From positions 124,001 to 188,000 of the forward strand of contig CAJNDT010000502.1 of assembly GCA_905221615.1 (NCBI GenBank): 64,000 bases of DNA. The letters are read 5' to 3'. The DNA comes from Symbiodinium sp. CCMP2592 (taxonomy: Eukaryota; Sar; Dinophyceae; Suessiales; Symbiodiniaceae). Position 1 is the stretch's first letter. Every line of letters begins with the position of its first letter. Below the pieces are notes generated by a model. That model was not told where the DNA came from and did no database searches. It saw only the letters and a list, made by a program, of their open reading frames with translations. The position numbers were made by a program, and so were the translations under genes. Below, one piece after another: positions 1 to 64,000 of the stretch.

Positions 1-2070
1 TGGATTAGGTTCAATGGCTTCGGACGGCGAGTGGACAAGGGCTTGCTGGCCGAGGCGGGCTGCGATCCTTCGGTGCCGCACAGGGCCTGTTTACGGGTTC
101 TGGGGATGGGCGATGTTAACGGGTGTGCCATAGCTCAAGCGACGCACGAGGCTGTGCTTCGTAGTGAGGGTCTGCTCTCACCTGACAGTACCTTGGTTTA
201 TGGCGAGCCAGTTCCTCGTGGGCGGATTTGGCAAGGCGCTTATTTAGACGACTTGTTGATTGCTTACAAGGTGTTGTTGGAACATGCGACCCCCTTGGAC
301 GGCATCTTCGTGCCACCCGAGCCTTTGCCTGAGGACCCGGATGTTGTCTTGACTGCGGCCGCGGAGCGAGCCTATCACAAGGCCAACCTGAGCCGTGCTG
401 AGCATAAAGCTTTTCGTTGTGCTACGCAGTTCAAGGCCTGGGGCGCAGAGATTGATGGGGTGCAAGGGCGCGCAGGAGCTCCACTAGAAGTGCGTAGGCA
501 AGTGTGGCAGATTCTCCGGAAGATTGTCAACCTCGGTTTTTGCACGAAGGAAATTTTGCAGAGGGTCCTCGGGTTCGTGTGCTTCATTTTCCAGTACAGG
601 CGCGAGTTCTACAGTTTGCAGCACCACGTCTATAGGTACATAGAGGGCATGAAGAGTGAGCGCTGGGTCCGGCTGCCGAACCACATCGTTGACGAACTTA
701 GGTCAATTGCTCTGCACCTCCCGTTTGCAGTCTGGCACATGCGGAAGGAGATCAGCTCGGAACTCATTGCAACCGATGCTACACCCACTAGTGGTGGAGC
801 CACCTCGGCTAAGATTTCACCTGATTTGGCCCAGGAGCTTTGGCGGCGATCAGAGGTACGCGGGTCCCCGGTGCGATTGGATCGCGCTGAAGACTTTGCC
901 GCGAGTGCCTCAATGCCTAAGGAGCCCAGCAAGTTCGCCAGTTCGCTATGTGAGTGTTTGAGGTGGCGAGTGATCGCCAGCTACACGTTTCGCCAGACCT
1001 CTCACATCAATCTTCAGGAGTTGAGAGCTTTCAAGCGGGAAGTGTGTCGGATAGCCAGCACGTTTTCTCAGCGGGGCAGGGTCCAGCTCTTTGTCAATGA
1101 TTCCAACGTCACCGTGGGGGCCGTGGCAAAAGGGCGTTCATCTTCTTTCAAAGTGAATGGCTTGCTAAGAACGTTGGTTCCCTATCTGCTGTTTGGCGAC
1201 GTGACCGTCGCTTTGCTCTGGACTGAGACTCAGTCCAACCCGGCAGACCACCCATCACGCTTTTCTTCACTGCCTGCGCCTAGGGTGCCCCCGGCGTGGA
1301 TGCACTCGTTTGGACTGCCAGGTGATGCTCCTTGGGGGCTCGAGATCTTCGGTGGCAAGGCGCGCTTGACCCAGGCGCACGAGGCTGCGGGCTTCCCCAT
1401 GCACCCGGCTATCGAGCCCTCGACAGGATTGGGCGTCTTTGACCCGGCCATCGAGGGCATGTTGGCGGCAGGCCTCGTGCAGTGGATCTGGTTGGAGCCT
1501 CCAGCGTCGTCCTTCTCTCCCCTTCGAAACCTTTGTGTGACAGGACCACATCGACCTGCGGACTGCCCGGAAGGAGATGAGCGTCGGCCTGAGGTCAGGA
1601 AGGGGAATGCACTGTGGAGCCGCGCGCTCTACCTCGCTCACTTTGCGGACCAGGTCGGTGCCTTCTTCGTTCTGGAGCACCCGGCCTCGTCGAGAGCCTG
1701 GCTTCTGCCAGAGACCCAGAAATTGTGTGCGAGAGGTGATGTGTCGGTGCAAGTCGTTCATTGGTGTGCGTATGGTGTTTCCAACCCCCCCATTCTCGGG
1801 CCGAGAAGGGGGGGGTTGCCTTGGCCTGTGGGGGAGCCTGCACCCACAAAGAGGGCCTCAAAGCTGTGCTTCACGTTGCCTTGGATGCATTATGATGGGG
1901 TGCTCAGAACCTGCCGGGGAAATCATCAACATGCCGTGCCCACTCAAAACCTACCGGCTCGAGGTGGGGGAGGGCATCCGCTAAAGTTCTGTGAAGCTCT
2001 CGTTGAAGCCCTCGGGGTATGGGTTCATGGCGCCGCGACTTCGGGACGCGGTGCTGAGCCAGGACTATAA
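1..2070 (+). CDS. Retrotransposon RT / RNase H / methyltransferase-like polyprotein (5' partial)
   Basis: The frame is open from base 1, so the N-terminus is missing; residues are counted from the codon at 31. A G-M-G-D-V-N...A-Q block followed by Y-L-D-D (about 71-74) is the reverse-transcriptase active-site region. An RNase H domain follows: T-D-A near 249, Q-E-L near 330, V-N-D-S near 356 and A-D-H-P-S-R near 405. The C-terminal third has a Rossmann-like motif L-E-I-F-G-G (about 437), E-P-P-A-S-S-F (about 489) and L-E-H-P-A-S-S (about 549), in the place where DIRS elements carry a methyltransferase. The cysteine expected in a P-C-S-S type motif is alanine here. The last 44 bases overlap the recombinase gene counted from its first ATG. 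RT/RH is sure; the methyltransferase reading is inferred from motifs. Confidence 0.85.
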   Translation, partial: WIRFNGFGRRVDKGLLAEAGCDPSVPHRACLRVLGMGDVNGCAIAQATHEAVLRSEGLLSPDSTLVYGEPVPRGRIWQGAYLDDLLIAYKVLLEHATPLDGIFVPPEPLPEDPDVVLTAAAERAYHKANLSRAEHKAFRCATQFKAWGAEIDGVQGRAGAPLEVRRQVWQILRKIVNLGFCTKEILQRVLGFVCFIFQYRREFYSLQHHVYRYIEGMKSERWVRLPNHIVDELRSIALHLPFAVWHMRKEISSELIATDATPTSGGATSAKISPDLAQELWRRSEVRGSPVRLDRAEDFAASASMPKEPSKFASSLCECLRWRVIASYTFRQTSHINLQELRAFKREVCRIASTFSQRGRVQLFVNDSNVTVGAVAKGRSSSFKVNGLLRTLVPYLLFGDVTVALLWTETQSNPADHPSRFSSLPAPRVPPAWMHSFGLPGDAPWGLEIFGGKARLTQAHEAAGFPMHPAIEPSTGLGVFDPAIEGMLAAGLVQWIWLEPPASSFSPLRNLCVTGPHRPADCPEGDERRPEVRKGNALWSRALYLAHFADQVGAFFVLEHPASSRAWLLPETQKLCARGDVSVQVVHWCAYGVSNPPILGPRRGGLPWPVGEPAPTKRASKLCFTLPWMHYDGVLRTCRGNHQHAVPTQNLPARGGGGHPLKFCEALVEALGVWVHGAATSGRGAEPGL

Positions 2071-3010
2071 ACGTCGACTACGGGAGGCGGCCGCCGACCT
2101 GTTCAACCGTGTGGGGCGATGTGGTGGGAAACTCTATCGCACTTCGCCTCCCAGGGTGATCGATCGATGGCTCGAGAAGGCTGTGGAACATGCGCATCGC
2201 AGTGGGGAACGGTTGTACTATGTCACGCTTGGAGTGCTAGGGTTGCAGAGATTGTGGAGAGTTTCAGGAGCGACGTTGCCGGGCACGTGGTCGGCTTTGA
2301 AGGCATGGAGGCACCTGGCACCTAGTCAATCGAGATTGCCGATCACATTGTACACATTGCAATCGTTTTTGCTAGTGTGCCTTGCCAAGGGTTTCCAGGC
2401 CCGAGGCCGTGCACGGTATTTGTGGTGGAGTGTCATGGTGGGCTCGTGGCTGAGTTTTAGTGCCTTGCTACGACCGGGTGAAGTGTATAACCTTCGGTTC
2501 GAGGATGTCACGTTACCAATGGACGGCGCAGCCGGCATGGATTCACCGGGAATGGTGCTAGTGATTCGTAGACCAAAAACTCGCCGGGTTTACAAAACCC
2601 AGTTCGTGCTGGTGAAAGACGATGGGGTGATCCAGTGGATGCGATGGTGGCGTGATGGCCATCAGCGGGGAAAGCGGCTGTTTCCTTGGGAGAGGCACCA
2701 GTGGGCGGCAGTTTTCAAGTCTGGTTTCGAGGCTCTCGACCTCGCCGGTGTAGGTTTTACGCCAGCATCTATGAGGGCAGGAGGGGCCACACATGTTTTC
2801 CGCGAAAAGGAAAACCTCGCGGCCCTCCAATACATGGGCCGGTGGTCAAAGGCCAGCACCTTACGTCACTACTTGCACGATGCGTTTTCCATGTACACGG
2901 CTATGAACTTCACTGATCGTGCTGTCGAGCTTCAGCACATGGTGCACCAGCATGCTCAACGACTGCATGCGCCGCCGCCGGCTCGATTGCTAGATCTGCT
3001 TTCGTCATGA
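2027..3010 (+). CDS. Tyrosine recombinase (YR integrase) of the retrotransposon
   Basis: This 327-residue protein should integrate the circular DNA copy of the element through a 3'-phosphotyrosine intermediate. The catalytic set is visible: Arg I in L-L-R-P-G-E (about 148), Lys in R-R-P-K-T-R-R (about 183), Arg II in S-M-R-A-G-G-A-T-H (about 250), R-W (272-273) and the nucleophile in L-R-H-Y-L-H-D (Tyr 282). The S-M-R-A-G-G-A-T block in place of the H-x-L-R of phage integrases is typical of DIRS-type recombinases. The start chosen is the first in-frame ATG; the frame is open further upstream inside the polyprotein, so a fusion or an earlier start is possible. It lies in a different frame from the polyprotein, an arrangement known from DIRS elements. 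Confidence 0.9.
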   Translation: MAPRLRDAVLSQDYKRRLREAAADLFNRVGRCGGKLYRTSPPRVIDRWLEKAVEHAHRSGERLYYVTLGVLGLQRLWRVSGATLPGTWSALKAWRHLAPSQSRLPITLYTLQSFLLVCLAKGFQARGRARYLWWSVMVGSWLSFSALLRPGEVYNLRFEDVTLPMDGAAGMDSPGMVLVIRRPKTRRVYKTQFVLVKDDGVIQWMRWWRDGHQRGKRLFPWERHQWAAVFKSGFEALDLAGVGFTPASMRAGGATHVFREKENLAALQYMGRWSKASTLRHYLHDAFSMYTAMNFTDRAVELQHMVHQHAQRLHAPPPARLLDLLSS

Positions 3011-3112
3011 CCGAGCGGGTGGTGCTTGCCTTGCGGGAGCTTGCGGACGCCCTTGAAGAGCTGCAGGTGGAGTCTCCGTGGTTGTGACCAGCGTGGGCTT
3101 GTTCCGTGGCCA

Positions 3113-3979
3113 ATGGAAAACATTGGAAGCGAGCCTCGTCGGCGGCCGATCATCCGGCTCGAGCGCTCGCGTGCCGCTCCCCATGCTGCGGTTGTGAGTG
3201 GGCCGTCACGGGCAGCGGAGTGCCTGCGAACGGCGATGACACAGGCGGCCACTGCCCTGGGCAATGAGGAGATTGCTCAAGGCCTGACTGCAGCGGAGGT
3301 GCTAGCAAACAACGACAGTACACAGTCGGCGGCTCGTTGGCGCTCAGGGCCAGAAGGACGGCGGCTGACTGCCGTTTTGGCCCGACTTAGCCAAGGGTTA
3401 GCCTCGGTGTTTCCCAGTTTTGGTTCAACTGGTGGTGCTGCCGAACCTCCAGCCGAACCTTTGCGTCCAGTTCATGCTCGGCCACTACGTGGAGGTGTGG
3501 ATGGAAACGAGGCAACTTCGGCTAGGCCTCAGCATCGACGGCTGCTCGGAATGCTTATGAGCCGCCTGAATATGAAGACTCTGGGCCTGCTGCTACTGGT
3601 GGTCATGTTCCCACGACTCCTTGCCTTTCTAATAGCGATGTTCGTGAGGGTAGTGGCAAGCCTCCTGATGCGTCTGAGTGGTAGCATCATGAAGGAGCTG
3701 CTCACGCAAATGGCTTTGCTGGCAGCTGACCTGGAGTCCCAGATCATTGAATGGTTGTATAACGCCTGGGTGGAATCCCAGGTGCCGGCGGCAGCAGTCG
3801 TGCCGCTGTCATCGCCACAGTCCGTGCAGCCCTCCGCGGAGCTCGGCCCGCCTCAGACCGTGACGGTTGCCCTCCCGACCCGGCCCGTGGACTACCTCAC
3901 GCTGTTTTTGTTGCTCCTTCAGGTGCTTCGCAGCTGGCCCAGTGGGTGGGTTGGGTGGTTCAGGCCGCAGCTTGGTTGA
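3113..3979 (+). CDS. Retrotransposon-associated putative membrane protein, unknown
   Basis: I do not recognise this 288-residue frame. It begins at the first ATG about 100 bases after the recombinase stop and runs into the first copy of the terminal direct repeat, so its last residues are encoded by the repeat. The N-terminal half is Arg/Ala/Pro-rich and looks disordered. About residues 155-190 form one or two hydrophobic stretches (L-G-L-L-L-L-V-V-M-F and following) able to span a membrane, and a second hydrophobic run, L-F-L-L-L-L-Q, lies near the C-terminus. A gag or envelope-like role is conceivable but nothing in the sequence shows it. It could also be a chance frame in GC-rich DNA. Confidence 0.45.
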   Translation: MENIGSEPRRRPIIRLERSRAAPHAAVVSGPSRAAECLRTAMTQAATALGNEEIAQGLTAAEVLANNDSTQSAARWRSGPEGRRLTAVLARLSQGLASVFPSFGSTGGAAEPPAEPLRPVHARPLRGGVDGNEATSARPQHRRLLGMLMSRLNMKTLGLLLLVVMFPRLLAFLIAMFVRVVASLLMRLSGSIMKELLTQMALLAADLESQIIEWLYNAWVESQVPAAAVVPLSSPQSVQPSAELGPPQTVTVALPTRPVDYLTLFLLLLQVLRSWPSGWVGWFRPQLG

Positions 3980-4139
3980 CATCATGCTGCGGGTACGTTT
4001 CGCCTTCGGCTCCACTTGTACACTCTCGGATGCCTTCGGCTTTTCTGCACATCTCGATTGGTGCGGCCCGCGAAGAAAACAGGTGCTTCTTTCGGCAGCT
4101 TTCGGCAGAGCAAGGTGACCAATCAAGCCGGCAGGAATT
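3954..4139 (+). repeat. Retrotransposon 3' direct repeat, copy 1
   Basis: This 186-bp block is repeated, by eye without a difference, 385 bp downstream. Its position after the recombinase fits the split direct repeats (B1-A2-B2 order) of Ngaro/PAT-type elements, in which it would serve as a template for rebuilding the ends. Confidence 0.85.
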
Positions 4140-4267
4140 GGAAATCAGCATTCCTGACTTTGTGTTCCTGATCCACAGGTTGATCGGACAAGCATGTGCA
4201 TCAGGATGGTCGCCGGGTCCTCTGCTCTCAAGTCTTTTGTTCAGGATCCACCACCACCCCGCCACCT

Positions 4268-4339
4268 CAGGCCGCAGCTTGGTTGACATCATGCTGCGGG
4301 TACGTTTCGCGTTCGGCTCCACTTGTACACTCTCGGATG
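4268..4339 (+). repeat. Partial third copy of the retrotransposon direct repeat
   Basis: The first ~72 bp of the 186-bp repeat recur here with a single C-to-G change and stop at CTCGGATG, directly before the second full copy. Confidence 0.85.
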
Positions 4340-4524
4340 GTGGTTCAGGCCGCAGCTTGGTTGACATCATGCTGCGGGTACGTTTCGCCTTCGGCTCCAC
4401 TTGTACACTCTCGGATGCCTTCGGCTTTTCTGCACATCTCGATTGGTGCGGCCCGCGAAGAAAACAGGTGCTTCTTTCGGCAGCTTTCGGCAGAGCAAGG
4501 TGACCAATCAAGCCGGCAGGAATT
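4339..4524 (+). repeat. Retrotransposon 3' direct repeat, copy 2 (right end)
   Basis: Second copy of the 186-bp block. It ends in GCAGGAATT and is followed at once by AGGGTTTAGGGTTTGGGG, so this is taken as the right boundary of the element. Confidence 0.85.
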
Positions 4525-4776
4525 AGGGTTTAGGGTTTGGGGTAGTTGACAGTATCGTCTTCGCACCATCCCAACACCCAAAGGCCGTTTAATGAACCCT
4601 ATGAAGCGCTACGTATGACCGTATGAGGCGCTTATAACGTGCCTATAGCACCCTTACCACACGGCAACACCTGCAAAATCCTGTTCCAATTATTGCAACC
4701 CTGACGACGGTAAAACTCCAGAACCCTAGGTCCTAAAACCCCAAACCGTAAACCCTAAACCCACGAACTCCAGAAC

Positions 4777-4880
4777 CCAGAGAGCCCACCCCTTAAATAA
4801 GGAATATACCTTAAACTATAAGGGGGTTCATATTCTGATTTAAGCTATATTCCTTAATTAAGGGCTATTGGGCTCTGCGG
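4777..4880. repeat. Foldback element, family F7
   Basis: The arms read CCCAGAGAGCCCA...CCTTAAATAAGGAATATA and the complement, around an AT-rich centre; it looks like a MITE. Confidence 0.75.
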
Positions 4881-5122
4881 GGAACCCTAAACCCTAAAAC
4901 CTTAAAGGTTAAGGAGCCCTATCCCCGGGCCTTCGAGGACTTCGAGGGCACTCTGCCCTCGGTGCTCCGGAGCGCGCTGCTCCCGAGCTTCGGGGAGGTG
5001 GCCGAGGCGGCTTTAAAGAAACTAGATTCTAGTTACTTGAAGACAATTGGCCCGAAAGCATCATTAGCGAAGCGTTTTGCGATACGTCATAGAATCCAGT
5101 GCGTAGAATCATAGAGTCAGAG

Positions 5123-5375
5123 AGTGAAATGCATAAAGTCATCAAGTACATATTAATGCCGAGATCGATGTACTTGACTTTATGTATTTCACTATATGTA
5201 CCTCACTTTGCGTACTTCACTCCATGTTGTCAGAGCTCTCGAATCAGTGCATAAACTCAAGTACATGAAGTCAACTGCATACGGTGAAGTGCATAGAGTC
5301 AAGTGCATAGTCCAGTGCATAGAGTCAAGTCCATAGAGTCAAATAGTCCAATGCATAGATGCATAGAGTCCCCCA
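5123..5375. repeat. CATAGAGTCA-type degenerate array with a hairpin
   Basis: 5123-5193 is an imperfect palindrome of AGTGAAATGCATAAAGTCA with its complement. From 5264 the word CATAGAGTCAAGTGCATAG is repeated loosely in one orientation. Confidence 0.65.
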
Positions 5376-5636
5376 GGTTAAACCGATTTTTGTATACGAA
5401 CTTTAATACTGGAGGTGTCTCTTTTGGGCTGGCGTCAAATTTCCGGTTCAAGGGTCCCCAAACCTCAAGTTTTTCTTGAATGATTGAAACAAACGAAAAT
5501 CTCGAGGTTTATTGGTTTACTATTGGTGAACCAATGCCTATAAACCCTAAACCTTAAGCCCTAAACCTTAAAGCAGTAAACCCTAAACCTTCAGCCTTAA
5601 ACAAGTAGGCCCTAAACCCTAAACCCTAAAGAGTCA

Positions 5637-5990
5637 TAGAGTCAAGTGTACATGTACATAGAGTCATATTAGTCTAGTCCAGTCCAGTGCATAAAGTCAA
5701 ACACATAAGTCAGGTACACAGGTACATAGAGTCATAGAGTCAAGTACATCTTCACTCTGTGTACTATGCACTTGACTCTATGTACTTCACTCTATGTACT
5801 ATGCACGTAACTCGATGTACTCCATTCACTTTATGTACTATGCACGTAACTCGATGCACTTCACTCCATGTGCTATGCGCTTGACTCTATGTACTTCACT
5901 CTATGTACCATGCACGTAACTCGATGTACTCCACTCACTCTATGTACTATGCACTTGACTCCATGTACTTCACTTTATGTACTTCTCTCC
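5637..5990. repeat. Head-to-head TAGAGTCA / TGACTCTA array
   Basis: Up to about 5755 the word is CATAGAGTCAAGTACAT. From there to 5990 its complement (ATGTACTTGACTCTATG type) is repeated about every 30 bases, so the whole could fold on itself. Confidence 0.7.
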
Positions 5991-6017
5991 CGAGCACCGC
6001 AAAGCACCGCAAAAATA

Positions 6018-6472
6018 GTACGTAACTTTCCCACACGTTCGTACACTCGACCACACGAACCCCTGGGAAGGGTTGCGCGTGGCGCCTAAAAGTTGTAACT
6101 TTCCCACACGTTCGTGCGCTCGACCACACGAATCCCTGTGAAGGGTTGCGAATGGCGCCTACGAGCCCTGAAAAGTAGTAACTTTACCACACGTTTGGGC
6201 ACTCGACAACGCCAATCCCTGTGAAGGGTTGCGAATGGCACCTAAGAGCGCCGAAAAGTAGTAAGTTTCCCACACGTTTGGGCACTCGACCACGCCAATC
6301 CCTGTGAAGGGTTTGCGAATGGCGCCTAACAGCGCCGAAAAGTAGTAACTTTCCCACACGTTTGGGCACTCGACCACGCCAATCCCTGTGAAGGGTTGCG
6401 CGTGGCGCCTAAGAGTTGTGACTTTCCCACACGTTTGGGCACTCGACCGGGCCAATCCCTGTGACGGGTTGC
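6018..6472. repeat. Tandem array, unit about 73-84 bp, six copies
   Basis: Each unit contains TAACTTTCCCACACGTTTGG, CACTCGACCACGCC, AATCCCTGTGAAGGGTTGC and a GGCGCC box. Copies begin near 6023, 6095, 6179, 6263, 6347 and 6420. Confidence 0.85.
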
Positions 6473-6544
6473 GTTCCCGATCGATGACGACGGTGCCACC
6501 CTGACTTTAGAAAGAGAGATTATATACCGAGATGTAGATAAGTC

Positions 6545-6860
6545 GGATAGAGTCAAAAGCACAGAGTCATAGAGTCACAGAGTCAGAGTGTCATAGAGTC
6601 ATAGAGTCATAGAGTCATAGGGTCATAGAGTCATAGCGTCATAGAATCATAGAATGAGAGAGTCAGAGTGAGATAGAGTCATGGAGTCATCTATGTACCA
6701 TGCACTTGACTCGATGTAGTTCACTCTATGCACTATGCACTTCACTCGATGCACATCCCTCTATGTACTTCACTCTATGTACTATGCACTTCACTCTATG
6801 TACTATGCACTATGCATTTCACTCGATGTACTTCACTCTATGTACTTCTCTCAAGGGCTT
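6545..6860. repeat. Second head-to-head TAGAGTCA / CTATGTAC array
   Basis: AGAGTCAT is repeated up to about 6690, followed by the complementary type (CTATGTACTATGCACTTCA) up to 6860. It mirrors the array at 5637-5990 on the other side of the 84-bp tandem array. Confidence 0.7.
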
Positions 6861-7095
6861 CGCACGGAAGAACCCTTCGCGATGCTTTCGGGAAAAGAAG
6901 AGACAAAGAACATCCGAAAAAATAGGGGTTTTTGGGGTTTTGGGGTTTAGGGCTCCTGAACCAATGATTTCCGCCAGCGACAAGAGGATGCAGCCTCGTT
7001 GCTCAGGCTCTTTTGTCTCGTGTCCCGATCCATAAATCCTGAGCGCGTAGGACCCCCAAACATTGGGCAATAAACCTTGAATCCACAGACCGCAA

Positions 7096-7175
7096 AGCCT
7101 ATACTATTTTGGGGGTTCCTTATTGTATGATAGTATAATATACCCCAAAACCCTATTCTAAATATTGCGAAGGCC
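7096..7175. repeat. Foldback element, family F8
   Basis: GCCTATACTATTTTGGGGGT and a complementary arm flank a TATAATA centre; this is a diverged copy. Confidence 0.55.
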
Positions 7176-7559
7176 CTTTTTTTCAAACGGTAGAGCTTTC
7201 TGTGGTTCTCATGCGGGGGGAGCCCGAGCCCGAGAGCTGCGAGCTCAAACCGGGACTCCCGAACTCCACGAGACGGAGAACCTCCCAGACCTTAGGACCC
7301 GAAGCCAAAAATAATCTGCATATTGAGGCCGGGTCGGTCTTTGAGATCAGAGGGCTAGGAGAAGCATTGCCGGTTCTACAAAGGGATCATCAAGACCCGT
7401 GTGAGTTTCAGTCCTAGGGGTTGAGTAGACTGGATCGTCACGCCCTGCACCAGGAAAACTTCTTTCACTATGCCCCGGGCTTACCGGACGTCGGCCGCAT
7501 ACGTACCAAGCCGCAGTGTGGGAATGCGTAGCAATGCCAGCAAATGTATAAACACGAGA

Positions 7560-7652
7560 ATGGTGGTGGTGGTGGTGGTGGTGGTGGTGGTGGTTTAGGG
7601 TTTAGGGTTTAGGGTTTAGGGGTTAGGGGTTAGGGGTTAGGGTTTAGGGTGT
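7560..7652. repeat. (TGG)n microsatellite joined to TTTAGGG run
   Basis: About eleven TGG units pass directly into TTTAGGG and TTAGGGG units. Confidence 0.9.
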
Positions 7653-8056
7653 GGTAGTAGCCATTGCAGTAGTGGCAAGTAGAGGTGAAGGCCGGCTGCT
7701 AGCAATGACAGTGAGAAACGATGGAAGTGGTAACGCTGGCAGTGACGATAACGGCAACGGCAGGAACCAGTGCACACAGTATTTGTGATATTCCTAGGTG
7801 TTTGCCAGGTTTCTCCAAGGTCTTCAGCGTTCTGTTCCTTTGTTGCGCGCTTTCATGTTGGAGCGGCTCATTTGAGACTATGATCGGGTCGCGGGCCTGG
7901 TTTTTCCATACTTCTGGAGGGCAGGGCGCGGAATCGTCGGTGTAGACTATGTCTGTGCAAACACTTCTTGACCCTAAAACCTTAACCCTAAATCGTTCAG
8001 GGTGCAGGGCCTCAGCGAGAGATCGTTCATCTCGACTATGAGGTCCCTTCATTACT

Positions 8057-8165
8057 AGGATCTCCAGTAGTACCCTTGTTCCCTTTTTGTAGTCCTAGGT
8101 TCCTTATAAAGTTACCCAATACCAAAAAGAGAGGCCTTTTTATTCTTAGGTTACTGGGTATCCTA
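8057..8165. repeat. Foldback element, family F6
   Basis: Arms AGGATCTCCAGTAGTACC and GGTTACTGGGTATCCT enclose a T-rich centre with GTAGTCCTAGGTTCC. Confidence 0.65.
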
Positions 8166-8249
8166 GTAGGGTATTACAGTCTTTGGGTATACCTGAGGCC
8201 CTAAACTCCGATCTCCAAGCCCTCAGACATGAACCCTAAACCCTAGACC

Positions 8250-8336
8250 GGGATCTATAAAGCGTCCTTTAAAGGGATCTATAGGTTGAGGGATCTATAA
8301 GGGTCCTTTAAAGGGATCTATAGGTTGAGGGATCTA
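8250..8336. repeat. Tandem GGGATCTATA repeat
   Basis: A unit of about 42 bp with GGGATCTATAA and CCTTTAAAGGGATCTATAGG is present twice. The same words recur at about 8440-8490, 49253-49305 and 57955-57975. Confidence 0.7.
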
Positions 8337-8506
8337 AGGACTCACATATTAAGGCTTTCGGGCCCTGTCAGCTCCATGAGCTCTGCTTTAAAGTAGGCCT
8401 GAAGATACGGTTGATGACATAAATCCTAGGGTTCCCTTTAAAGGGATCTATAAGGGTATCTTTAAGGGGTTCCCTTTAAAGGGATCTATAGGGGTTTTAG
8501 GGTTTA

Positions 8507-8598
8507 GGATAGAAATCCTGCATTACCTTGATGGCCCTAAACTATGGGAATTGTGGTATATTCCTTATTATGGCTCATGCAGGATTTATATCATCAAC
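8507..8598. repeat. Foldback element, family F2
   Basis: Arms GATAGAAATCCTGCAT and ATGCAGGATTTATATCATC flank an inner inverted repeat, CCATAGTTT-type. Confidence 0.8.
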
Positions 8599-9336
8599 CG
8601 TACCATGGTTATCGAGGGCGGAAGCTAAGAAGCAGGACAAGTTACAGTAACGGTGTACCATTGTAGTCCCTGTATAAGTTTACTGGAATATCCACTCAAA
8701 CCGTATGCTAATTATAAAGACCCCCATGCTAGGGTATCCAAGGTATTGCACTGCTTTGCCCATCGCAAAAACCAACACTCTTCGAGAGGCAGCTCTGCAT
8801 GAATCCCACGCCAATCTCAAACGAAGCCTGGACAAGGAGAGTGGAAACTTTGACGCGCTTCTTTGGGCGCTCTTTGCCAACAGCTCCTTTGCTCCAGTTT
8901 AGGGTTTAGGCTTCCGCATGAGCCTCGGGGTTTAGGGTTTAAGCGGGGTTGCCTGCTTGTTTAGATCTTGAAAGGTCAGGATTTGAGAATGCAGGGTTGC
9001 TTTTTCGGAAACTTCATGGTGTAGGGCTTAGGGTTTAGGGCTTAAGGTTTAGGGTTTAGGGCTTCGAAAGGTTGCTTGACTCTTGCAAAGCCAGGTTGAG
9101 ACAGACAATCCAGAGGAGAGTTTCAGCGAACTTGGGTACCACAATGTGCCCACCCAAAATAGAGGCACACGTTTTCAGGGACTCTCGATGAGGTAGCCCT
9201 TGGTCTTTGGGTTATCCCTAACACCTTCGCAACCATGTAGAAGGCCGCCAATGAACAGCCCAGGGATCGATCTTCATATTTTCTACTACAACGTACCCCC
9301 AAAACCCTCTTCTCACGATGAAGGCCCCTACTTTTT

Positions 9337-9430
9337 GATGATATAAGTCCTGCATTACCTTAAGGACCCCAAACTATGGGAATTATGGTATATTCCTTAT
9401 TATGGGTCATGCAGGATTTATATCATCAAC
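9337..9430. repeat. Foldback element, family F2
   Basis: GATGATATAAGTCCTGCA pairs with TGCAGGATTTATATCATC; the interior closely matches the other F2 copies. Confidence 0.85.
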
Positions 9431-9504
9431 TGTATGTTGCCATCTCTTGACTCGGGTCCTGGCCGGACCAGCCTGGCGAATGAAAGGGGAAAAGGAGGGA
9501 CCCT

Positions 9505-9594
9505 TAATGGTGACCCCTACCCTATAATGGGCTTTTTAATGGGTATCTAACCGCTATATTTAGGGTCTATACCTAGGGGTCCTTATTAAGGGCC
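9505..9594. repeat. Unclassified foldback element
   Basis: GGGACCCTTAATGGTGACCC pairs imperfectly with TAGGGGTCCTTATTAAGG. Confidence 0.5.
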
Positions 9595-9719
9595 CCGCCT
9601 TTTACCCTTGGATACTTCCTTACAAGCACAACCTTGGTCAAGATCCTGAACCAACCCCAAGGCCCCAATCAAACCCGACAGCAAGATTCCAAGAACGCAG
9701 GCCCGAACATCTTATTACA

Positions 9720-9772
9720 CTCTATCTATCTATCTGATTATCTGTCGCTCTATCTATATTTCTATGTATGTG
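9720..9772. repeat. (CTAT)n microsatellite
   Basis: Degenerate run of CTAT and CTGT units. Confidence 0.8.
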
Positions 9773-9873
9773 TGTAAGTTCGTGACCGATACTCCGCGCT
9801 TTCAGGCACAGACGGCACTCCGTGCTCTCGCTCGCGCTGTTTGGAGCAGGCAACTTTCCGGGGGTATATCAGC

Positions 9874-9984
9874 ATATGGGTGGTTGTCAAAATTATGGTC
9901 CGGCTTTTGGGTCCCTAGTATACTACGGCACCTATTATTTAGAGTACCCAAAAAAGGGACCTTAATCTTGACAACTACCCATAT
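9874..9984. repeat. Foldback element, family F3
   Basis: ATATGGGTGGTTGTCAAAAT and its near complement at the right end enclose a centre with GGTACC-like words. Confidence 0.85.
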
Positions 9985-10582
9985 CGCCATATCGGCATGT
10001 TGTAGACTAACTGTACAGGACTCGTAGGACTTGCACGGTAGCGATGTACCTAAACCTTAAAACCCTTAACCCTAAACCCTAAGCCCTAACCCCCAGTGTC
10101 ATTGACATCAGCAGTGTAAGGACACCAAGGGAGTATCATCTGCCAGCCTGAAGATGTCTCGGTAGTGTTCAAGGTGAAGCGGAACAGCCATAAGGCCTTA
10201 CCGCCCAAGTTCTGAGTGTGTGGGCTGAGCGGTCAGAGTCCCAAAGCAGCGAGTCCGAGGATTGCAGGTTTGAGGGTTCAGGCTTTCCTTATCAGGGGTT
10301 CGACGTCGTAGCTGGCGAATCTCTCGAGGAAGTTAAGGCTTTAGGGTTTGGTGCGATGAGCAATGCACAGCCATGGAAACTTGGTCCTTCTGTTGGCTTT
10401 CGTGTAGGCCTGGGAGCATGCGGAGATGCTGCGAGCAGTGGCGGACGGCTTCGAGAATATCAAGGCCGCAAGGGGTCGAAAGAGGGTTTTGGCTTTAGGG
10501 TTCAGGCTTCAGGGTTAAGTGTGCGACGACGATAACCGTGGTCATGCTGCTGTCGATCGTCATGCTGCCATGGTTCTCTTAC

Positions 10583-10655
10583 CTTTGGTTAGTGGGGAAT
10601 GGAGTGCCACTATCACCACTATTGCTACCAGTCTTCCATTCCCTACTAACCAAAG
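10583..10655. repeat. Short perfect inverted repeat
   Basis: CTTTGGTTAGTGGGGAATGG and its complement (one mismatch) are 33 bases apart. The loop is not shared with any other foldback seen. Confidence 0.8.
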
Positions 10656-10778
10656 ATAAGTTCTGCTGCAGTTTGTTGCTGTCGCCATTGTCGCTGTTGT
10701 TTCTGGCGTGGCCGTTGTTGCTGTCGCTCCTGAAACACTGCCTTTCGAGTGGGGAGTCCAGGATGCGACGTGTTGATC

Positions 10779-10870
10779 TTTCCGAAAATCGGGGACCCTA
10801 ATATAGTACCCTAAATAGTAGGATCCTTATTTTGAGGACACCAAAGAAAGGTACCCCTAATTTTCGGAAA
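10779..10870. repeat. Foldback element, family F5
   Basis: TTTCCGAAAATCGGGGACCC and the complementary arm flank TAGTAGGATCCTTAT. Confidence 0.8.
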
Positions 10871-11211
10871 CTCCCAAATAAGTACCTATAACTATAACAC
10901 TAAAGATCGTGGCGAGGAGGCCGGTGGACATGAACGTCATGATGGACAGCCGCTTTTATCATAAGGATTCTGACGGGGGGGGGGGTAAGGGGGAGGGGGC
11001 TAGGGGACTGTACTTCCTTAGGCCTTGTTCGGTTCTTATTGTGGGCATTAAGGCCCCCTACCCTCTCCTACGCCCGCAAGGGCCCCTAGCAAATCATGAT
11101 GGCTTGGGTCGTGAATACGAAGGACGGCACATGTGGCTGTCTAATGCACGAAGAACATGACTTACAGAATGGTTCGCTGCTGATGATGTCGATGGTGATG
11201 TTGCATTTAGA

Positions 11212-11322
11212 TTTGTTGTTGTTGTTGTTGATGATGACGATAATCATAACATGGGGGTGCTTATGATGATGGCACACATACTATGATGATGAGACGATGA
11301 TGAGACGATGATGATGATGCTT
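11212..11322. repeat. (TTG)n/(GAT)n microsatellite
   Basis: Runs of TTG pass into GAT and GATGATGAGAC units. Confidence 0.85.
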
Positions 11323-11883
11323 TTGGTGAAGACCTTGCCTGATGGACATAGTCATATTGATGATGCTGACGGTGGTGGTGAGTGGTGATCTCATCCTCCG
11401 CGCAGTTCCTTCCGTCAGAACATTACAGCAGCATTCTCGGTGAAGGCAAGAGAAGACGCGTTCGGTTCCCGTTGTCTTCTTCACTTTCCTGTTATCTTCT
11501 GACCTCAGTATCACCAGAGGGGAGTTTCAGAAACTCGGGGACGGGAATATAGAAGCCTAAAGGCGGTGGGATCCTTATCGTAAGGAGCCCCCAAATCGGG
11601 TACCCTGGCACTCTTTGCTCCAGGCCGTCTTCGTGGACGTTCACACCTACAAGGACCTGAAGAGGTTGCTCTTGACGCAGGGCAGTAGTAATAACAAGGA
11701 AGAAGAGTAGAAAGAATAATAACAGTGATAGTAATGACAATAATAGCAGCAATCATCGTAGTAATAATGGTTTAGGGTTTAGGTTTCAGGGTTTGGGATC
11801 CATTTCAGTCAGGCAAGATCCGAAGTTACAAGGGTAATCGTGCTGGGGCGTTCTGAGAGTCCATCAGAAGGAGGTGTTAAAAG

Positions 11884-11960
11884 CCAGAAAGTTGGAATAT
11901 GATTGACTCTGTGGTAAATTATAGGGTATCCTAGCCTGAAACCATATTCCAACTTTCTGG
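11884..11960. repeat. Foldback element, family F4
   Basis: CCAGAAAGTTGGAATATG and its complement form the arms; the centre is GGTAAATTATAGGGTATCC. Confidence 0.85.
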
Positions 11961-12086
11961 AGTTCCCATTAAGGGTTTAGCGGTCCCAGTCTGCCAGGCG
12001 GAACAAGAAAAAAGAACTGGGAGCTCCAGAGAAAGTAGGGGTCCCAATCACAGCATCCGCATCACGAAAACCCTTGCAGCTTTCGG

Positions 12087-12310
12087 GGTTTAAGGGTTTA
12101 GGGTTTAAGGGTTTAGGGTTTAGGGGGTTCAGGGTTTAGGGTTTAAGGGTTTAGGGTTTAAGGGTTTAGGGTTTAGGGGGTTTAGGGTTCAGGGTGTAGG
12201 GTTTAAGGGTTTAGGGTTTAGAGGGTTTAGGGTTTAGGGGGTTTAGGGTTTAGGGTTTAAGGGTTTAGGGGGTTTAGGGTTTAGGGTTTAGGGTTTAAGG
12301 GTTTAGGGTC
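12087..12310. repeat. Telomere-like array (TTTAGGG / TTTAAGGG / TTTAGGGGG)
   Basis: About thirty variant heptamers to nonamers in one orientation. The irregular unit length argues against an active telomere. Confidence 0.9.
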
Positions 12311-12731
12311 CAGGCTTAAGAAACCTCGAGCTGGATTCTGGAAGATTAGCATGCATTGCCCGGGTACCAACTCAGAGAACTCTAAGCCCTAAGCCCTAAA
12401 GGCCTTAAAGGCCTTACTTCTAAACGACTTTTTTGGTTTAGGGCTTGGAGTTTAGGGTCTAGGGTTGTAGGGTTTATAGGGTTTAGGGCCTAGGGATTCT
12501 GAACCCTAAGCTAAGCTCGAACATGTCGGAAGCCCCAAAAGCACCGGTTCTTCTTCGGGTTCTGGATGTATGCCCGCTTATGCAGTTTTCAGCTCAGGGT
12601 ATGCACGTAGAATCTCTGGGGACGGTGTGAACCCTTGTTGCGGGTTGTTCTAAGGGCCCTTGCAAGCAAGAGACGGTTGGGAATTTCTGAACATGAATGC
12701 CAGCACAGGTCTTCGGCTTTCTGAAAGAGCG

Positions 12732-12885
12732 CCTAAACCCCTAAACCCTAAACCCTAAGCCCCTAAACCCCTAAACCGTAAACCCTAAGCCCCTAAACCC
12801 TTAAACCCTAAACCCTAAGCCCCTAAACCCTAAACCCCTTAGCCCTAAACCCTAAGCCTTAAACCCTAAGCCTTCAGCCCCAAAC
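12732..12885. repeat. Telomere-like array, opposite orientation
   Basis: CCCTAAA and CCCCTAAA variants run on this strand, opposite to the array at 12087-12310. Confidence 0.9.
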
Positions 12886-12950
12886 TCGAAATCCTGGCGG
12901 AGGAAGGAACACCTTAGCCCTGGCCTGGAGCTTACGTGGAATCTTAAGCT

Positions 12951-13035
12951 TTGTCACAGTTAGGCAACATTTTACATTTTTATGGGTACTTAAACCCAAT
13001 AAGGAATAAAAATGTACATCTTTAATCCTACCCCA
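12951..13035. repeat. Foldback-like element, family F10
   Basis: TTTTTATGGGTACTTAAACC followed by CAATAAGGAATAAAAATG matches the copy at 56085-56225. Confidence 0.7.
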
Positions 13036-13378
13036 ACAATGAACTAGTAAGCCTTGCGCCGCTTATGTCCGAACCAAGAACCTTCCACGACAAGAACGGA
13101 CTCTGAAGCGCAAAATCCTTAAACTTAAACCTCACGGGGCCTCCGACCGCCCTGCAGGAGTATGTTGTCAACGAGTTGGGTTGCGACGAATTCCCTGCTA
13201 CGCCGGCTGCAATTGTCAGCTTCAAAGGTGGTGGTAGCGGCAGTGGTAGAAGAAGTACAAAAACCGGCAACATTAAGCATAGGCCATAATGGTCGTCGAA
13301 ACAGTAGTCGTATTCGTAGTCGTAGTCGTCTGTAGGAGCTGATGATGACGATGTTGCGACGACTATGAGCATGATTGG

Positions 13379-13502
13379 GTTGTGGTTGTTGTTGTTGGTG
13401 GTGGTGATGGTGGTAGTGGTGGTGGTGGTGGTGGTGGTGGGTGTGGTGGGTGGTGGGTTGGTTGGTCGCGGCGGCGGCGGTGGTGTTGGTGGTGGTAATG
13501 GT
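13379..13502. repeat. (GGT)n microsatellite
   Basis: Long GGT/GTG-rich run; the proline/threonine-rich frame on the minus strand is only its translation. Confidence 0.9.
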
Positions 13503-13572
13503 TGGTAATGGCCAGCCATCGTCAAACAGTCATCGGCGCCAGCACCACAGCGCGACCGACATTTTACGTGAA

Positions 13573-13681
13573 CCCAGAGACTCCAAAGCCCCTTAATGAA
13601 AGAACTTTCTTTAAATCACATTAGGGATGCTACTATACTTCAAGGTATATTCCTTAATAAAGGCATAGTGGAGTCCTAGGG
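13573..13681. repeat. Foldback element, family F7
   Basis: CCCAGAGACTCCAAAG and a complementary right arm ending GGAGTCCTAGGG; the left arm is diverged. Confidence 0.65.
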
Positions 13682-13802
13682 AAGTTGCCAGCGTTGTTCC
13701 CAGGCTCTTCTGCTGCAGAAAGGGCCCCTTACGGACGACACGCTGCCACGGTGCCTCTGATGCCTTCAGCCACGTGTCGCGTGTAGAAATCTACAGGGAA
13801 CT

Positions 13803-13887
13803 CCAGAAAGTTGGAATATGGTCTCATGGTAGGATCCCCGATAATTTACCATAGAAGGGTTAGGATAATCATATTCCACCTTTCTGG
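13803..13887. repeat. Foldback element, family F4
   Basis: CCAGAAAGTTGGAATATG pairs with CATATTCCACCTTTCTGG, with one mismatch. Confidence 0.85.
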
Positions 13888-14348
13888 CTTTTACCTTACG
13901 GGGTTCACAGCCTTTGGGATGAGGAGGCCTTGGGATGCGGGCGCCGGGTGTATGTAGCGCTTTCCTGCTTGAATCCGCTTCAGCTGAGTCGGCTTCAGGA
14001 ACGTGTGCTGGGTTTAGGGAGGCTGAACCCTAAACATTGAGCTCCGGGCGGGAGCTTCCCGGCATGATGGGTCAGGGTGGCGCACTCCTTGGGTGTTTGC
14101 CTCAATTTGCAGGTATGGAAACTTTATGAATGATGGAACCTGAGAGAAACAGGACGGATTGTGCGGACTTGGGCAGTCAAGAAAAGTCAGTCTGAAGGAA
14201 GGGAGAAAGTCTGAGGTTGATTTCAGCTATGGAGGGACACAGAGTTCTACATTCACATCATAGCAAATCCTTCACCTTCAAAACAACCCCTTCAACCCTG
14301 AACCCTTAAAGGAACCCCCAACGGAGCCCTTGAAAGGATCCTATGTAC

Positions 14349-14444
14349 CCAGAGCCCCGAGAGGATCCACAAAGTAGATCCCTTAATGGGGGTTCCTATA
14401 AGGTACCCTGAGTAGTATAGGGCCCCAAATTAGAGGATCTACTT
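14349..14444. repeat. Foldback element, family F9
   Basis: AAAGTAGATCCCTTAATGGG pairs imperfectly with the arm ending GGATCTACTTTC; compare 15170-15250. Confidence 0.65.
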
Positions 14445-14514
14445 TCTACATCCTTGCGGGGGACTGGGTAAAGGAGCCCTTGAAAGGCTCCTGTGTAGGG
14501 ATCCCTTCAAGTCA

Positions 14515-14612
14515 GTGGTTGTCCAAATCATGGTCCGTTTTTGGGTCCCGATTTTAATCCGGCACCGAATATGTAGGCTACCCAAGAAGGGACCATAATT
14601 TTGACAACCACC
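14515..14612. repeat. Foldback element, family F3
   Basis: GTGGTTGTCCAAATCATGG and the complementary arm enclose a centre with GGCACC. Confidence 0.8.
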
Positions 14613-14688
14613 GGGTTCCTTTAAACGGGGAAGGGGGGGGGGGGGCGGCCAAGGGAGAAGCAGCCCCCAACAGGGTTTAGGCTTTACG

Positions 14689-14801
14689 ATAGGGGCCTAA
14701 ATAACTGCCGCTACTACTTTGACACTATTTTGGGGGGCTCCATATTGAATCTAGAGTATAATGGGCCCCAAACCTTAGTCAAATAATTTAGGCCCCTATT
14801 C
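14689..14801. repeat. Foldback element, family F8
   Basis: ATAGGGGCCTAAATAACTGC pairs with AATAATTTAGGCCCCTAT at the right end. Confidence 0.8.
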
Positions 14802-14889
14802 TTAGGGTTTAGGCAAAGATGAGGGTTTAGGCTCCGGAGCTGTGTTTGTGACTTGGGCTTAGGGCCCCCTCAAGTGCATGTCATGGAGT

Positions 14890-15000
14890 CCCCAAGGCTT
14901 CCAAAACCTTTTAACTAAGGAATATACCTTAAACTCTATTAGGGATCCTACTATGATTTAAGGTATATTCCTTATTTAAGGGGTGTTTGGAGGCTCTGGG
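14890..15000. repeat. Foldback element, family F7
   Basis: The inner arms AACTAAGGAATATACCTTAA and complement are clear; the outer arms have diverged. Confidence 0.75.
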
Positions 15001-15132
15001 TCTCAGACTTCGCAGTGTCAGAGCCGGGGGGGCGCGAAGGGAGGGCACCAGGGGGAGCTTCATGGCTCTGTGTTTTGGGGTGTTGGAGCTCCGAGGCCCT
15101 AAGCCCGGGAGCCTGGTACTATAAGGGCCTTA

Positions 15133-15168
15133 AAAGGGTTTAGGGTTTAGGGTTTAGGGTTTAGGGTT
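15133..15168. repeat. Short TTTAGGG run
   Basis: Five units directly in front of an F9 foldback. Confidence 0.9.
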
Positions 15169-15169
15169 C

Positions 15170-15250
15170 TAGAAAGTAGATCCCCTAATTTGGGGCCCTA
15201 TACTACTAAGGGTTCTTTATAGGAATCCCCATTAAGGGATCTACCTTTTG
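15170..15250. repeat. Foldback element, family F9
   Basis: AAAGTAGATCCCCTAATTTG pairs with CATTAAGGGATCTACCTTTT. Confidence 0.7.
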
Positions 15251-15267
15251 GATATATAAAGTAAAAG

Positions 15268-15352
15268 CCAGAAAGTTGGAATATGATTATTCTAACCCTT
15301 CTATGGTAAATCATAGGGTATCCTACCCTGAAACCATATTCCAACTTTCTGG
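15268..15352. repeat. Foldback element, family F4
   Basis: Arms CCAGAAAGTTGGAATATG and complement are intact; the centre closely matches 11884-11960. Confidence 0.9.
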
Positions 15353-15478
15353 AGTTCCCTGTATTCTGTTTATGAAGGCCCCCTATATTATGGTACCATT
15401 ATAGGGCCCTTATAGTAGCCATTGTGGTTTGGGACGTTTGGAGCATAGGTTTATTGGGTTTGGGGTTTGAGGTACAAT

Positions 15479-15583
15479 GTAGGAAACTGATTTAGAAACC
15501 CTGGGCCCATGATCCCAAAATAGCAGGTTTCACATACGGAACCCTAATAAATGCCCAAGGCTTCTTAATCAGGTTCCTACATT
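15479..15583. repeat. Unclassified foldback element
   Basis: GTAGGAAACTGATTTAGAA pairs with TTCTTAATCAGGTTCCTAC (two mismatches). Confidence 0.7.
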
Positions 15584-15703
15584 AGGTTGCATGCAGACGA
15601 AAGTCCGAGGTTTTCCCACGTGACTCGGACTCAGGGCACTTCTGCATGTCACGCAATTCCCGTCCCCTTGAAGCCCATGCCTCTAGACTACTCGGAGGAT
15701 CAT

Positions 15704-15807
15704 GGGACTTAGTAGCCAGTGTGATAAGTAAGGTAACTATTCTTAGAACTACTCATAACCCCAATTAAGGTACTTATGACCTTACTTACTAAGTCCCATG
15801 ATCCTCC
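15704..15807. repeat. Foldback element, family F1
   Basis: GGAGGATCATGGGACTTAGT and its complement form the arms, with AGGTAACTATTCTTAGA-type centre. Confidence 0.85.
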
Positions 15808-16351
15808 AAGTACAGTACCCAGCAGAGCCGGAGAGGTACGTGCTCCCGTTCACCAGTGATCTCGATGCCAAAGCAATCACAGCCTGGGTTACCCAGGCCG
15901 TCGCCATGCCCTAACCCCCTAAACCCTGCAAACCCTAAACCCCTAAACCCTAAACCCCTAAACTTTGTATCGGCCTGTCGGCGTGTTTTCGCATGCCAGC
16001 CCGACAACACCAAAGAAAACACATAACCCTAAACCCTGCAGCATAAACGCTTAGCACTAGGCACTACACCCTGAACCCTAAAACGGAGATTGGAACTTGC
16101 GGCTTACAGCTCTGACTTGTCATAAAGTTTCCCATCCATTAGATTAGACAACAGCTTTTCAGGCTACTGGTGCTGACTGATAGGATGTCAATAAGACTTT
16201 AGTAAGGAGCCATCGTATCATGAGGACTGCCAGCAATATTTGCAAACCTGAAATTCGAAACCCTCCCCCCTTCGGCTGAAATCCGAAGTCCCATACCCCA
16301 AACTTTAACTCCTTGCAGGCGTTCTCAATTCAGGGCGGGTGGAATCCTTAA

Positions 16352-16397
16352 CCCTTTGCGCCGAACCAGAACCACAGGGTTTAGATCAACAAGGCTT
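16352..16397 (+). repeat. Left inverted repeat bracketing the gene block
   Basis: CCGAACCAGAACCACAGGG and flanks (about 46 bp) recur as the reverse complement at 45892-45938 with about five to six differences. An AT-rich tract lies on the inner side of both copies. No target-site duplication is evident outside. Confidence 0.7.
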
Positions 16398-16428
16398 ATA
16401 TGAAAGGAACCCAAAATCTCATTTTTGT

Positions 16429-16720
16429 ATGTGGTTGGCTTTATTTGTGTTTAAAAGTGTTTTTTTGTATTTAAAAGTATTGTTTTGTATTTAAAAGTTT
16501 TTTAAATAGGTTTTTTTGTGTTTTACAGTTGTTAAAATTCTTTTATTTTATTTTTGGTGTAAAAAATACATGTTTGTGAATTTTGTTTCTGAGTGAGTCA
16601 ATTGGCTTCCTGTTGTTCTACCTGGTTTCCTGCTGCTGTATGTCTACAAAATTGTTGTTTATTTGTTGTTGAAGTTAATAATTTTTAATATTTAATCTTT
16701 TTAAATAGTTTTGGGTTGTG
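16429..16720. repeat. AT-rich TTTAAAAGT tract
   Basis: Repeats of TTTTGTATTTAAAAGT grade into general T-rich DNA. A comparable tract at 45530-45880 lies on the inner side of the right inverted repeat. Confidence 0.75.
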
Positions 16721-16769
16721 ATTGAACAAAGAAGGGAGGCCGTAGTGACATGTTGACTTGCCTTGAGAT

Positions 16770-16990
16770 CTTGCCCTTACCCACACGGATCGACTGCCCT
16801 TCTCGGTTCGTGGGCACCGTTGGCCGGGTGTCAGGTTATGAGGCGATTGTATCTAGACCGCCTTGGGGCCAACGTGCCAGGGCAGTGGCATATGACACCC
16901 GGACAAATGGGCTAAAGTGCCGGGTGGGGCGGTTGAGGGGTTGTTCGCAGCCGTGCTTACAGCCTTGAAGGGGAGGCCATCCATGCTTGT
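16770..16990 (+). ncRNA. Structured RNA-like element, copy 1
   Basis: The core has a TTGGCC loop (about 16814-16832), P1 5' strand ACCGCC (16857-16862), the box TTGGGGCCAAC, hairpin P2 CACCCGG/CCGGGTG (16896-16902 with 16920-16926) and P1 3' strand GGCGGT (16928-16933). It ends in GGGAGGCC. Function is unknown. The call rests on base pairs that are conserved between copies while the bases change. Confidence 0.6.
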
Positions 16991-17045
16991 CGTCACGTTT
17001 TGTTAGGGAGCCTTGCGACTTGGATCGACAGAGGCAGAGTGCCAC

Positions 17046-17265
17046 CTTACCCACACGGATCGACTGCCCATCTCGGTTCGTGGACACCGTTGGCCGGGTG
17101 TCAGGTGTTGTCGATGGTACCTGGACCGCCTTGGGGCCAACGTGCCAGGGCAGTGGCATATGACACCCGGGCACATGGGCTAAAGTGCCGGGTGGGGTGG
17201 TCCAGTGGTTGTGGCTTTTTTATTTTTCTCCCAACCAGGAGGGGAGGCCATCCATGCTTGTCACG
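17046..17265 (+). ncRNA. Structured RNA-like element, copy 2
   Basis: Hairpin P0 GACACC/GGGTGTC (17083-17102), P1 GGACCGCC (17123-17130) with GGTGGTCC (17196-17203), box TTGGGGCCAAC at 17131 and P2 CACCCGG/CCGGGTG (17164-17194). A GGCAGAGTGCC word ends at 17043, three bases before the element. This copy is about 85-90% like copy 1. Confidence 0.6.
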
Positions 17266-17299
17266 TTAGTTAGGGAGCCTTGCGACTTGGATCGACAGA

Positions 17300-17390
17300 G
17301 GCAGAGTGCCAGTCGAGCCTCTCGAGGTTGCCTTACTTAAGTCCCTGCCCCATCGGGGTTGCTCCCCACACCGTTGGCCAGGTCTAAGTG
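17300..17390 (+). ncRNA. Structured RNA-like element, truncated copy 3
   Basis: It starts with GGCAGAGTGCCAGTCGAGCC and a CCTC/GAGG hairpin, reaches CACACCGTTGGCC and then diverges, so P1 and P2 are missing. Confidence 0.5.
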
Positions 17391-17752
17391 TTCGGTTTGA
17401 ATCCAAGCCTAGTGAACGCCTTCTCTTCCATTTCCTTCTCTCCCATCGGTCTTCATCGGCTTCCAGCCCATCGAGAAGTGGATGCCAACTGCTGGGATCT
17501 CAGCATCAGCTTGCTTCAGCTACTTCCATTATTATGGTACAGTCCTGGCACCGAGGCTCATGACGAGGATCCTGAGGACATGCTGCCATCGCAGAGGACA
17601 AGCTGCCTTGCATAGTCAGTGAGCGTGTCATGTATCGCAACTTGCCGCTGCAGCAGTTGTGCTCGCTGTTGCCCTGCGTAATCTACTATAGTCGTGTTAC
17701 AGCTGCTCTGTCTCAAGTCTAAGTCGTAGTAGGCCCCCCTGCAAGCCGGCAG
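17391..17752 (+). other. Non-coding spacer before the first gene
   Basis: Pyrimidine-rich sequence with short frames only. From about 17704 it shares the 5' flank of the 866-bp tandem duplication. Confidence 0.6.
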
Positions 17753-18569
17753 ATGTCGTCGACGTCGTGGAGTGACAGTGAGTCTGTGGGCTCGGACTGG
17801 GTTCTGGTTGACGATGAGGGTGCAAGCACTGCGGGCTCGGTCGCGGACAGTTTTGACGACGATGATTCTGTGATTCCGTTCGACACGATGCTAGAGGAGT
17901 GCTTTACGACATTCTGGATGTTTCTGAATTCTCAAGAGCGTGGGCAAGTCTTGCAAGTAGCCTGGTCTGTCAATGAGCAGATCATGTTCACACTCTTTCC
18001 GAGACTTCGGCGGGATTTTCGGCAAGGCAGAGTGCCAGGAATTTTATATTACAATGTGTCAGACGAATTTCTGGCGTTACTGCTTCAATGATTTGTCGTG
18101 TTTGTACAGCCTCCGAGACCGTATTACGGATGTTGGGGAAGGCAGAGTGCCGGGTTTGCGTGTGTTTAGAGGATTTTGAATTCGACGATCTCGCCAGCAG
18201 AGCTAGACTGTCCGATTTGAGACCTCAGCGGTAGTGTGCGCAACTTGGATTCAAAACGGTTACCCAGCATGACATGCTGACTACACAGTGCCGGGTGGCA
18301 GTGATGTCCTCAGGACCCTGCTGTCTCCGAGGCTGGCTGCCTGCCTGCCTGCCTGCATAGTCTGTCAGTGAGTTGCCTTGCACCATACATGATCGACATC
18401 TGTCTGCCGGCCAGGGAATCAAGTGATTCATTCATACTGATGTAACAGTAGTAACACAATGTTACATATCATTGATTAATGTACTGTATAGTGATGCATT
18501 AGTCACTGTTAATGTTTTAATCTTTGGACAATTGAAGTGTGCTCGATGAAAGCAGTGATCCCGACGACC
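17704..18569 (+). repeat. Tandem duplication, unit 1 (about 866 bp)
   Basis: The unit carries one 112-residue frame, a RING-like fragment and a (TGCC)n run. It is repeated directly downstream, about 866 bases on, from about 18570 to 19444. Confidence 0.9.
17753..18091 (+). CDS. Hypothetical acidic protein, tandem copy 1
   Basis: I do not recognise this 112-residue protein. It starts M-S-S-T-S-W-S-D-S-E-S, is rich in Ser, Asp and Glu in its first half and has a more structured part around F-W-M-F-L-N-S-Q-E-R-G-Q-V-L-Q-V. Near the C-terminus a GGCAGAGTGCC word is read as Q-G-R-V-P. The second tandem copy at 18619 keeps the same start and end and differs mostly by substitutions and a few in-frame codons, which supports coding. 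About 60 bases after the stop a frame with C-R-V-C-V-C-L-E-D-F-E (18140-18235) looks like the beginning of a RING finger and could be a following exon. Confidence 0.6.
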   Translation: MSSTSWSDSESVGSDWVLVDDEGASTAGSVADSFDDDDSVIPFDTMLEECFTTFWMFLNSQERGQVLQVAWSVNEQIMFTLFPRLRRDFRQGRVPGILYYNVSDEFLALLLQ

Positions 18570-19444
18570 TGCTCTGTCTCTAGTCTAAGTCGTAGTAGGC
18601 CTCCGTGCAAGCCGGCAGATGTCGTCGACGTCGTGGAGTGACAGTGAGTCTCTGGGCTCGGTCTCGGACTTATTGGCTGTTGGCGAGTTTGCAAGCACTG
18701 CGGCGTTTGGGGGTTCGTTTGTGGGCTCGGTCGCGGACAGTTTTGACGACGATGATTATGTGATTTATTTCGACGAGCTGCTAGAGGAGTCCTTTTCGAC
18801 ATTGTGGATGTTTCTGAATTCTGAAGAGCGTGGGCAAGTCTTGCAAGTAGACTGGCATATCAATGACATGATCCCGTGCGTACTCGTTCCGAGATTTGTG
18901 CGGCAAGGCAGAGTGCCAGGAATTTTACATTACAATGTGTCAGACGAATTTGTGTCGTCACTGAATCAATGATTTGTCGTGTTTGTACAGCCTCCGAGAC
19001 CGTATTACGGATGTTGGGGAAGGCAGAGTGCCGGGTTTGCGTGTGCTTAGAGGATTTTGAATTCGACGATCTCGCCAGCAGAGCTAGACTGTCCGATTTG
19101 AGACCTCAGCGGTAGTGTGCGCAACTTGGATTCAAAAAGGTTACCCAGCATGACATGCTGACTACACAGTGCCGGGTGGCAGTGATGTCCTCAGGACCCT
19201 GCTGTCTCCGAGGCTGGCTGCCTGCCTGCCTGCCTGCATAGTCTGTCAGTGAGTTGCCTTGCACCATACATGATCGACATCTGCCGGCCAGGGAATCAAG
19301 TGATTCATTCATACTGATGTAACAGTAGTAACACAATGTTACATATCATTGGTTAATGTACTGTATAGTGATGCATTAGTCACTGTTAATGTTTTAATCG
19401 TTGGACAATTGTGTGCTCGATGAAAGCAGTGATGCCGACGACCG
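18570..19444 (+). repeat. Tandem duplication, unit 2
   Basis: Second unit of the ~866-bp duplication. It ends just inside the 5' end of the phosphatase-like gene, whose first codons (ATGAAAGCAGTGAT) also occur at the end of unit 1. Confidence 0.9.
18619..18972 (+). CDS. Hypothetical acidic protein, tandem copy 2
   Basis: Paralogue of the frame at 17753, 117 residues long. Shared features are the start M-S-S-T-S-W-S-D-S-E-S, D-S-F-D-D-D-D, W-M-F-L-N-S-E-E-R-G-Q-V-L-Q-V and R-Q-G-R-V-P-G-I-L. It has extra in-frame codons in the Ser/Ala/Gly part. The GGCAGAGTGCC word is at the same place, so it was present before the duplication. The same RING-like fragment (M-L-G-K-A-E-C-R-V-C-V-C-L-E-D-F-E) follows in another frame at about 19010-19115. 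Function unknown. Confidence 0.6.
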   Translation: MSSTSWSDSESLGSVSDLLAVGEFASTAAFGGSFVGSVADSFDDDDYVIYFDELLEESFSTLWMFLNSEERGQVLQVDWHINDMIPCVLVPRFVRQGRVPGILHYNVSDEFVSSLNQ

Positions 19445-20715
19445 TTTCAAGGTGCTCAGGGAGTTCCGAGGCAGAGTGCCAGAGTTCTGCTGCTGACCAT
19501 CATCAGGCCAATCACATTGACCTTGGCAGTGATTACTGGAACGAAGCCGTGCAACAACTTCGGTGGAATTGTTTACACTGTGGCAGATCAGCTGCCGACT
19601 ATACCACCGGGCTCCGAAAGATCCAAAGGGCTGCACAATTGGATCAACGAATCAAATTGGCAGTTGAGGCCATCTCAGATTTCGGAGATATGGATATGAA
19701 GTTGTACAAAGCATGGACCGGCCAGACAGATGTGCTGCCTGGGTCGATCCCGCCACCTCGGCCATGCCAGCATGATGTCGAGACGTGGCCCATGGATGAT
19801 GTTTTGATTTACGACCATCCCCAGTGGCAACTGTTTGTTGGCAGTATTGGTTGCCCGATCCGATATGACCAGCTCCGGGTCAAGCCTGACATTGTCATCT
19901 CTATGAATGCAGATGACAGACCTCGGAATTTTGAGCCATGGGACTGGTATCAGTATTTGGCGAATTGTGGACCGTTTGGCACTGCACATCTTCGGTATGG
20001 TGGCTGGGATCAAACACATGCCAATGACTTTGATGCTGAACAAAGAAGTCATGAGTTCAAGACCATTTGGCGCCGCCTCATTTCAGATTTCAGAAAGATT
20101 ATGATGTGCTGGCAGCGCTCAGCAGAGGAGTTCAGCCAGAGTCAAAGGCAGAGTGCCATCAAGGGCAAAATGATGGGCAAGGCCAATGGCGGCAGGGGCA
20201 AGGGCAAGACAATCAGCAAGGGCTACAGCGGCCCCTGTCAGGTTTCCAATCACATGCAAAGCCAGAAGGCATCGACGAAGGGCTCATTTGGCTATGGCTG
20301 CTCCTATGACAAGGGCTTCAGCAAGGGAAGTGACATGGGCAGCCTGTTCGGAAGAGCCGCTGATGGAAGGCAGAGTGCCGATGGAAGGCAGAGTGCCTTG
20401 AAGGTGGCCGATGAGACATTCCCTGGTGAGCTCGGTAATGCTCTTGCTTTGTTGGAGGCGATGAAGCTTCAGGGAGGTGGTCGGAAGCGTGGAGGCAAGA
20501 AGAGGCCAATTCGTGTGCTTGTCCATTGCTACGGTGGCATTAACAGGACCTGTGCTGCTTATTGTGTCCTAGTCATGGCCTTTGCCTCGATGACCATGGA
20601 ACAAGCCATTGTCAGGTGGATCAACCACCGAGCCTACTATGCTCCATTCCGGGATCGTGAGTACATGATTGAAGCACTGCTGGAAATGCAGGATGAGCTG
20701 CACACGTACAGTTGA
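19420..20715 (+). CDS. Dual-specificity phosphatase-like protein with a low-complexity insert
   Basis: A protein of 431 residues from the first ATG. The signature H-C-Y-G-G-I-N-R-T (His369-Cys370...Arg376-Thr377) is the H-C-x5-R loop of cysteine phosphatases. The likely start of the phosphatase fold, W-Q-L-F-V-G-S-I-G-C-P-I and P-D-I-V-I-S-M-N, lies around 137-165, so the domain is interrupted by about 130 residues. That insert (roughly 235-335) is rich in Lys, Gly, Gln and Ser and contains three GGCAGAGTGCC words read as R-Q-S-A; a fourth, read as A-E-C-Q, is near the N-terminus. After the signature a helix-rich tail (A-I-V-R-W-I-N-H-R) is as expected. Catalysis is plausible because Cys and Arg are present; the substrate is unknown. 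Confidence 0.75.
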   Translation: MKAVMPTTVSRCSGSSEAECQSSAADHHQANHIDLGSDYWNEAVQQLRWNCLHCGRSAADYTTGLRKIQRAAQLDQRIKLAVEAISDFGDMDMKLYKAWTGQTDVLPGSIPPPRPCQHDVETWPMDDVLIYDHPQWQLFVGSIGCPIRYDQLRVKPDIVISMNADDRPRNFEPWDWYQYLANCGPFGTAHLRYGGWDQTHANDFDAEQRSHEFKTIWRRLISDFRKIMMCWQRSAEEFSQSQRQSAIKGKMMGKANGGRGKGKTISKGYSGPCQVSNHMQSQKASTKGSFGYGCSYDKGFSKGSDMGSLFGRAADGRQSADGRQSALKVADETFPGELGNALALLEAMKLQGGGRKRGGKKRPIRVLVHCYGGINRTCAAYCVLVMAFASMTMEQAIVRWINHRAYYAPFRDREYMIEALLEMQDELHTYS

Positions 20716-21233
20716 TCATCGACACTGAACCCGAAGTCCATGGTCAAACAGTTCTGCTCCAATGAATGATTCTGAGCCGTCGAAATTTGTGTCCCGACAC
20801 TGGCCCAGCCAGAGAGTCCTGGACCCGACACTGGACTGCTGGCTGGAAGTGAAACACAGTCCTTACCTTGATAAGGCTAATAGTTACATTCCCACTTTCA
20901 GCTGGCAGTCACAGCTTAATTCGTGCTTTTAAACCTGGCTGCCGGTGTTACTGACTGAGCTTAAAAAGAAAGTGAGATCATGCCCGTCTCGGTTGTGGAA
21001 ACTGTCAGTTCCTTTGTCGGTTGTGCCGACATGGTGATCAGGGCCGCTGGGGCGATTGGATGAGTGAATCCAGCCGGCGACTCAGTGGGTGCAAGTGTGA
21101 CTTTAACAGTCAGTCTCCGGTGATTGTAATGAGTGCTCATTTTTGCCTACTTGTGCTGTTGCAGCTGTCTGGGTTCCGGTGTAAGGCAGAGTGCCCTTGT
21201 CCCATTTGTGCAGTGGGCAAGTCATTATCCGCC
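20716..21233 (+). other. Spacer with possible intron
   Basis: No clear gene. A pyrimidine-rich stretch ending CCCATTTGTGCAG near 21215 could be a 3' splice site for the next gene, and contains one GGCAGAGTGCC word at 21185. Confidence 0.5.
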
Positions 21234-21831
21234 ATGGAAAACACGGGCGCAGTTCGCCAGCGCACTCGGCTGCAAGAGTTTTCAAGTTGGCAGATGGCCA
21301 ACTTGAGCAACGCCGGTCAATCCCAAAGAACAAGTCAGGTCGGGAAGGGAGGAAGTAAGGGAGGAGGAAAGCCAGGGCCAGGGCAGAGTGCCAGTGCGAG
21401 CAAGGGCGATCTTGGCAAGGGCAAGGGAAAGGGCAAAATCCCGATGCAAGACCCCAACCAGATCCTTTACACATACTTCATGTGCGTGGAGGACGTTTGG
21501 CAGGCAGTGGGCAGTGTATGTGATGATAATCATAGCATGTGTTTGATTGTGAGTGTTTCTTACTGCTTGACTGGATGTCTCCCTGCAGGTTCGATATGAA
21601 TTCTTCAAAGCGAACGGCATCGCCGCTTGGGCGCAACCCGGTGCCACGCAGGATAACACTCACAAAAGTTATCCGCACTGGTCCTTGCGCCCCACGGCCC
21701 AGACGGCCCTTCAACGCTACCAATGGTGGCCAAAGTGCATTAGATGGCCACTCAGATTCAAGCAATGCTTCGACGCTACATTTATTTATTATCTTATACC
21801 TACGGATCTTAATACTGACTAGAATCAAGTA
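21234..21831 (+). CDS. Hypothetical G/K-rich protein, two exons
   Basis: I do not recognise the product. The first exon (ATG 21234 to 21515) encodes M-E-N-T-G-A-V-R-Q-R-T-R-L-Q-E-F and then a Gly/Lys/Ser-rich linker (G-K-G-G-S-K-G-G-G-K, G-K-G-K-G-K-G-K) and D-P-N-Q-I-L-Y-T-Y-F-M. A 73-bp intron (21516-21588, GTATGTG...CTGCAG) is inferred; removing it joins G-S to V-R-Y-E-F-F-K-A-N-G-I-A-A-W-A-Q-P-G, which stays open to the stop at 21829-21831. A GGCAGAGTGCC word (21382) is read as Q-S-A. The real start may be in an upstream exon. The C-terminal part is rich in Trp and Tyr, suggesting a folded region. Confidence 0.55.
21516..21588 (+). other. Putative GT-AG intron
   Basis: 73 bp, GTATGTGATG at the 5' end and TCTCCCTGCAG at the 3' end. 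Its length is not a multiple of three and its removal joins two open frames. Confidence 0.6.
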
Positions 21832-21912
21832 GCAACTTCAACATGATCTCAGTTCAGGATCGATCAACACGCACCGCCAGCTTACCTGAAGCTGGAACTC
21901 ACCGGTGCAGGC

Positions 21913-22194
21913 ATGCAAGTGATGATGGACAAAAGATGGCTCTATGCCTGTAATGAGGGCTGGGCGCGGGGGGTGGAGAATTTGACGCTGTGGGACGGGG
22001 AAGTCACCGACGGTGACCAAATCTTGTGGACCACGACCATGGTGAGATTCGCTTACGACGAAGATGATCCGGAGGCCTGGAATGAAGAGCGTGTGGAAGA
22101 TGAGGAGGATTACAACGAGTTCGAATTGCCTATGATTGAGCAAGTTCAAATGACACCTGTAGACAGCGAATTCGTTGAAGTCCAAAGGCCGTGA
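21913..22194 (+). CDS. Hypothetical acidic protein or exon
   Basis: A 93-residue frame with M-Q-V-M-M-D-K-R-W-L-Y-A-C-N-E-G-W and an acidic tail (Y-D-E-D-D-P-E-A-W, V-E-D-E-E-D-Y-N-E-F). V-E-N-L-T-L-W resembles V-G-A-E-N-L-T-F in the large gene at 24192, and the DNA around it is similar too. The sequence before the ATG is a possible 3' splice site (CACCGGTGCAG), so this may be a last exon of the preceding gene. Three GGCAGAGTGCC words follow the stop within 50 bases. Confidence 0.45.
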   Translation: MQVMMDKRWLYACNEGWARGVENLTLWDGEVTDGDQILWTTTMVRFAYDEDDPEAWNEERVEDEEDYNEFELPMIEQVQMTPVDSEFVEVQRP

Positions 22195-23330
22195 GAAAAA
22201 AGGGCAGAGTGCCTTAAAAGGCAGAGTGCCAAAGGCAGAGTGCCCACCATTGGACCATTCAGTGAGTGGGTTGGCCCAAATTCCAATATCAATTTAATTT
22301 TCAGGCCAGGACAGTGACGAAGGCAGAGTGCCAGGAAGGCAGAGTGCCAGGTGGGTCAGGCTTCGTCGACTGACTCTTCTCAAGTTTTTCAGTGCCGATG
22401 TCTGCTCATGTGGACTTCTGCCTGCCTTTCGCACAGCAACAGGTTATTTGTTTGTGGTGCAGGCAAACCAACAAGTCATGATCAAAGTTGTGAGTGTTTT
22501 GGAGAAGGCCTCGTCGCTGTCAGAGTAGTGCCTCCAGAAGAGCATTGCTTGCTGCAGAAGCAAAACTGTGAGTGCTGAGACTTCTGAAGACCGAGCACTT
22601 CTGAGTTCTGTTGGATGTGTTGGGTTTGCGACTGTGCTGAGAGAGTCTGAGTATGAATGAAAGTGACCATGCAAGGTTTGGCCGTCAGCTGGCGTCTCCA
22701 GACCCCAGGATTGCTGGTCATCGGTGCTGTTCTTAGCTTCCGATCATGCTGCTTCTGCGTTGCCAAATTCAACTTAGCATTCTCGGGCTTCTGAAGTGTC
22801 ATGTCATGATTGTTTTGCCTATGGCTTATGATGGTTGCTCAGGTTTCAAATGTTGCTGCAGTGGTCCTTGAATCATGGCATATGGCAGATTTGAATATCA
22901 ACACAGCCCTTGAATTAGGTTTCATTCGTGTGCTAAGCTCCCGATCATGCTGAGTCTGTCTGGCCCCTCAATTAAGTTAAACTCCGTGTAGCTGCTGCTT
23001 CAATAAAAGTGTCATGTCATGATTATTCTGTCGATGGAGTTGCTCAAAGTGAAGTGAGTCGTGGTCCTTGAATGATGGCATATGCATGATATTTAATGTC
23101 AATGTGAGCATAATATCAAAATATAGTTGATATAATTTAAATTGTGTCAAATACTAGTAACTATAATCTAACAACACATTGACGTCAGAGGTAGTATATC
23201 ATTTCGACATTATAAGGCAGAGTGCCGCCTCGCCATTCTTTGCAGAGTGCCTTGAGCTGGACTGAGAAGGCTGAGTGCCTGCATCTGGCTGGACAAGGCA
23301 GAGTGCCGCAATCTGGCTGGACAAGGCAGA
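22195..23330 (+). other. Non-coding spacer with duplicated segments
   Basis: It contains eight GGCAGAGTGCC words (22203-22348 and 23216-23335) and degenerate ones. 22743-22870 and 22943-23070 share GATCATGCTG, AGTGTCATGTCATGAT and GGTCCTTGAAT in the same order, an imperfect duplication about 200 bp apart. Short frames at 22328-22578 are not convincing. Confidence 0.6.
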
Positions 23331-23375
23331 GTGCCGCAGGATGACAGCGCCTGTGCATGCGAGTCCGCTTGGTCA

Positions 23376-23861
23376 ATGTTTTGGGCCAATGTGCGAGCCG
23401 GCAACATCACCTCTGAGTTTTACGAACAACAGCTGGATGGATCCTTGCAGATGGGTTGGAATTTTCCCTTGCCGAACAAAAAACCTCTAGAACACTATGT
23501 CACAGCCTTCGGTGAGATCCGCCTGCAATTCCGCGTGAGAGGCGGGAAAGGATTCAAACAGTGCAAGTGTGAATGGAAATACGTCGGTCATGGAATGAAT
23601 CGGGACTCAATGATTGCGAAGATCCCACAGCCGTGGGTCATCGACATTCTGAAGCTTCTGCGCGAGCTCAGGATTCCTCGGTCTGAAAGGCAGAGTGCCG
23701 AAGTCCTCAAAGCCTCGGAAGTCGCAGCAGATGCCCTGAAACTGGTGGATTCTATTCCTGAAGATGCTCTGGACTTCGATCATCCGACAGATCAGGTGCA
23801 CCTCTGTGTCAAGCTGCACAGGAAACTCGCAAAGGATGAAAAGAGTGTGGAAACCAATTGA
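23376..23861 (+). CDS. Hypothetical protein, first frame of a probable multi-part gene
   Basis: An open frame begins at 23256 and has its first ATG at 23376. The protein has a folded-looking part (F-W-A-N-V-R-A-G-N-I-T-S-E-F-Y-E, W-N-F-P-L-P-N-K-K-P-L-E-H-Y, L-Q-F-R-V-R-G-G-K-G-F-K-Q-C-K-C-E-W). A GGCAGAGTGCC word at 23689 is read as R-Q-S-A between two helical segments. I do not know the family. The frame stops at 23861 and a second frame, open from before 23764, continues, so either an intron is missed or there is a frameshift near 23800. No hairpin word lies at that junction. Confidence 0.5.
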   Translation: MFWANVRAGNITSEFYEQQLDGSLQMGWNFPLPNKKPLEHYVTAFGEIRLQFRVRGGKGFKQCKCEWKYVGHGMNRDSMIAKIPQPWVIDILKLLRELRIPRSERQSAEVLKASEVAADALKLVDSIPEDALDFDHPTDQVHLCVKLHRKLAKDEKSVETN

Positions 23862-24249
23862 CTGGCGTTTTCTGAAATCTCGAACGTTCACAACCCACTG
23901 GCAATCGTTTCCTGTCCCGCTCGCTTTCGACTTGAAAACCTTGGTCACCCATGCCTCGGGCGTAGTGGCACCGCGGATGAGAAAATCGGTGCTCGTCACA
24001 GAAGCCAAAGGCGATGGGACGACTGTGGGAGCCTTCCTCAACCAGAGGTTTTCCGACCCAATCAAGTTCCCAGAGAAAGAGACCATGCTGATCCTCTTCA
24101 AGCTGTTCAAGTTTGTCTTGAAGCTACAAATGCATACCCTTAGGCAGGAAGGAGTCTTCTGGGGGACCTCCATGAGAATAACATTACTGTCATGGGAGGC
24201 AGAGTGCCGGACCACAAAGGCAGAGTGCCAGTGGGGGCGGAGAATTTGA
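23764..24249 (+). CDS. Hypothetical protein, second frame of the same probable gene
   Basis: The likely used part begins near W-K-P-I-D-W-R-F-L-K-S-R and runs through H-A-S-G-V-V-A-P-R-M-R-K-S-V-L-V-T-E-A-K-G-D-G-T-T-V-G-A-F. The last residues translate two GGCAGAGTGCC words as A-E-C-R and A-E-C-Q and then stop. The following frame (from 24192) reads the same two words as G-R-V-P. Removing one word of 11 nt joins the two frames. The product is unknown and the piecewise structure could also reflect introns. Confidence 0.4.
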   Translation: MLWTSIIRQIRCTSVSSCTGNSQRMKRVWKPIDWRFLKSRTFTTHWQSFPVPLAFDLKTLVTHASGVVAPRMRKSVLVTEAKGDGTTVGAFLNQRFSDPIKFPEKETMLILFKLFKFVLKLQMHTLRQEGVFWGTSMRITLLSWEAECRTTKAECQWGRRI

Positions 24250-27029
24250 CGTTTGCCTTGGTGGACTGCTCCGGTTGCCTACCAATTAATGATGTTCCCG
24301 CAAAAAAGATGAAGGGTCACCTCAACTGCTTTCTGAGCTTGTGGCAAATTCCCTCAAACCACAGCGCCACCGTCTCCGAGTACGCGTCAGAGGTCTGGAA
24401 GAAGATGCTTGCCGCTGGCGAAAAATTCAAAACGGACTATGGACCGAATAAGTGGAGAACTGGTGAAATGGTGTACGATCTGTACAAGTTGTGCAAGAAT
24501 CTGGAAGCAAAGTTCCAGCAGGGTCTGGACTTGATGCAACAATGCCAGCAAATGAGGGTCGAGGCAACAAGGGCAGTAATGAGCAGAATTCAGCCGCAGG
24601 CACTTGCGCCGCCGAATCCTCCGCCACCTCAGTGTTGGGATTCGACACCTCCCTGGGATCCCCCTGGATCTGCGACTGCAAAAGCCAAAGGGATGAAAGG
24701 AGGAGTGCCAGTAGAAGGCAGAGTGCCAGGCAAAGGCAAAGCAATACATCATCCTGATGGGACTCCTCCCAGGGGGGCCCGCCCGCCTTTGCATAAACCG
24801 CCTCAGCAAAAGGCGAGGCCTCCTGCTCCGTGGCAGGTGCCAGTAAGACCGCTGCGAAATGCTGGGCCTCTGCCTGATCACCCTTGGCAGCAGGAGTGGG
24901 AACCACTTCCTCCTGGCAGGGTGCAACCAGATCATCCTCCTCCTGGCAGGGGGCCGGTGCAACCAGATCATCCTCCTCCTGGCAGGGGGCCGGTGCAACC
25001 AGCTCATCCTCCTCCTGGCCACCAGCAGCAGCAACATCGCTGGGGCAGAACGGCCAGAATGCCCGTCATCCAGGACGAATACGATGCCTGGCATGACGAT
25101 GAGCCGAATCCCGAGCCGAATTCCCGGCCAAGAGTGCCAGAGCCGATGGGTCCCCCGCCGGCAAAGCAGCCTCCTGCCAAAAGGAAATTCGGCGACGGAC
25201 AGCCTGTGCCTGTTGGTTCCAAGCCACAGTTTATGTCGGCAAGTGCTCCTGCTGAAATGACGGAAAAGCAAAGGATGGACGAGCAGGATTTCGCCAAGGA
25301 ACTTGCCGAGTATGCTGACGATACGGCAAGAGGCTCCAATTTCGTTCCGCAGGGCCGACGCGCTGAGCCGGCCTGGGTGGCAAAGGCCCAGGGCTTGAAA
25401 AGCAAGGGCGACGCCGTCCCGATCGGGAAAGCAGCTTTCTTCGCCCAAAAGGGCAAGCCTGCCGGAAAGGGCCACAAAGGCAGAGTGCCAGTGGAGGACA
25501 ATATCCCTACTGACCTTGTTGGAAAGGGCCGTCCAGCCCTAGTGCCACTTGTTGGAAAGGGCCGTCCCAATATCCCTACTCACCTTGTTGGAAAGGGCCG
25601 TCCAGGCGAAGCTCATCCTGCTTTTTTGCGGCATATGAAGACGGAGAAGGGAGGAATATGGTTGGACCCCAAGGAGGAGGTGGAAGCCGAGGAGGAGGAC
25701 ACTTTGGTTGATGTTGTGGTGGAAGAGGAGGAGCCTGTGCAAGATCCGTCGGACGATGAAATGGAATTTGTCGAGGTTATGGTGCAGGATGAGCAACCGC
25801 CGCTTGAGATGGAGGCGGAGCCCGAGGAGGATGAGCATGCGTTCGCCACGGCTGCCTCGATTCACCCGGATCGCTTGGACGAGGATGAGGGTGACAGCCA
25901 AGCAACAATGGTACTAGGGGACCATCTCCGAGAGGAGCAAGATGAGCCGATGCCTTCTGTACCGGAGACCCGGGTGACTGAGAGCGAGCACGATGCCGTC
26001 GTCGCCAAGGTCATGAACGAGCTGGAGGCTATGAATGTGGACCCGAGCCCGAAGGCTGCCGCAAACCCCAAGAGTGCGACTGCGCCAGTGCCTGGAGAGG
26101 TGAAGCCTTTCTTGGAAGCGGAGGAGGACCTCGGAATTACGGACCCCCAAGGCAGAGTGCCAAGGGGTCAAAACAAGATCAAGGTTCCAGCCGAGCTTTT
26201 GCAGCCAGAGACTGAGGAGGAGAAAACTCTCAGAGCGTTGCGGGGAATGCTGCCATGCAGTCACAGGGCGGTGACGACTTCGAAGGTGGGCCGCCTCGCC
26301 AATCGGGCACGTATGTCGAGACCGGTGCCACAAGATCAGCCGTTCAACCCCCACCACAACGATCGGAAGTTCAACAGCAAGACTACGACTGTCATGACCC
26401 AGCTGCTCATGGCTGTCCATGAGATCACAGTCCGAGAATGCGAGAAGAATTCCTTGCCAATGGAGAAGAAGGAAATGGTGTGGAATGACTTTCGGTCGAA
26501 GGGCTCGAAAACTGTGGTTGTCTGGGATCTGTTGTGTGACCAGGGCATGAAGGAGATTCCAAACAATTCTGAGCCTGGGGACTGGCACCTGTGGCTTCAG
26601 AGGGAAACTGGGGTGGCGGTCATTGAGCAGATTCTCCAGTGCATGTTCAATGTCACTCCGCCAGTTCATGGCCGTGATCGAGTCAAGGGAAAACATCTGA
26701 CATACTGGCACTGGTGGGAGGCCTCCAAGAGACTCGTTGAGGTTTATACGACGGAAGATGTCATCTCAAAGGAAAAATTCAGGCCCAAAGACCTGCAGAG
26801 CTGGATTGTGCCTTTGTCGTGCAAGATTTGGGATGCTTACAATTACACCATGCTTGTGTATTGTCAGAAGAAGCTGGAACAGAAGGCAAGGGGGGAAAAC
26901 CTAGACGCGGTGAGCCAGATGGGTGATGATGTCCCGCCATCGGAAGATGAAGAGTATGTGGATGTTTACCAGACCACTGCGAACTTCGTTCCTGATTGGG
27001 GAGTAACTGCAGATGGCTTTCAGGATTGA
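24192..27029 (+). CDS. Large proline-rich / acidic protein, unknown
   Basis: 945 residues from the ATG at 24192, which may be internal to a larger gene. Regions in order: a helical N-terminal part (F-L-S-L-W-Q-I-P-S-N-H-S, Y-G-P-N-K-W-R-T-G-E-M); a Pro-rich stretch with tandem H-P-P-P-G-R-G-P-V-Q-P-D units (about 240-280); repeats of L-V-G-K-G-R-P (about 435-475); a long Glu/Asp-rich segment (about 490-620); and a conserved-looking C-terminal domain (about 690-945) with H-L-T-Y-W-H-W-W-E-A-S-K-R and S-W-I-V-P-L-S-C-K-I-W-D. Five GGCAGAGTGCC words are all read as G-R-V-P, in linkers and not in the C-terminal domain. I cannot assign a function; the C-terminal part looks like a folded domain of a lineage-specific family. 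Confidence 0.6.
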   Translation: MGGRVPDHKGRVPVGAENLTFALVDCSGCLPINDVPAKKMKGHLNCFLSLWQIPSNHSATVSEYASEVWKKMLAAGEKFKTDYGPNKWRTGEMVYDLYKLCKNLEAKFQQGLDLMQQCQQMRVEATRAVMSRIQPQALAPPNPPPPQCWDSTPPWDPPGSATAKAKGMKGGVPVEGRVPGKGKAIHHPDGTPPRGARPPLHKPPQQKARPPAPWQVPVRPLRNAGPLPDHPWQQEWEPLPPGRVQPDHPPPGRGPVQPDHPPPGRGPVQPAHPPPGHQQQQHRWGRTARMPVIQDEYDAWHDDEPNPEPNSRPRVPEPMGPPPAKQPPAKRKFGDGQPVPVGSKPQFMSASAPAEMTEKQRMDEQDFAKELAEYADDTARGSNFVPQGRRAEPAWVAKAQGLKSKGDAVPIGKAAFFAQKGKPAGKGHKGRVPVEDNIPTDLVGKGRPALVPLVGKGRPNIPTHLVGKGRPGEAHPAFLRHMKTEKGGIWLDPKEEVEAEEEDTLVDVVVEEEEPVQDPSDDEMEFVEVMVQDEQPPLEMEAEPEEDEHAFATAASIHPDRLDEDEGDSQATMVLGDHLREEQDEPMPSVPETRVTESEHDAVVAKVMNELEAMNVDPSPKAAANPKSATAPVPGEVKPFLEAEEDLGITDPQGRVPRGQNKIKVPAELLQPETEEEKTLRALRGMLPCSHRAVTTSKVGRLANRARMSRPVPQDQPFNPHHNDRKFNSKTTTVMTQLLMAVHEITVRECEKNSLPMEKKEMVWNDFRSKGSKTVVVWDLLCDQGMKEIPNNSEPGDWHLWLQRETGVAVIEQILQCMFNVTPPVHGRDRVKGKHLTYWHWWEASKRLVEVYTTEDVISKEKFRPKDLQSWIVPLSCKIWDAYNYTMLVYCQKKLEQKARGENLDAVSQMGDDVPPSEDEEYVDVYQTTANFVPDWGVTADGFQD

Positions 27030-27739
27030 TCAGTGTCAATGATTGAGCTGAACGAGTAGGTTTATTAATTGTGTTGCCAAAACAAAGCCATCTAGTGGAC
27101 CTCCTCTTCTTCATCCCATTCGTCCTTGGGCACTGGGGACTTTCACAAGGCAGAGTGCCAGAGAGTTCTCGGTGTGACTAAGGCAGAGTGCCACCAAACA
27201 GTGTGGCCTGTTCAGATTCATTTTTGTGTCGCTGTCACTAGGCAGAGTGCCGGAAAGGCAGAGTGCCAATGTGAAATCGCATTTCTTGGGGCGTTTGAAT
27301 GTTGTCACTTTTGCGGTCCGTCTGATCTGGCACATTTCAGCTTGCCGTTTTGGAAAACAAAGACGATGCCTATGCATACAGTCATGTCGGCAGTAACTCG
27401 ATGGATTAATTACTGTGCCTGTGAATTGATTGGTTCAACCTTGGTTTCCTGTGACAGCCCCATAAAACCTTTCAGGTGCTGGCGTCCAAGGTGGTTGGCT
27501 ACTATGGCAAGGCTGGAATGCATGATGCAAGTGATTGTGAGTTGTGGAAGCTGAAACGCTTGCTATCTGGCCGTTGATGGGACCATGCCACGTAGTGTGT
27601 ACGGACTCTAGTGACTAGTGAGTGGATGCGCAAGAATTTCTTGACCTGGCCGCAATCAACATATGTGTGTTCAAGATCGAGTCCCTTAGTGCTGCAGTGG
27701 TGCTTCCAGGCAGAGTGCCAGAGACAGTCGCCGAGAGCA
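27030..27739 (+). other. Spacer with hairpin words and a possible small exon
   Basis: It holds five GGCAGAGTGCC words (27149-27267 and 27709). After a CCTTTCAG splice-like site, 27476-27577 is open: V-L-A-S-K-V-V-G-Y-Y-G-K-A-G-M-H-D-A and then S-D-C-E-L-W-K-L-K-R-L-L, ending in a stop. It could be a terminal exon, with low certainty. Confidence 0.4.
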
Positions 27740-28174
27740 ATGGGAAAGTCGAGGAAGAGCGCTCGTGTGAGTGATCAGATGATGTTCCCAATGCCGGGGG
27801 CAATGAACCCAGCAATGGGAATGAACAACCCACTGGCCATGATGAACCCTTTCATGTTGCAACAGCAGCAACAGATGCAGCAGCAGCAACAGATGCAGCA
27901 AATGCAGCAGATGCAGCAAATGCAGCAACAGCAGCAGATGGCTGCTGTGGGTGAATCAAGGCAGAGTGCCAACGACTCCTCCTCGTCGGAATCAGAAGAC
28001 CAAGAAGTGAGGAGGATTCGTAAGGAAACCAAGAAGAACAGAGCAAGGCAAGCAGCAACGATCGGGATTGATCGGCTGGCAACGTCCACTACCGATGCAG
28101 ATGCAATCCCGAGAAGCGCCACGACATTGCGTTCGATCCCTCTGGCTGCTTGTCAATCAACAGAGTATCCCTAA
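27740..28174 (+). CDS. Met/Gln-rich protein (M-G-K-S-R-K-S-A-R...), unknown
   Basis: A 144-residue protein with a basic N-terminus (M-G-K-S-R-K-S-A-R-V-S-D-Q), then a Met/Pro/Asn-rich part (M-F-P-M-P-G-A-M-N-P-A-M-G-M-N-N-P) and a tract of Q and M-Q units (about 35-70). After it comes a Ser/Glu-rich and then basic segment (S-S-S-S-E-S-E-D-Q-E, R-R-I-R-K-E-T-K-K-N-R-A-R). A GGCAGAGTGCC word at 27960 is read as R-Q-S-A just after the Q tract. This looks like an intrinsically disordered, possibly RNA-associated protein, which is inference from composition only. The C-terminus may be wrong if an intron starts after the basic segment. Confidence 0.55.
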   Translation: MGKSRKSARVSDQMMFPMPGAMNPAMGMNNPLAMMNPFMLQQQQQMQQQQQMQQMQQMQQMQQQQQMAAVGESRQSANDSSSSESEDQEVRRIRKETKKNRARQAATIGIDRLATSTTDADAIPRSATTLRSIPLAACQSTEYP

Positions 28175-28234
28175 GGTCAGCAATGATCCCTGAACCCTCC
28201 CCCCACAAAGCCTAGATAAGCCTTACTGACTGAG

Positions 28235-28690
28235 GTGAAGGTGAAAGCTCTGCTCGAGCGAGTTCATAGTGCATGGGATGCTGCGGTCACGGCTGACCTG
28301 CCACAACAAACAGCGCTGCAACTGCTCTTCATATTGACCAATCTGAAGCCGACCACAAAGGTCAGTGAACTCAGGGTCGATATGAAATACAGCTTGCTTG
28401 GTCAGCGATGTGAGAATGCCCATAGGCGTCAATCCGTCTGCGATAGCAGCAGTTGGAACCGCATAGCCAAACCGGTTCTGGGAATGGGGGTGAATATGTC
28501 TGAGCATTCTGTTGACAGGGTTGCCTTGGAGTGTGGATGGCAGTCCACATGGATGACCGAGGATGTCACGACCTATGCCAGGCGTAGAGCGAGAGCAAGG
28601 CAGTCCACTGAGACGCAGGGACGTCTCAGTTTCAATCCGAGTCCTGCTCCAGCTGCCCCGCCAACGGTTCCGCCGTCGGAGGCAGAGTGC
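28235..28690 (+). CDS. Upstream open frame, probable 5' part of the RING gene
   Basis: The frame begins with K-V-K-A-L-L-E-R-V-H-S-A-W-D-A-A-V and is helical until T-T-K, where GTCAGTG could be a donor site. It later carries W-M-T-E-D-V-T-T-Y-A-R-R-R-A-R and a Pro/Ala-rich part that matches the composition of the next frame. At 28681 a GGCAGAGTGCC word is read as A-E-C-Q; the RING-gene frame reads it as G-R-V-P. Exact removal of the word would give P-P-S-E-D-V-V-R-S-G-P-L-P as one frame. Whether it is one gene is inference. Confidence 0.4.
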
Positions 28691-29857
28691 CAGACGTGGT
28701 CCGTTCTGGTCCTTTGCCAACGACTGCTCCTAGTTCCAATCCAAGCCAGGCTGTGGGTCGCAGCCCGGCTGGGGAACAAGGCAGAGTGCCGATTCAACAG
28801 CCGCCTGCCTCCCCTCATGCCGTTCCGGGTTCCAATGCAAGCCAGGCAACCGAAGGCAGCCAGGCTGCAGGAAGTGAACAAGACAGAGTGCCGAGGGTTG
28901 TGGAAGGCAGAGTGCCAGTTGATGGGAATGCTCCTGCCATGGATGACGATGGTCTAGCGCCGGCAGAGGCAGAGATCAGGCCCGATCAGGAGATCGTCAT
29001 GCCTCCTGCAGAAGTGACCACTGCACCTCAAACAGTTGAGTTGCCAGGGCCAGACACCTCCACGAACAGTGACTCGACAGCTGGTGCTGACGTGAATGCC
29101 GTTGTGCCCTTTGCGACACCCAAGTCGAAAGCCAAAGCAAAAGCCAAGGGCAAGTCGAAAGCCAAGGCCAAGTCCAAGGCCAGGGCGACGGCACCAAACA
29201 CAGAGTCGCAGGACGAGGTCGCAGTCGAGGTCGATGATGAGGTCATGGCCGAGGCCGGGGCCGAGGTCGAGGCCGGGGCCGAGGTCGAGGCCGAGGTCGA
29301 GCGCGAGGCCGACGACAGTGCCTTCTTTGAGGAGGAGGAGGAGGATGCTCCGAATGAGTCGAGCAGACCTGCGAACCGGTGGAACCAGGACCTCTGTGTC
29401 ATTTGCCATTCGGAGATGCACCCGGGCCAGGCAGGCTGGTTTCGTTTGCCTTTGGTTAATGAACCATTGATAGTGGTGCCTGTCCTGTTTGTACATTCCA
29501 CTAATCCTCAGAACAGTACCTCTCACATGACGTGTCTTTTTCTGTTGCTTCCCTGGAATGCAGGCATTGGAAGCGCTATCGTGTGGCCACCTCTTTCACA
29601 GCGAATGTATCAATCGATACTGTGAGTCGACCGGGCGGAACAAGGCCACCGCTTGCCCTCTCAAGTGTGCGAGCTCAGCCTCTATGGCAAGGTTCTTTTT
29701 GGGTCCGAGGGGGTCCACGGGAAGCAATGCCCCTGTTCCTGTCGAAGATGATGCTAATGATGTGGACGCAATCGTTCAGGAAATACAAGCTCAACTCGTT
29801 GACGACCGCACTCGTGAAGAGGAAGCTCCTGAGGTCAACGACCCCGTGGTGGACTGA
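28687..29857 (+). CDS. RING-H2 finger protein, two exons around a 133-bp intron
   Basis: Exon 1 (to 29430) encodes a Pro/Ala/Ser-rich part with three GGCAGAGTGCC words read as G-R-V-P, a Lys/Ala tract (S-K-A-K-A-K-A-K-G-K), an acidic tract of A-E-V-E units and C-V-I-C-H-S-E-M-H-P-G-Q. Exon 2 (29564-29857) continues A-L-E-A-L-S-C-G-H-L-F-H-S-E-C-I and later C-P-L-K-C. Joined, this gives C-x2-C-x14-C-x-H-x2-H-x2-C-x15-C-x2-C, a canonical RING-H2 zinc site that neither exon has alone. Such proteins usually act as E3 ubiquitin ligases by binding an E2. The start is not known: the codon at 28687 is GTG and the frame is open from about 28612. Confidence 0.75.
29431..29563 (+). other. GC-AG intron inside the RING finger
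   Basis: The donor is CAG|GCAGGC and the acceptor AATGCAG|GCATTG. CAGGCA occurs at both borders (29428 and 29561), so the cut cannot be placed uniquely. Removal restores the zinc-binding spacing, which makes the intron quite sure. Confidence 0.8.
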
Positions 29858-31342
29858 TTGCGTCGACAAGGTGGCTCGGTAACAAGGCAGAGTGCCACAA
29901 TAACTGGCTCATGTGTATGTGTTGTCGGTGATGTGGCCTCGAGTCTTATTAATTTTGGAGGTGTGGCAATGCCATTGTCACAGACATGTTTCTGAAGGCG
30001 GAGTGCCATGGGTTGTAACATGTGTTCCATGATCATTATGTATTGACATGATTGTGTTGCCTTGTGTTGCATTATGCCATCAGGAATGTATGTCTCTTTG
30101 TAATCCCAGGCGGTCTGTCGATTTCACAAGGATACTGCAGATGCCTGTGGACAAATCCGCGCCAAAGGCAGGATCCAACCTGTCCTAGAACACCAGTTGG
30201 GAGGGACCCAACAAAGGACCACGGAAGTCTGCAATGGGGTGCATCCGTGTTAAAAAAAACATATGGCCTTTGAAGGGACACCATCCCCATACCGCCCCAC
30301 AGGCCCTGCAAAATCTTAGAAGACATTTGTGACACTTGTGGCATGCCCCGGAAAATCTTATTGAATCTTATTGAATCTTATTGAATCTTATTGAATCTTA
30401 TTGAATCTTATTGAATCTTATTGGTCCATCATTTTTAAAAGGGACACGAATCCAGATCGCCCCAAAAAATCTTATTGAATCTTATTGAATCTTAGAAGAC
30501 ATTTGTACAATTGTGGCCTACCCCGAAAAAATCTTATTGAATCTTATTGAATCTTATTGAATCTTATTGAATCTTATTGAATCTTATTGAATCTTATTGA
30601 ATCTTATTGAATCTTATCGGTTTTACAAGGGACACAGCCTCCAGCTCGCCCAAAAAATCTTATTGAATCTTAGAAGACATTTGCAGGATTGTGGACTACC
30701 CGAAAAAATCTTATTGAATCTTAGTGTTCGGGCCATCACGTTTTGAAGGCACACCGACCCTGTACCAGACAATTGCACACATGTAGCATCCCCTCCCAAA
30801 AGTCTTGTTGGAGCTTATTGAATCTTGGGAGCTAGTTATACAATATCGAATCCCATTGAATCGGCACAGTCCAGCTAACCCAACCAAATCCCTACGAGTA
30901 GTAACACATCTTATGATTAAGCATAAACTAGGTGGCACTCTGCCTTGAAGTACCTTTAAACCATGGACCTCCTTAAAACCTAAAACCCTGAAGCTCTTTT
31001 AAACCCTAAACCGTTACTGTGTGTGGTAAGTTTACACATAGACCTAGGTATATGTATAACATACATACATACATATAGATATATGTATGGATTATATGCA
31101 TACACTTATTATTGGGCATACTGCTTTCGAACATTAAACTACATCATCTATTAATAGCACTCTGTCTTCAAATATGTGTTAATCTAATGATCATGTGCAT
31201 AAATGCTTGTGTCGTCCAGTGGAACCTATTGCATGTGGTATTGAAACGGACATGACAATCAACTTCTAGTACCTGTTCGTACTATCCAACACATATAGTT
31301 GCTTGCAGCTTGTTGGATCAAAGATATTTAAAGTTAAGCACC
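29858..31342 (+). other. Long spacer with decamer array
   Basis: No gene seen. It holds one + GGCAGAGTGCC word (29886), one in the opposite orientation (30934), the ATCTTATTGA array, a few CCCTAAA-like words near 30980-31010 and a TATG/CATA microsatellite at 31045-31090. Confidence 0.7.
30352..30740 (+). repeat. Decamer array (ATCTTATTGA)n in a higher-order repeat
   Basis: Runs of 7, 2, 9, 1 and 1 decamers alternate with related segments of about 45-60 bp that carry AAGGGACAC, CGCCC(C)AAAAAATC and AGAAGACATTTG. Confidence 0.9.
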
Positions 31343-31522
31343 ATGGCACCGAAACCGAAGGCCAAACCGGCAGCAGCGGGGAGGATCGGCCGGGTGAGGA
31401 CTCCGAAGCGACGGCCTCGTAGAGTGCCGCCAACCGGTGTGAATGGCATTGGTGAAGAAGGCGGTGGGCGGAAGGCAGAGTGCCAGGGCCACCCAGGGGT
31501 CCGCCGCCGCCAACACCTGTGA
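31343..31522 (+). CDS. Basic N-terminal frame (M-A-P-K-P-K-A-K-P...) of a proline-rich gene
   Basis: ATG 31343 opens a frame rich in Lys, Arg, Pro and Gly (M-A-P-K-P-K-A-K-P-A-A-A-G-R-I-G-R). It reads a GGCAGAGTGCC word at 31474 as K-A-E-C-Q and stops twelve codons later. The next frame is closed upstream by a TGA at 31453 and therefore must be joined between 31456 and 31519. Removing the 11-bp word gives G-G-G-R-K-G-P-P-R-G-P-P-P-P-T-P-V-N in one frame. I regard this and the following entry as one gene. Function unknown. Confidence 0.5.
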   Translation: MAPKPKAKPAAAGRIGRVRTPKRRPRRVPPTGVNGIGEEGGGRKAECQGHPGVRRRQHL

Positions 31523-32154
31523 ATCAGCCACCTTTCCCAAGACCTCCCGCCCCTGCGCGACATGAGATTGAGATTGCCCAAGCTGTGGCAGAAGCGTTGG
31601 ACATTATGGAGACCCCGATCATGATCAACTTCGAGCCGGATGTGGTTACTGTTAGGGAGGGCCGCATTGTTCTGGTCACCCTTGAGAACTTGACCCCTGA
31701 AGAGATGCAACGTCGGCAGTTGGGACGGCGAATTTGTGCCATGTGTTTCAATGCTCCAGAAAACCCGCCGCCACCAATAGTGCCGCCAAGGCCGATGCCT
31801 GAAAATGGCTATCCTGGCCCTAACAATAATGCCAACAGTGGAGCTACTGAAGGCAGAGTGCCAGAAGGCAGAGTGCCGGAAGGCAGAGTGCTAGATGAGT
31901 TCGAAAGTGGAGTTCGTGGTCAAATTTTTTTTCGTTTGGAATCTCGCCCGGATGCCTGGTTGACTGGTCCAGCTCGTGCCGAAGGTGAGATTCACGCCTC
32001 AGACTCAGATGTGATTGAGGAAGGTGTTCTAGATGTTCGTCTTGGTGAGCTTGGAGGGCGGGGTCGTTTGGGTATTGATTATGGGCACATCTCAGAAGAA
32101 GACCCGGGCTGGAGTCAGCGCGGCTCAGCGGATGATGGAGCCCCTCAGATGTGA
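31480..32154 (+). CDS. Proline-rich protein with motif repeats, unknown
   Basis: The frame runs from a GTG and is the probable continuation of the gene starting at 31343. It has a Pro-rich start, a folded-looking part (E-I-E-I-A-Q-A-V-A-E-A-L-D-I-M-E, I-V-L-V-T-L-E-N-L-T-P-E-E-M-Q-R, C-A-M-C-F-N-A-P), and then E-G-R-V-P-E-G-R-V-P-E-G-R-V-L from three hairpin words 15 bp apart, the last with a C-to-T change. The C-terminal third contains G-Q-I-F-F-R-L-E-S-R-P-D-A-W-L. C-A-M-C could bind a metal but has no second pair. I cannot name the family. Confidence 0.5.
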   Translation: MPGPPRGPPPPTPVNQPPFPRPPAPARHEIEIAQAVAEALDIMETPIMINFEPDVVTVREGRIVLVTLENLTPEEMQRRQLGRRICAMCFNAPENPPPPIVPPRPMPENGYPGPNNNANSGATEGRVPEGRVPEGRVLDEFESGVRGQIFFRLESRPDAWLTGPARAEGEIHASDSDVIEEGVLDVRLGELGGRGRLGIDYGHISEEDPGWSQRGSADDGAPQM

Positions 32155-32609
32155 TGGAGGAAGGTGAGGAGTCCGACTCTGAGGCTTCTTCCACTAATGC
32201 TGTTTGTCAGATGGAAGACTGATTATTTTAGCTCACCAGCAAAGACTGCATAGAAGGCAGAGTGCCAGTGCAGAATCTGCCTGACAATTGGCTGCCACCT
32301 CGGTGGTCTCGCAATCGTCGAGTGATATGGATGGACTGCTGTGTGCGGTACCAGAAAAACGAGAATCGAGTGAGGGTCTGGCAGTACTGTATTTGATTGC
32401 TTGAGCATGAAGTCATGGTCTGCAACAACTATGCCACATGTGAATTTCAACGAGTGATTGCATCATGTCTGTCTCATCCTTGTGTTGTGATGGATCAATC
32501 GACTCACAAGTTTGTCAACTGCTGAATGTGCTGGTTCACAATTACGTTGTTAATTCGAACACCCTTGAGGTTAAGGTGTTACACTTTCTTGCGGATAGGA
32601 CAGAGTGCC
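32155..32609 (+). other. Spacer before the methyltransferase-like gene
   Basis: It contains one hairpin word (32256) and a degenerate one, GGACAGAGTGCC, whose last C is directly followed by the ATG at 32610. Short frames only. Confidence 0.6.
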
Positions 32610-33683
32610 ATGGACAATGCAATGTCGAGTGCCATGTCTGCAGCAGCAGATGACACGACTGAAACAAGAAGAAGACTGTTAGCAGACATTCGGCGGCAGT
32701 TTGATGCAAACATCGCACTGGAGAAGAGATTCTTGGCCATTTCGAGAGGACAGGATGTTCTGCGCCTTTGCGAAGTTGACCCGTCGCTTCTGGAGTTCCA
32801 TAATGAAGGTCCTTATGAAGTTCTGCCTGAGTGCAACTATGATGTGATTCTTGAAGCCAGTGGGTTTTTCTGGATGATATCAATCTGGCAACAAATGTTA
32901 TCAGAAACTTTTCCCATCATGACTTCGTGGCCATGGAAGAAACAGATGAGATTCCTCATCAACTTTTCTCATTGGAAGCGGAACATAAGGCAGAGTGCCA
33001 GGTTCCACTTCCTGGAGATCTTTGCAGGGCAGGGCAACCTCAGTCGGGAGATGCTCCGTGCTGGCTGGCAGGGGCTAGCCTTGGACATCAGGGACGGCAC
33101 AGATCATGATATTCTTTCTGTGAGAGGACTTCGCCTGGCTGTCAATGCTGTGTGTCAAACACACAAACACGGCCTGGTGTGGTTTGGAACTCCATGCTCT
33201 TCCTTCGTCCAACTCTGTAAATACAGTACTCGAAGGTCCATTGCCAATGACTGGATGGGAGAACCTGAGCGATCGCTGGCATGCCAAGAAGGCAATCGTT
33301 TCATGTATGTGACGCTGCTGTTGACTTTGCTCGCGGCTTTGAATGACAACCGGTTTGTGATCGAGCAGCCTTGCTCCAGCATGCTGTTCGACATTCCACT
33401 CGTCGATCGTGTCATGGGAATGATCCAGGCTATGAAGGTCAAAACCTATGGTGGTGCCTTCGGCCAGCCCATCCTTAAACCGCTTCAACTGTGGAGCAAC
33501 TGTCAGCACATCAATGGTATGCGGCGCAGCTATCCTTCCCATGTCAGAGGAAGTGCTGGTTGCGTTGATCGAGATGGTGAGAAGTTCACCGGTCGTCCTG
33601 AAGATCTTCAGGTGTCAGAGGAGTACACCCCGGAGTTCGGCAAGGCTGTGTCCTTTCATATGATGAGTGATGTCCCAACATGA
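32610..33683 (+). CDS. Methyltransferase-like protein (L-E-I-F-A-G / P-C-S-S type)
   Basis: 357 residues from ATG 32610. After a charged helical N-terminus comes F-L-E-I-F-A-G-Q-G-N-L-S (about 133-144), the glycine-rich SAM-binding motif I of Rossmann methyltransferases, then D-I-R-D-G-T-D-H-D-I, W-F-G-T-P-C-S-S-F (about 191-199) in the place of the P-C motif of cytosine-C5 enzymes, and F-V-I-E-Q-P-C-S-S-M (about 250) in the place of E-N-P. Overall order and spacing resemble the C-terminal domain of the retrotransposon polyprotein in this window, which has A for C. A GGCAGAGTGCC word at 32989 is read as R-Q-S-A, only about five residues before motif I. Activity and substrate (DNA or RNA) are not shown by sequence. 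Confidence 0.6.
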   Translation: MDNAMSSAMSAAADDTTETRRRLLADIRRQFDANIALEKRFLAISRGQDVLRLCEVDPSLLEFHNEGPYEVLPECNYDVILEASGFFWMISIWQQMLSETFPIMTSWPWKKQMRFLINFSHWKRNIRQSARFHFLEIFAGQGNLSREMLRAGWQGLALDIRDGTDHDILSVRGLRLAVNAVCQTHKHGLVWFGTPCSSFVQLCKYSTRRSIANDWMGEPERSLACQEGNRFMYVTLLLTLLAALNDNRFVIEQPCSSMLFDIPLVDRVMGMIQAMKVKTYGGAFGQPILKPLQLWSNCQHINGMRRSYPSHVRGSAGCVDRDGEKFTGRPEDLQVSEEYTPEFGKAVSFHMMSDVPT

Positions 33684-33901
33684 ATTGTAGCTGAAGGCAG
33701 AGTGCCAATAAGGCAGAGTGCCATAATTCTCTAGAGTTAAATGAGCTTGCTTCATCTTTCGACATTCTGTCTTGTTGGTATTCTGCTTTCCAATGTTGGG
33801 ACTGGGTTGAGCCCTGGCCCCCGTCCGTTCCCTCCACGAGGTGCCGAGGAAAATCCTCGCCGCCTCGTGGAAGGATCTGAGTGATCCGAGCTGGTGCAGC
33901 T
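33339..33901 (+). repeat. 563-bp segment duplicated across the gap, copy 1
   Basis: It comprises the last 115 codons of the methyltransferase-like gene and its 3' flank. It ends exactly at the first N, and the matching copy begins exactly after the last N, with roughly eight to ten differences by eye. Confidence 0.9.
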
Positions 33902-34001
33902 NNNNNNNNNNNNNNNNNNNNNNNNNNNNNNNNNNNNNNNNNNNNNNNNNNNNNNNNNNNNNNNNNNNNNNNNNNNNNNNNNNNNNNNNNNNNNNNNNNN
34001 N
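33902..34001. other. Assembly gap of 100 N
   Basis: Exactly 100 unknown bases, a usual placeholder length. The true distance is not known. Confidence 0.99.
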
Positions 34002-34346
34002 TTGAATGACAACCGGTTTGTGATCGAGCAGCCTTGCTCCAGCATGCTGTTCGACATTCCACTCGTCGATCGTGTCATGGGAATGATCCAGGCTATGAAG
34101 GTCAAAACCTATGGTGGTGCCTTCGGCCATCCCATCCTGAAACCGCTTCAACTGTGGAGCAACTGTCAGCACATCAATGGTATGCGGCGCAGCAATCCTT
34201 CCCATGTCAGAGGAAGTGCTGGTTGCGTTGATCGAGATGGTGAGAAGTTCACCGGTCGTCCTGAAGATCTTCAGGTGTCAGAGGAGTACACCCCGGAGTT
34301 CTGCAAGGCTGTGGCCTTTCATATGATGAGTGATGTCCCAACATGA
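34002..34346 (+). pseudogene. 3' fragment of the methyltransferase-like gene after the gap
   Basis: The frame L-N-D-N-R-F-V-I-E-Q-P-C-S-S-M to the stop repeats the end of the gene at 32610 with a few substitutions (for example H for Q, N for Y, C for G). The rest of this copy would lie in the gap. Either it is a second tandem gene or an unmerged overlap of two contigs. The exact match of the copy limits to the gap borders favours an artefact. Confidence 0.6.
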
Positions 34347-34564
34347 ATTGTAGCTGAAGGCAGAGTGCCAATAAGGCAGAGTGCCATAATTCTCTAGAGT
34401 TAAATGAGCTTGCTTCATCTTTCGACATTCTGTCTTGTTGGTATTCTGCTTTCCAATGTTGGGACTGGGTTGAGCCCTGGACCCCGTCCCTTCCCTCCAC
34501 GAGGTGCCGAGGAAAATCCTCGCCGCCTCGTGGAAGGATCTGAGTGATCCGAGCTGGTGCAGCT
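34002..34564 (+). repeat. 563-bp segment duplicated across the gap, copy 2
   Basis: It starts with the first base after the gap. The two hairpin words after the stop (34359, 34375) correspond to those at 33696 and 33712. Confidence 0.9.
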
Positions 34565-34926
34565 GTGCAATGAAAATGTAGAGAACTTCAGTCACTCCGT
34601 GATCAGATGTGTTTGTCGGTATTGTCTCAGTTCGTATGCTGCTGTCGTGCAGGTGGCAATGACCTGGCTGGTGTCTCGACCTCCAGTTGCAGGCATCGGT
34701 GGCCTGTGTTAAGCATTCCATGTGGTTGTCAGTTCAGTGCCATCTGCGATAGTTTCCTGTCTCAAGTTCGAGTGACATGATGTGGCTGCTGACAGGTCAT
34801 CGTGAGTCTTTGGGTTGATTTCTTAAGAATTCAATGTGTTGTGAACTGGGGCTTGTTACACAAGTGCAGGTGTGTGTCAGTATTTAGTAAGATTCAAGTA
34901 CAGTGTTGCTTTGGAGGATTTCGGGG
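34565..34926 (+). other. Spacer, no gene seen
   Basis: TG-rich sequence without hairpin words; possibly leader or intron sequence of the gene at 34927. Confidence 0.5.
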
Positions 34927-35955
34927 ATGCTTCTGAAACTGTGGGTCATGCTATTGCTCCGTGATGGGCAATTGCTTAACTTGGAAAATGATGCAAAACT
35001 GCCAGCGAGAGCAGCTTGGCTCTCACAGGGCGAACTGTGGTGGCGTCTGTACTTGTTTTTCGATGAGAGCAACAGGAACGGCTCAGAACGTCGACAGTAC
35101 CACAAATGGTACAACTTCTTCAGTGATCTTCTCAGGAAGACCCCCTTGGCTGCGAACTGGGGGTCACATGTGCAAAGTCAAAAAGGCAGAGTGCCAAACC
35201 CTGATGCTGTAAAGGAGGATGTGGCATCTTCCACAGCCTTGGCCCGATTCATGTTGCAAGCATCCTTCGACACAAGGACAGACGCCCACAGGGAATGGTA
35301 CAAGAGAAAACTGAATGATGCTATGGTACGTGTGTGTGAAACTATCAGTGATGAGCCTCTGGTCATGCAGTTGGATGAAGGCAGAGTGTCATGGTTTCTT
35401 CAATCCGCTGGGTTGGTGTCAGGCTTTGCCGCTTGGATGATGAAGTCGCTGGCAGGCAACACGTCCCGATCTTTGCGGCAGCTTTGGGAATCTATGTTCA
35501 ATGCAAGGACGCTGTCTTCATCTCTCCGATATGAATCTGAAGGCAGAGTGCCACGAGATTGGGAGGAGGTTGAAACTAGCATCTACGACATCATCGCCTT
35601 TGCAACCATGGCAAAAAAACACAGAGCGCTTCAACCGTCGGGGCAGGCTCATGTATTTGCCAAGACAGTCGTGAATGCCTTCATGCACATACATGAGTGT
35701 CTGTCCGAGACATTGTCAGCCGGCCTCCAGGTGTATGTCATTGGGCACTACTTGAGTGTACATGATGCTGGTGTGCCTGGGACGTCTCGCAGGGCACTTC
35801 TGGGCAAGCGTGTTCCATTGAAAAAGACTGTGGACATCAAAAGCATCTGGAAGTTGCTAGAGGGCGCTGCAAAAAGTGGGACCTCTTTGCGACAAGCCCT
35901 CATTCTCAAGAACCAGGACGAACGCAGCGACCTCCATGGTTCCTTGGTGATTTGA
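34927..35955 (+). CDS. Helical protein, unknown
   Basis: 342 residues from the first ATG. The protein is Trp- and Arg-rich and predicted by eye to be mainly helical (W-L-S-Q-G-E-L-W-W-R-L-Y-L-F-F, H-K-W-Y-N-F-F-S-D-L-L-R-K, H-R-E-W-Y-K-R-K-L-N-D-A-M). Three hairpin words fall in its loops: K-G-R-V-P (35185), E-G-R-V-S (35381, one change) and E-G-R-V-P (35542), all in the same reading phase. I do not recognise the family. The first hydrophobic residues M-L-L-K-L-W-V-M-L-L-L could be a signal anchor or merely an upstream exon artefact. Confidence 0.6.
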   Translation: MLLKLWVMLLLRDGQLLNLENDAKLPARAAWLSQGELWWRLYLFFDESNRNGSERRQYHKWYNFFSDLLRKTPLAANWGSHVQSQKGRVPNPDAVKEDVASSTALARFMLQASFDTRTDAHREWYKRKLNDAMVRVCETISDEPLVMQLDEGRVSWFLQSAGLVSGFAAWMMKSLAGNTSRSLRQLWESMFNARTLSSSLRYESEGRVPRDWEEVETSIYDIIAFATMAKKHRALQPSGQAHVFAKTVVNAFMHIHECLSETLSAGLQVYVIGHYLSVHDAGVPGTSRRALLGKRVPLKKTVDIKSIWKLLEGAAKSGTSLRQALILKNQDERSDLHGSLVI

Positions 35956-35960
35956 TATGG

Positions 35961-36016
35961 AGTAGAATGTTGTTTTGTTAACCAGTTGTTTAAGATTAGT
36001 GAATTCTTTGTCACAC
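35961..36016 (+). repeat. 56-bp direct repeat, left copy
   Basis: AGTAGAATGTTGTTTTGTTA to GTCACAC recurs at 38220-38277 with one substitution and a 2-bp insertion. Confidence 0.9.
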
Positions 36017-36699
36017 ATTCATTTGATGCCACGTACCCGCGCCACAGTCGAACTAAATTCGCCTACCGCTCTTGCCATGGCCGACCCGACGTTCGGCTCT
36101 TGCGCCAAGCTGTTGGCCAAGTCCAGCAGAAGGTAATGTCGGGGGCAGAAGTATCCGCTGTGAACTCTGGGATGGCACCACGACGACCACGACGTCCTGC
36201 TTCTTTGCGAGCAGAGGGCGACATAAGCATAGCGCGGGCAAATGCTTGCAGCTGCTAGTGGTCGTTGAGAGCCTTCGCCTGATATCCCCATGGCAGAGCG
36301 GGGTGACCCCATATCTCGGCCGAATTGGGGTGGCCTAAGTCTCCGGTCCGCATGACTGTCAGAGCACGTTCGTCTTTGCAAAGACGCCGGGGAGGCCGTT
36401 ACAGAAAGGGATGCTTAAGTCAGGTTGTGCATTTAATATTTATGAAAGGCAGAGTGCCAAAGGCAGAGTGCAAGTAAAACTTCTCAGGGTTTAGTAGGGT
36501 TTAGTGGTTTGCTGCGCTTGCTGTTGATCAGAAAATCCTTGTCGATTCGCTTGCCGGCATGTGGAGGCATGTGTGTGGCCGCTACCCAGGACTCGCTGTG
36601 TCTCGCACAGGGCTCTGAGGGAAGAACGTAGTGCAGGGCAACGTATAGTCGCACACCATTAGCCGGGGTCACTTCCCTGAGGGTTCGCTAGTGCAGGGC

Positions 36700-36850
36700 A
36701 GCTTGTAGTTCACACCGTTAGCCGGGTGTGGCGGGCCGCTGTTTGGGATTTTCGGGCTCTTGAGGCCAACGGGTATCTGCTGACCAGATCCCTATGACAG
36801 CAGGACACATGGGCTAACGTGCCTGCTGGGAGCCCCCCATTTATGTCTCT
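36700..36850 (+). ncRNA. Structured RNA-like element, copy 4
   Basis: P0 CACACC/GGGTGTG (36711-36730, loop GTTAGCC), P1 GGGCTC (36754) with GAGCCC (36830), box TTGAGGCCAAC (36760) and P2 CAGCAGG/CCTGCTG (36798-36828). Both stems differ in sequence from copies 1 and 2 but still pair. Confidence 0.6.
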
Positions 36851-37174
36851 GCACGCTCTGGCTAGCCAGTAGTCAGGGCGAGATGATGACCCACTCGGTG
36901 GCAGCAGGGGAGGCTCTTGAACTGTTGATCGACCGAGTGCGCAACATGGAAGGCCGAATCGAGTGAGTAGTCATTAAGTGTCAGGTTGTGATCAAATTTA
37001 TGAAAGGCAGAGTGCCAAAGGCAGAGTGCCAGTAAAACTTCTAAGGGTTTTTTAGTAGGGTTTAGTGGTTTGCTGTGCTTGCTTTTTGATCATAAACGTC
37101 CTTGTCGATTCGCTTGCCCGACCTAAACCTGAGCAGCGGGCTGGCCGAGGGGGCCCTAGAGACCTGCCAGGTTC

Positions 37175-37390
37175 CATCTTGTTGGCCGTGTTGGGGGCAG
37201 CGATCCATCCGGAGCTGAAAGCTTGGCCACGGACGCCTGCGTGGCCTCGTGGCGGCCACCCTTGGGGCCAACTCCCCTACAGCCCGAGGGGTATGACAGC
37301 AGGGCGATGCGCTAATGCGCCTGCTGGGGGTGGCTTAAATGGGGGGCGGGTGTGTCCTTCCCCCCCCGGTGAGATCCTAAAAGGGAGGCC
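37175..37390 (+). ncRNA. Structured RNA-like element, copy 5
   Basis: P1 GCCACCC (37255) with GGGTGGC (37328), box TTGGGGCCAAC (37262), P2 CAGCAGG/CCTGCTG (37297-37326) and GGGAGGCC at 37383. GTTGGCC is at 37181, but P0 is weak here. Confidence 0.6.
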
Positions 37391-37902
37391 GCTTGAGTTG
37401 TGTTGTAAAGAGAAGGGTGAGATAGTGCCTTCTTCCGTTCTTGCCTGTGCTCACTTTTGCGCGCAAGTGGCCCTGGGATCAGGTCTATCGTTGATCGTTT
37501 GGCATGGCCTGTAGTGGCAGTGTAGCAGCCTGCTGTAAGTTTCCACTACCCCAGCCGCCAGCTGTGCCTAGTGCCTGCTACTCACAGGGTGATTTCGGCC
37601 TGTGCCTGGTTTGTTTCTATCGGCGCGTTGCGGGCGATGTTTACGCCGAAGCAAAGCAAGTCTCCGGGATCCTTCACAGCGCATGTGTGCAAATGGCCTG
37701 CTGAGCAACAGCTGCGACGGGATCGGGATCCGGCACAGCGCTCTCATCTTAATATTCCCTGTGAGCATGGCGACCCACCTTGGCCGAGTGGGGTGGATTT
37801 CAGCAAATGGGGGAGGCCGCTAACCCATGATTAGGCTATATCTCTTTCTGCTGAGCACATGCTTTCTGTTCTCTTGGATCGACGACATAGGCAGAGTGCC
37901 GA

Positions 37903-38170
37903 GGCAGAGTGCCAGTCGAACCTCTTCGGTGTTGCCTTACCTAAGGAGTAAACCCCTGCCCCACCAGGGTTGCTCCCCACACCATTGGCCATGTGTGAGG
38001 CGTTCGGGTTGCCTGTGTCACAGCCTTGAGGCCAACCTATCCCAGGGGCAGGGGGTAGATGACAGCCGGGCACATGGGCTAATGCGCCGGCTGGGGCTGT
38101 GACCTGGTGACATCGAAGCAGTCATGCAAGTCACCGGAGGCAATACCGGACAAAGAAGGGAGGCCGTTCT
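37903..38170 (+). ncRNA. Structured RNA-like element, copy 6 (most complete)
   Basis: It begins with the hairpin word joined to AGTCGAACCTC. P0 CACACC...TGTGTG is at 37978-37997. P1 is nine perfect pairs, GTCACAGCC (38017) with GGCTGTGAC (38095); the box TTGAGGCCAAC is at 38026 and P2 CAGCCGG/CCGGCTG at 38063-38093. It ends in GGGAGGCC (38158). Confidence 0.65.
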
Positions 38171-38219
38171 TGGGACATGGCTGTGTTGTTGAGCTGGTGT
38201 GTTCCTCCGTCTCATTCAT

Positions 38220-38277
38220 AGTAGAATGTTGTTTTGTTAGCCAGTTGTTTAAGATTATAGTGAATTCTTTGTCACAC
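38220..38277 (+). repeat. 56-bp direct repeat, right copy
   Basis: Partner of 35961-36016; together they bracket 2.2 kb with copies 4-6 of the structured element. Confidence 0.9.
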
Positions 38278-38279
38278 CA

Positions 38280-38514
38280 ACCTTACCAACAAGTCGCGGT
38301 GGGTCCAGTTTTGATTCACCAGCCGCGCTTGCATGCCGATGGCCGGGCATGGGGTCGCTCTGGCGGACCGCGGAAGAAGGAACCGATCGAGGACTTGGGG
38401 CCAACCACCAGAGCGGACACCTGGTGATGACAGCCAGTCACACATATGCCAACGTACTGGCTGGGTCCGAGCTCGGCACCCGAGTGTCCACCTCAGCAAC
38501 ATGGGAGGCCAAAT
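38280..38514 (+). ncRNA. Structured RNA-like element, copy 7
   Basis: P2 CAGCCAG/CTGGCTG (38431-38463) carries an A-T pair where other copies have G-C. P1 is short (GGAC/GTCC). An extra stem CGCTCTGG/CCAGAGCG (38356 and 38408) encloses the box TTGGGGCCAAC. It ends in GGGAGGCC (38503). Confidence 0.55.
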
Positions 38515-38540
38515 ATCGAGCAGAAGTACAGTAATTAGAG

Positions 38541-38665
38541 TGTCAGTCGAACCTCCCCTCAAGGTTGCCTTACCTAGCTGGATTTTCTGCGACCTCGGAT
38601 CGTGTTGTCCGGGCCAGACTTCCAGGTTCCGAACAAAGAAGGGAGGCCGTCCGTTCTTGGGACAT
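38541..38665 (+). ncRNA. Structured RNA-like element, fragment lacking the core
   Basis: The 5' end (GTCAGTCGAACCTC...AAGGTTGCCTTACC) and the 3' end (GAACAAAGAAGGGAGGCCGT) are present, but P1, box and P2 are missing. Confidence 0.5.
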
Positions 38666-38799
38666 GGTTGTCTTATTGCGCAGAGAACCTTGCTCGGCTT
38701 GCTGTTCGGTTGTGTTTGTCACGAGTGCCAACATGTTCAGAATGGGGTTTGGTGTATGTTGCTCTACCAAGCGGCAGCTGCATGCCCGCCAATTTTGGC

Positions 38800-39000
38800 A
38801 GCTACCGACACACTGTTGGCCGGGTGTGGAGCGCGGGGAAGGGCACTGGGGTCCCGCAGTCTAGGGGGGGGTTGGGGCCAACGGCCAGCGGGCATCTGGC
38901 TATGACATCTGGACACATGCGCTAACGTGCCAGGTGGCCCCTCCCGAAAATGACGTAGCCTCGGTGACCCAAGCTCTTCCATGGGAGGCCGAAGAATGGT
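38800..39000 (+). ncRNA. Structured RNA-like element, copy 8
   Basis: P0 CACACT/GGGTGTG (38809-38828, loop GTTGGCC), P1 from a G run (38864-38871) with CCCCTCCC (38938), box TTGGGGCCAAC (38872) and P2 CATCTGG/CCAGGTG (38906-38936, one U-G pair). It ends in GGGAGGCC (38993). Confidence 0.6.
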
Positions 39001-39095
39001 GTTGCTTGCGCATAGTGTTGAAGTCCAAGTTGTACTTTTGTATCTCAACGATTGCAGCGAACGAATCGATCGCTCTTTGACTTGCCAGCTCAGGT

Positions 39096-41969
39096 GTGCC
39101 TGAGTCCAGCTGTGACGAGTGGCAGCTTCGAATCAATCGGTTGTACCAGGAGAGAGCTATCACTGCTATGCAGCACTGTCGACAAATCAACTTCATCGCC
39201 GATGGGTCTACTCACAGCACCAGCGATTGTCTTGTGACAGTGGCTTGGGCGAATGAGATTTCTGCTGCAGTGTTTGCACCCATGCAAGTGATGAAGACTG
39301 GACAAGTTTCTCCACAAGACCGGTTTGACGACGACCTGCTTCTTCACATATCAAAGCGAAAGAAGCTGGAAAGGATTGCTGCATTCAGGCAGCTTCAAGC
39401 GATCAGTCACCAAATCTGGATTTTGCACAGAGGGCGAATGGATTTGGGCTCTTTCAAGATCGCCCCCTCTCTTGGGCAGAGGCCTGTGAAAAGATATGAA
39501 AGCAGGGTGGTTTTCCAAGTTGGAAAAGAAGACAATGACATTGACCGCTGTTTTCAGTGGTTGAGGGACAATCCGGATCCGGCTGAAGGCAGAGTGCCAG
39601 AAGGCAGAGTGCCAGAAGGCAGAGTGCCACCAGCTTTTCCTCATGTCTCCTTTCTGAAGACAATGTCTGAGGATGGAGAGATCACAAATGTGCTCCCCGT
39701 CTTGCCAGAGTCAGAGAAGTGGTGGCTGAACATTCCACTGCTGGTCTTGGGCCTTGACCAGGGCAGCATCGGACTTGCTGGCATGGCCTATGCTATGCGT
39801 GAAAACATGATTCATGTGAAATGTGACAAGATTCACAGGGCCATTCGAGATTTCAAAAACAGCATGTCGAGATGCCTCAAAGGACTCTTCCTGAAAGCAC
39901 AACTTCACTCCTCTTACATCTTTGCCCTGAATTATAAACCCTTTGGAAGTGGTGGTTTCTACCAGCAGAAGAAGGAAATGCTGGCGAGTTTTGTTTCCTG
40001 CACATCACCGAGCAGAAGCTTGTTGTGGGACGCTTTTCGAGATAAGATTGCCTATGACTTAGACAGGCAGCTATCCGGTGACGAGCATGAGATTGAACAT
40101 ATGCTTGCAAATGTCGAATCCTTCATGAAGAAGGGCAGCTTGGTGAAATCCTCCAGATGGTTCAGCTGGAACCAGCTATGTTGTGAGCAACTTCATGAGT
40201 TTCATGTCCTCAAAATGCTGCTGGCTGATCATTTCGGTGAAGATCAATCTTTCAGCCCTTGCTCAAGGGAAAGACTCAGCCTGTATTCCAACTCGGCGAA
40301 TACACAATCGGGCAAGGAGCTCTTCGAAGGCAGAGTGCCAGAGTCCGAAGGCAGAGTGCCGGACTCTGACAATGGTGAGAGGCAGGAAGATGCACTGGGT
40401 GATTTGCAAAAGCTGTCACAGGCTGGTCGTGCCACTGATCCACGGAAAGAACTCAGCTTGTTGAAAGCCAGCATGGGGGGCTTCAAGTTGGCATACTATC
40501 TCATGACAGAAGACCTTTTCGATCACTCCAAGATATTGTACAAAGTGACCGAACCGTTGTGGACATGGTATGGGAAACAAGTAAAAAACGTTAAATCGCC
40601 GCAGGATGGTCGAGGTTATGCCGAGTTGATGACAGTGAATGATGCCTGGAAAGCAGACAAACATTTGTTGCAGATTGTCTCCAACCTGCAGAAGACCGAG
40701 TTGTGGAAGGAGCATCTGGATACTGATTTACACGAGCCCGCAGAAAAAATCATGATGTTGAGCTTGCATTTGCTGATGAACAGGGTCTGGACTTGCAGTC
40801 TTTTTTCACTTCCACCAGATGCCTATGCGGGATTGCTGTCACCTGATGCAGAAATTCGGACGATCACGGCTTTGAAGGCAAAGGGCCATCACACATCACT
40901 CTTGAGGTTGGAGTCGACATTGGCACGGTCCACTCCAAGTGTTCATGCCCGGCAACTCTTCACAGACCTGCAAGTTGGAATCAGCCATCCTTCGAGACTT
41001 TTTCTGGACACATTGGAGGCACAGGGATATGAAGTGGCGCCTCCGGGGTCAGAAGACATTGTCGTGGATGATGTTGACACAGAGCAGGACGGGGAGATGG
41101 AGGATTCTGTGCCTGAAGAAGCAGATGACGGTGCCGGAGTTGGTGACATTTTGTTAGACGGGCAAGAGGGCAGAGTGCCAGCTCAAAGGACTGTAACAAT
41201 ATCGGTACCAGCATGCCCTGCAACCCACCTGCTGAGTGTTCTGGTGCAGACGCTGCCAGACAACAAGATTGTGGAAGATGTGCACAACAAGATTCGTAAT
41301 GATTCTTTGTTGAACAAAACCCGCAAGCAAACATACTCCACGATTCAAACTGTGATCGAGAATTCAAACGTCTTTGAAAGCCGTTCAATCAGGCATCCGG
41401 CAAAAGTCAAACGGGAATATTTTGAAAGGGAGTTTTGGAATGTGGACAGGAAGCGCCAAAAGTTGTGCTTCAGAGGATGTGTCCACAAGCTGCCGTCACA
41501 GTATACCGAGATTGTCCGCGACAAGACATGGAACACCCTGTCAGAAGAGACACTCGAACGAGCATCAGCTGCGTGGTCATGGCTAATTCACTACAATGAT
41601 GCAAGACTGGCATCTCAGCATGTTCCCTTGCGTGCTGGGAAGTTTAGCAGCCTTGCAGCCCCTTTGAAGATCTTGAACCATGTCTTGGATTTGACATGCT
41701 ATCTCTCTCTTGGGGCAAAAACCTGGGCTGCTCTCATGTGGCCAGTGGTCCAGCATGAGGACCAGTCGACAGGAGAGATATATTTTGTTTTGAAGGCAGA
41801 GTGCCCGGATGGTTCCAGCGTCAAGGCCTGCTGGATTCATTTGTATGAGCCCCAGTATTGGGAAGTCATCGAAACAGAGGCAGTCTTCTGGAATGGCTTC
41901 ATTTGCCTCCGTCGTTGTGCTACAAGCTCAGTGTCACTTCTATCCTATATGTTGCAGCATCCCAAGTGA
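39096..41969 (+). CDS. Large unknown protein with hairpin-word peptides
   Basis: A 957-residue open frame, probably an exon that begins at the splice-like GCCAGCTCAG just before 39096, since no ATG lies at its start. Early blocks include I-N-F-I-A-D-G-S-T-H-S and W-I-L-H-R-G-R-M-D-L-G-S. A central helical part has L-G-L-D-Q-G-S-I-G-L-A-G-M-A-Y-A-M and S-S-Y-I-F-A-L-N-Y-K-P-F-G-S-G-G-F, followed by an acidic linker (D-T-E-Q-D-G-E-M-E-D) and a basic C-terminal part. Six hairpin words are read as G-R-V-P (three in a row at 39588-39628, 15 bp apart; two at 40329 and 40350, 21 bp apart; one at 41169) and one as A-E-C (41795). They lie in linkers. I do not know the function; this looks like a lineage-specific dinoflagellate family. 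Confidence 0.65.
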   Translation: MPESSCDEWQLRINRLYQERAITAMQHCRQINFIADGSTHSTSDCLVTVAWANEISAAVFAPMQVMKTGQVSPQDRFDDDLLLHISKRKKLERIAAFRQLQAISHQIWILHRGRMDLGSFKIAPSLGQRPVKRYESRVVFQVGKEDNDIDRCFQWLRDNPDPAEGRVPEGRVPEGRVPPAFPHVSFLKTMSEDGEITNVLPVLPESEKWWLNIPLLVLGLDQGSIGLAGMAYAMRENMIHVKCDKIHRAIRDFKNSMSRCLKGLFLKAQLHSSYIFALNYKPFGSGGFYQQKKEMLASFVSCTSPSRSLLWDAFRDKIAYDLDRQLSGDEHEIEHMLANVESFMKKGSLVKSSRWFSWNQLCCEQLHEFHVLKMLLADHFGEDQSFSPCSRERLSLYSNSANTQSGKELFEGRVPESEGRVPDSDNGERQEDALGDLQKLSQAGRATDPRKELSLLKASMGGFKLAYYLMTEDLFDHSKILYKVTEPLWTWYGKQVKNVKSPQDGRGYAELMTVNDAWKADKHLLQIVSNLQKTELWKEHLDTDLHEPAEKIMMLSLHLLMNRVWTCSLFSLPPDAYAGLLSPDAEIRTITALKAKGHHTSLLRLESTLARSTPSVHARQLFTDLQVGISHPSRLFLDTLEAQGYEVAPPGSEDIVVDDVDTEQDGEMEDSVPEEADDGAGVGDILLDGQEGRVPAQRTVTISVPACPATHLLSVLVQTLPDNKIVEDVHNKIRNDSLLNKTRKQTYSTIQTVIENSNVFESRSIRHPAKVKREYFEREFWNVDRKRQKLCFRGCVHKLPSQYTEIVRDKTWNTLSEETLERASAAWSWLIHYNDARLASQHVPLRAGKFSSLAAPLKILNHVLDLTCYLSLGAKTWAALMWPVVQHEDQSTGEIYFVLKAECPDGSSVKACWIHLYEPQYWEVIETEAVFWNGFICLRRCATSSVSLLSYMLQHPK

Positions 41970-42075
41970 CATGTTTTCATTTAGGATTCTGTCAACTGTC
42001 GACCCATACAGTAAATAGTACAATAAACTTATATAAGTTTTGCTGTGCTTGTTTTTGCTGACTCGACTGAGGGAA

Positions 42076-43353
42076 ATGTCACAAGCATGTCGGACTCTCG
42101 CAGACTGCCAGAATCTCGCCGAGCATGTGATCTCCCAGACTGGAAACGTAGACGAAAAAAAGCGAAAGGAGCTGCAACGAATGCGCCGTCCAAAGCTCAT
42201 GAGCCTGATCGCTTCTCATCACCTTCCGGAAGATGAGGATTTCATGCGCAAAATTGAGGCTATGTATTCGACAGCCAAAGATTCAACAGAGGATGAGGAT
42301 GAGGATGACATTATCATGGGGGACTTTGTTGATGAGCTGGTTCTTGACGACCTGCTTGCTGAGGACAAACAGGAATTTAAAATGGTCTCAGACGCAGTCA
42401 GAAAACGCAGAATCAAAAGGGTGCATCAAACCTGGCAGGCCATCAAGACGCAGCAAGCAAAGGCCAAGGCAAAGGGCAAGGCCAAAGCAAAGACCAAAGC
42501 AAAGGCCAAGCCACAGGCCAAACGGAAAGCCAAGAGAAAGATTTGTCGCCCACGTATGTTGCCCAGGAAGCAACCCGCGCCTCCTGATGAAAGTGGTCAA
42601 GAGGGAGCAGAAGGCAGAGTGCCAGCACCTCCTGCTGAGGTGCCGGTGGAGCCGGAGCCTGATAATCACGTGGAGGCCGCGGAAGGCAGAGTGCCAGCCC
42701 CTCCTGCTGAGATGCCGGAGGTGCCTGCTGCAATCCCTGTCCCAGAGCCTGATGATCACGTGGAGCCCGAGGAAGGCAGAGTGCCAGCCCCTCCTGCTGA
42801 GATGCCGGAGGTGCCTGCTGCAATCCCTGTCCCAGAGCCTGATGATCACGTGGAGCCCGAGGAAGGCAGAGTGCCAGCCCCTCCTGCTGAGATGCCGGAG
42901 GTGCCTGCAGTGCCTATCCCAGCACTCGAGCCACGGGAGGTTGCAGTCCGTGGCCCCCAACATCAGCGGCGGCCGAACCGTGTTGACTACCAAGGGGTAT
43001 GGACACCTGTTCAATGCCCGGAGTGTCCCAAGATCGCTGGTGAGATGAAGTACGACCCGAATCCTGGTGGCACTGACAAAGCAAAATGGTTTCTCCGAGT
43101 TCGTGTGACAGACGGCGGTCTCTTGGAAAGATTCGGAACATTTGTTATAGCTTCGATGTGGTTGCCTGATCTGCTGTGTGTTGTGTCACATTACATGAAC
43201 CCATGTGTGTCTGGCATTGAAGGCGAGTGGAGCCACCTCGTACCCTATCACTGGGGACGTGTGGCTTCCAAGATGACAGAAGCGCAGGCCAGACAACACG
43301 TCATTGACCATAGGCCCTGTTGTGGCCCGACCAGGAGGCCTGGCAACAACTAG
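42076..43353 (+). CDS. Basic protein with 30-residue proline-rich repeats, unknown
   Basis: 425 residues from the first ATG. The N-terminal part is charged (V-D-E-K-K-R-K-E-L-Q-R-M-R-R, an acidic D-E-D-E-D-D segment), followed by a Lys/Ala tract (A-K-A-K-A-K-G-K-A-K) like a nuclear or chromatin-protein tail. Four units beginning E-G-R-V-P-A-P-P-A-E follow; the last two are nearly identical 90-bp repeats (about 42750-42930), each starting with a hairpin word (42613, 42685, 42775, 42865). The C-terminal domain has C-P-E-C, W-F-L-R-V-R-V-T-D-G-G-L-L-E-R-F-G and H-R-P-C-C-G-P. The Cys pairs may bind zinc. No family is recognised. Confidence 0.6.
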   Translation: MSQACRTLADCQNLAEHVISQTGNVDEKKRKELQRMRRPKLMSLIASHHLPEDEDFMRKIEAMYSTAKDSTEDEDEDDIIMGDFVDELVLDDLLAEDKQEFKMVSDAVRKRRIKRVHQTWQAIKTQQAKAKAKGKAKAKTKAKAKPQAKRKAKRKICRPRMLPRKQPAPPDESGQEGAEGRVPAPPAEVPVEPEPDNHVEAAEGRVPAPPAEMPEVPAAIPVPEPDDHVEPEEGRVPAPPAEMPEVPAAIPVPEPDDHVEPEEGRVPAPPAEMPEVPAVPIPALEPREVAVRGPQHQRRPNRVDYQGVWTPVQCPECPKIAGEMKYDPNPGGTDKAKWFLRVRVTDGGLLERFGTFVIASMWLPDLLCVVSHYMNPCVSGIEGEWSHLVPYHWGRVASKMTEAQARQHVIDHRPCCGPTRRPGNN

Positions 43354-43633
43354 AGGATTCATCCTGCGCTGCAAAGAAAAGTTGTGTGTCTGTCTGTGTG
43401 CTTGCATTGATGGCAGCGGGTCCTGCTAGATTGGAATGCGTCCGAGAGACTGTGTGTTTCTGCTTGGGGAAGACGGATTGCGAAAGCATGTTCGCATTTT
43501 CACACATGTGGAATTTGTCACGTGCAAGCACATGGACAATCATTTCGAGTGCCACAACCCGGAAGCCGCACAAACTAGCACATGTGGTTTGAAGCCGTGC
43601 GTGCTTGTGACTGAACAGTAGCCGTCCAGAGCA

Positions 43634-44113
43634 ATGCATTTCGCCCCGATCGAACGAGGAGAGTGTTTCTTCAGAGGCGAGCTCTCCCCAATCTTGATCA
43701 AAACCGCTTGCGAAAAATTGGCCAAAGCGCCTGACCAGTGGAAACCAGCTGAGAGATGGAATGAAGTTTATGACGACGTGCCTTGGGAAATCATGGTTCG
43801 CTACCTGCGTTACTGGCCACGTATTGGCTCCCGCATTACAGGAGGCCTCAGGCTTCTTCGACGGTACGAAGGCCCCTTCCCGAAGTGTTATCAGGTGGGT
43901 GAAGGAGAAGAACCGCTGGAGTTGCCGCGCGTTTCTCTCGTTTGTGATTTTGTTTATGTTTGGAACGACGAAGATGAACAACAACGGCAGTTTGTCCTTC
44001 AGATGAAACCCCTCTCACTTGTTGCCATCCGTCTCGGTGGTCCGGGGGAACTTCCTGACCTTGATGCTGGAGCAATACCTTTGACCGACCAGCTTCGTGC
44101 AAAGTTGGGATGA
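43634..44113 (+). CDS. Hypothetical protein, 159 residues
   Basis: An ATG frame with a compact, mixed composition: M-H-F-A-P-I-E-R-G-E-C-F-F-R-G-E-L, W-E-I-M-V-R-Y-L-R-Y-W-P-R-I-G-S-R and F-V-Y-V-W-N-D-E-D-E-Q-Q. It contains no hairpin word and no low-complexity part, unlike most genes here. It lies 280 bases after the previous gene and may be its last exon or a separate gene. Function unknown. Confidence 0.5.
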   Translation: MHFAPIERGECFFRGELSPILIKTACEKLAKAPDQWKPAERWNEVYDDVPWEIMVRYLRYWPRIGSRITGGLRLLRRYEGPFPKCYQVGEGEEPLELPRVSLVCDFVYVWNDEDEQQRQFVLQMKPLSLVAIRLGGPGELPDLDAGAIPLTDQLRAKLG

Positions 44114-44309
44114 ATTCCAAATGGCAATAATTAATGGATCTTGAGGCGGGAAGGCAGAGTGCCAGCAGCTGGGAAGGCAGAGTGCCAGACGTTGTCGCGT
44201 CACCCAGCTGTACCCTGCTTCGCCTGCACGTGATTCGCTTGACAGTGTGGTCAACGCAGAAAAGCGCAACATCCAGCAGTTCGTAGCCACTTCACGCGAT
44301 TTGTGCATC

Positions 44310-45475
44310 CCTAATACTATCAAACCCTAAAACTATGGCACTCTGCCTTCTAGCCCCAAACCCTAAATACTAAAGACCCTGAAACTCTAACCCTAACCCT
44401 TTCATTACCCTCAAACCCTAACACTATGGCACTCTGCCTCCTAACCCCAAACCCTAAATATACTAAAGACCCTGAAACTCTAACCCTAACCCTTTCATTA
44501 CCCTCAAACCCCTAATACTATGGCACTCTGCCTTCTAACCCCAAACCCTAAATATACTAAAGACCCTGAAAACCCTAACCCTTTCATTACCCTCAAACCC
44601 TAATACTATGGCACTCTGCCTTCTAACCCCAAACCCTAAATACTAAAGACCCTGAACTCTAACCCTAACCCTTTCATTACCCTCAAACCCTAACACTATG
44701 GCACTCTGCCTCCTAACCCCAAACCCTAATATACTAAAGACCCTGAAACTCTAACCCTAACCCTTTCATTACCCTCAAACCCCTAATACTATGGCACTCT
44801 GCCTTCTAACCCCAAACCCTAAATATACTAAAGACCCTGAAACTCTAACCCTAACCCTTTCATTACCCTCAAACCCCTAATACTATGGCACTCTGCCTTC
44901 TAACCCCAAACCCTAAATACTAAAGACCCTGAAACTCTAACCCTAACCCTTTCATTACCCTCAAACCCTAACACTATGGCACTCTGCCTTCTAACCCCAA
45001 ACCCTAAATATAATAAAGACCCTGAAACTCTAACCCTAACCCTTTCATTACCCTCAAACCCCTAATACTATGGCACTCTGCCTTCTAACCCCAAACCCTA
45101 AATATACTAAAGACCCTGAAACTCTAACCCTAACCCTTTCAGTACCCTCAAACCCCTAATACTATGGCACTCTGCCTTCTAACCCCAAACCCTAAATACT
45201 AAACACCCTGAAACTCTAACCCTAACCCTTTCATTACCCTCAAACCCTAACACTATGGCACTCTGCCTTCTAACCCCAAACCCTAAATATAATAAAGACC
45301 CTGAAACTCTAACCCTGACCCTTTCATTACCCTCAAACCCCTAATACTATGGCACTCTGCCTTCTAACCCCAAACCCTAAATATAATAAAGACCCCGAAA
45401 CTCTAACCCTAACCCTTTCATTACCCTCAAACCCCTAATACTATGGCACTCTGCCTTCTAACCCCAAACCCTAAA
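44310..45475. repeat. Minisatellite, unit about 93 bp, about 13 copies, each with the hairpin word reversed
   Basis: Each unit reads CTATGGCACTCTGCCTTCTA, then AACCCCAAACCCTAAATA, ACTAAAGACCCTGAAACTC, TAACCCTAACCCTTTCATTA and CCCTCAAACCC. The hairpin word is thus in the orientation opposite to the genes and is combined with telomere-like words. Units differ by small indels (for example TATACTAAAG versus TACTAAAG). Confidence 0.95.
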
Positions 45476-45529
45476 GACCCTGAAACTGTAAACCCTGTGC
45501 CAGGTCTTCTTCATCCTCGTCTTCTCGGA

Positions 45530-45880
45530 AAAAACATTAAAAAATGTAGTTTTTTTTTTTGTGTTTTAAAGTTTTTAAAAAATTTTAAAAGTTGTTTAAA
45601 GTCTTTAAAAGTCTTTCAAATTCTTTTTAAAGTTTGTAAAAGCTTTTAAAAGCGTTTAAAAGTCTTTTAAAGTCTTTTTAAAGCTTTTAAATGTATTTTA
45701 ATGTTTTTAAAAGTCTTTTCAATATTTTAAAAGCCTTTTAAAGTTTTGAAAAGTCTTTTAAAGTTTGCAAAAGTCTTCTAAAAGTTTCTAAAAGTCTTTT
45801 AAAGTCTTCTAAAAGTTTTTAGAATGTTTTTTCTTGCATTTGAAAGTTTTTAAAAGTCTGTAAACGTCTTTAGAAGCCAA
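45530..45880. repeat. AT-rich TTTTAAAAGTC tract
   Basis: About 25 degenerate units of TTTTAAAAGTC or TTTAAAGTCTT on the inner side of the right inverted repeat. Confidence 0.85.
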
Positions 45881-45891
45881 CTCTGTCGAAA

Positions 45892-45938
45892 AAGCCCTGT
45901 GGATCTAAACCTTGTGGTTCTGGTTCGGTGCAAAAGGG
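45892..45938 (-). repeat. Right inverted repeat bracketing the gene block
   Basis: GTGGTTCTGGTTCGGTGCAA and flanks are the reverse complement of 16352-16397 with about five to six differences, one of them an inserted base. Confidence 0.7.
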
Positions 45939-46453
45939 CAATGATGGAAACAGGCATTCAATAAACAAATGCTCGGGACAGTGCCAAGACCCTGACACCC
46001 AATTGAGGAGTTTGGGCTGCATGCCAAACCCTTGAAATCCCTAAGCCCGAGAGCCTCAACCTTGAAACTCGGTTTAGGGTTTAGGGTTTAGGGTTAATTG
46101 CCAGATGCCAGGCATTGGCTGACGGAGCCACCTCCGAGCCGCGCGGGCCTCAAGAAAGGAAGCCTCAACTTCAAGGGTTTTCTGGGGTTCCTACAAGGAT
46201 TACTGTAAGGGGTTTAGAAAGGGGCACTATTTTGGCATCTTTCTGAGGGTTTTTGGTATTTTGGTGACGTATTATTTGGTCTCTTTGTGAGTTGTTCGGT
46301 ATCTTTGTGAGGGTTTCGGTATGTTTACTTGGGTTTTGGTACCTTTATTCGGGTGTTCGGGTTTTCCCGAAAGATTGGGATCCTTCTTCTGAGGGCCACC
46401 GAAACTGTGAAGCTTCGGCTCGGGTGGTTTCCGGGGTGTGGTTTATGGAAATA

Positions 46454-46558
46454 CTGCTGATGGACAAAATCCTGCATTACCCATTATAAGGAATTTACCA
46501 TAGTTCCCATAGTTTAGAGTCCTTAGGGTCATGCAGGATTTTGTCCATCAACAGCAGG
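46454..46558. repeat. Foldback element, family F2 (interior reversed)
   Basis: CTGCTGATGGACAAAATCC and its complement form longer arms than in other copies; the centre is the reverse complement of that at 9337-9430. Confidence 0.8.
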
Positions 46559-46586
46559 ACAGTTTAGTGTTCTGGGTTTAAGATTT

Positions 46587-46667
46587 GGGAGTTTCCGAGA
46601 ATAGGGGACCCTAATATAGTACCCTAATTAGTAGGATCCTTATTATAAGGACTCCAAAAGAAGGTAC
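46587..46667. repeat. Foldback element, family F5, right arm truncated
   Basis: GGGAGTTTCCGAGAATAGGG starts the left arm; the right arm stops at AGGTACTCCCC and passes into TTTAGGG-like DNA. Confidence 0.7.
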
Positions 46668-47325
46668 TCCCCTTTAGGGTTGGGGGTTCAGGTTTAGGGT
46701 TTGGGCTTTAGGCTTGAGGGAGTGCGGTTTAAGTGTCGGGGACTCCGTGCCTCAGAGCTGTGAGGTGTTAGATTTTGTGAAGGTTTCCCATCTAAGATAG
46801 AACTCATCGTGCGCTCAGCCCCGCAATCTTAGCATCGGATTGCCCCTGGCCCTAGGCCTCAAACTCCTAAATCCTTAAACTTGACGCCCCGGGATTCGGA
46901 GTGAGGGGTCAGGGACTAGGGGTTTAGGGTTTAGGGAAAAATAGCAGTTTTTGCGCTAGTTGCACAGGCTGGGCGCACTGCCGCCAGTGCTGCTGCTGCC
47001 AATCCAAAATTCGAAACACCCCACACCCTGAGCATCTGCGGTGCAGACTTGAAGCCGAAGCACCATATCCCTGATCCTCACAGATCCCATCAAGCAACCC
47101 TGGCCCTAACGGATCTCCCAGACAGGACATCGCAGGACGACCTTTGAGCTCTCGGGCGCAGCTCCCTTTGCAGAGAGAAAGAGACAGTCGTCTTTCCGCA
47201 TTTCAAGGTTTTGGGTGTGGTTTTCGGTGTTGGGTTTTTTGGGGTTTCAGGGTGTAGGGTTTGGGTGTCAAGGGTGTGGGTTTAGGATTTTGTTTTAAAT
47301 GTAGGGTTTCAGGGTTTGAGGGTTT

Positions 47326-47370
47326 CGGACCCCCCAAAAAGGGACCGTAATTTTGACAACCACCCATGTG
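47326..47370. repeat. Half of a family F3 foldback
   Basis: Only the right arm is present: AAAAAGGGACCGTAATTTTG and ACAACCACCCA. Confidence 0.7.
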
Positions 47371-47449
47371 AATTCAATCTCGGTTGTTAGGCATGAACTT
47401 GAAGTCGAAACCGAAGCAAGTGGCTTGTATCGATGTTGGAGCAGGGTTG

Positions 47450-47569
47450 CTTAAAGGATCATGGGACGTAGTAAATAGGTCATAGCTGGAGTTATAAGTT
47501 CCCCAAGTGGGGTTATACTAATTATAGCCTAATTATAACCTTACTTACTAAGTCCCATGAGCCTTTAAG
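47450..47569. repeat. Foldback element, family F1
   Basis: CTTAAAGGATCATGGGAC pairs with GTCCCATGAGCCTTTAAG; the inner part has TAATTATAGCC words. Confidence 0.85.
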
Positions 47570-48452
47570 TGTGAATGCTTGAAGGACTTTGCACAAGCCC
47601 AAGAAGAGCCAACGCACCATGCTAGAGCCAATGATCGTTTCAACTGTCCGTGCGTTCCGCTTTCTGAAAGCAGAGTAGGTGCCGGGCCGCATCCATGGAT
47701 TATTGACATATCCCTCAGATTCAACTTTCAGTTGCTGGTTGCGGGCAGAGCTAGGAAATCGTGTTATTTGCAGCCGGACGTAAGTTCGTATTCTCAAGGC
47801 GGAGATGCCTCCCATGCGTGCACCTATGCAGGGTTTCTAGACCCTAAACCCTAGATCCCTGAGTCCTGAATCCTGCTGTAGGGCTTCGAATTCGTCGGCT
47901 GCAATGAAACCAGCAATAAAGGAGGCTGATAGGGGCCGTGATAATAAGAGTAGGGTCTAGGGGTACATTCTAGAAAACAGGGTAATATGGGCAGCTGATT
48001 ACCCTGAGTCTTTGTATGAGTCCTGATGTGGGGGTTACGGTTTTGCTCTATTTGTTTTAATCCTAATATTGCGGGGTTCTCAGTTCTAAGGTCAGGGTTC
48101 CGCCAGCAGGTTCCTACACTGGAGCAGCGTTCAGCATGCAAAGCGACCACAAACCGTAGCATATTCGTCAAGGATCCTAGAACGAAGTCATCGGCCAGCC
48201 GCAAGACCTCCATAGAGCCTACAGGTCTAGCTTAAAAAGAGGCTTAGGGCCTCGGGTGAGGTCATATCTCTACCTGAAACATGGTTTTGGGCCAGGTGTG
48301 TCTTCTGCATTGTCAGCTTCTGGGGCAGTTACCCTACACCCGAAAGGGGTTAAGGATTGTTCGAGAGATAAGGCAGCAAGAAACCAAGACTTCGACGTAT
48401 CCTGTATAACGAGGGAAGAAACCGGTATAGCTCCTGCAGTACGCAAGTTTAT

Positions 48453-48660
48453 AGGCACACACACACACACACCCACACAGGAAGGTGAAGTTGCACAGAG
48501 GATAGACATTTACGCAATGTTATAAACCATAAAGCAAATGTACATGTATGTATGAACATATACATATGCATACACGTTGCATATACATATACATATACGC
48601 CTTTCTGGTATATATGCACATACACATAGACATATACATATACCTGTATTCAGCATACTC
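48453..48660. repeat. (AC)n and (ATACAT)n microsatellites
   Basis: ACACAC run at 48453-48470 and TATACATATACATATAC-type DNA at 48540-48660. Confidence 0.85.
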
Positions 48661-48967
48661 GCTTTTGTAGCTCTAACCCCGGTTCCCCGCCATGAGCATA
48701 CCATGGCGGTCGCTCGCCAAAGTCGGGGGGACCCGGCTGTTCTGCGGTTTTGTTTTGGGAAATTCAAAAAGGCTGCGTTGCTTTTACCCTACTCCCAAAT
48801 CCGAGAAACAAGCGGTTTAGTGTTTAAGGGTTTAGGGGTTTAGGGTTTAGGGCTTGAGGAGTAGGGTTTGAGGTTCAGTTTACTGTAAAACGATTGATAT
48901 TCAGGGTGACAGTGTTGGCGTGCAGAGTTTGTTGTTCAGGGGTTCTAAAGGAGGATGTGTCTCCAGA

Positions 48968-49070
48968 TGGGTAGTTGTCAAAAATTATGGTCCCTTTTTG
49001 GGTACCCTAAATAATAGGTGCCGTATTATAACAGCGACCCAAAAAGGGACCAAAATTTTGACAACCACCC
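48968..49070. repeat. Foldback element, family F3
   Basis: TGGGTAGTTGTCAAAAATTA pairs with TTTTGACAACCACCCA; the CCCTTTTTGGGT inner arms also pair. Confidence 0.85.
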
Positions 49071-49871
49071 AAATCTCCCTTAACCCTAAACCCTTTATAG
49101 CCTATCCTAATTTTTGCTTATGTGCCTTTTTGGGGCCCTATAAAGGAGGATGTGTGTCTCCAGATTTCGAGCGCCCCGCAGGGCCTTCTTCGTGCGTTCG
49201 GGGCTTAGGGAGGCTCTGCTTCGGGCAGAGGGTTCCTTCGGCTACCGCTGTTAGGGTTCCTTTAAGGGATCTATAATAAGGGTTCCCTGTAAAGGGATCT
49301 CTAGGACTTCAAGGTTTAGGATGTTCCCCGAGACTCGAAACACTCTAAACCAGAAGTAAACTCTATTCAGTTTGATGCATGTACATGGTCCTACAAGCTT
49401 GCAGTGAGAATGGCGGTTTGCGTAAGGGCCGTAGAAGAGTATGCATTAGGATCCATCCATTTAATTTGAGGGTTTGTTGCATGGTTTTGGGACAACACAA
49501 TGAAACTCCAGAGCCCCTTGAACCCATGAATGCCCAAACCCCAGATACCCACAGCCGATAGCACCGGGAAGCCCTAGATCCCACAAGGGCCCTGCAGCCC
49601 TGAAGGCTACCATGTCCTGACGCCCAAACCCTCAAGCCGAAACACTCACTGGACCGGAACCGTCCGCAGTTCCGGCACACGGCCCTAAGCCCTCAACCCT
49701 TAAAGCCCGAAGCCCTTGAGCTTAAAGCCCTAGAGCCCGATCCTAAACCCGTCCGTTAAAGCCTCATAGCAACTCTTCTGTTCTGTGGAAAAGCTGAAAC
49801 CCTTCTTTTCAGAGACATACAAAGGCTCATAGAGATTCTTGTGCTCTCTCGAAAACCCGATAAAGCCCCTC

Positions 49872-49927
49872 GGATGCCCAGTAGTACCCTTATTCCCTTT
49901 TTGTAGTCCTAGGTTACTGGGCATCCT
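49872..49927. repeat. Foldback element, family F6 (short)
   Basis: GGATGCCCAGTAGTACCC and GGTTACTGGGCATCC form the arms. Confidence 0.8.
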
Positions 49928-50029
49928 AGGCCCCTTTTGGACCCCCAGTGACATCGTAGAACCCAGCAATCAGGCTGCCTGGATAGCAGGGCCTCCGCTG
50001 ATCTTCTTCAAAGCCCGTGCCTCAGATTA

Positions 50030-50150
50030 TACCATATCGTAGTCTACTATACTAGACTATACCATACCAGACTACATGATATTATGTGATAGTATGTGGT
50101 ACTATGTGATATTATATATATAATGTGGTATTGTGATATTATACCATTAG
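50030..50150. repeat. Degenerate (TATGTGATAT) AT-rich repeat
   Basis: Alternating ACTATACCATA, ATGTGATATTAT and related words. Confidence 0.7.
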
Positions 50151-50292
50151 TGTTTGGGGTGAGTGTTGAGATTCGGGCTTCAGGGCTTTATATGGGGTTG
50201 TTTGGTTGTTTAACAGGCTTGATACGGTTCTAGCTGAGAGCTTTCTAATGGTTTTGGAAGGGCTTGATACGGATCCTACAAGGGAATCATAA

Positions 50293-50479
50293 TATAGAGG
50301 CCTAAACAAATTGCCCATAGTATTTCGGGGGTTCCTCATTATGGTTATGGTAAAATATACCCCCCAAACCTTATTCCTAAAGTAGGAATAATTACCAACA
50401 GTAGTCTGGGGGTTCCTTATTACAATTGCGGTATAATATACCACCCAAACCCCTGTTCGAACTATGAAGGCCTATGATA
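50293..50479. repeat. Foldback element, family F8, doubled interior
   Basis: Between AGAGGCCTAAACAA and GAAGGCCTATGA the centre (GGGGGTTCCTYATTA...AATATACC) occurs twice. Confidence 0.7.
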
Positions 50480-50529
50480 AGAGGTTTCGGGCCGAGGAGA
50501 TCGTGGGGTTTGGGGTGGTGTACTTCAGC

Positions 50530-50648
50530 CTTGTCCTTTTTTATGGTTCCCCCAAAAGAATAAACAGACCGGCTAGTAGACCTTAAATAATTCCTACTAA
50601 GGGATATAGGTATAGGGCTCTGTCTATTATTTCTAAAAGGACAAGGGT
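50530..50648. repeat. Unclassified foldback element
   Basis: CCTTGTCCTTTTTTA pairs with CTAAAAGGACAAGG around TAGTAGACCTTAAATAA. Confidence 0.7.
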
Positions 50649-50682
50649 GGTGTACTTAGTAACTCGGGTTTCTCCAAGCAGT

Positions 50683-50747
50683 AGGATGCCCAGTAGTACC
50701 CTTATTCCCTTTCTGTAGTCCTAGGTTCCTTATAAATAGTTACCCAG
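50683..50747. repeat. Foldback element, family F6
   Basis: AGGATGCCCAGTAGTACCC start; it runs directly into an F1 copy, and the right arm is cut at TTACCCAG. Confidence 0.75.
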
Positions 50748-50749
50748 TG

Positions 50750-50855
50750 TACTTAGTAACCAGGGTTATAAGTAGGGTAGCTATACTTATACTTGCTGAT
50801 AACCCTAATTAAGGTACTTGTGACCCTAGTTACTAAGCCCCATGGTCCTCTAAGT
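50750..50855. repeat. Foldback element, family F1, left end truncated
   Basis: ACTTAGTAACCAGGGTTATA pairs with the right arm CCCTAGTTACTAAG; the outermost left bases are lost. A further lone right arm lies at 50930-50955. Confidence 0.75.
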
Positions 50856-51141
50856 AACCCCCAAGAACCAATATATAGAGCCCTTAATGTAGATCCCTTA
50901 AAGGAGCCCTTTAAGGGAACCCTAGTTACGAAGCCCCATGATCCTCTAAGTAGGGTGTCAGAGCATCTCTGGCGGCTTGGGCCTCTGGTTCCTTGGGTTT
51001 TGCAGGGGGTGTCACCACTGGAAGATTTGGGGATACTTCAGGGATCATGAGACTTAATAAGTAGGCTTCCTTTAATGGGCTCCTTTAAGGAATCTATAAG
51101 GGTTACTATTAAGGGTTCTATATATGGGTTTGGGGGGTATG

Positions 51142-51250
51142 TAGAGGATCATGGGACTTCGTAAGTAAGGTTATAAGTACCTTACTTGGGGTTATGAGTA
51201 CAGTCACCTGGCTTTATAACTTAGTTCTAAGTCCCATGATCCTCTAAGTA
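51142..51250. repeat. Foldback element, family F1
   Basis: TAGAGGATCATGGGACTT and complement. Confidence 0.85.
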
Positions 51251-52102
51251 GTTGAGCTTTTGACGTTCGCAAGGAGGGGTTCGGGCGGTTGCATCATAGT
51301 AGAACGTTCGTAAAGGACTAACATGGATAATCGTTGAGACTGAAGAATCAATGTAGGGCAGTGCAACATTCAAGTTGCGATAATCCTTCACGCTTTGCCG
51401 GAGATTCTTTGTGCAGTCTGCGGAAGTTTTTGCAAGTTTTTCTACATGTGCTGGGCCCACACGTTCGGATGATCCGTAGCTATGCAGCGGCTTCTGTCTG
51501 TAAGAAGCCCCCAAACTTAAACACCCTTGGACAGTCAAGGTGTGACTTCTGGGATGACTTGTGCAATGGTACAACCCCTACACCAAACATCCGCAACCCC
51601 AGTGCAATGGGAGAAAGTCTTTACCGGATAATTCCTTTGAAGCCAAACACCATTAGCCCCAAAGCCCTAAACAACTCCAAAATCCCAACCCCAAGCCCCC
51701 CACGCCCCAAAGCCCCACACAACTCAGAAAGCACTCAATACCCCAAGCACCCACATAAAACTAGACTTTGTGAGACCCTAAACCCTAAACCCTAAACCCT
51801 TAACCCTAAACTGTTTAGGGATCCCCATACCTCGGGAACCATCCGAACACACACTACCAATCTTACGCAACCTAAGGGACCCAAACCAACCACAGCTCTA
51901 AGCTCCAAGGTAGCAGGCCAAATGGGAGCTTTTAGGGTTTAGCGCTTGGGGTTAAGGGTTTAGGGTTTAGGGTTTAGGGCTTCGGCATAAGAGCTCGGAC
52001 ACTCAACACAGAACCCCGCAGGCCCTACATCAGCATTTAGGGGTTTCGTGTTCATTGAAGTCCACAGGCTCGAAAGCTTCAAGACGCCAAGAACGTATAC
52101 CC

Positions 52103-52205
52103 TACTTAGAGGATCATGGGACTTAGTGAGTAAGGTTATAAGTAACTTAATTGGGGTTACCTTACTTATAACCCTAGTTACTAAGTCCCATGATCCTCTA
52201 AGTAA
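52103..52205. repeat. Foldback element, family F1 (near perfect)
   Basis: TACTTAGAGGATCATGGGAC and its exact complement end in TA on both sides, consistent with a TA target. Confidence 0.9.
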
Positions 52206-52614
52206 AGCCCCAAAAGCCCCCAGGTTCCACAACCGAAAGCCTTAAAACCTTGTTGGACCCTTAGCAAATCCCATAACACCTCTATGCAGCCCTTTAACAC
52301 CCGTCTACACGAATAGGAAACATCCAAAGCTGGGTAGCATGATGAGGGAGACCCCTTAAAGGGTACCCCTTCTGAACCTTACTTCCGGCTCTCGTAAAAG
52401 GGACCTTCTTGAGAGGGTCTATATCCCCGAGGGTCCCCCTAATCCTAACTCCCAAAAGCCCCGAAGAGTTCCGGGATCACCTTACAAACGCTACAAGCCA
52501 TGAACCGTTCAGCAGTCCTTCTGAGTGCCGTCGTAAGCCCGTCTAGTCTGAGCCCTAAACCCTAAGCCCTTACCAATGCCCTAAAACCTAAGCCCCAAGC
52601 CCTAAACCCTACCG

Positions 52615-52746
52615 TGCTTAGAGGATCATGGGGCTTAGCAACTAGGGTTATAAATGAGGTAACTATACTTAACAACTTCTGACTACTTATAACCCCAATT
52701 AAGGCACTTATAGCCTTACTTACTAAGTCCCATGATCCTCTAAGTA
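52615..52746. repeat. Foldback element, family F1
   Basis: CTTAGAGGATCATGGGGC arm and complement; the centre holds AACTATACTTAACAAC. Confidence 0.85.
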
Positions 52747-53043
52747 AACCCTGAGCCCGAAGCCCTGGATCCTAAATCTTAACCCCTCAGCCCTAAGACC
52801 CTAAACGGCCCTAAACCCTAAAACCTCCGCCCTAACACACCGTAAACCCTAAAACTCGAGCCCTAAACCTAAACTCTTAAACCTTAAACTCCCTAAACCC
52901 TAAGCCTGAACTCTTAAACCCTAAACTCCCTAAACCCTAAACCTAAAAGAACTCCATCCCAGGATCGGTGGATGTGGATTTACTGGGTCGAGGGTCGGAG
53001 CATGACGCCCACCCTGAACCCGCAGGCTCCTCCGAACAAAGAA

Positions 53044-53258
53044 GGGTTTAGGGGGGTTGAGGGGTTTAGGGGTTCAGGGGTTTAGGGGTTTAGGGGTTTA
53101 GGGGTTTAGGGTTTAGGGGTTGAGGGGCTGAGGGCTTAAGGGTTGGGGGTTTAGGGGTTCAGGGATTTAGTTTAGGGGTTTAGGGGTTTAGGGATTTCGT
53201 TTAGGGGTTTAGGGGCCCAGGGTCAAGGGTTTAGGCGTTTAGGGGTTTAGGGTTCCTC
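53044..53258. repeat. Telomere-like array, mainly TTTAGGGG
   Basis: About 25 units, mostly octamers GTTTAGGG with one extra G. Confidence 0.9.
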
Positions 53259-53905
53259 GTCATATTTGCAGTTTCATGAGCCCCCAAACCCTATTCTAGT
53301 TCTGAAGGCTCCTCCTCCTCCTCCTCGGCCTCGTTTTGGAGAGTAGAGTTCAGGGTTTAGTTTGTTGTACGTATAAAAGAAGAGAACAGATAAGTATAAG
53401 CAGATGAGCAAGTTTGATCAGTCTTGCATTCATGGGGTTCGGGGTTTACATAGGATTTAGGAGGATCAGATGATCTAGGGCTTCGGGGTAGGAGACCCTG
53501 GTGTTCGGTTTAGGGTTTAAGGTTTAGGGTTTAGTCCGGATCTTGTCTCTGTGTGTGTAGCTTCGGTCTTAGAAAGAGGTCCTAATCCTTAAACAGTGCG
53601 CTGACAACCCGGATTCCCCAAAGTCAAAGTGATGAATTTTGCTTCAAACCCCTTTGATTTTAGGATGCAGGGCTGTAAGGGTAGATAGATTTCAGTGCTT
53701 AGGTTTGAGGTTTTTTTGGGGGGGTTTCAGGTTTAAATTACGGTTCAGGCTTGAGGGTTTGGCGTTCAGGGTTTTCGCCACTGTTCTTGTGGTTGAGGTG
53801 TCGTTTCAGTTGATGAAAGGCTTAGGGTTTATGGTTCAGGGTGTTGAAGTCTTGGGGCTCAGGGTGTAGGGTGTGAAGAACGTTTTTAGCCCGTTTCGTA
53901 AACCC

Positions 53906-54016
53906 TACTTGGAGGATCATGGGACTTAGTAAGTAAGGTTATAAGTACCTTAAGTGGGGTAATAAGTATAGTTACCTTACTTATAGCCCTCGTTACTAAG
54001 TCCCATGATCCTCTAA
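53906..54016. repeat. Foldback element, family F1
   Basis: Preceded by AAACCC; TACTTGGAGGATCATGGG arm and complement. Confidence 0.85.
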
Positions 54017-54650
54017 AGATACCCTCAAAACCCAGATAGAACCCTTAATCAACCCTTTTAGATCCCTTAAAGGAGCCCTTTAAGGGATATCCTGTAAGTA
54101 AACCCTTGAAGCTGAAATCCGAGACGAGCCTTGCCCTAGGAATCCCTGTGGGATCGCCTCTTTCGAGACGTCGTTCTGGTTCACCGGCATCCCGGCCAAA
54201 GCCCAATACCCCTTAATTAAGGAATATAGGGCCTAGGGTCCCTTTAAGGGATCGATAGAGCGTTTTGGATTCAACGGTATCCCGGCCAAACTGCTGCCAA
54301 CGGCGCCTCAACCCTAAAGCCTGCTATAGACCCTCAGCCCCAAACTTAGAGCCCGAAATTTGCAAGGGTCTGCTCAGATGGGTTCTTTCTGTTAGTAAGT
54401 TTATGTTGTCATTAACTTAGATATGCAGGCCAAGGATTGTTTAGGATGCTGGTTTTTGGGATGCTTGTTGCACAGAGCTTCGCCAAATTGAATCAACCCT
54501 AAACCCTAAACCCTAAACCCTAAACCCCTAAACCCTAAATCCACACATCTTGCCTGTGGTTCCTTAAGCCCCAAAACCCCCTAAGCTCCAGACGAATCCT
54601 ACCCTAAATCGAAGCGCTTCGGGGGTCGGGTGCAGGGTTTCCAGGAGAGC

Positions 54651-54774
54651 CCAATACCCCTTAATTAAGGAATAGGGTTTAGGGTTTAGGGTTTAGGGTT
54701 TAGGGTAATCATAATACGAAGCCCTATACAATTTAAGCCATATTCCTACATTAAGGGGTATTGGGCTCTCTGGG
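54651..54774. repeat. Foldback element, family F7, with TTTAGGG units inside
   Basis: Arms CAGGAGAGCCCAATACCCC and complement are intact, but four to five TTTAGGG units (54674-54705) stand in the left inner arm. Confidence 0.85.
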
Positions 54775-55412
54775 TTTGGCTTGCCTGACATAGGCAGTCA
54801 TGGGATTCGCTTCTTCGCTTTCAGGTTCAAGGTTCTTTGAGATGTCAGTGAGAGTTTCTTTAAACGACTCCTTCAAAGCAAGACAATATTTGGGAGGGTC
54901 GTTTACGGCTTCTCCGAAGGTGCTAGGTTGGTTAAGGGTCCGGGAAGTTTCTTCAACCTGAAGCCATGAAGCCTTGACCCTGAAAACCCCTCCACCTGCA
55001 AGCTGCTTGGGGCTCGGGATGAGGAGGGTGCTCTGTGAAGGGGATAGCTGTAGCCGGCAGTATGTGACGGCGGGCTGCTCGTCTACCGATACCGGATACC
55101 TGTTGCCCGTAACACCCCCCCAACTGCTCTTTAATGGAGCCCTTTTGGTCCTTAATATGGGTATTTAGGGTATATGATAGGGTAGCTGGGGGCTCTATCG
55201 GTGAACCTTAAATGCTAAGCCTAAACCCAGAACTAACCTTAAACCCAAAACCTTAAACCCTGAACCCTAAACCCAAAACCCATAAACCCCTTAAGCCCTA
55301 AACCCCCTACCCCATTTCCCCAACAAAGACCCTAATTTAGAGAACTACTACCCTTATAGTAACCCATACCAGGAGCCCACAAAAACCGACATGCAAGAGC
55401 TCAACTCTCTTT

Positions 55413-55504
55413 CCCAGAGACTCCAAAACCCCTTAATTAAGGAATATACCTTAAATCATATAAGGGATCTTCCTCCTTAATTAAGGCGTTTTCGAGGCTC
55501 TGGG
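55413..55504. repeat. Foldback element, family F7
   Basis: CCCAGAGACTCCAAAACCCC arm; the right inner arm is shortened. Confidence 0.75.
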
Positions 55505-55592
55505 TTCGCCTTCGCAGATCCGAGGAATGCCGAGTTCCGCAAGGGCGACCTCATTCTTCTCAGGGACACCCCTTCGCGCAGTTTGGGCTTTT

Positions 55593-55705
55593 AGATAGGG
55601 TTTAGGGTTTAGGGTTGAGGGTTTAGGGTTTAGGGTTTAGGGTTGAGGGTTTAGGATTTAGGGTTGAGGAATTAGGGTTTAGGGTTTAGACCTAAGGTTG
55701 AGGGC
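55593..55705. repeat. Telomere-like array TTTAGGG / TTGAGGG
   Basis: About fourteen units in one orientation. Confidence 0.9.
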
Positions 55706-55727
55706 TTTTTGTCGCGATTGTTGGGTC

Positions 55728-55832
55728 TAATATAGGGGCCTTCATTATTTACCTACACTATCTTGGGGTTCCTGATTATAGTTATAGCATAAGGGGCCCC
55801 CAAATCCTATTCAAACGATTAAGCGCCCCTGT
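55728..55832. repeat. Foldback element, family F8
   Basis: ATAGGGGCCTTCATTATT and the diverged complementary arm near CGCCCCT. Confidence 0.7.
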
Positions 55833-55858
55833 GGTATACGGGTCCGTGGAGACAGGAT

Positions 55859-56030
55859 CCCAGAGACTCCAATATCCCTTAATCAAGGAATATACCTTCA
55901 ATTATAATCGGATCCCTAACATGATTTAAGGTATGTTTTTTAATTAAGGAATATACCTTCAAATTTTCATAGGATCCCTAATATGATTTAAGGAATATTC
56001 CTTAAGTAAGGGATATTGGTGTCTCTGAGA
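55859..56030. repeat. Foldback element, family F7, with internal duplication
   Basis: The inner arm AATTAAGGAATATACCTTC-type block occurs twice before the right arm. Confidence 0.8.
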
Positions 56031-56084
56031 TCTGAGACTCTAGATCAGGGGTTAAAGATGATTTCCGACTCATGGTTTCTTTGT

Positions 56085-56225
56085 CATAGTTGGGTAACAT
56101 TTTACTTTTTTATGGGTACTTAAACCCAAGAAGGAATAAAAAACATTGTTTTTTTTTGTATTTTTGTGGGTACTTAAACCCAAGAAGGAATAAAAAATTG
56201 ACGTTTTATTCCTATCCCAACCATG
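56085..56225. repeat. Foldback-like element, family F10, doubled
   Basis: GGGTACTTAAACCCAAGAAG and GAATAAAAAA occur twice in tandem; compare 12951-13035. Confidence 0.75.
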
Positions 56226-56449
56226 AACTAGGTTTCTGTAAAACCCGACTCTCAACACCCTTGCACCCTAAGCCGCACGGTCACAAGGATAACTCTCGAA
56301 AGCCCATCAAGGGCAAGAGCCGAGCTTTCGAGGGATGCTTTGAAATTAAGTATGTCAGGGCCTGAGGATAAAGATGACGCTGATCGAACATGATGACGAC
56401 AATGGTCACGAACTGCAAGGGATCTCGCGCTCTCTCTGCAAAAAATCGC

Positions 56450-56577
56450 CGCCTCCGGGCGCGCGCACTCTACGATGATCCACCGCCTCCGGGCGCGCGC
56501 ACTCTACGATGATCCACCGCCTCCGGGCGCGCGCACTCTAGGATTAATCCGCTGCCTCCGGGCGCGCGCACTCTGCG
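56450..56577. repeat. GC-rich tandem repeat, unit about 35 bp, four copies
   Basis: CCTCCGGGCGCGCGCACTCT followed by ACGATGATCCACCG in the first copies. Confidence 0.9.
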
Positions 56578-57191
56578 AAGCAGTGAGACACGTGAACACC
56601 AACTCGAGATCATTAGTCCAAAGCCTCGCAAATGCTAGCCTCCAAATCCTGAATCGTGGACTGTCTATCCTAAGCACGAGAGAGTTCACAAAATTTAGGG
56701 TTTTAGGGTTTAGGGCTTCAGGGAAGTTCATGAGTTTAGGGGTTTGGGAGTTGAAGGGCTCGGCTTGTGCCAGAGCAGTTTAAGGTTCAGTGCTGCGGCC
56801 GTTTCGGGTTTCTCAAGAGACAGCGGATGGCTGCGCAGCCGACGGACACTCGGATTCGAGGATTGCGAACAGTAGCAATTAGAGCTTTCGTCCACAGGGT
56901 GTGGGGTTTGGGGTTCGGGCTGTAGGGTTTAGGCTTCAGTCATGACGGTCTGTACTTGAGGGCTCTGGGGCCTAGGGTTTGAGCTTCCGTTTAATGAAGA
57001 CAGGGCTTCGACGGCTTCGGTTCCAGAGGCACCGGAAGTTTTTCTTTTTCTATCAGCTGCTAAGCCCTACACTAAGCCCGAAGCCTTAAGCCCTAAGAAG
57101 GTTGGGTTGAGGGGTTTAGTCTCAATCCAAGAGCTCCTCTAAGACGATTTCTTGTCGCTATCAAGCATTACGGGTTATCGGGTTAGGGTGC

Positions 57192-57301
57192 AGCCCCAAG
57201 GGTCCAAGTACCCAATAATCATATGCTCTCCAAAATCCTAACCTGCATAACTACTGTCCTAAAACCGAGTACCTAATTATTGGGTCCTTTGGACCCTTGG
57301 T
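57192..57301. repeat. Unclassified foldback element
   Basis: CCAAGGGTCCAAGTACCCAA pairs with TTGGGTCCTTTGGACCCTTGG-type arm (one indel). Confidence 0.75.
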
Positions 57302-57607
57302 GTAGGGATTGCAGAGGGTAGGGTTAAGGATTGAAGTGCGTTTAGGGTTGTCAACAGCCCGGCAAGTATCTGCAACTTTTCTGGGACAGCTTAATTAAGC
57401 CCTTCAAAATCCCTAAGGTTAGCCCGGAGAGGTTAGGGTTTAGAGTTTAGGGGTTTAGGCTTTAGGGTTTGGGGTGTAGGTTCGCGCCTCAGAGCAGTAA
57501 TCGTATGAGTCAGCGAGTTTTCTGAACCTTTCCCTGCTGTGAGGGTTTGTGCCGTCTTTCAGATTATGCTCCTTGTCGCCGCTGAACCCCAAACCCTAAA
57601 CCCTACC

Positions 57608-57730
57608 TACTTAGAAGATCATGGGACTTAGAAACTAGAGTTATAAGTAAGGCAACTGTCCTTATAACTACTTATAACCCCAATTAAGGTACTTCTAACC
57701 TTACTTACTCAGTCCCTGATCCTCCAAGTA
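57608..57730. repeat. Foldback element, family F1
   Basis: TACTTAGAAGATCATGGGAC arm with complement ending CCTCCAAGTA; CCCTAAACCC precedes. Confidence 0.85.
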
Positions 57731-57737
57731 TGGTATA

Positions 57738-57875
57738 CCCAGAGACTCCAATATCCCTTAATTAAGGAATATACCTTAAACTATAGTAGGATCCTTAAAC
57801 CCTAAACTCTAAACCCTAAACCCTAAACCCTAGACCCTAAAAGCGGAATCTTCCCTAATTATGGGATATTGGAGT
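57738..57875. repeat. Foldback element, family F7, with CCCTAAA units in the loop
   Basis: The left arm is complete (CCCAGAGACTCCAATATCCC), then about six CCCTAAA-like units replace the centre, then a shortened right arm. Confidence 0.8.
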
Positions 57876-57910
57876 ATAGTATGCGGCGCCTCAAAGGCCC
57901 TCGTGATATT

Positions 57911-58087
57911 CCCAGAGAGCCCAATACCCCTTAGTTAAGGAATAGAGCTAGGGTTCCTTTAAGGGATCTATAGGGTTTAGGGGATTCTAATACCCCTTAA
58001 TTAAGGAATATATGGCTTAAATTATATAGGGCTTCATATTATGATTTAAGCCATATTCCTTAACTAAGGGGTATTGGGCTCTCTGGG
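57911..58087. repeat. Foldback element, family F7, with inserted GATCTATA segment
   Basis: The outer arms CCCAGAGAGCCCAATACCCC and complement are near perfect; about 70 bp with AAGGGATCTATAGGG lie in the left arm and the arm's inner part is then repeated. Confidence 0.85.
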
Positions 58088-58411
58088 TTCAGCCTGCTGC
58101 TTGCGTGCATGCCGCAGCCTTTCACGACGAGGCAGCGGAATCCATGCGCCGACTAGCTGCTTTTTCTGAAGTTCTACCGGTAAGCCTTCACTTCTAGACC
58201 CCAAGAGTTGGCCCGTTTTCAGAACCCTAAAAGATCCCTAGAAGGAGCCCTGACAGGAATCCCTTAGAGCAGCCCTTGGAGGGGCTCCTGACTCTTTGCG
58301 GAATTTTGGTCCCTACCGCGGAGGCCCCTTGGGGCATGGTTTAACGCAAGCCATGGATGAGCTCCGCGAAGTGCGCTCGGCGCAGAAATCTTCAGAGGTT
58401 TGCGGGTTGCA

Positions 58412-58535
58412 TACTCAAAGGCTCATGGGACTTTGTAAGTAAGGTTATAATTAGGCTATAATTAGGATAACCCCACTTAGAGGACGAGTAGCCCCAGTTA
58501 TAGCCTACTTACTAAGTCCCATGATCCTTTGAGTA
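58412..58535. repeat. Foldback element, family F1
   Basis: TACTCAAAGGCTCATGGGAC pairs with the right arm ending CCTTTGAGTA. Confidence 0.85.
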
Positions 58536-58665
58536 TTGGGGGGCTTTCATGTTCCGGGTTGCTTTTGGGGTTTCAGGGCCCAGTGCAGAAACATGATACC
58601 TTGAATGCCATCATAACACGTCCTGTCCGAACCCTGAACCACTTGCTTGCTTTTTGGTGGTACTG

Positions 58666-58761
58666 TTGATGATATAAATCCTGCATTACCTTAAGGACCC
58701 TCAACTACGGGAATTACGGTATATTTCTTATTATGGGTCATGCAAGATTTATATCATCAAC
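58666..58761. repeat. Foldback element, family F2
   Basis: GATGATATAAATCCTGCA and its complement (one mismatch). Confidence 0.9.
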
Positions 58762-59039
58762 TGTAACTTCGGCTTCAGGGCAGTTCCATGATCAACGGCC
58801 TTGGAGCAGTGCAATTTCGGAGGCTGAGATTTTTCGCTGTTTGGGCCTCAAGAGCTCATGAATGTCGTTGCCAATGTATGACAACCGTGACAACCTGTAA
58901 CCACGTTGCAAGATCCTGGTGTAGTGTTCTTCATATCACCGGATGCAACAACACCTGAAGACAGGTTTCGAAAGGTTGGGGTTCTACTTCAAAGAAGCTG
59001 AGCCAACCCGCAGCGAACAGATTTCAATTCAACATTCGG

Positions 59040-59133
59040 TTGATGATAGAAATCCTGCACTACCTTAATGACCCCAAACTAAGCGAATTGTGGTATATTC
59101 CTTGTTATGGGTCATGCAGGATTTATATCATCA
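59040..59133. repeat. Foldback element, family F2
   Basis: TGATGATAGAAATCCTGCA and complement; closest to 8507-8598. Confidence 0.85.
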
Positions 59134-59293
59134 GTTTCAACCCAAAAGGGCCAGAGGTTCAGCGCAAGGGAGGGTTTCCCCATTTTCCCATGCGGGAGGG
59201 CCCCCGTAACCCTTAATCGCAACCTCAAATCCTGCCGGCGCTATCCCCCCAAAGCACTCATGCCCTACACCCGAAAGTCTAAGCCCTAAACCC

Positions 59294-59389
59294 TACTTAA
59301 AGGATCATAGGACTTAGTAACTAGGGTTATAAGTGAGGTAACTAAGGTACTTATAACCTTACTTACTAAGTCCCATGATCCTCCAAGTA
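59294..59389. repeat. Foldback element, family F1 (short)
   Basis: TACTTAAAGGATCATAGG arm and complement ending in TA; preceded by CCCTAAACCC. Confidence 0.85.
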
Positions 59390-59449
59390 GACCCGAAAAG
59401 CTCTCTCTGAAACCCCGGCCCAAGCTCTGGATTCTCACGGAGACATCTC

Positions 59450-59552
59450 ATATAGGGGCCTGAGTAATTACCAACACCAATTTGCGGGTCCCTTATTATA
59501 AGTATTGTATAGTATACACCAAAATCCTATTCTAATTATTAGGGCCTCTATA
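59450..59552. repeat. Foldback element, family F8
   Basis: ATATAGGGGCCTGAGTAATT pairs with AATTATTAGGGCCTCTATAT. Confidence 0.85.
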
Positions 59553-60150
59553 TTGCCTGAAGTTTGAGAGGTTTTGTGGTTCAACGCGCACCGGTCTGTG
59601 GGAGACAATAGAGTTCTGGTCCTGAAGTACCATTGTGGATTCACGTGCAAAAGATCATCCCGATGATGGGTTTGGGAACCCTACGTAAATCCTCAAAATC
59701 CAAAGCCCTGAACCATAAAGCCTCAAAAAACGTCACCAAAATGGATCATTGTATTTCGGGGATGCATAAGCCATGGGTCTATCGAACTCTAAACTCGTAG
59801 GTGTGAATCTAAGCCCTTCCAAACCCTGGGCCCTTTTCGCCGAAACCGAAGTGTCCCAAAGCCTCGACCCTAAACCCTGAACCCTACAAGAGATCCGTTT
59901 TGATTTAGGATGTTGGGGGTTTAGAGCAGTTTTGGGGTTTGGGGATTTTGGGTGTAAGCTTCCCCCTTGCCAACCGTATGAGTATCCTCGAACCAAGCCG
60001 TCGACCGTTGATCTACAGCTTTTAATGCTTTCAAGTGCTTCAGGGTTTTAGGGTTTGGGAGATATATTGCGTCCTTTCGGGGTTCATGGCTTAGGGTTAA
60101 TGTAAACTCTCAATCCTAAGCCCTGAACCTAACGTGAGATGGGGTCAATA

Positions 60151-60242
60151 TGGGAGTTTCCGAAAATGGGGGGGACCCTAAATAGTAGGATCTTATTGTA
60201 AGGACCCCAAAATAAGGTACCCCTACTTTTCGGAAACTCCCA
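60151..60242. repeat. Foldback element, family F5
   Basis: TGGGAGTTTCCGAAAATGGG and complement; an extra right arm follows at 60318-60350. Confidence 0.85.
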
Positions 60243-60452
60243 AGCCCTAAACCCTAAACCCTATAGATCCCTTTAGGAACCTTTAAAGGAACCCAGGAAC
60301 CCTTATAGATCCCTTTAAAGGTACCCCCTAATTTTCGGAACCTCCCATATTCGGGAGCGCCCTGAAGCAGCCATTGCGCAGGAACAAAGCGTCCTGAGTC
60401 CCGAGGCAAGACCGGGGTATGTAAAAGTTGGGAGTTCGAGTTTTGTTTTTGG

Positions 60453-60550
60453 GTTTAGGATTTGGGGTTTAGGGTTTATGGTTTAGGGTTTGGGGTTTAG
60501 GGTTTATGGTTTAGGGTTTGGGGTTTAGGGTTTGGGGTTTGGGGTTTGGG
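60453..60550. repeat. Telomere-like array TTTAGGG / TTTGGGG / TTTATGG
   Basis: Regular alternation of three heptamer variants, suggesting local tandem amplification. Confidence 0.9.
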
Positions 60551-60554
60551 GTTT

Positions 60555-60665
60555 AGGACATAGGACATAGTAACTAAGGTTATAATGAGTAAGGTAACTA
60601 TACTTATTATAACCCAATTGAGGTACTTATAACCTTGCTTACTAAGCCCCATGATCCTTTAAGTA
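60555..60665. repeat. Foldback element, family F1, left arm eroded
   Basis: Left arm begins AGGACATAGTAACTAAGG; right arm ends CATGATCCTTTAAGTA. Confidence 0.75.
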
Positions 60666-60724
60666 GGTTCTGGGATTTAGGGTCTCGGGATTCAACTGCA
60701 TCTGATGTCGGCATCAAAACCTCG

Positions 60725-60895
60725 ACCCTAGACCCTAACTAAACCCTAAACCCTAAACCCCTAAACCTTAAACCCTAAACCCTAAACCCTAAACCCCTAA
60801 ACCCTAAACCCTAAGCCCTAAACCCTAAACCCTAAACCCTAGACCCTAAACCCCAACTAGACCCTAAACCCCTAAACCCCTAAACCCCTAAATCG
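60725..60895. repeat. Telomere-like array CCCTAAA / CCCCTAAA
   Basis: About 22 units, orientation opposite to 60453-60550. Confidence 0.9.
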
Positions 60896-61017
60896 ACAGC
60901 AGGGCCTGCACCCCCAGACTGCCCTCGCACCCCAGAACCCCCTTTGGAGGATCCAAAAAGTCTGGGGATCTGGGATATTCCTTAAATCTTGGTAGGATCC
61001 TTTATATGATTTGAGGA

Positions 61018-61122
61018 ATACTTCAATATCCCTTAATTAAGGAATATACCTTAAATTATACTAGGATCCCTAATATGATTTAAGGAATATTCCTTAATTA
61101 AGGGATGTTTTGGAGTCTTTGG
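61018..61122. repeat. Foldback element, family F7
   Basis: CAATATCCCTTAATTAAGG and complement are near perfect. Confidence 0.85.
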
Positions 61123-61233
61123 GATCTCGGGTCTGTAGCAAAGGCTCCTGGGGTTCAGGAGCTCTGGGTCAGACGGGTCTTTGCGGGGGATTTTGGGTTT
61201 AGGCGTGGCATAAGGGTTCGTTTCTGGGAAATC

Positions 61234-61345
61234 CCCAGAGAGCCCCATACCCCTTAATTAAGGAATGTAGGTAGAATCTTTCATATGAAGCCCCTTATAA
61301 TACTTTAAGGTATATTCCTTACTTAAGGGGTGTTGGGCTCTCTGG
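61234..61345. repeat. Foldback element, family F7
   Basis: CCCAGAGAGCCCCATACCCC and complement. Confidence 0.85.
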
Positions 61346-61701
61346 GTCTGAGACAAGGTGAAGGGTTTCGGATCTAGGGGCGGATCCTTCAGCCAAGTCT
61401 AAACCCTACGCCTTGATGTCTTCAACCCTGCTCGATCCACCTTTAGCTTCCTAAAGTCCTAAACCCCAACTGCCAACCCCCGAACCTCAAAAAACATTTA
61501 ATCTATACTTCAACACGAAGAGACCTGCCTGTTTCACGCCTTCTCTTGGCAAATTTGTTAAATCGGGAAGCACAAAACATGTAGGTTTGTGAAAGGAGGT
61601 GTCACTTTGAGAAGCTTTAAAATTTCCCTTATGGTTCCTTTTGCGGTGCCTATTCATACTCACTTTTCCCGGGCCCCAAAAGCCAAAACCATAAACCCAG
61701 T

Positions 61702-61811
61702 AACCCAAAGACCCCAATATCCTTAATAAAGGAACATACCTTGAACTGTAGTAGGATCCTTTATATGATTTAAGGAATACTCCTGAATTCTGGAATCTTG
61801 GAGTCTCTGAC
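61702..61811. repeat. Foldback element, family F7, diverged
   Basis: ACCCAAAGACCCCAATATCC and a degenerate right arm ending GGAGTCTCTG. Confidence 0.7.
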
Positions 61812-61851
61812 ACCGAGAAAACCTGGCAAAACAGGCCCCTCCCCGAAGCGC

Positions 61852-62040
61852 TACTTGAAGGATCTTGGGACTTAGTAACTAGGGTCATAAGCAAGGTAAC
61901 TATACTTAGAACCCCAACTAAGGTACTTACAACCTTACTTACTAAGTCCCATACATCCCCCGTATAGATCCCTTTAAGGATCCCTTTAAGGAGCCCCAAA
62001 AAATTAACCTTACCTACTAAGTCCCATAATCCTCCAAGCG
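61852..62040. repeat. Foldback element, family F1, with duplicated right arm
   Basis: After TACTTAGTAAG-type centre the right arm is broken at GTCCCATAC, and a second right arm (ACTAAGTCCCATAATCCTCC) follows 40 bases later. Confidence 0.75.
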
Positions 62041-62109
62041 AAGCGCGAAGCTTCAGCTTCCTTCTGCCAGGATCCGGTGGATGCTCGACTGGCCCTGGAG
62101 AGTTTCACA

Positions 62110-62220
62110 GGGTTTAGGGTTTAGGGGTTTAGGGGTTTAGGGGTTTAGGGGTTTAGGGGTTTAGGGGTTTAGGGGTTTGGGGGTTTAGGGGTTTAGGGGT
62201 TTAGGGTTGAGGGTTTAGGG
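62110..62220. repeat. Telomere-like array (TTTAGGGG)n
   Basis: About fourteen units, mainly octamers. Confidence 0.9.
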
Positions 62221-62221
62221 T

Positions 62222-62840
62222 GACCTTTAACCGTTTTGGGCTACTATAAGGGGTTTCTATAAGGGTTCTTAGTAGTACAGGGGGTAACCTTTCACTTTTT
62301 TCGGGTTCTTTAAGGGGTTCTTAGTAGTAGAGTGGGTGACCTTTAACATTTTGGGGGTACTATAAGGGTTTCTTTCAGGGGTTCTTAGTACTAGAGTGGG
62401 TGACCTTTAACCTTTTTGGGGTACTATAAGGCTGTAAGGGGTTCTATAACGGCGCTTAGTAGTAGAGTGGGTAACCCTTAGGCTTTGTGGGTACCCTATA
62501 AGGGGTTCTTAGTAGTAGAGTGGGTAACCTTTAACCTTTGTTGGGTACTATAAGGGTTTCTTTCAGGGTTCTTAAGAGTGGGTAACCTTTAGCCTTTTTG
62601 GGGTACTATAAGGCTATAAGGGGCTCTATAAGGGCTCTTAGTAGTAGAGTGGGTAACCTTTAAGCTTTATAAGGGGTTCTAAGTGGTTCTTAGTATGGGT
62701 AACCTTTAACCTTTTTGGGGTACTATAAGGGTTTCTTGCAGGGGTTCTTAGTAGTGGAGTGGGTAACCTTTGACTTTTTCGGGTACTATAAGGGGTTCTA
62801 TGAAGGCTCTTAGTAGGAGAGTAGGTAACCTTCAGGCTTT
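62222..62840. repeat. Tandem array around GTGGGTAACCTTTAACC
   Basis: About ten units of 45-80 bp with GGGTACTATAAGG, GGTTCTTAGTAGTAGAGTG and GGTAACCTTTAACCTTTT; unit length varies. Confidence 0.9.
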
Positions 62841-63568
62841 GCAACGTCTTATAATAGCTATATATAATCCCGAAATTCTCCCAAAGCTTGAAATTTAGTC
62901 CACTGGGATACTGGACAACTAAGGTTTACCATGTCACATGTGACAGAGGCTTTACTGCGGCTCTATACTGGTCTGATGGGTGCTGTTTATGCAGGGGCTT
63001 GATTGGGGCTCTGTAAGTTTGTGCGGAAGCTTGAGGCGTACTTGCGAAAACACATTGGCTGACGTATCATGACAGGGATAGATCCAGATGCAGTTTACAA
63101 ATCGCCCTAAACCCTAGACCGTAAACCCAGAATTGAGTGGGGTTCCAGTCTGAGGGTTTAGAGTTTGGGATTGGGAGGAGGGATTCCAGGTTTAAGGTTT
63201 GGGGTTCATGGTCCTACGCTGCTGAATATCCAGAACCACGTACGAAGCATCTTTTCAGAAGTTACCATTTTTCAACGGCCTCGTAAGGGTTTGAGCTGTT
63301 ACAAGGGCTTTTGTAATGTTCAGTTGCCAAAATCAGGTACCCGGCTTCTTGAATGCCGGCGACGACCCCAAACAGTGAAAGAAGACTTAGCAGTTCAACA
63401 GCCCTACCACTCTGAGCTTACGGTTTTTGTGGCGTTACCTTGCCAGGCTGTGGCGGAATGGATTGAGTGAACTTCCCTATGAGAACCCAATAAAGGGCAA
63501 GAAACCGTGTGTGAGACATTATATAACGCTTAGCAAGAGCACAGAAGATGTGCTGTTGGGATTCAGGA

Positions 63569-63660
63569 CATGGGTGGTTGTCAAAATTAGGGTCCCTTTT
63601 TGGGTCCTTATTATAGAGGCTACCCCAAAAGGGACCCTAATTTTGACAACCACCCACATG
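63569..63660. repeat. Foldback element, family F3
   Basis: CATGGGTGGTTGTCAAAATT pairs with its exact complement; this is the most symmetrical F3 copy. Confidence 0.9.
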
Positions 63661-63734
63661 ACTGGCGTGCATCGCAGTCGAATCCTCTGCTGTGCTTCTC
63701 CTGCTGTTGTCCCTGGTTGCTCAGGGCTTCTGCT

Positions 63735-63893
63735 CTTTACCACCACTACTACTACGACGACTACTACTACTACTACGACTACTACTAGTACCAGGACTAG
63801 TACTAGTACTAGTACTACTGCTACGACGACGACTACTACTACGACAACGACGACTGCTACTACTACTACTACTAGTACTAGTACAAGTACTAG

Positions 63894-63934
<41 letters not shown>

Positions 63935-63935
63935 G

Positions 63936-63985
<50 letters not shown>

Positions 63986-64000
63986 GTACTACTACTACTA
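63735..64000. repeat. (ACT)n microsatellite with AGT interruptions
   Basis: ACT/CTA units with blocks of ACTAGT reach the window end. Confidence 0.95.

What the first reader, a model, noticed from the sequence alone, without database searches (positions are those of the whole stretch)
16770..39000. A repeated element with compensatory base changes: a probable new structured RNA
In seven copies the bases just before the box TTG(G/A)GGCCAAC pair with those just after hairpin P2, although the sequences differ: ACCGCC/GGCGGT, GGACCGCC/GGTGGTCC, GGGCTC/GAGCCC, GCCACCC/GGGTGGC, GTCACAGCC/GGCTGTGAC, GGAC/GTCC, and a G run with CCCCTCCC. P2 likewise varies in step: CACCCGG/CCGGGTG, CAGCAGG/CCTGCTG, CAGCCGG/CCGGCTG, CAGCCAG/CTGGCTG, CATCTGG/CCAGGTG, with a conserved loop around ATGGGCTAA. 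A further hairpin, ACACC...GGGTGT, holds TTGGCC in its loop, complementary to GGCCAA of the box, so a pseudoknot is possible. Covariation of this kind is the usual mark of selected RNA structure.
Basis: seen in the sequence. Interest (0 to 1): 0.92.

Follow-up and report, generated by a model that had tools for sequence, protein, structure and literature searches.

The report
New large folded RNA in dinoflagellate
The repeated element is real: it is a new RNA shape of roughly 230 letters that this dinoflagellate genome carries in thousands of copies, many of them inside very large repeated elements, and its pairing has been kept while its letters changed, so it very probably does something as an RNA, although what it does is not yet known.

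Summary
The host, a 1.1-Gb genome, carries the dinoflagellate spliced leader. The core pattern GGCCAAC...ATGACA occurs 3166 times against 246 for a control. Divergent copies reveal an RNA of about 205-295 nt: a first three-way junction (P0, hairpin A, H0), a long-range helix P4 around the second junction (P1, P3, P2), and a tail GGRAGGCY. In a tree-aware covariation test, 9 pairs are significant and all 9 lie in the structure. G-U outnumbers A-C 83 to 12 at paired sites, pointing to the sense RNA. No Rfam family matched in the scans made. The proposed pseudoknot is possible but has no covariation behind it. Where an ORF could be read, units lie upstream on its strand. Best guess: a cis-acting RNA-processing module, perhaps a ribozyme; function is untested.

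The parts
16774..16978 (+). Unit 1, full RNA: 5' CCCTTACC, hairpin A, H0, core, 3' box GGGAGGCC at 16971-16978
16854..16936 (+). Unit 1 core three-way junction (P1, GGCCAAC, P3, ATGA, P2, P1')
   Evidence: 89.8 bits
17044..17249 (+). Unit 2, full RNA: P0 ACCT/AGGT, hairpin A, H0 GACACC/GGTGTC, core, 3' box 17242-17249
17122..17204 (+). Unit 2 core three-way junction
   Evidence: 96.1 bits
36711..36915 (+). Unit 3: H0 with loop TTAGCC (36711-36730), core, 3' box GGGAGGCT (36908-36915; a second candidate GGAAGGCC lies about 40 nt further on); no TACC found
36751..36838 (+). Unit 3 core three-way junction
   Evidence: 82.8 bits
37253..37390 (+). Unit 4: core 37253-37336 and 3' box 37383-37390; first domain (P0, hairpin A, H0) not recognisable
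   Evidence: (83.5 bits)
37934..38165 (+). Unit 5, full RNA: GCCTTACC, hairpin A, H0 (loop ATTGGCC), P4 seen in the minimum-energy fold, core 38017-38103, 3' box 38158-38165
   Evidence: (87.2 bits)
38280..38510 (+). Unit 6, full RNA: ACCTTACC, hairpin A, H0 CATGCC/GGCATG, core 38386-38473, 3' box 38503-38510
   Evidence: (75.3 bits)
38761..38990 (+). Unit 7, full RNA: GCTCTACC with P0 GCTC/GAGC, hairpin A, H0, core 38863-38946, 3' box 38983-38990
   Evidence: (90.8 bits)
17330..17385 (+). Remnant: first domain alone (GCCTTACT, hairpin A, CACACCGTTGGCC) with no core behind it
   Evidence: read by eye; no model hit there
38567..38648 (+). Remnant: GCCTTACC joined to the 3' part and GGGAGGCC; compare the intact unit in L107 at 7729-7958
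   Evidence: by eye
16734..16741 (+). Isolated 3' box GGGAGGCC; others at 36390 and 37811 (and one far away at 26716)
   Evidence: GGGAGGCC 11 times on +, 0 on -
39081..41969 (+). Long open frame (962 aa, stop to stop) directly downstream of the five-unit cluster; a closely similar frame follows the cluster in L107
   Evidence: no Pfam hit at E 0.1

Best explanation
Best supported: a new family of large structured RNA. Units with recognised ends run from about 205 to 295 nt. Domain I is a three-way junction: helix P0 (such as GCCC/GGGC) closes hairpin A and hairpin H0 (CACACC-RYYRGCC-GGGTGTG), with a constant UACC in the junction. Helix P4, of variable sequence, then encloses domain II, a three-way junction of P1, P3 and P2 with GGCCAAC, usually AUGA, and a P2 loop around AUGSGCUAA. 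Some families also have a hairpin with loop GGGAAUCU. The RNA ends in GGRAGGCY. The sense strand is the one whose pairing is kept. Inferred: units are read as part of longer sense transcripts rather than from own promoters, because no conserved sequence was found outside the unit. Inferred mechanism: the tail GGRAGGCY docks on domain I (UACC and the RGCC loop of H0), giving a compact fold that acts in cis on transcripts of giant repeated elements, most likely by causing cleavage at the unit (self-cleavage or recruited cleavage) and so freeing RNA for the downstream ORF. About 0.95 for 'real new structured RNA'; about 0.35 for 'cis processing module'; the confidence given here is for the latter.
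For: Covariation in the window: 16 of 24 pairs, controls. In other genome copies; tree-aware test. Domain I: 94.3% of 456 cells paired against 77.8% shuffled and 39-53% slid, 15 of 19 pairs changed on both sides (24 of the 30 units listed). P4: own partners pair better than swapped ones, 0 of 20000 permutations as good, 29 units. Strand: G-T 83 against A-C 12 at paired cells of A5 and A6; 17 to 2 in A2 and 72 to 17 in A4; p 6e-10 for A5 and A6 after leaving out 18 cells of a near-constant U-G pair (cells are not independent). Constraint: between two copies of one family the unit differs at 5 of 221 sites, the leader after it at 27 of 188 (p 4e-6). Two of the five are one compensatory U-A to C-G change, two are in loops, one makes a U-A pair U-G (placed by eye). 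Boundaries: no column reaches 60% identity in up to 40 nt before GCCYTACC across 20 units; after GGRAGGCY two of 42 columns reach 60% and none 80%. Placement: same strand as and upstream of the ORF in the carriers where one could be read. No Rfam hit.
Against: No transcript or biochemical data were available, so transcription, cleavage and docking are inferred. Folding energy is only modestly better than shuffled sequence: 7 of 17 units have z of -2.0 or lower. P4 is poor in four units (c2, L102:2519, L109:1669, L127: at least 20 of 28 swapped partners pair better). 15 of 24 core pairs are not significant singly. Cores two kilobases from the ORF are also intact, so an ORF-linked role is not proven. 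In several loci (for example L082, L090, L127) no clear downstream ORF was identified. The P1-closing tail contacts have no covariation. All copies come from one genome, and most probably belong to one giant repeat family.
Confidence: 0.35

Rival explanations
1. Translation element: the unit recruits ribosomes or factors to uncapped or non-trans-spliced RNAs of the giant element (IRES-like).
For: In the C14/C160 family the unit ends 188 nt before an ATG whose frame differs 1, 1, 7 times at codon positions 1, 2, 3; the five-unit cluster precedes the 39081-41969 frame in the window and a similar one in L107.
Against: Units occur in sets of up to five, the farthest core about 2.2 kb from the ORF and still paired; distance to the ORF varies (188 nt; about 860 nt in L109); which ATG is used is unknown.
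Confidence: 0.2
2. Binding site for an element-encoded or host protein (packaging, export, stability or exonuclease block), without catalysis.
For: Constant unpaired motifs in two junctions and two loops; sets of copies, as expected if the number of sites matters.
Against: No RNA-binding protein was recognised among the ORFs searched; size and complexity exceed what I recall of most protein sites.
Confidence: 0.2
3. Arrays of genes for a trans-acting RNA, such as a guide or RNP RNA, cut from longer transcripts.
For: Sharp conserved ends; tandem, independently diverged copies; variable helices between constant motifs.
Against: No conserved sequence upstream that could be a promoter; no free variable segment at a fixed place that could serve as a guide (by eye).
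Confidence: 0.15
4. The complementarity is mutational: template switching in DNA replication rewrites hairpin arms, so covariation needs no selection on RNA.
For: Described mechanism (PMC8794818; abstract and opening lines seen). P3 of L138 differs from that of c7 at three pairs, two of them changed on both sides, plus one loop letter, while the rest of the core is identical.
Against: Does not explain constant unpaired motifs, lower divergence than flanks, or the strand-specific excess of G-T over A-C.
Confidence: 0.05
5. A known RNA family too diverged for Rfam models.
For: None found.
Against: Gathering scan of the window gave 0 matches; permissive scans of three stretches gave only matches below the family cut-offs. 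The other fetched units were not scanned.
Confidence: 0.05

Closest known systems
Self-cleaving ribozymes of mobile elements (delta-like ribozymes of non-LTR retroelements, hammerheads of Penelope-like elements and retrozymes; recalled)
   Same: Compact multi-helix RNA on the sense strand of a repeated element, sometimes upstream of its ORFs, sometimes in tandem.
   Different: About 205-295 nt with two three-way junctions; helix order does not fit the delta-like nested double pseudoknot (read by eye); no Rfam hit; activity unknown.
Large structured non-coding RNAs found by comparative genomics (GOLLD, HEARO and the like; recalled)
   Same: Size class, many constant unpaired positions, strong covariation, mobile-element setting for some.
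   Different: Those are bacterial or phage RNAs as I recall; this one is in a dinoflagellate nuclear genome in thousands of copies; no Rfam match in the scans made.
Internal ribosome entry and exonuclease-resistant RNAs built on three-way junctions with pseudoknots (recalled, named only)
   Same: Three-way junction with a possible loop contact.
   Different: No Rfam match in the scans made; sets of copies; variable distance to ORFs; pseudoknot not supported by covariation.

Membership tests
Any Rfam 15 family | Score at or above the curated gathering score | tested here: not met
   0 matches in the whole window; permissive scans of window 36500-39100, L109:850-2300 and L127:1800-2250 gave only sub-threshold matches; other units not scanned
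tRNA / tmRNA | Found by ARAGORN | tested here: not met
   0 genes in the window
Selected structured RNA | Pairs that covary beyond phylogeny | tested here: met
   9 significant pairs, all in the structure (24 pairs), 39 non-redundant of 62 copies; 6 of 6 with a sequence-only alignment (own script in the manner of R-scape)
Selected structured RNA | Strand-specific tolerance of G-U pairs | tested here: met
   G-T 83 against A-C 12 in A5 and A6
Selected structured RNA | Clearly lower folding energy than shuffled sequence | tested here: inconclusive
   z of -2.0 or lower in 7 of 17 units
Delta-like self-cleaving ribozyme | Helix order P1-P2-P3-P1'-P4-P2' with nested pseudoknots (recalled) | tested here: not met
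   No hairpin between the 5' strand of the outer helix and GGCCAAC in the seven window copies; by eye
Self-cleaving ribozyme (any class) | Cleavage without protein | not testable with these tools
   needs in vitro transcription
IRES | Internal initiation of translation | not testable with these tools
   needs a bicistronic assay
   49 of 62 copies had all parts; in their 19 distinct combinations the box is GGCC in 17, GACC in 1, not found in 1; AGCC loops in c3 and L083 and L155 break one pair

The most novel reading that the evidence does not exclude
A new natural catalytic RNA class of the eukaryotic nucleus: a two-junction self-processing ribozyme of about 230 nt with thousands of copies in a dinoflagellate genome, which cuts giant-element transcripts into usable messages.
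Probability: 0.2. Interest if true: 0.96.

Novelty: categorically new. Interest (0 to 1): 0.83.

Why it matters
Large RNAs with many fixed unpaired positions and strong covariation are rare, and (recalled) many such RNAs turned out to be ribozymes, riboswitches or RNP cores. This one is abundant in a dinoflagellate genome and linked to giant repeated elements, in a group whose gene expression is described as mainly post-transcriptional and translational (PMC12787238, start of abstract seen in the listing). It gives a directly testable object: a defined transcript of about 230 nt with predicted ends, helices and compensatory mutants.

Tried and rejected
Rfam at gathering and at permissive thresholds: nothing above a cut-off. 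A compound pattern in viral contigs gave 69 stretches; the model found two chance-level hits in them (E 0.31 and 0.46). The H0 pattern CACACCRYTGGCCGGGTGTG, exact matches only, gave 0 in viral contigs and 0 in genome contigs; other dinoflagellate genomes are not held, so no relative outside this genome was found and none is excluded. H0-loop/box pseudoknot: considered, not supported. Tail pairing with UACC and the H0 loop: fits most copies by eye, without covariation; kept as inference. Complementarity of CTTGAGGCCAA to the 3' part of the spliced leader with one bulged G: noticed, absent from families with other letters before GGCCAAC, not pursued. Pfam, NCBIfam and PDB sequence searches of the ORFs gave no function for most. 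This RNA was not seen in the titles and abstract starts listed (capped lists; one search found 0 papers); the search for the word GGCAGAGTGCC failed, so nothing is claimed for it. An earlier count said 28 of 45 paired P3 inserts; the output gives 29 of 45.
Full report
Observation. The box alone is weak (10 matches with up to one mismatch, chance mean 3.48); the compound pattern is not (6 of the 7 copies, chance 0.00). Aligning the seven cores and folding the alignment gives three helices around one junction. P1 joins the bases before the box to those after P2. P2 carries the conserved loop. Of 24 pairs, 16 have at least one copy with both sides changed. In 167 cells 93.4% pair, against 68.4% when 3' letters are shuffled and 35-44% when partners are slid by 1-3 columns. 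A covariance model of the seven finds no eighth copy in the window.

Genome. The window lies in a 1.098-Gb assembly, contig C502. The dinoflagellate spliced-leader 21-mer (recalled) occurs 429 times, its reversed control 0 times, so the host is taken to be a dinoflagellate. The box alone occurs 3769 times against 755 for the reversed pattern. GGCCAACN{14,30}ATGACA occurs 3166 times against 246. Of the 60 loci that I fetched around boxes listed, 16 hold the core at E 0.1 or better and 44 do not (the eight loci cut itself were not scanned). Among 45 distinct inserts typed from the first 100 places listed, 29 have at least 4 of 5 pairs in the P3 position and 16 have 3 or fewer; some of the 29 may be chance.

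Full unit. Pattern GCCCTACCN{30,55}CACACC occurs 493 times against 153 for its control. I fetched 17 of the listed places. Together with 8 of the 10 stretches (L143 and L144, near-copies of L142 and L141, left out), the model found cores in 21 of 25 loci; L159, L160, L163 and L164 have none. These copies show sharp ends. Across 20 units no column in up to 40 nt before GCCYTACC reaches 60% identity (some rows are shorter); after GGRAGGCY two of 42 columns reach 60% and none 80%. Lengths are 206 to 270 nt in the 17 units, 205 in unit 1 and about 295 in L152 (from the positions).

Domain I. I aligned 24 of the 30 units listed, leaving out six that were near-duplicates or cut short. They show a second three-way junction. 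P0 closes hairpin A and H0, for example GCCC/GGGC, GCCT/AGGC, ACCT/AGGT and GCTC/GAGC. Of 456 cells 94.3% pair, against 77.8% shuffled and 39-53% slid; 15 of 19 pairs change on both sides, including all nine of hairpin A. UACC is unpaired and invariant in these 24.

P4. Minimum-energy folds suggested that the segment after P0 pairs with the segment before the 3' box. For 29 units own partners pair at a mean of -16.6 kcal/mol against -11.4 for swapped partners, with 0 of 20000 permutations as good. Of 38 units 7 were dropped for lack of a recognised end or H0, and 2 as near-duplicates. Four units pair poorly (at least 20 of 28 swapped partners do better). Related units are not independent, so the permutation figure is optimistic.

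Ancestry. Related copies can mimic covariation. I therefore wrote a test in the manner of R-scape (FastTree tree, parsimony substitutions reassigned at random along branches, APC-corrected G statistic, 60 null alignments). With 39 non-redundant of 62 copies, 9 pairs reach E < 0.05 and all 9 are in the structure, in all three helices of the core; the other 15 structure pairs do not. With a sequence-only alignment it is 6 of 6. This is my own script, not R-scape, and covers the core only.

RNA and strand. At paired sites G-T outnumbers A-C 83 to 12 in the two most diverse alignments, 17 to 2 in A2 and 72 to 17 in A4. For the 83 to 12, p is 6e-10 without 18 cells of a near-constant U-G pair, counting cells as independent, which they are not. 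Selection on the other strand, or on both strands of DNA alike, predicts no such excess. The sense strand folds more stably than the antisense in 16 of 17 units. Energies against shuffled sequence are modest, z of -2.0 or lower in 7 of 17, so the case rests on covariation, not stability.

Constraint. In one family with several near copies, C14 and C160 differ at 5 of 221 sites inside the unit, 15 of 245 upstream, 27 of 188 in the leader and 9 of 147 in the ORF. Unit against leader p 4e-6; against upstream and leader together p 3e-4. The ORF differences fall 1, 1, 7 on codon positions. Two of the five unit changes are one compensatory pair. This is one pair of copies.

Setting. Where an ORF could be read, units lie upstream of it on the same strand. 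The two-unit cluster precedes a short frame read by eye from ATG at 17753, with similar frames after the units in L102, L103 and L107. The five-unit cluster precedes the 39081-41969 frame, as in L107. Three units precede a frame with a C5-cytosine DNA methylase match in L109 (E 5.8e-6, 26.4 bits against a cut-off of 22). In L082, L090 and L127 no such frame was clear. The window cluster belongs to a giant repeat: the five-unit and two-unit sets recur on C1, C7 and C58. GGCAGAGTGCC occurs 20442 times; at 65 to 80 per element, as in the window, that suggests some 250 to 310 elements, a rough inference which would account for most of the roughly 2900 excess core matches. Seven of the 16 core loci (L082, L083, L088, L090, L109, L127, L129) lack that word within the stretch fetched, so the RNA is not confined to the window's element.

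Pseudoknot. The H0 loop is RYYRGCC, the box GGCC, the tail GGCY. In 49 of 62 copies all parts were found, in 19 distinct combinations. Box GGCC is constant in 17, GACC in one and not found in one; the pair of H0 R with tail Y is G-C in 15, G-T in 3 and A-C in 1. The loop letters facing AAC vary while AAC mostly does not, and AGCC loops (c3, L083, L155) break a pair. So the proposed contact may exist but is not shown. The tail fits the same loop and UACC about as well, also without proof.

Mechanism. Absence of conserved flanking sequence argues for co-transcription; intact cores in tandem argue against a role needing adjacency to a start codon; two domains with fixed unpaired positions and a short constant tail look like a folded active or binding core. 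I therefore favour a cis RNA-processing module (0.35), with translation, protein binding and trans-acting RNA as rivals. No step after the structure itself was tested.

Known families. No Rfam family matched in the scans made. Resemblances to mobile-element ribozymes and large bacterial RNAs are recalled leads. Papers: listings (titles and abstract starts; one search returned none; one title), and the abstract with the opening lines of PMC8794818. None of the listed titles or abstract starts describes this RNA.

Noticed in passing
window 4947-45455: GGCAGAGTGCC occurs 80 times (expected 0.06): 65 on + between 17033 and 44186, also inside ORFs, and 15 on -, 13 of them in the array at 44337-45455. 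In the genome 20442 against 244 for a control. It is on the strand of the RNA units in all nine fetched loci that hold both, 59 to 0, and absent from the 44 fetched loci without a core.
   Followed up: partly
L109 (G000:C33:183375-187375) 99-3974: A different short word, GTCAGAS, occurs 35 times (32 on +; expected 1.6 in all) through a locus with three RNA units and a C5-methylase ORF. Different carriers may have different peppered words; two cases seen.
   Followed up: partly
window 44315-45491: Tandem array of about 94 bp that carries GGCAGAGTGCC in reverse orientation at the downstream end of the giant element.
   Followed up: no
window 19390-20715: ORF with a weak phosphatase match (CDKN3 E 0.0012, 18.9 bits, below the Pfam cut-off of 20.7) and several GGCAGAGTGCC.
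   Followed up: no
window 1985-3010: ORF with a sub-threshold Phage_integrase match (E 1.3e-4, 22.3 bits against a cut-off of 27.1), possibly a tyrosine-recombinase element.
   Followed up: no
window 38883-38901 against L138: P3 of unit 7 and of the same unit on C1 differ at three pairs (two on both sides, one G-T to G-C) and one loop letter, all still paired, while the rest of the core is identical: a candidate template-switch or rapid compensatory change.
   Followed up: partly
window 33075-34277: A duplicated stretch of a methyltransferase-like ORF region (likeness by eye; no Pfam hit) with a run of N in the second copy (100 N in the window).
   Followed up: no
box CTTGAGGCCAAC of several units: Near complement, with one extra G, of the 3' end of the spliced leader (recalled; by eye); not shared by families with other letters before GGCCAAC.
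   Followed up: no
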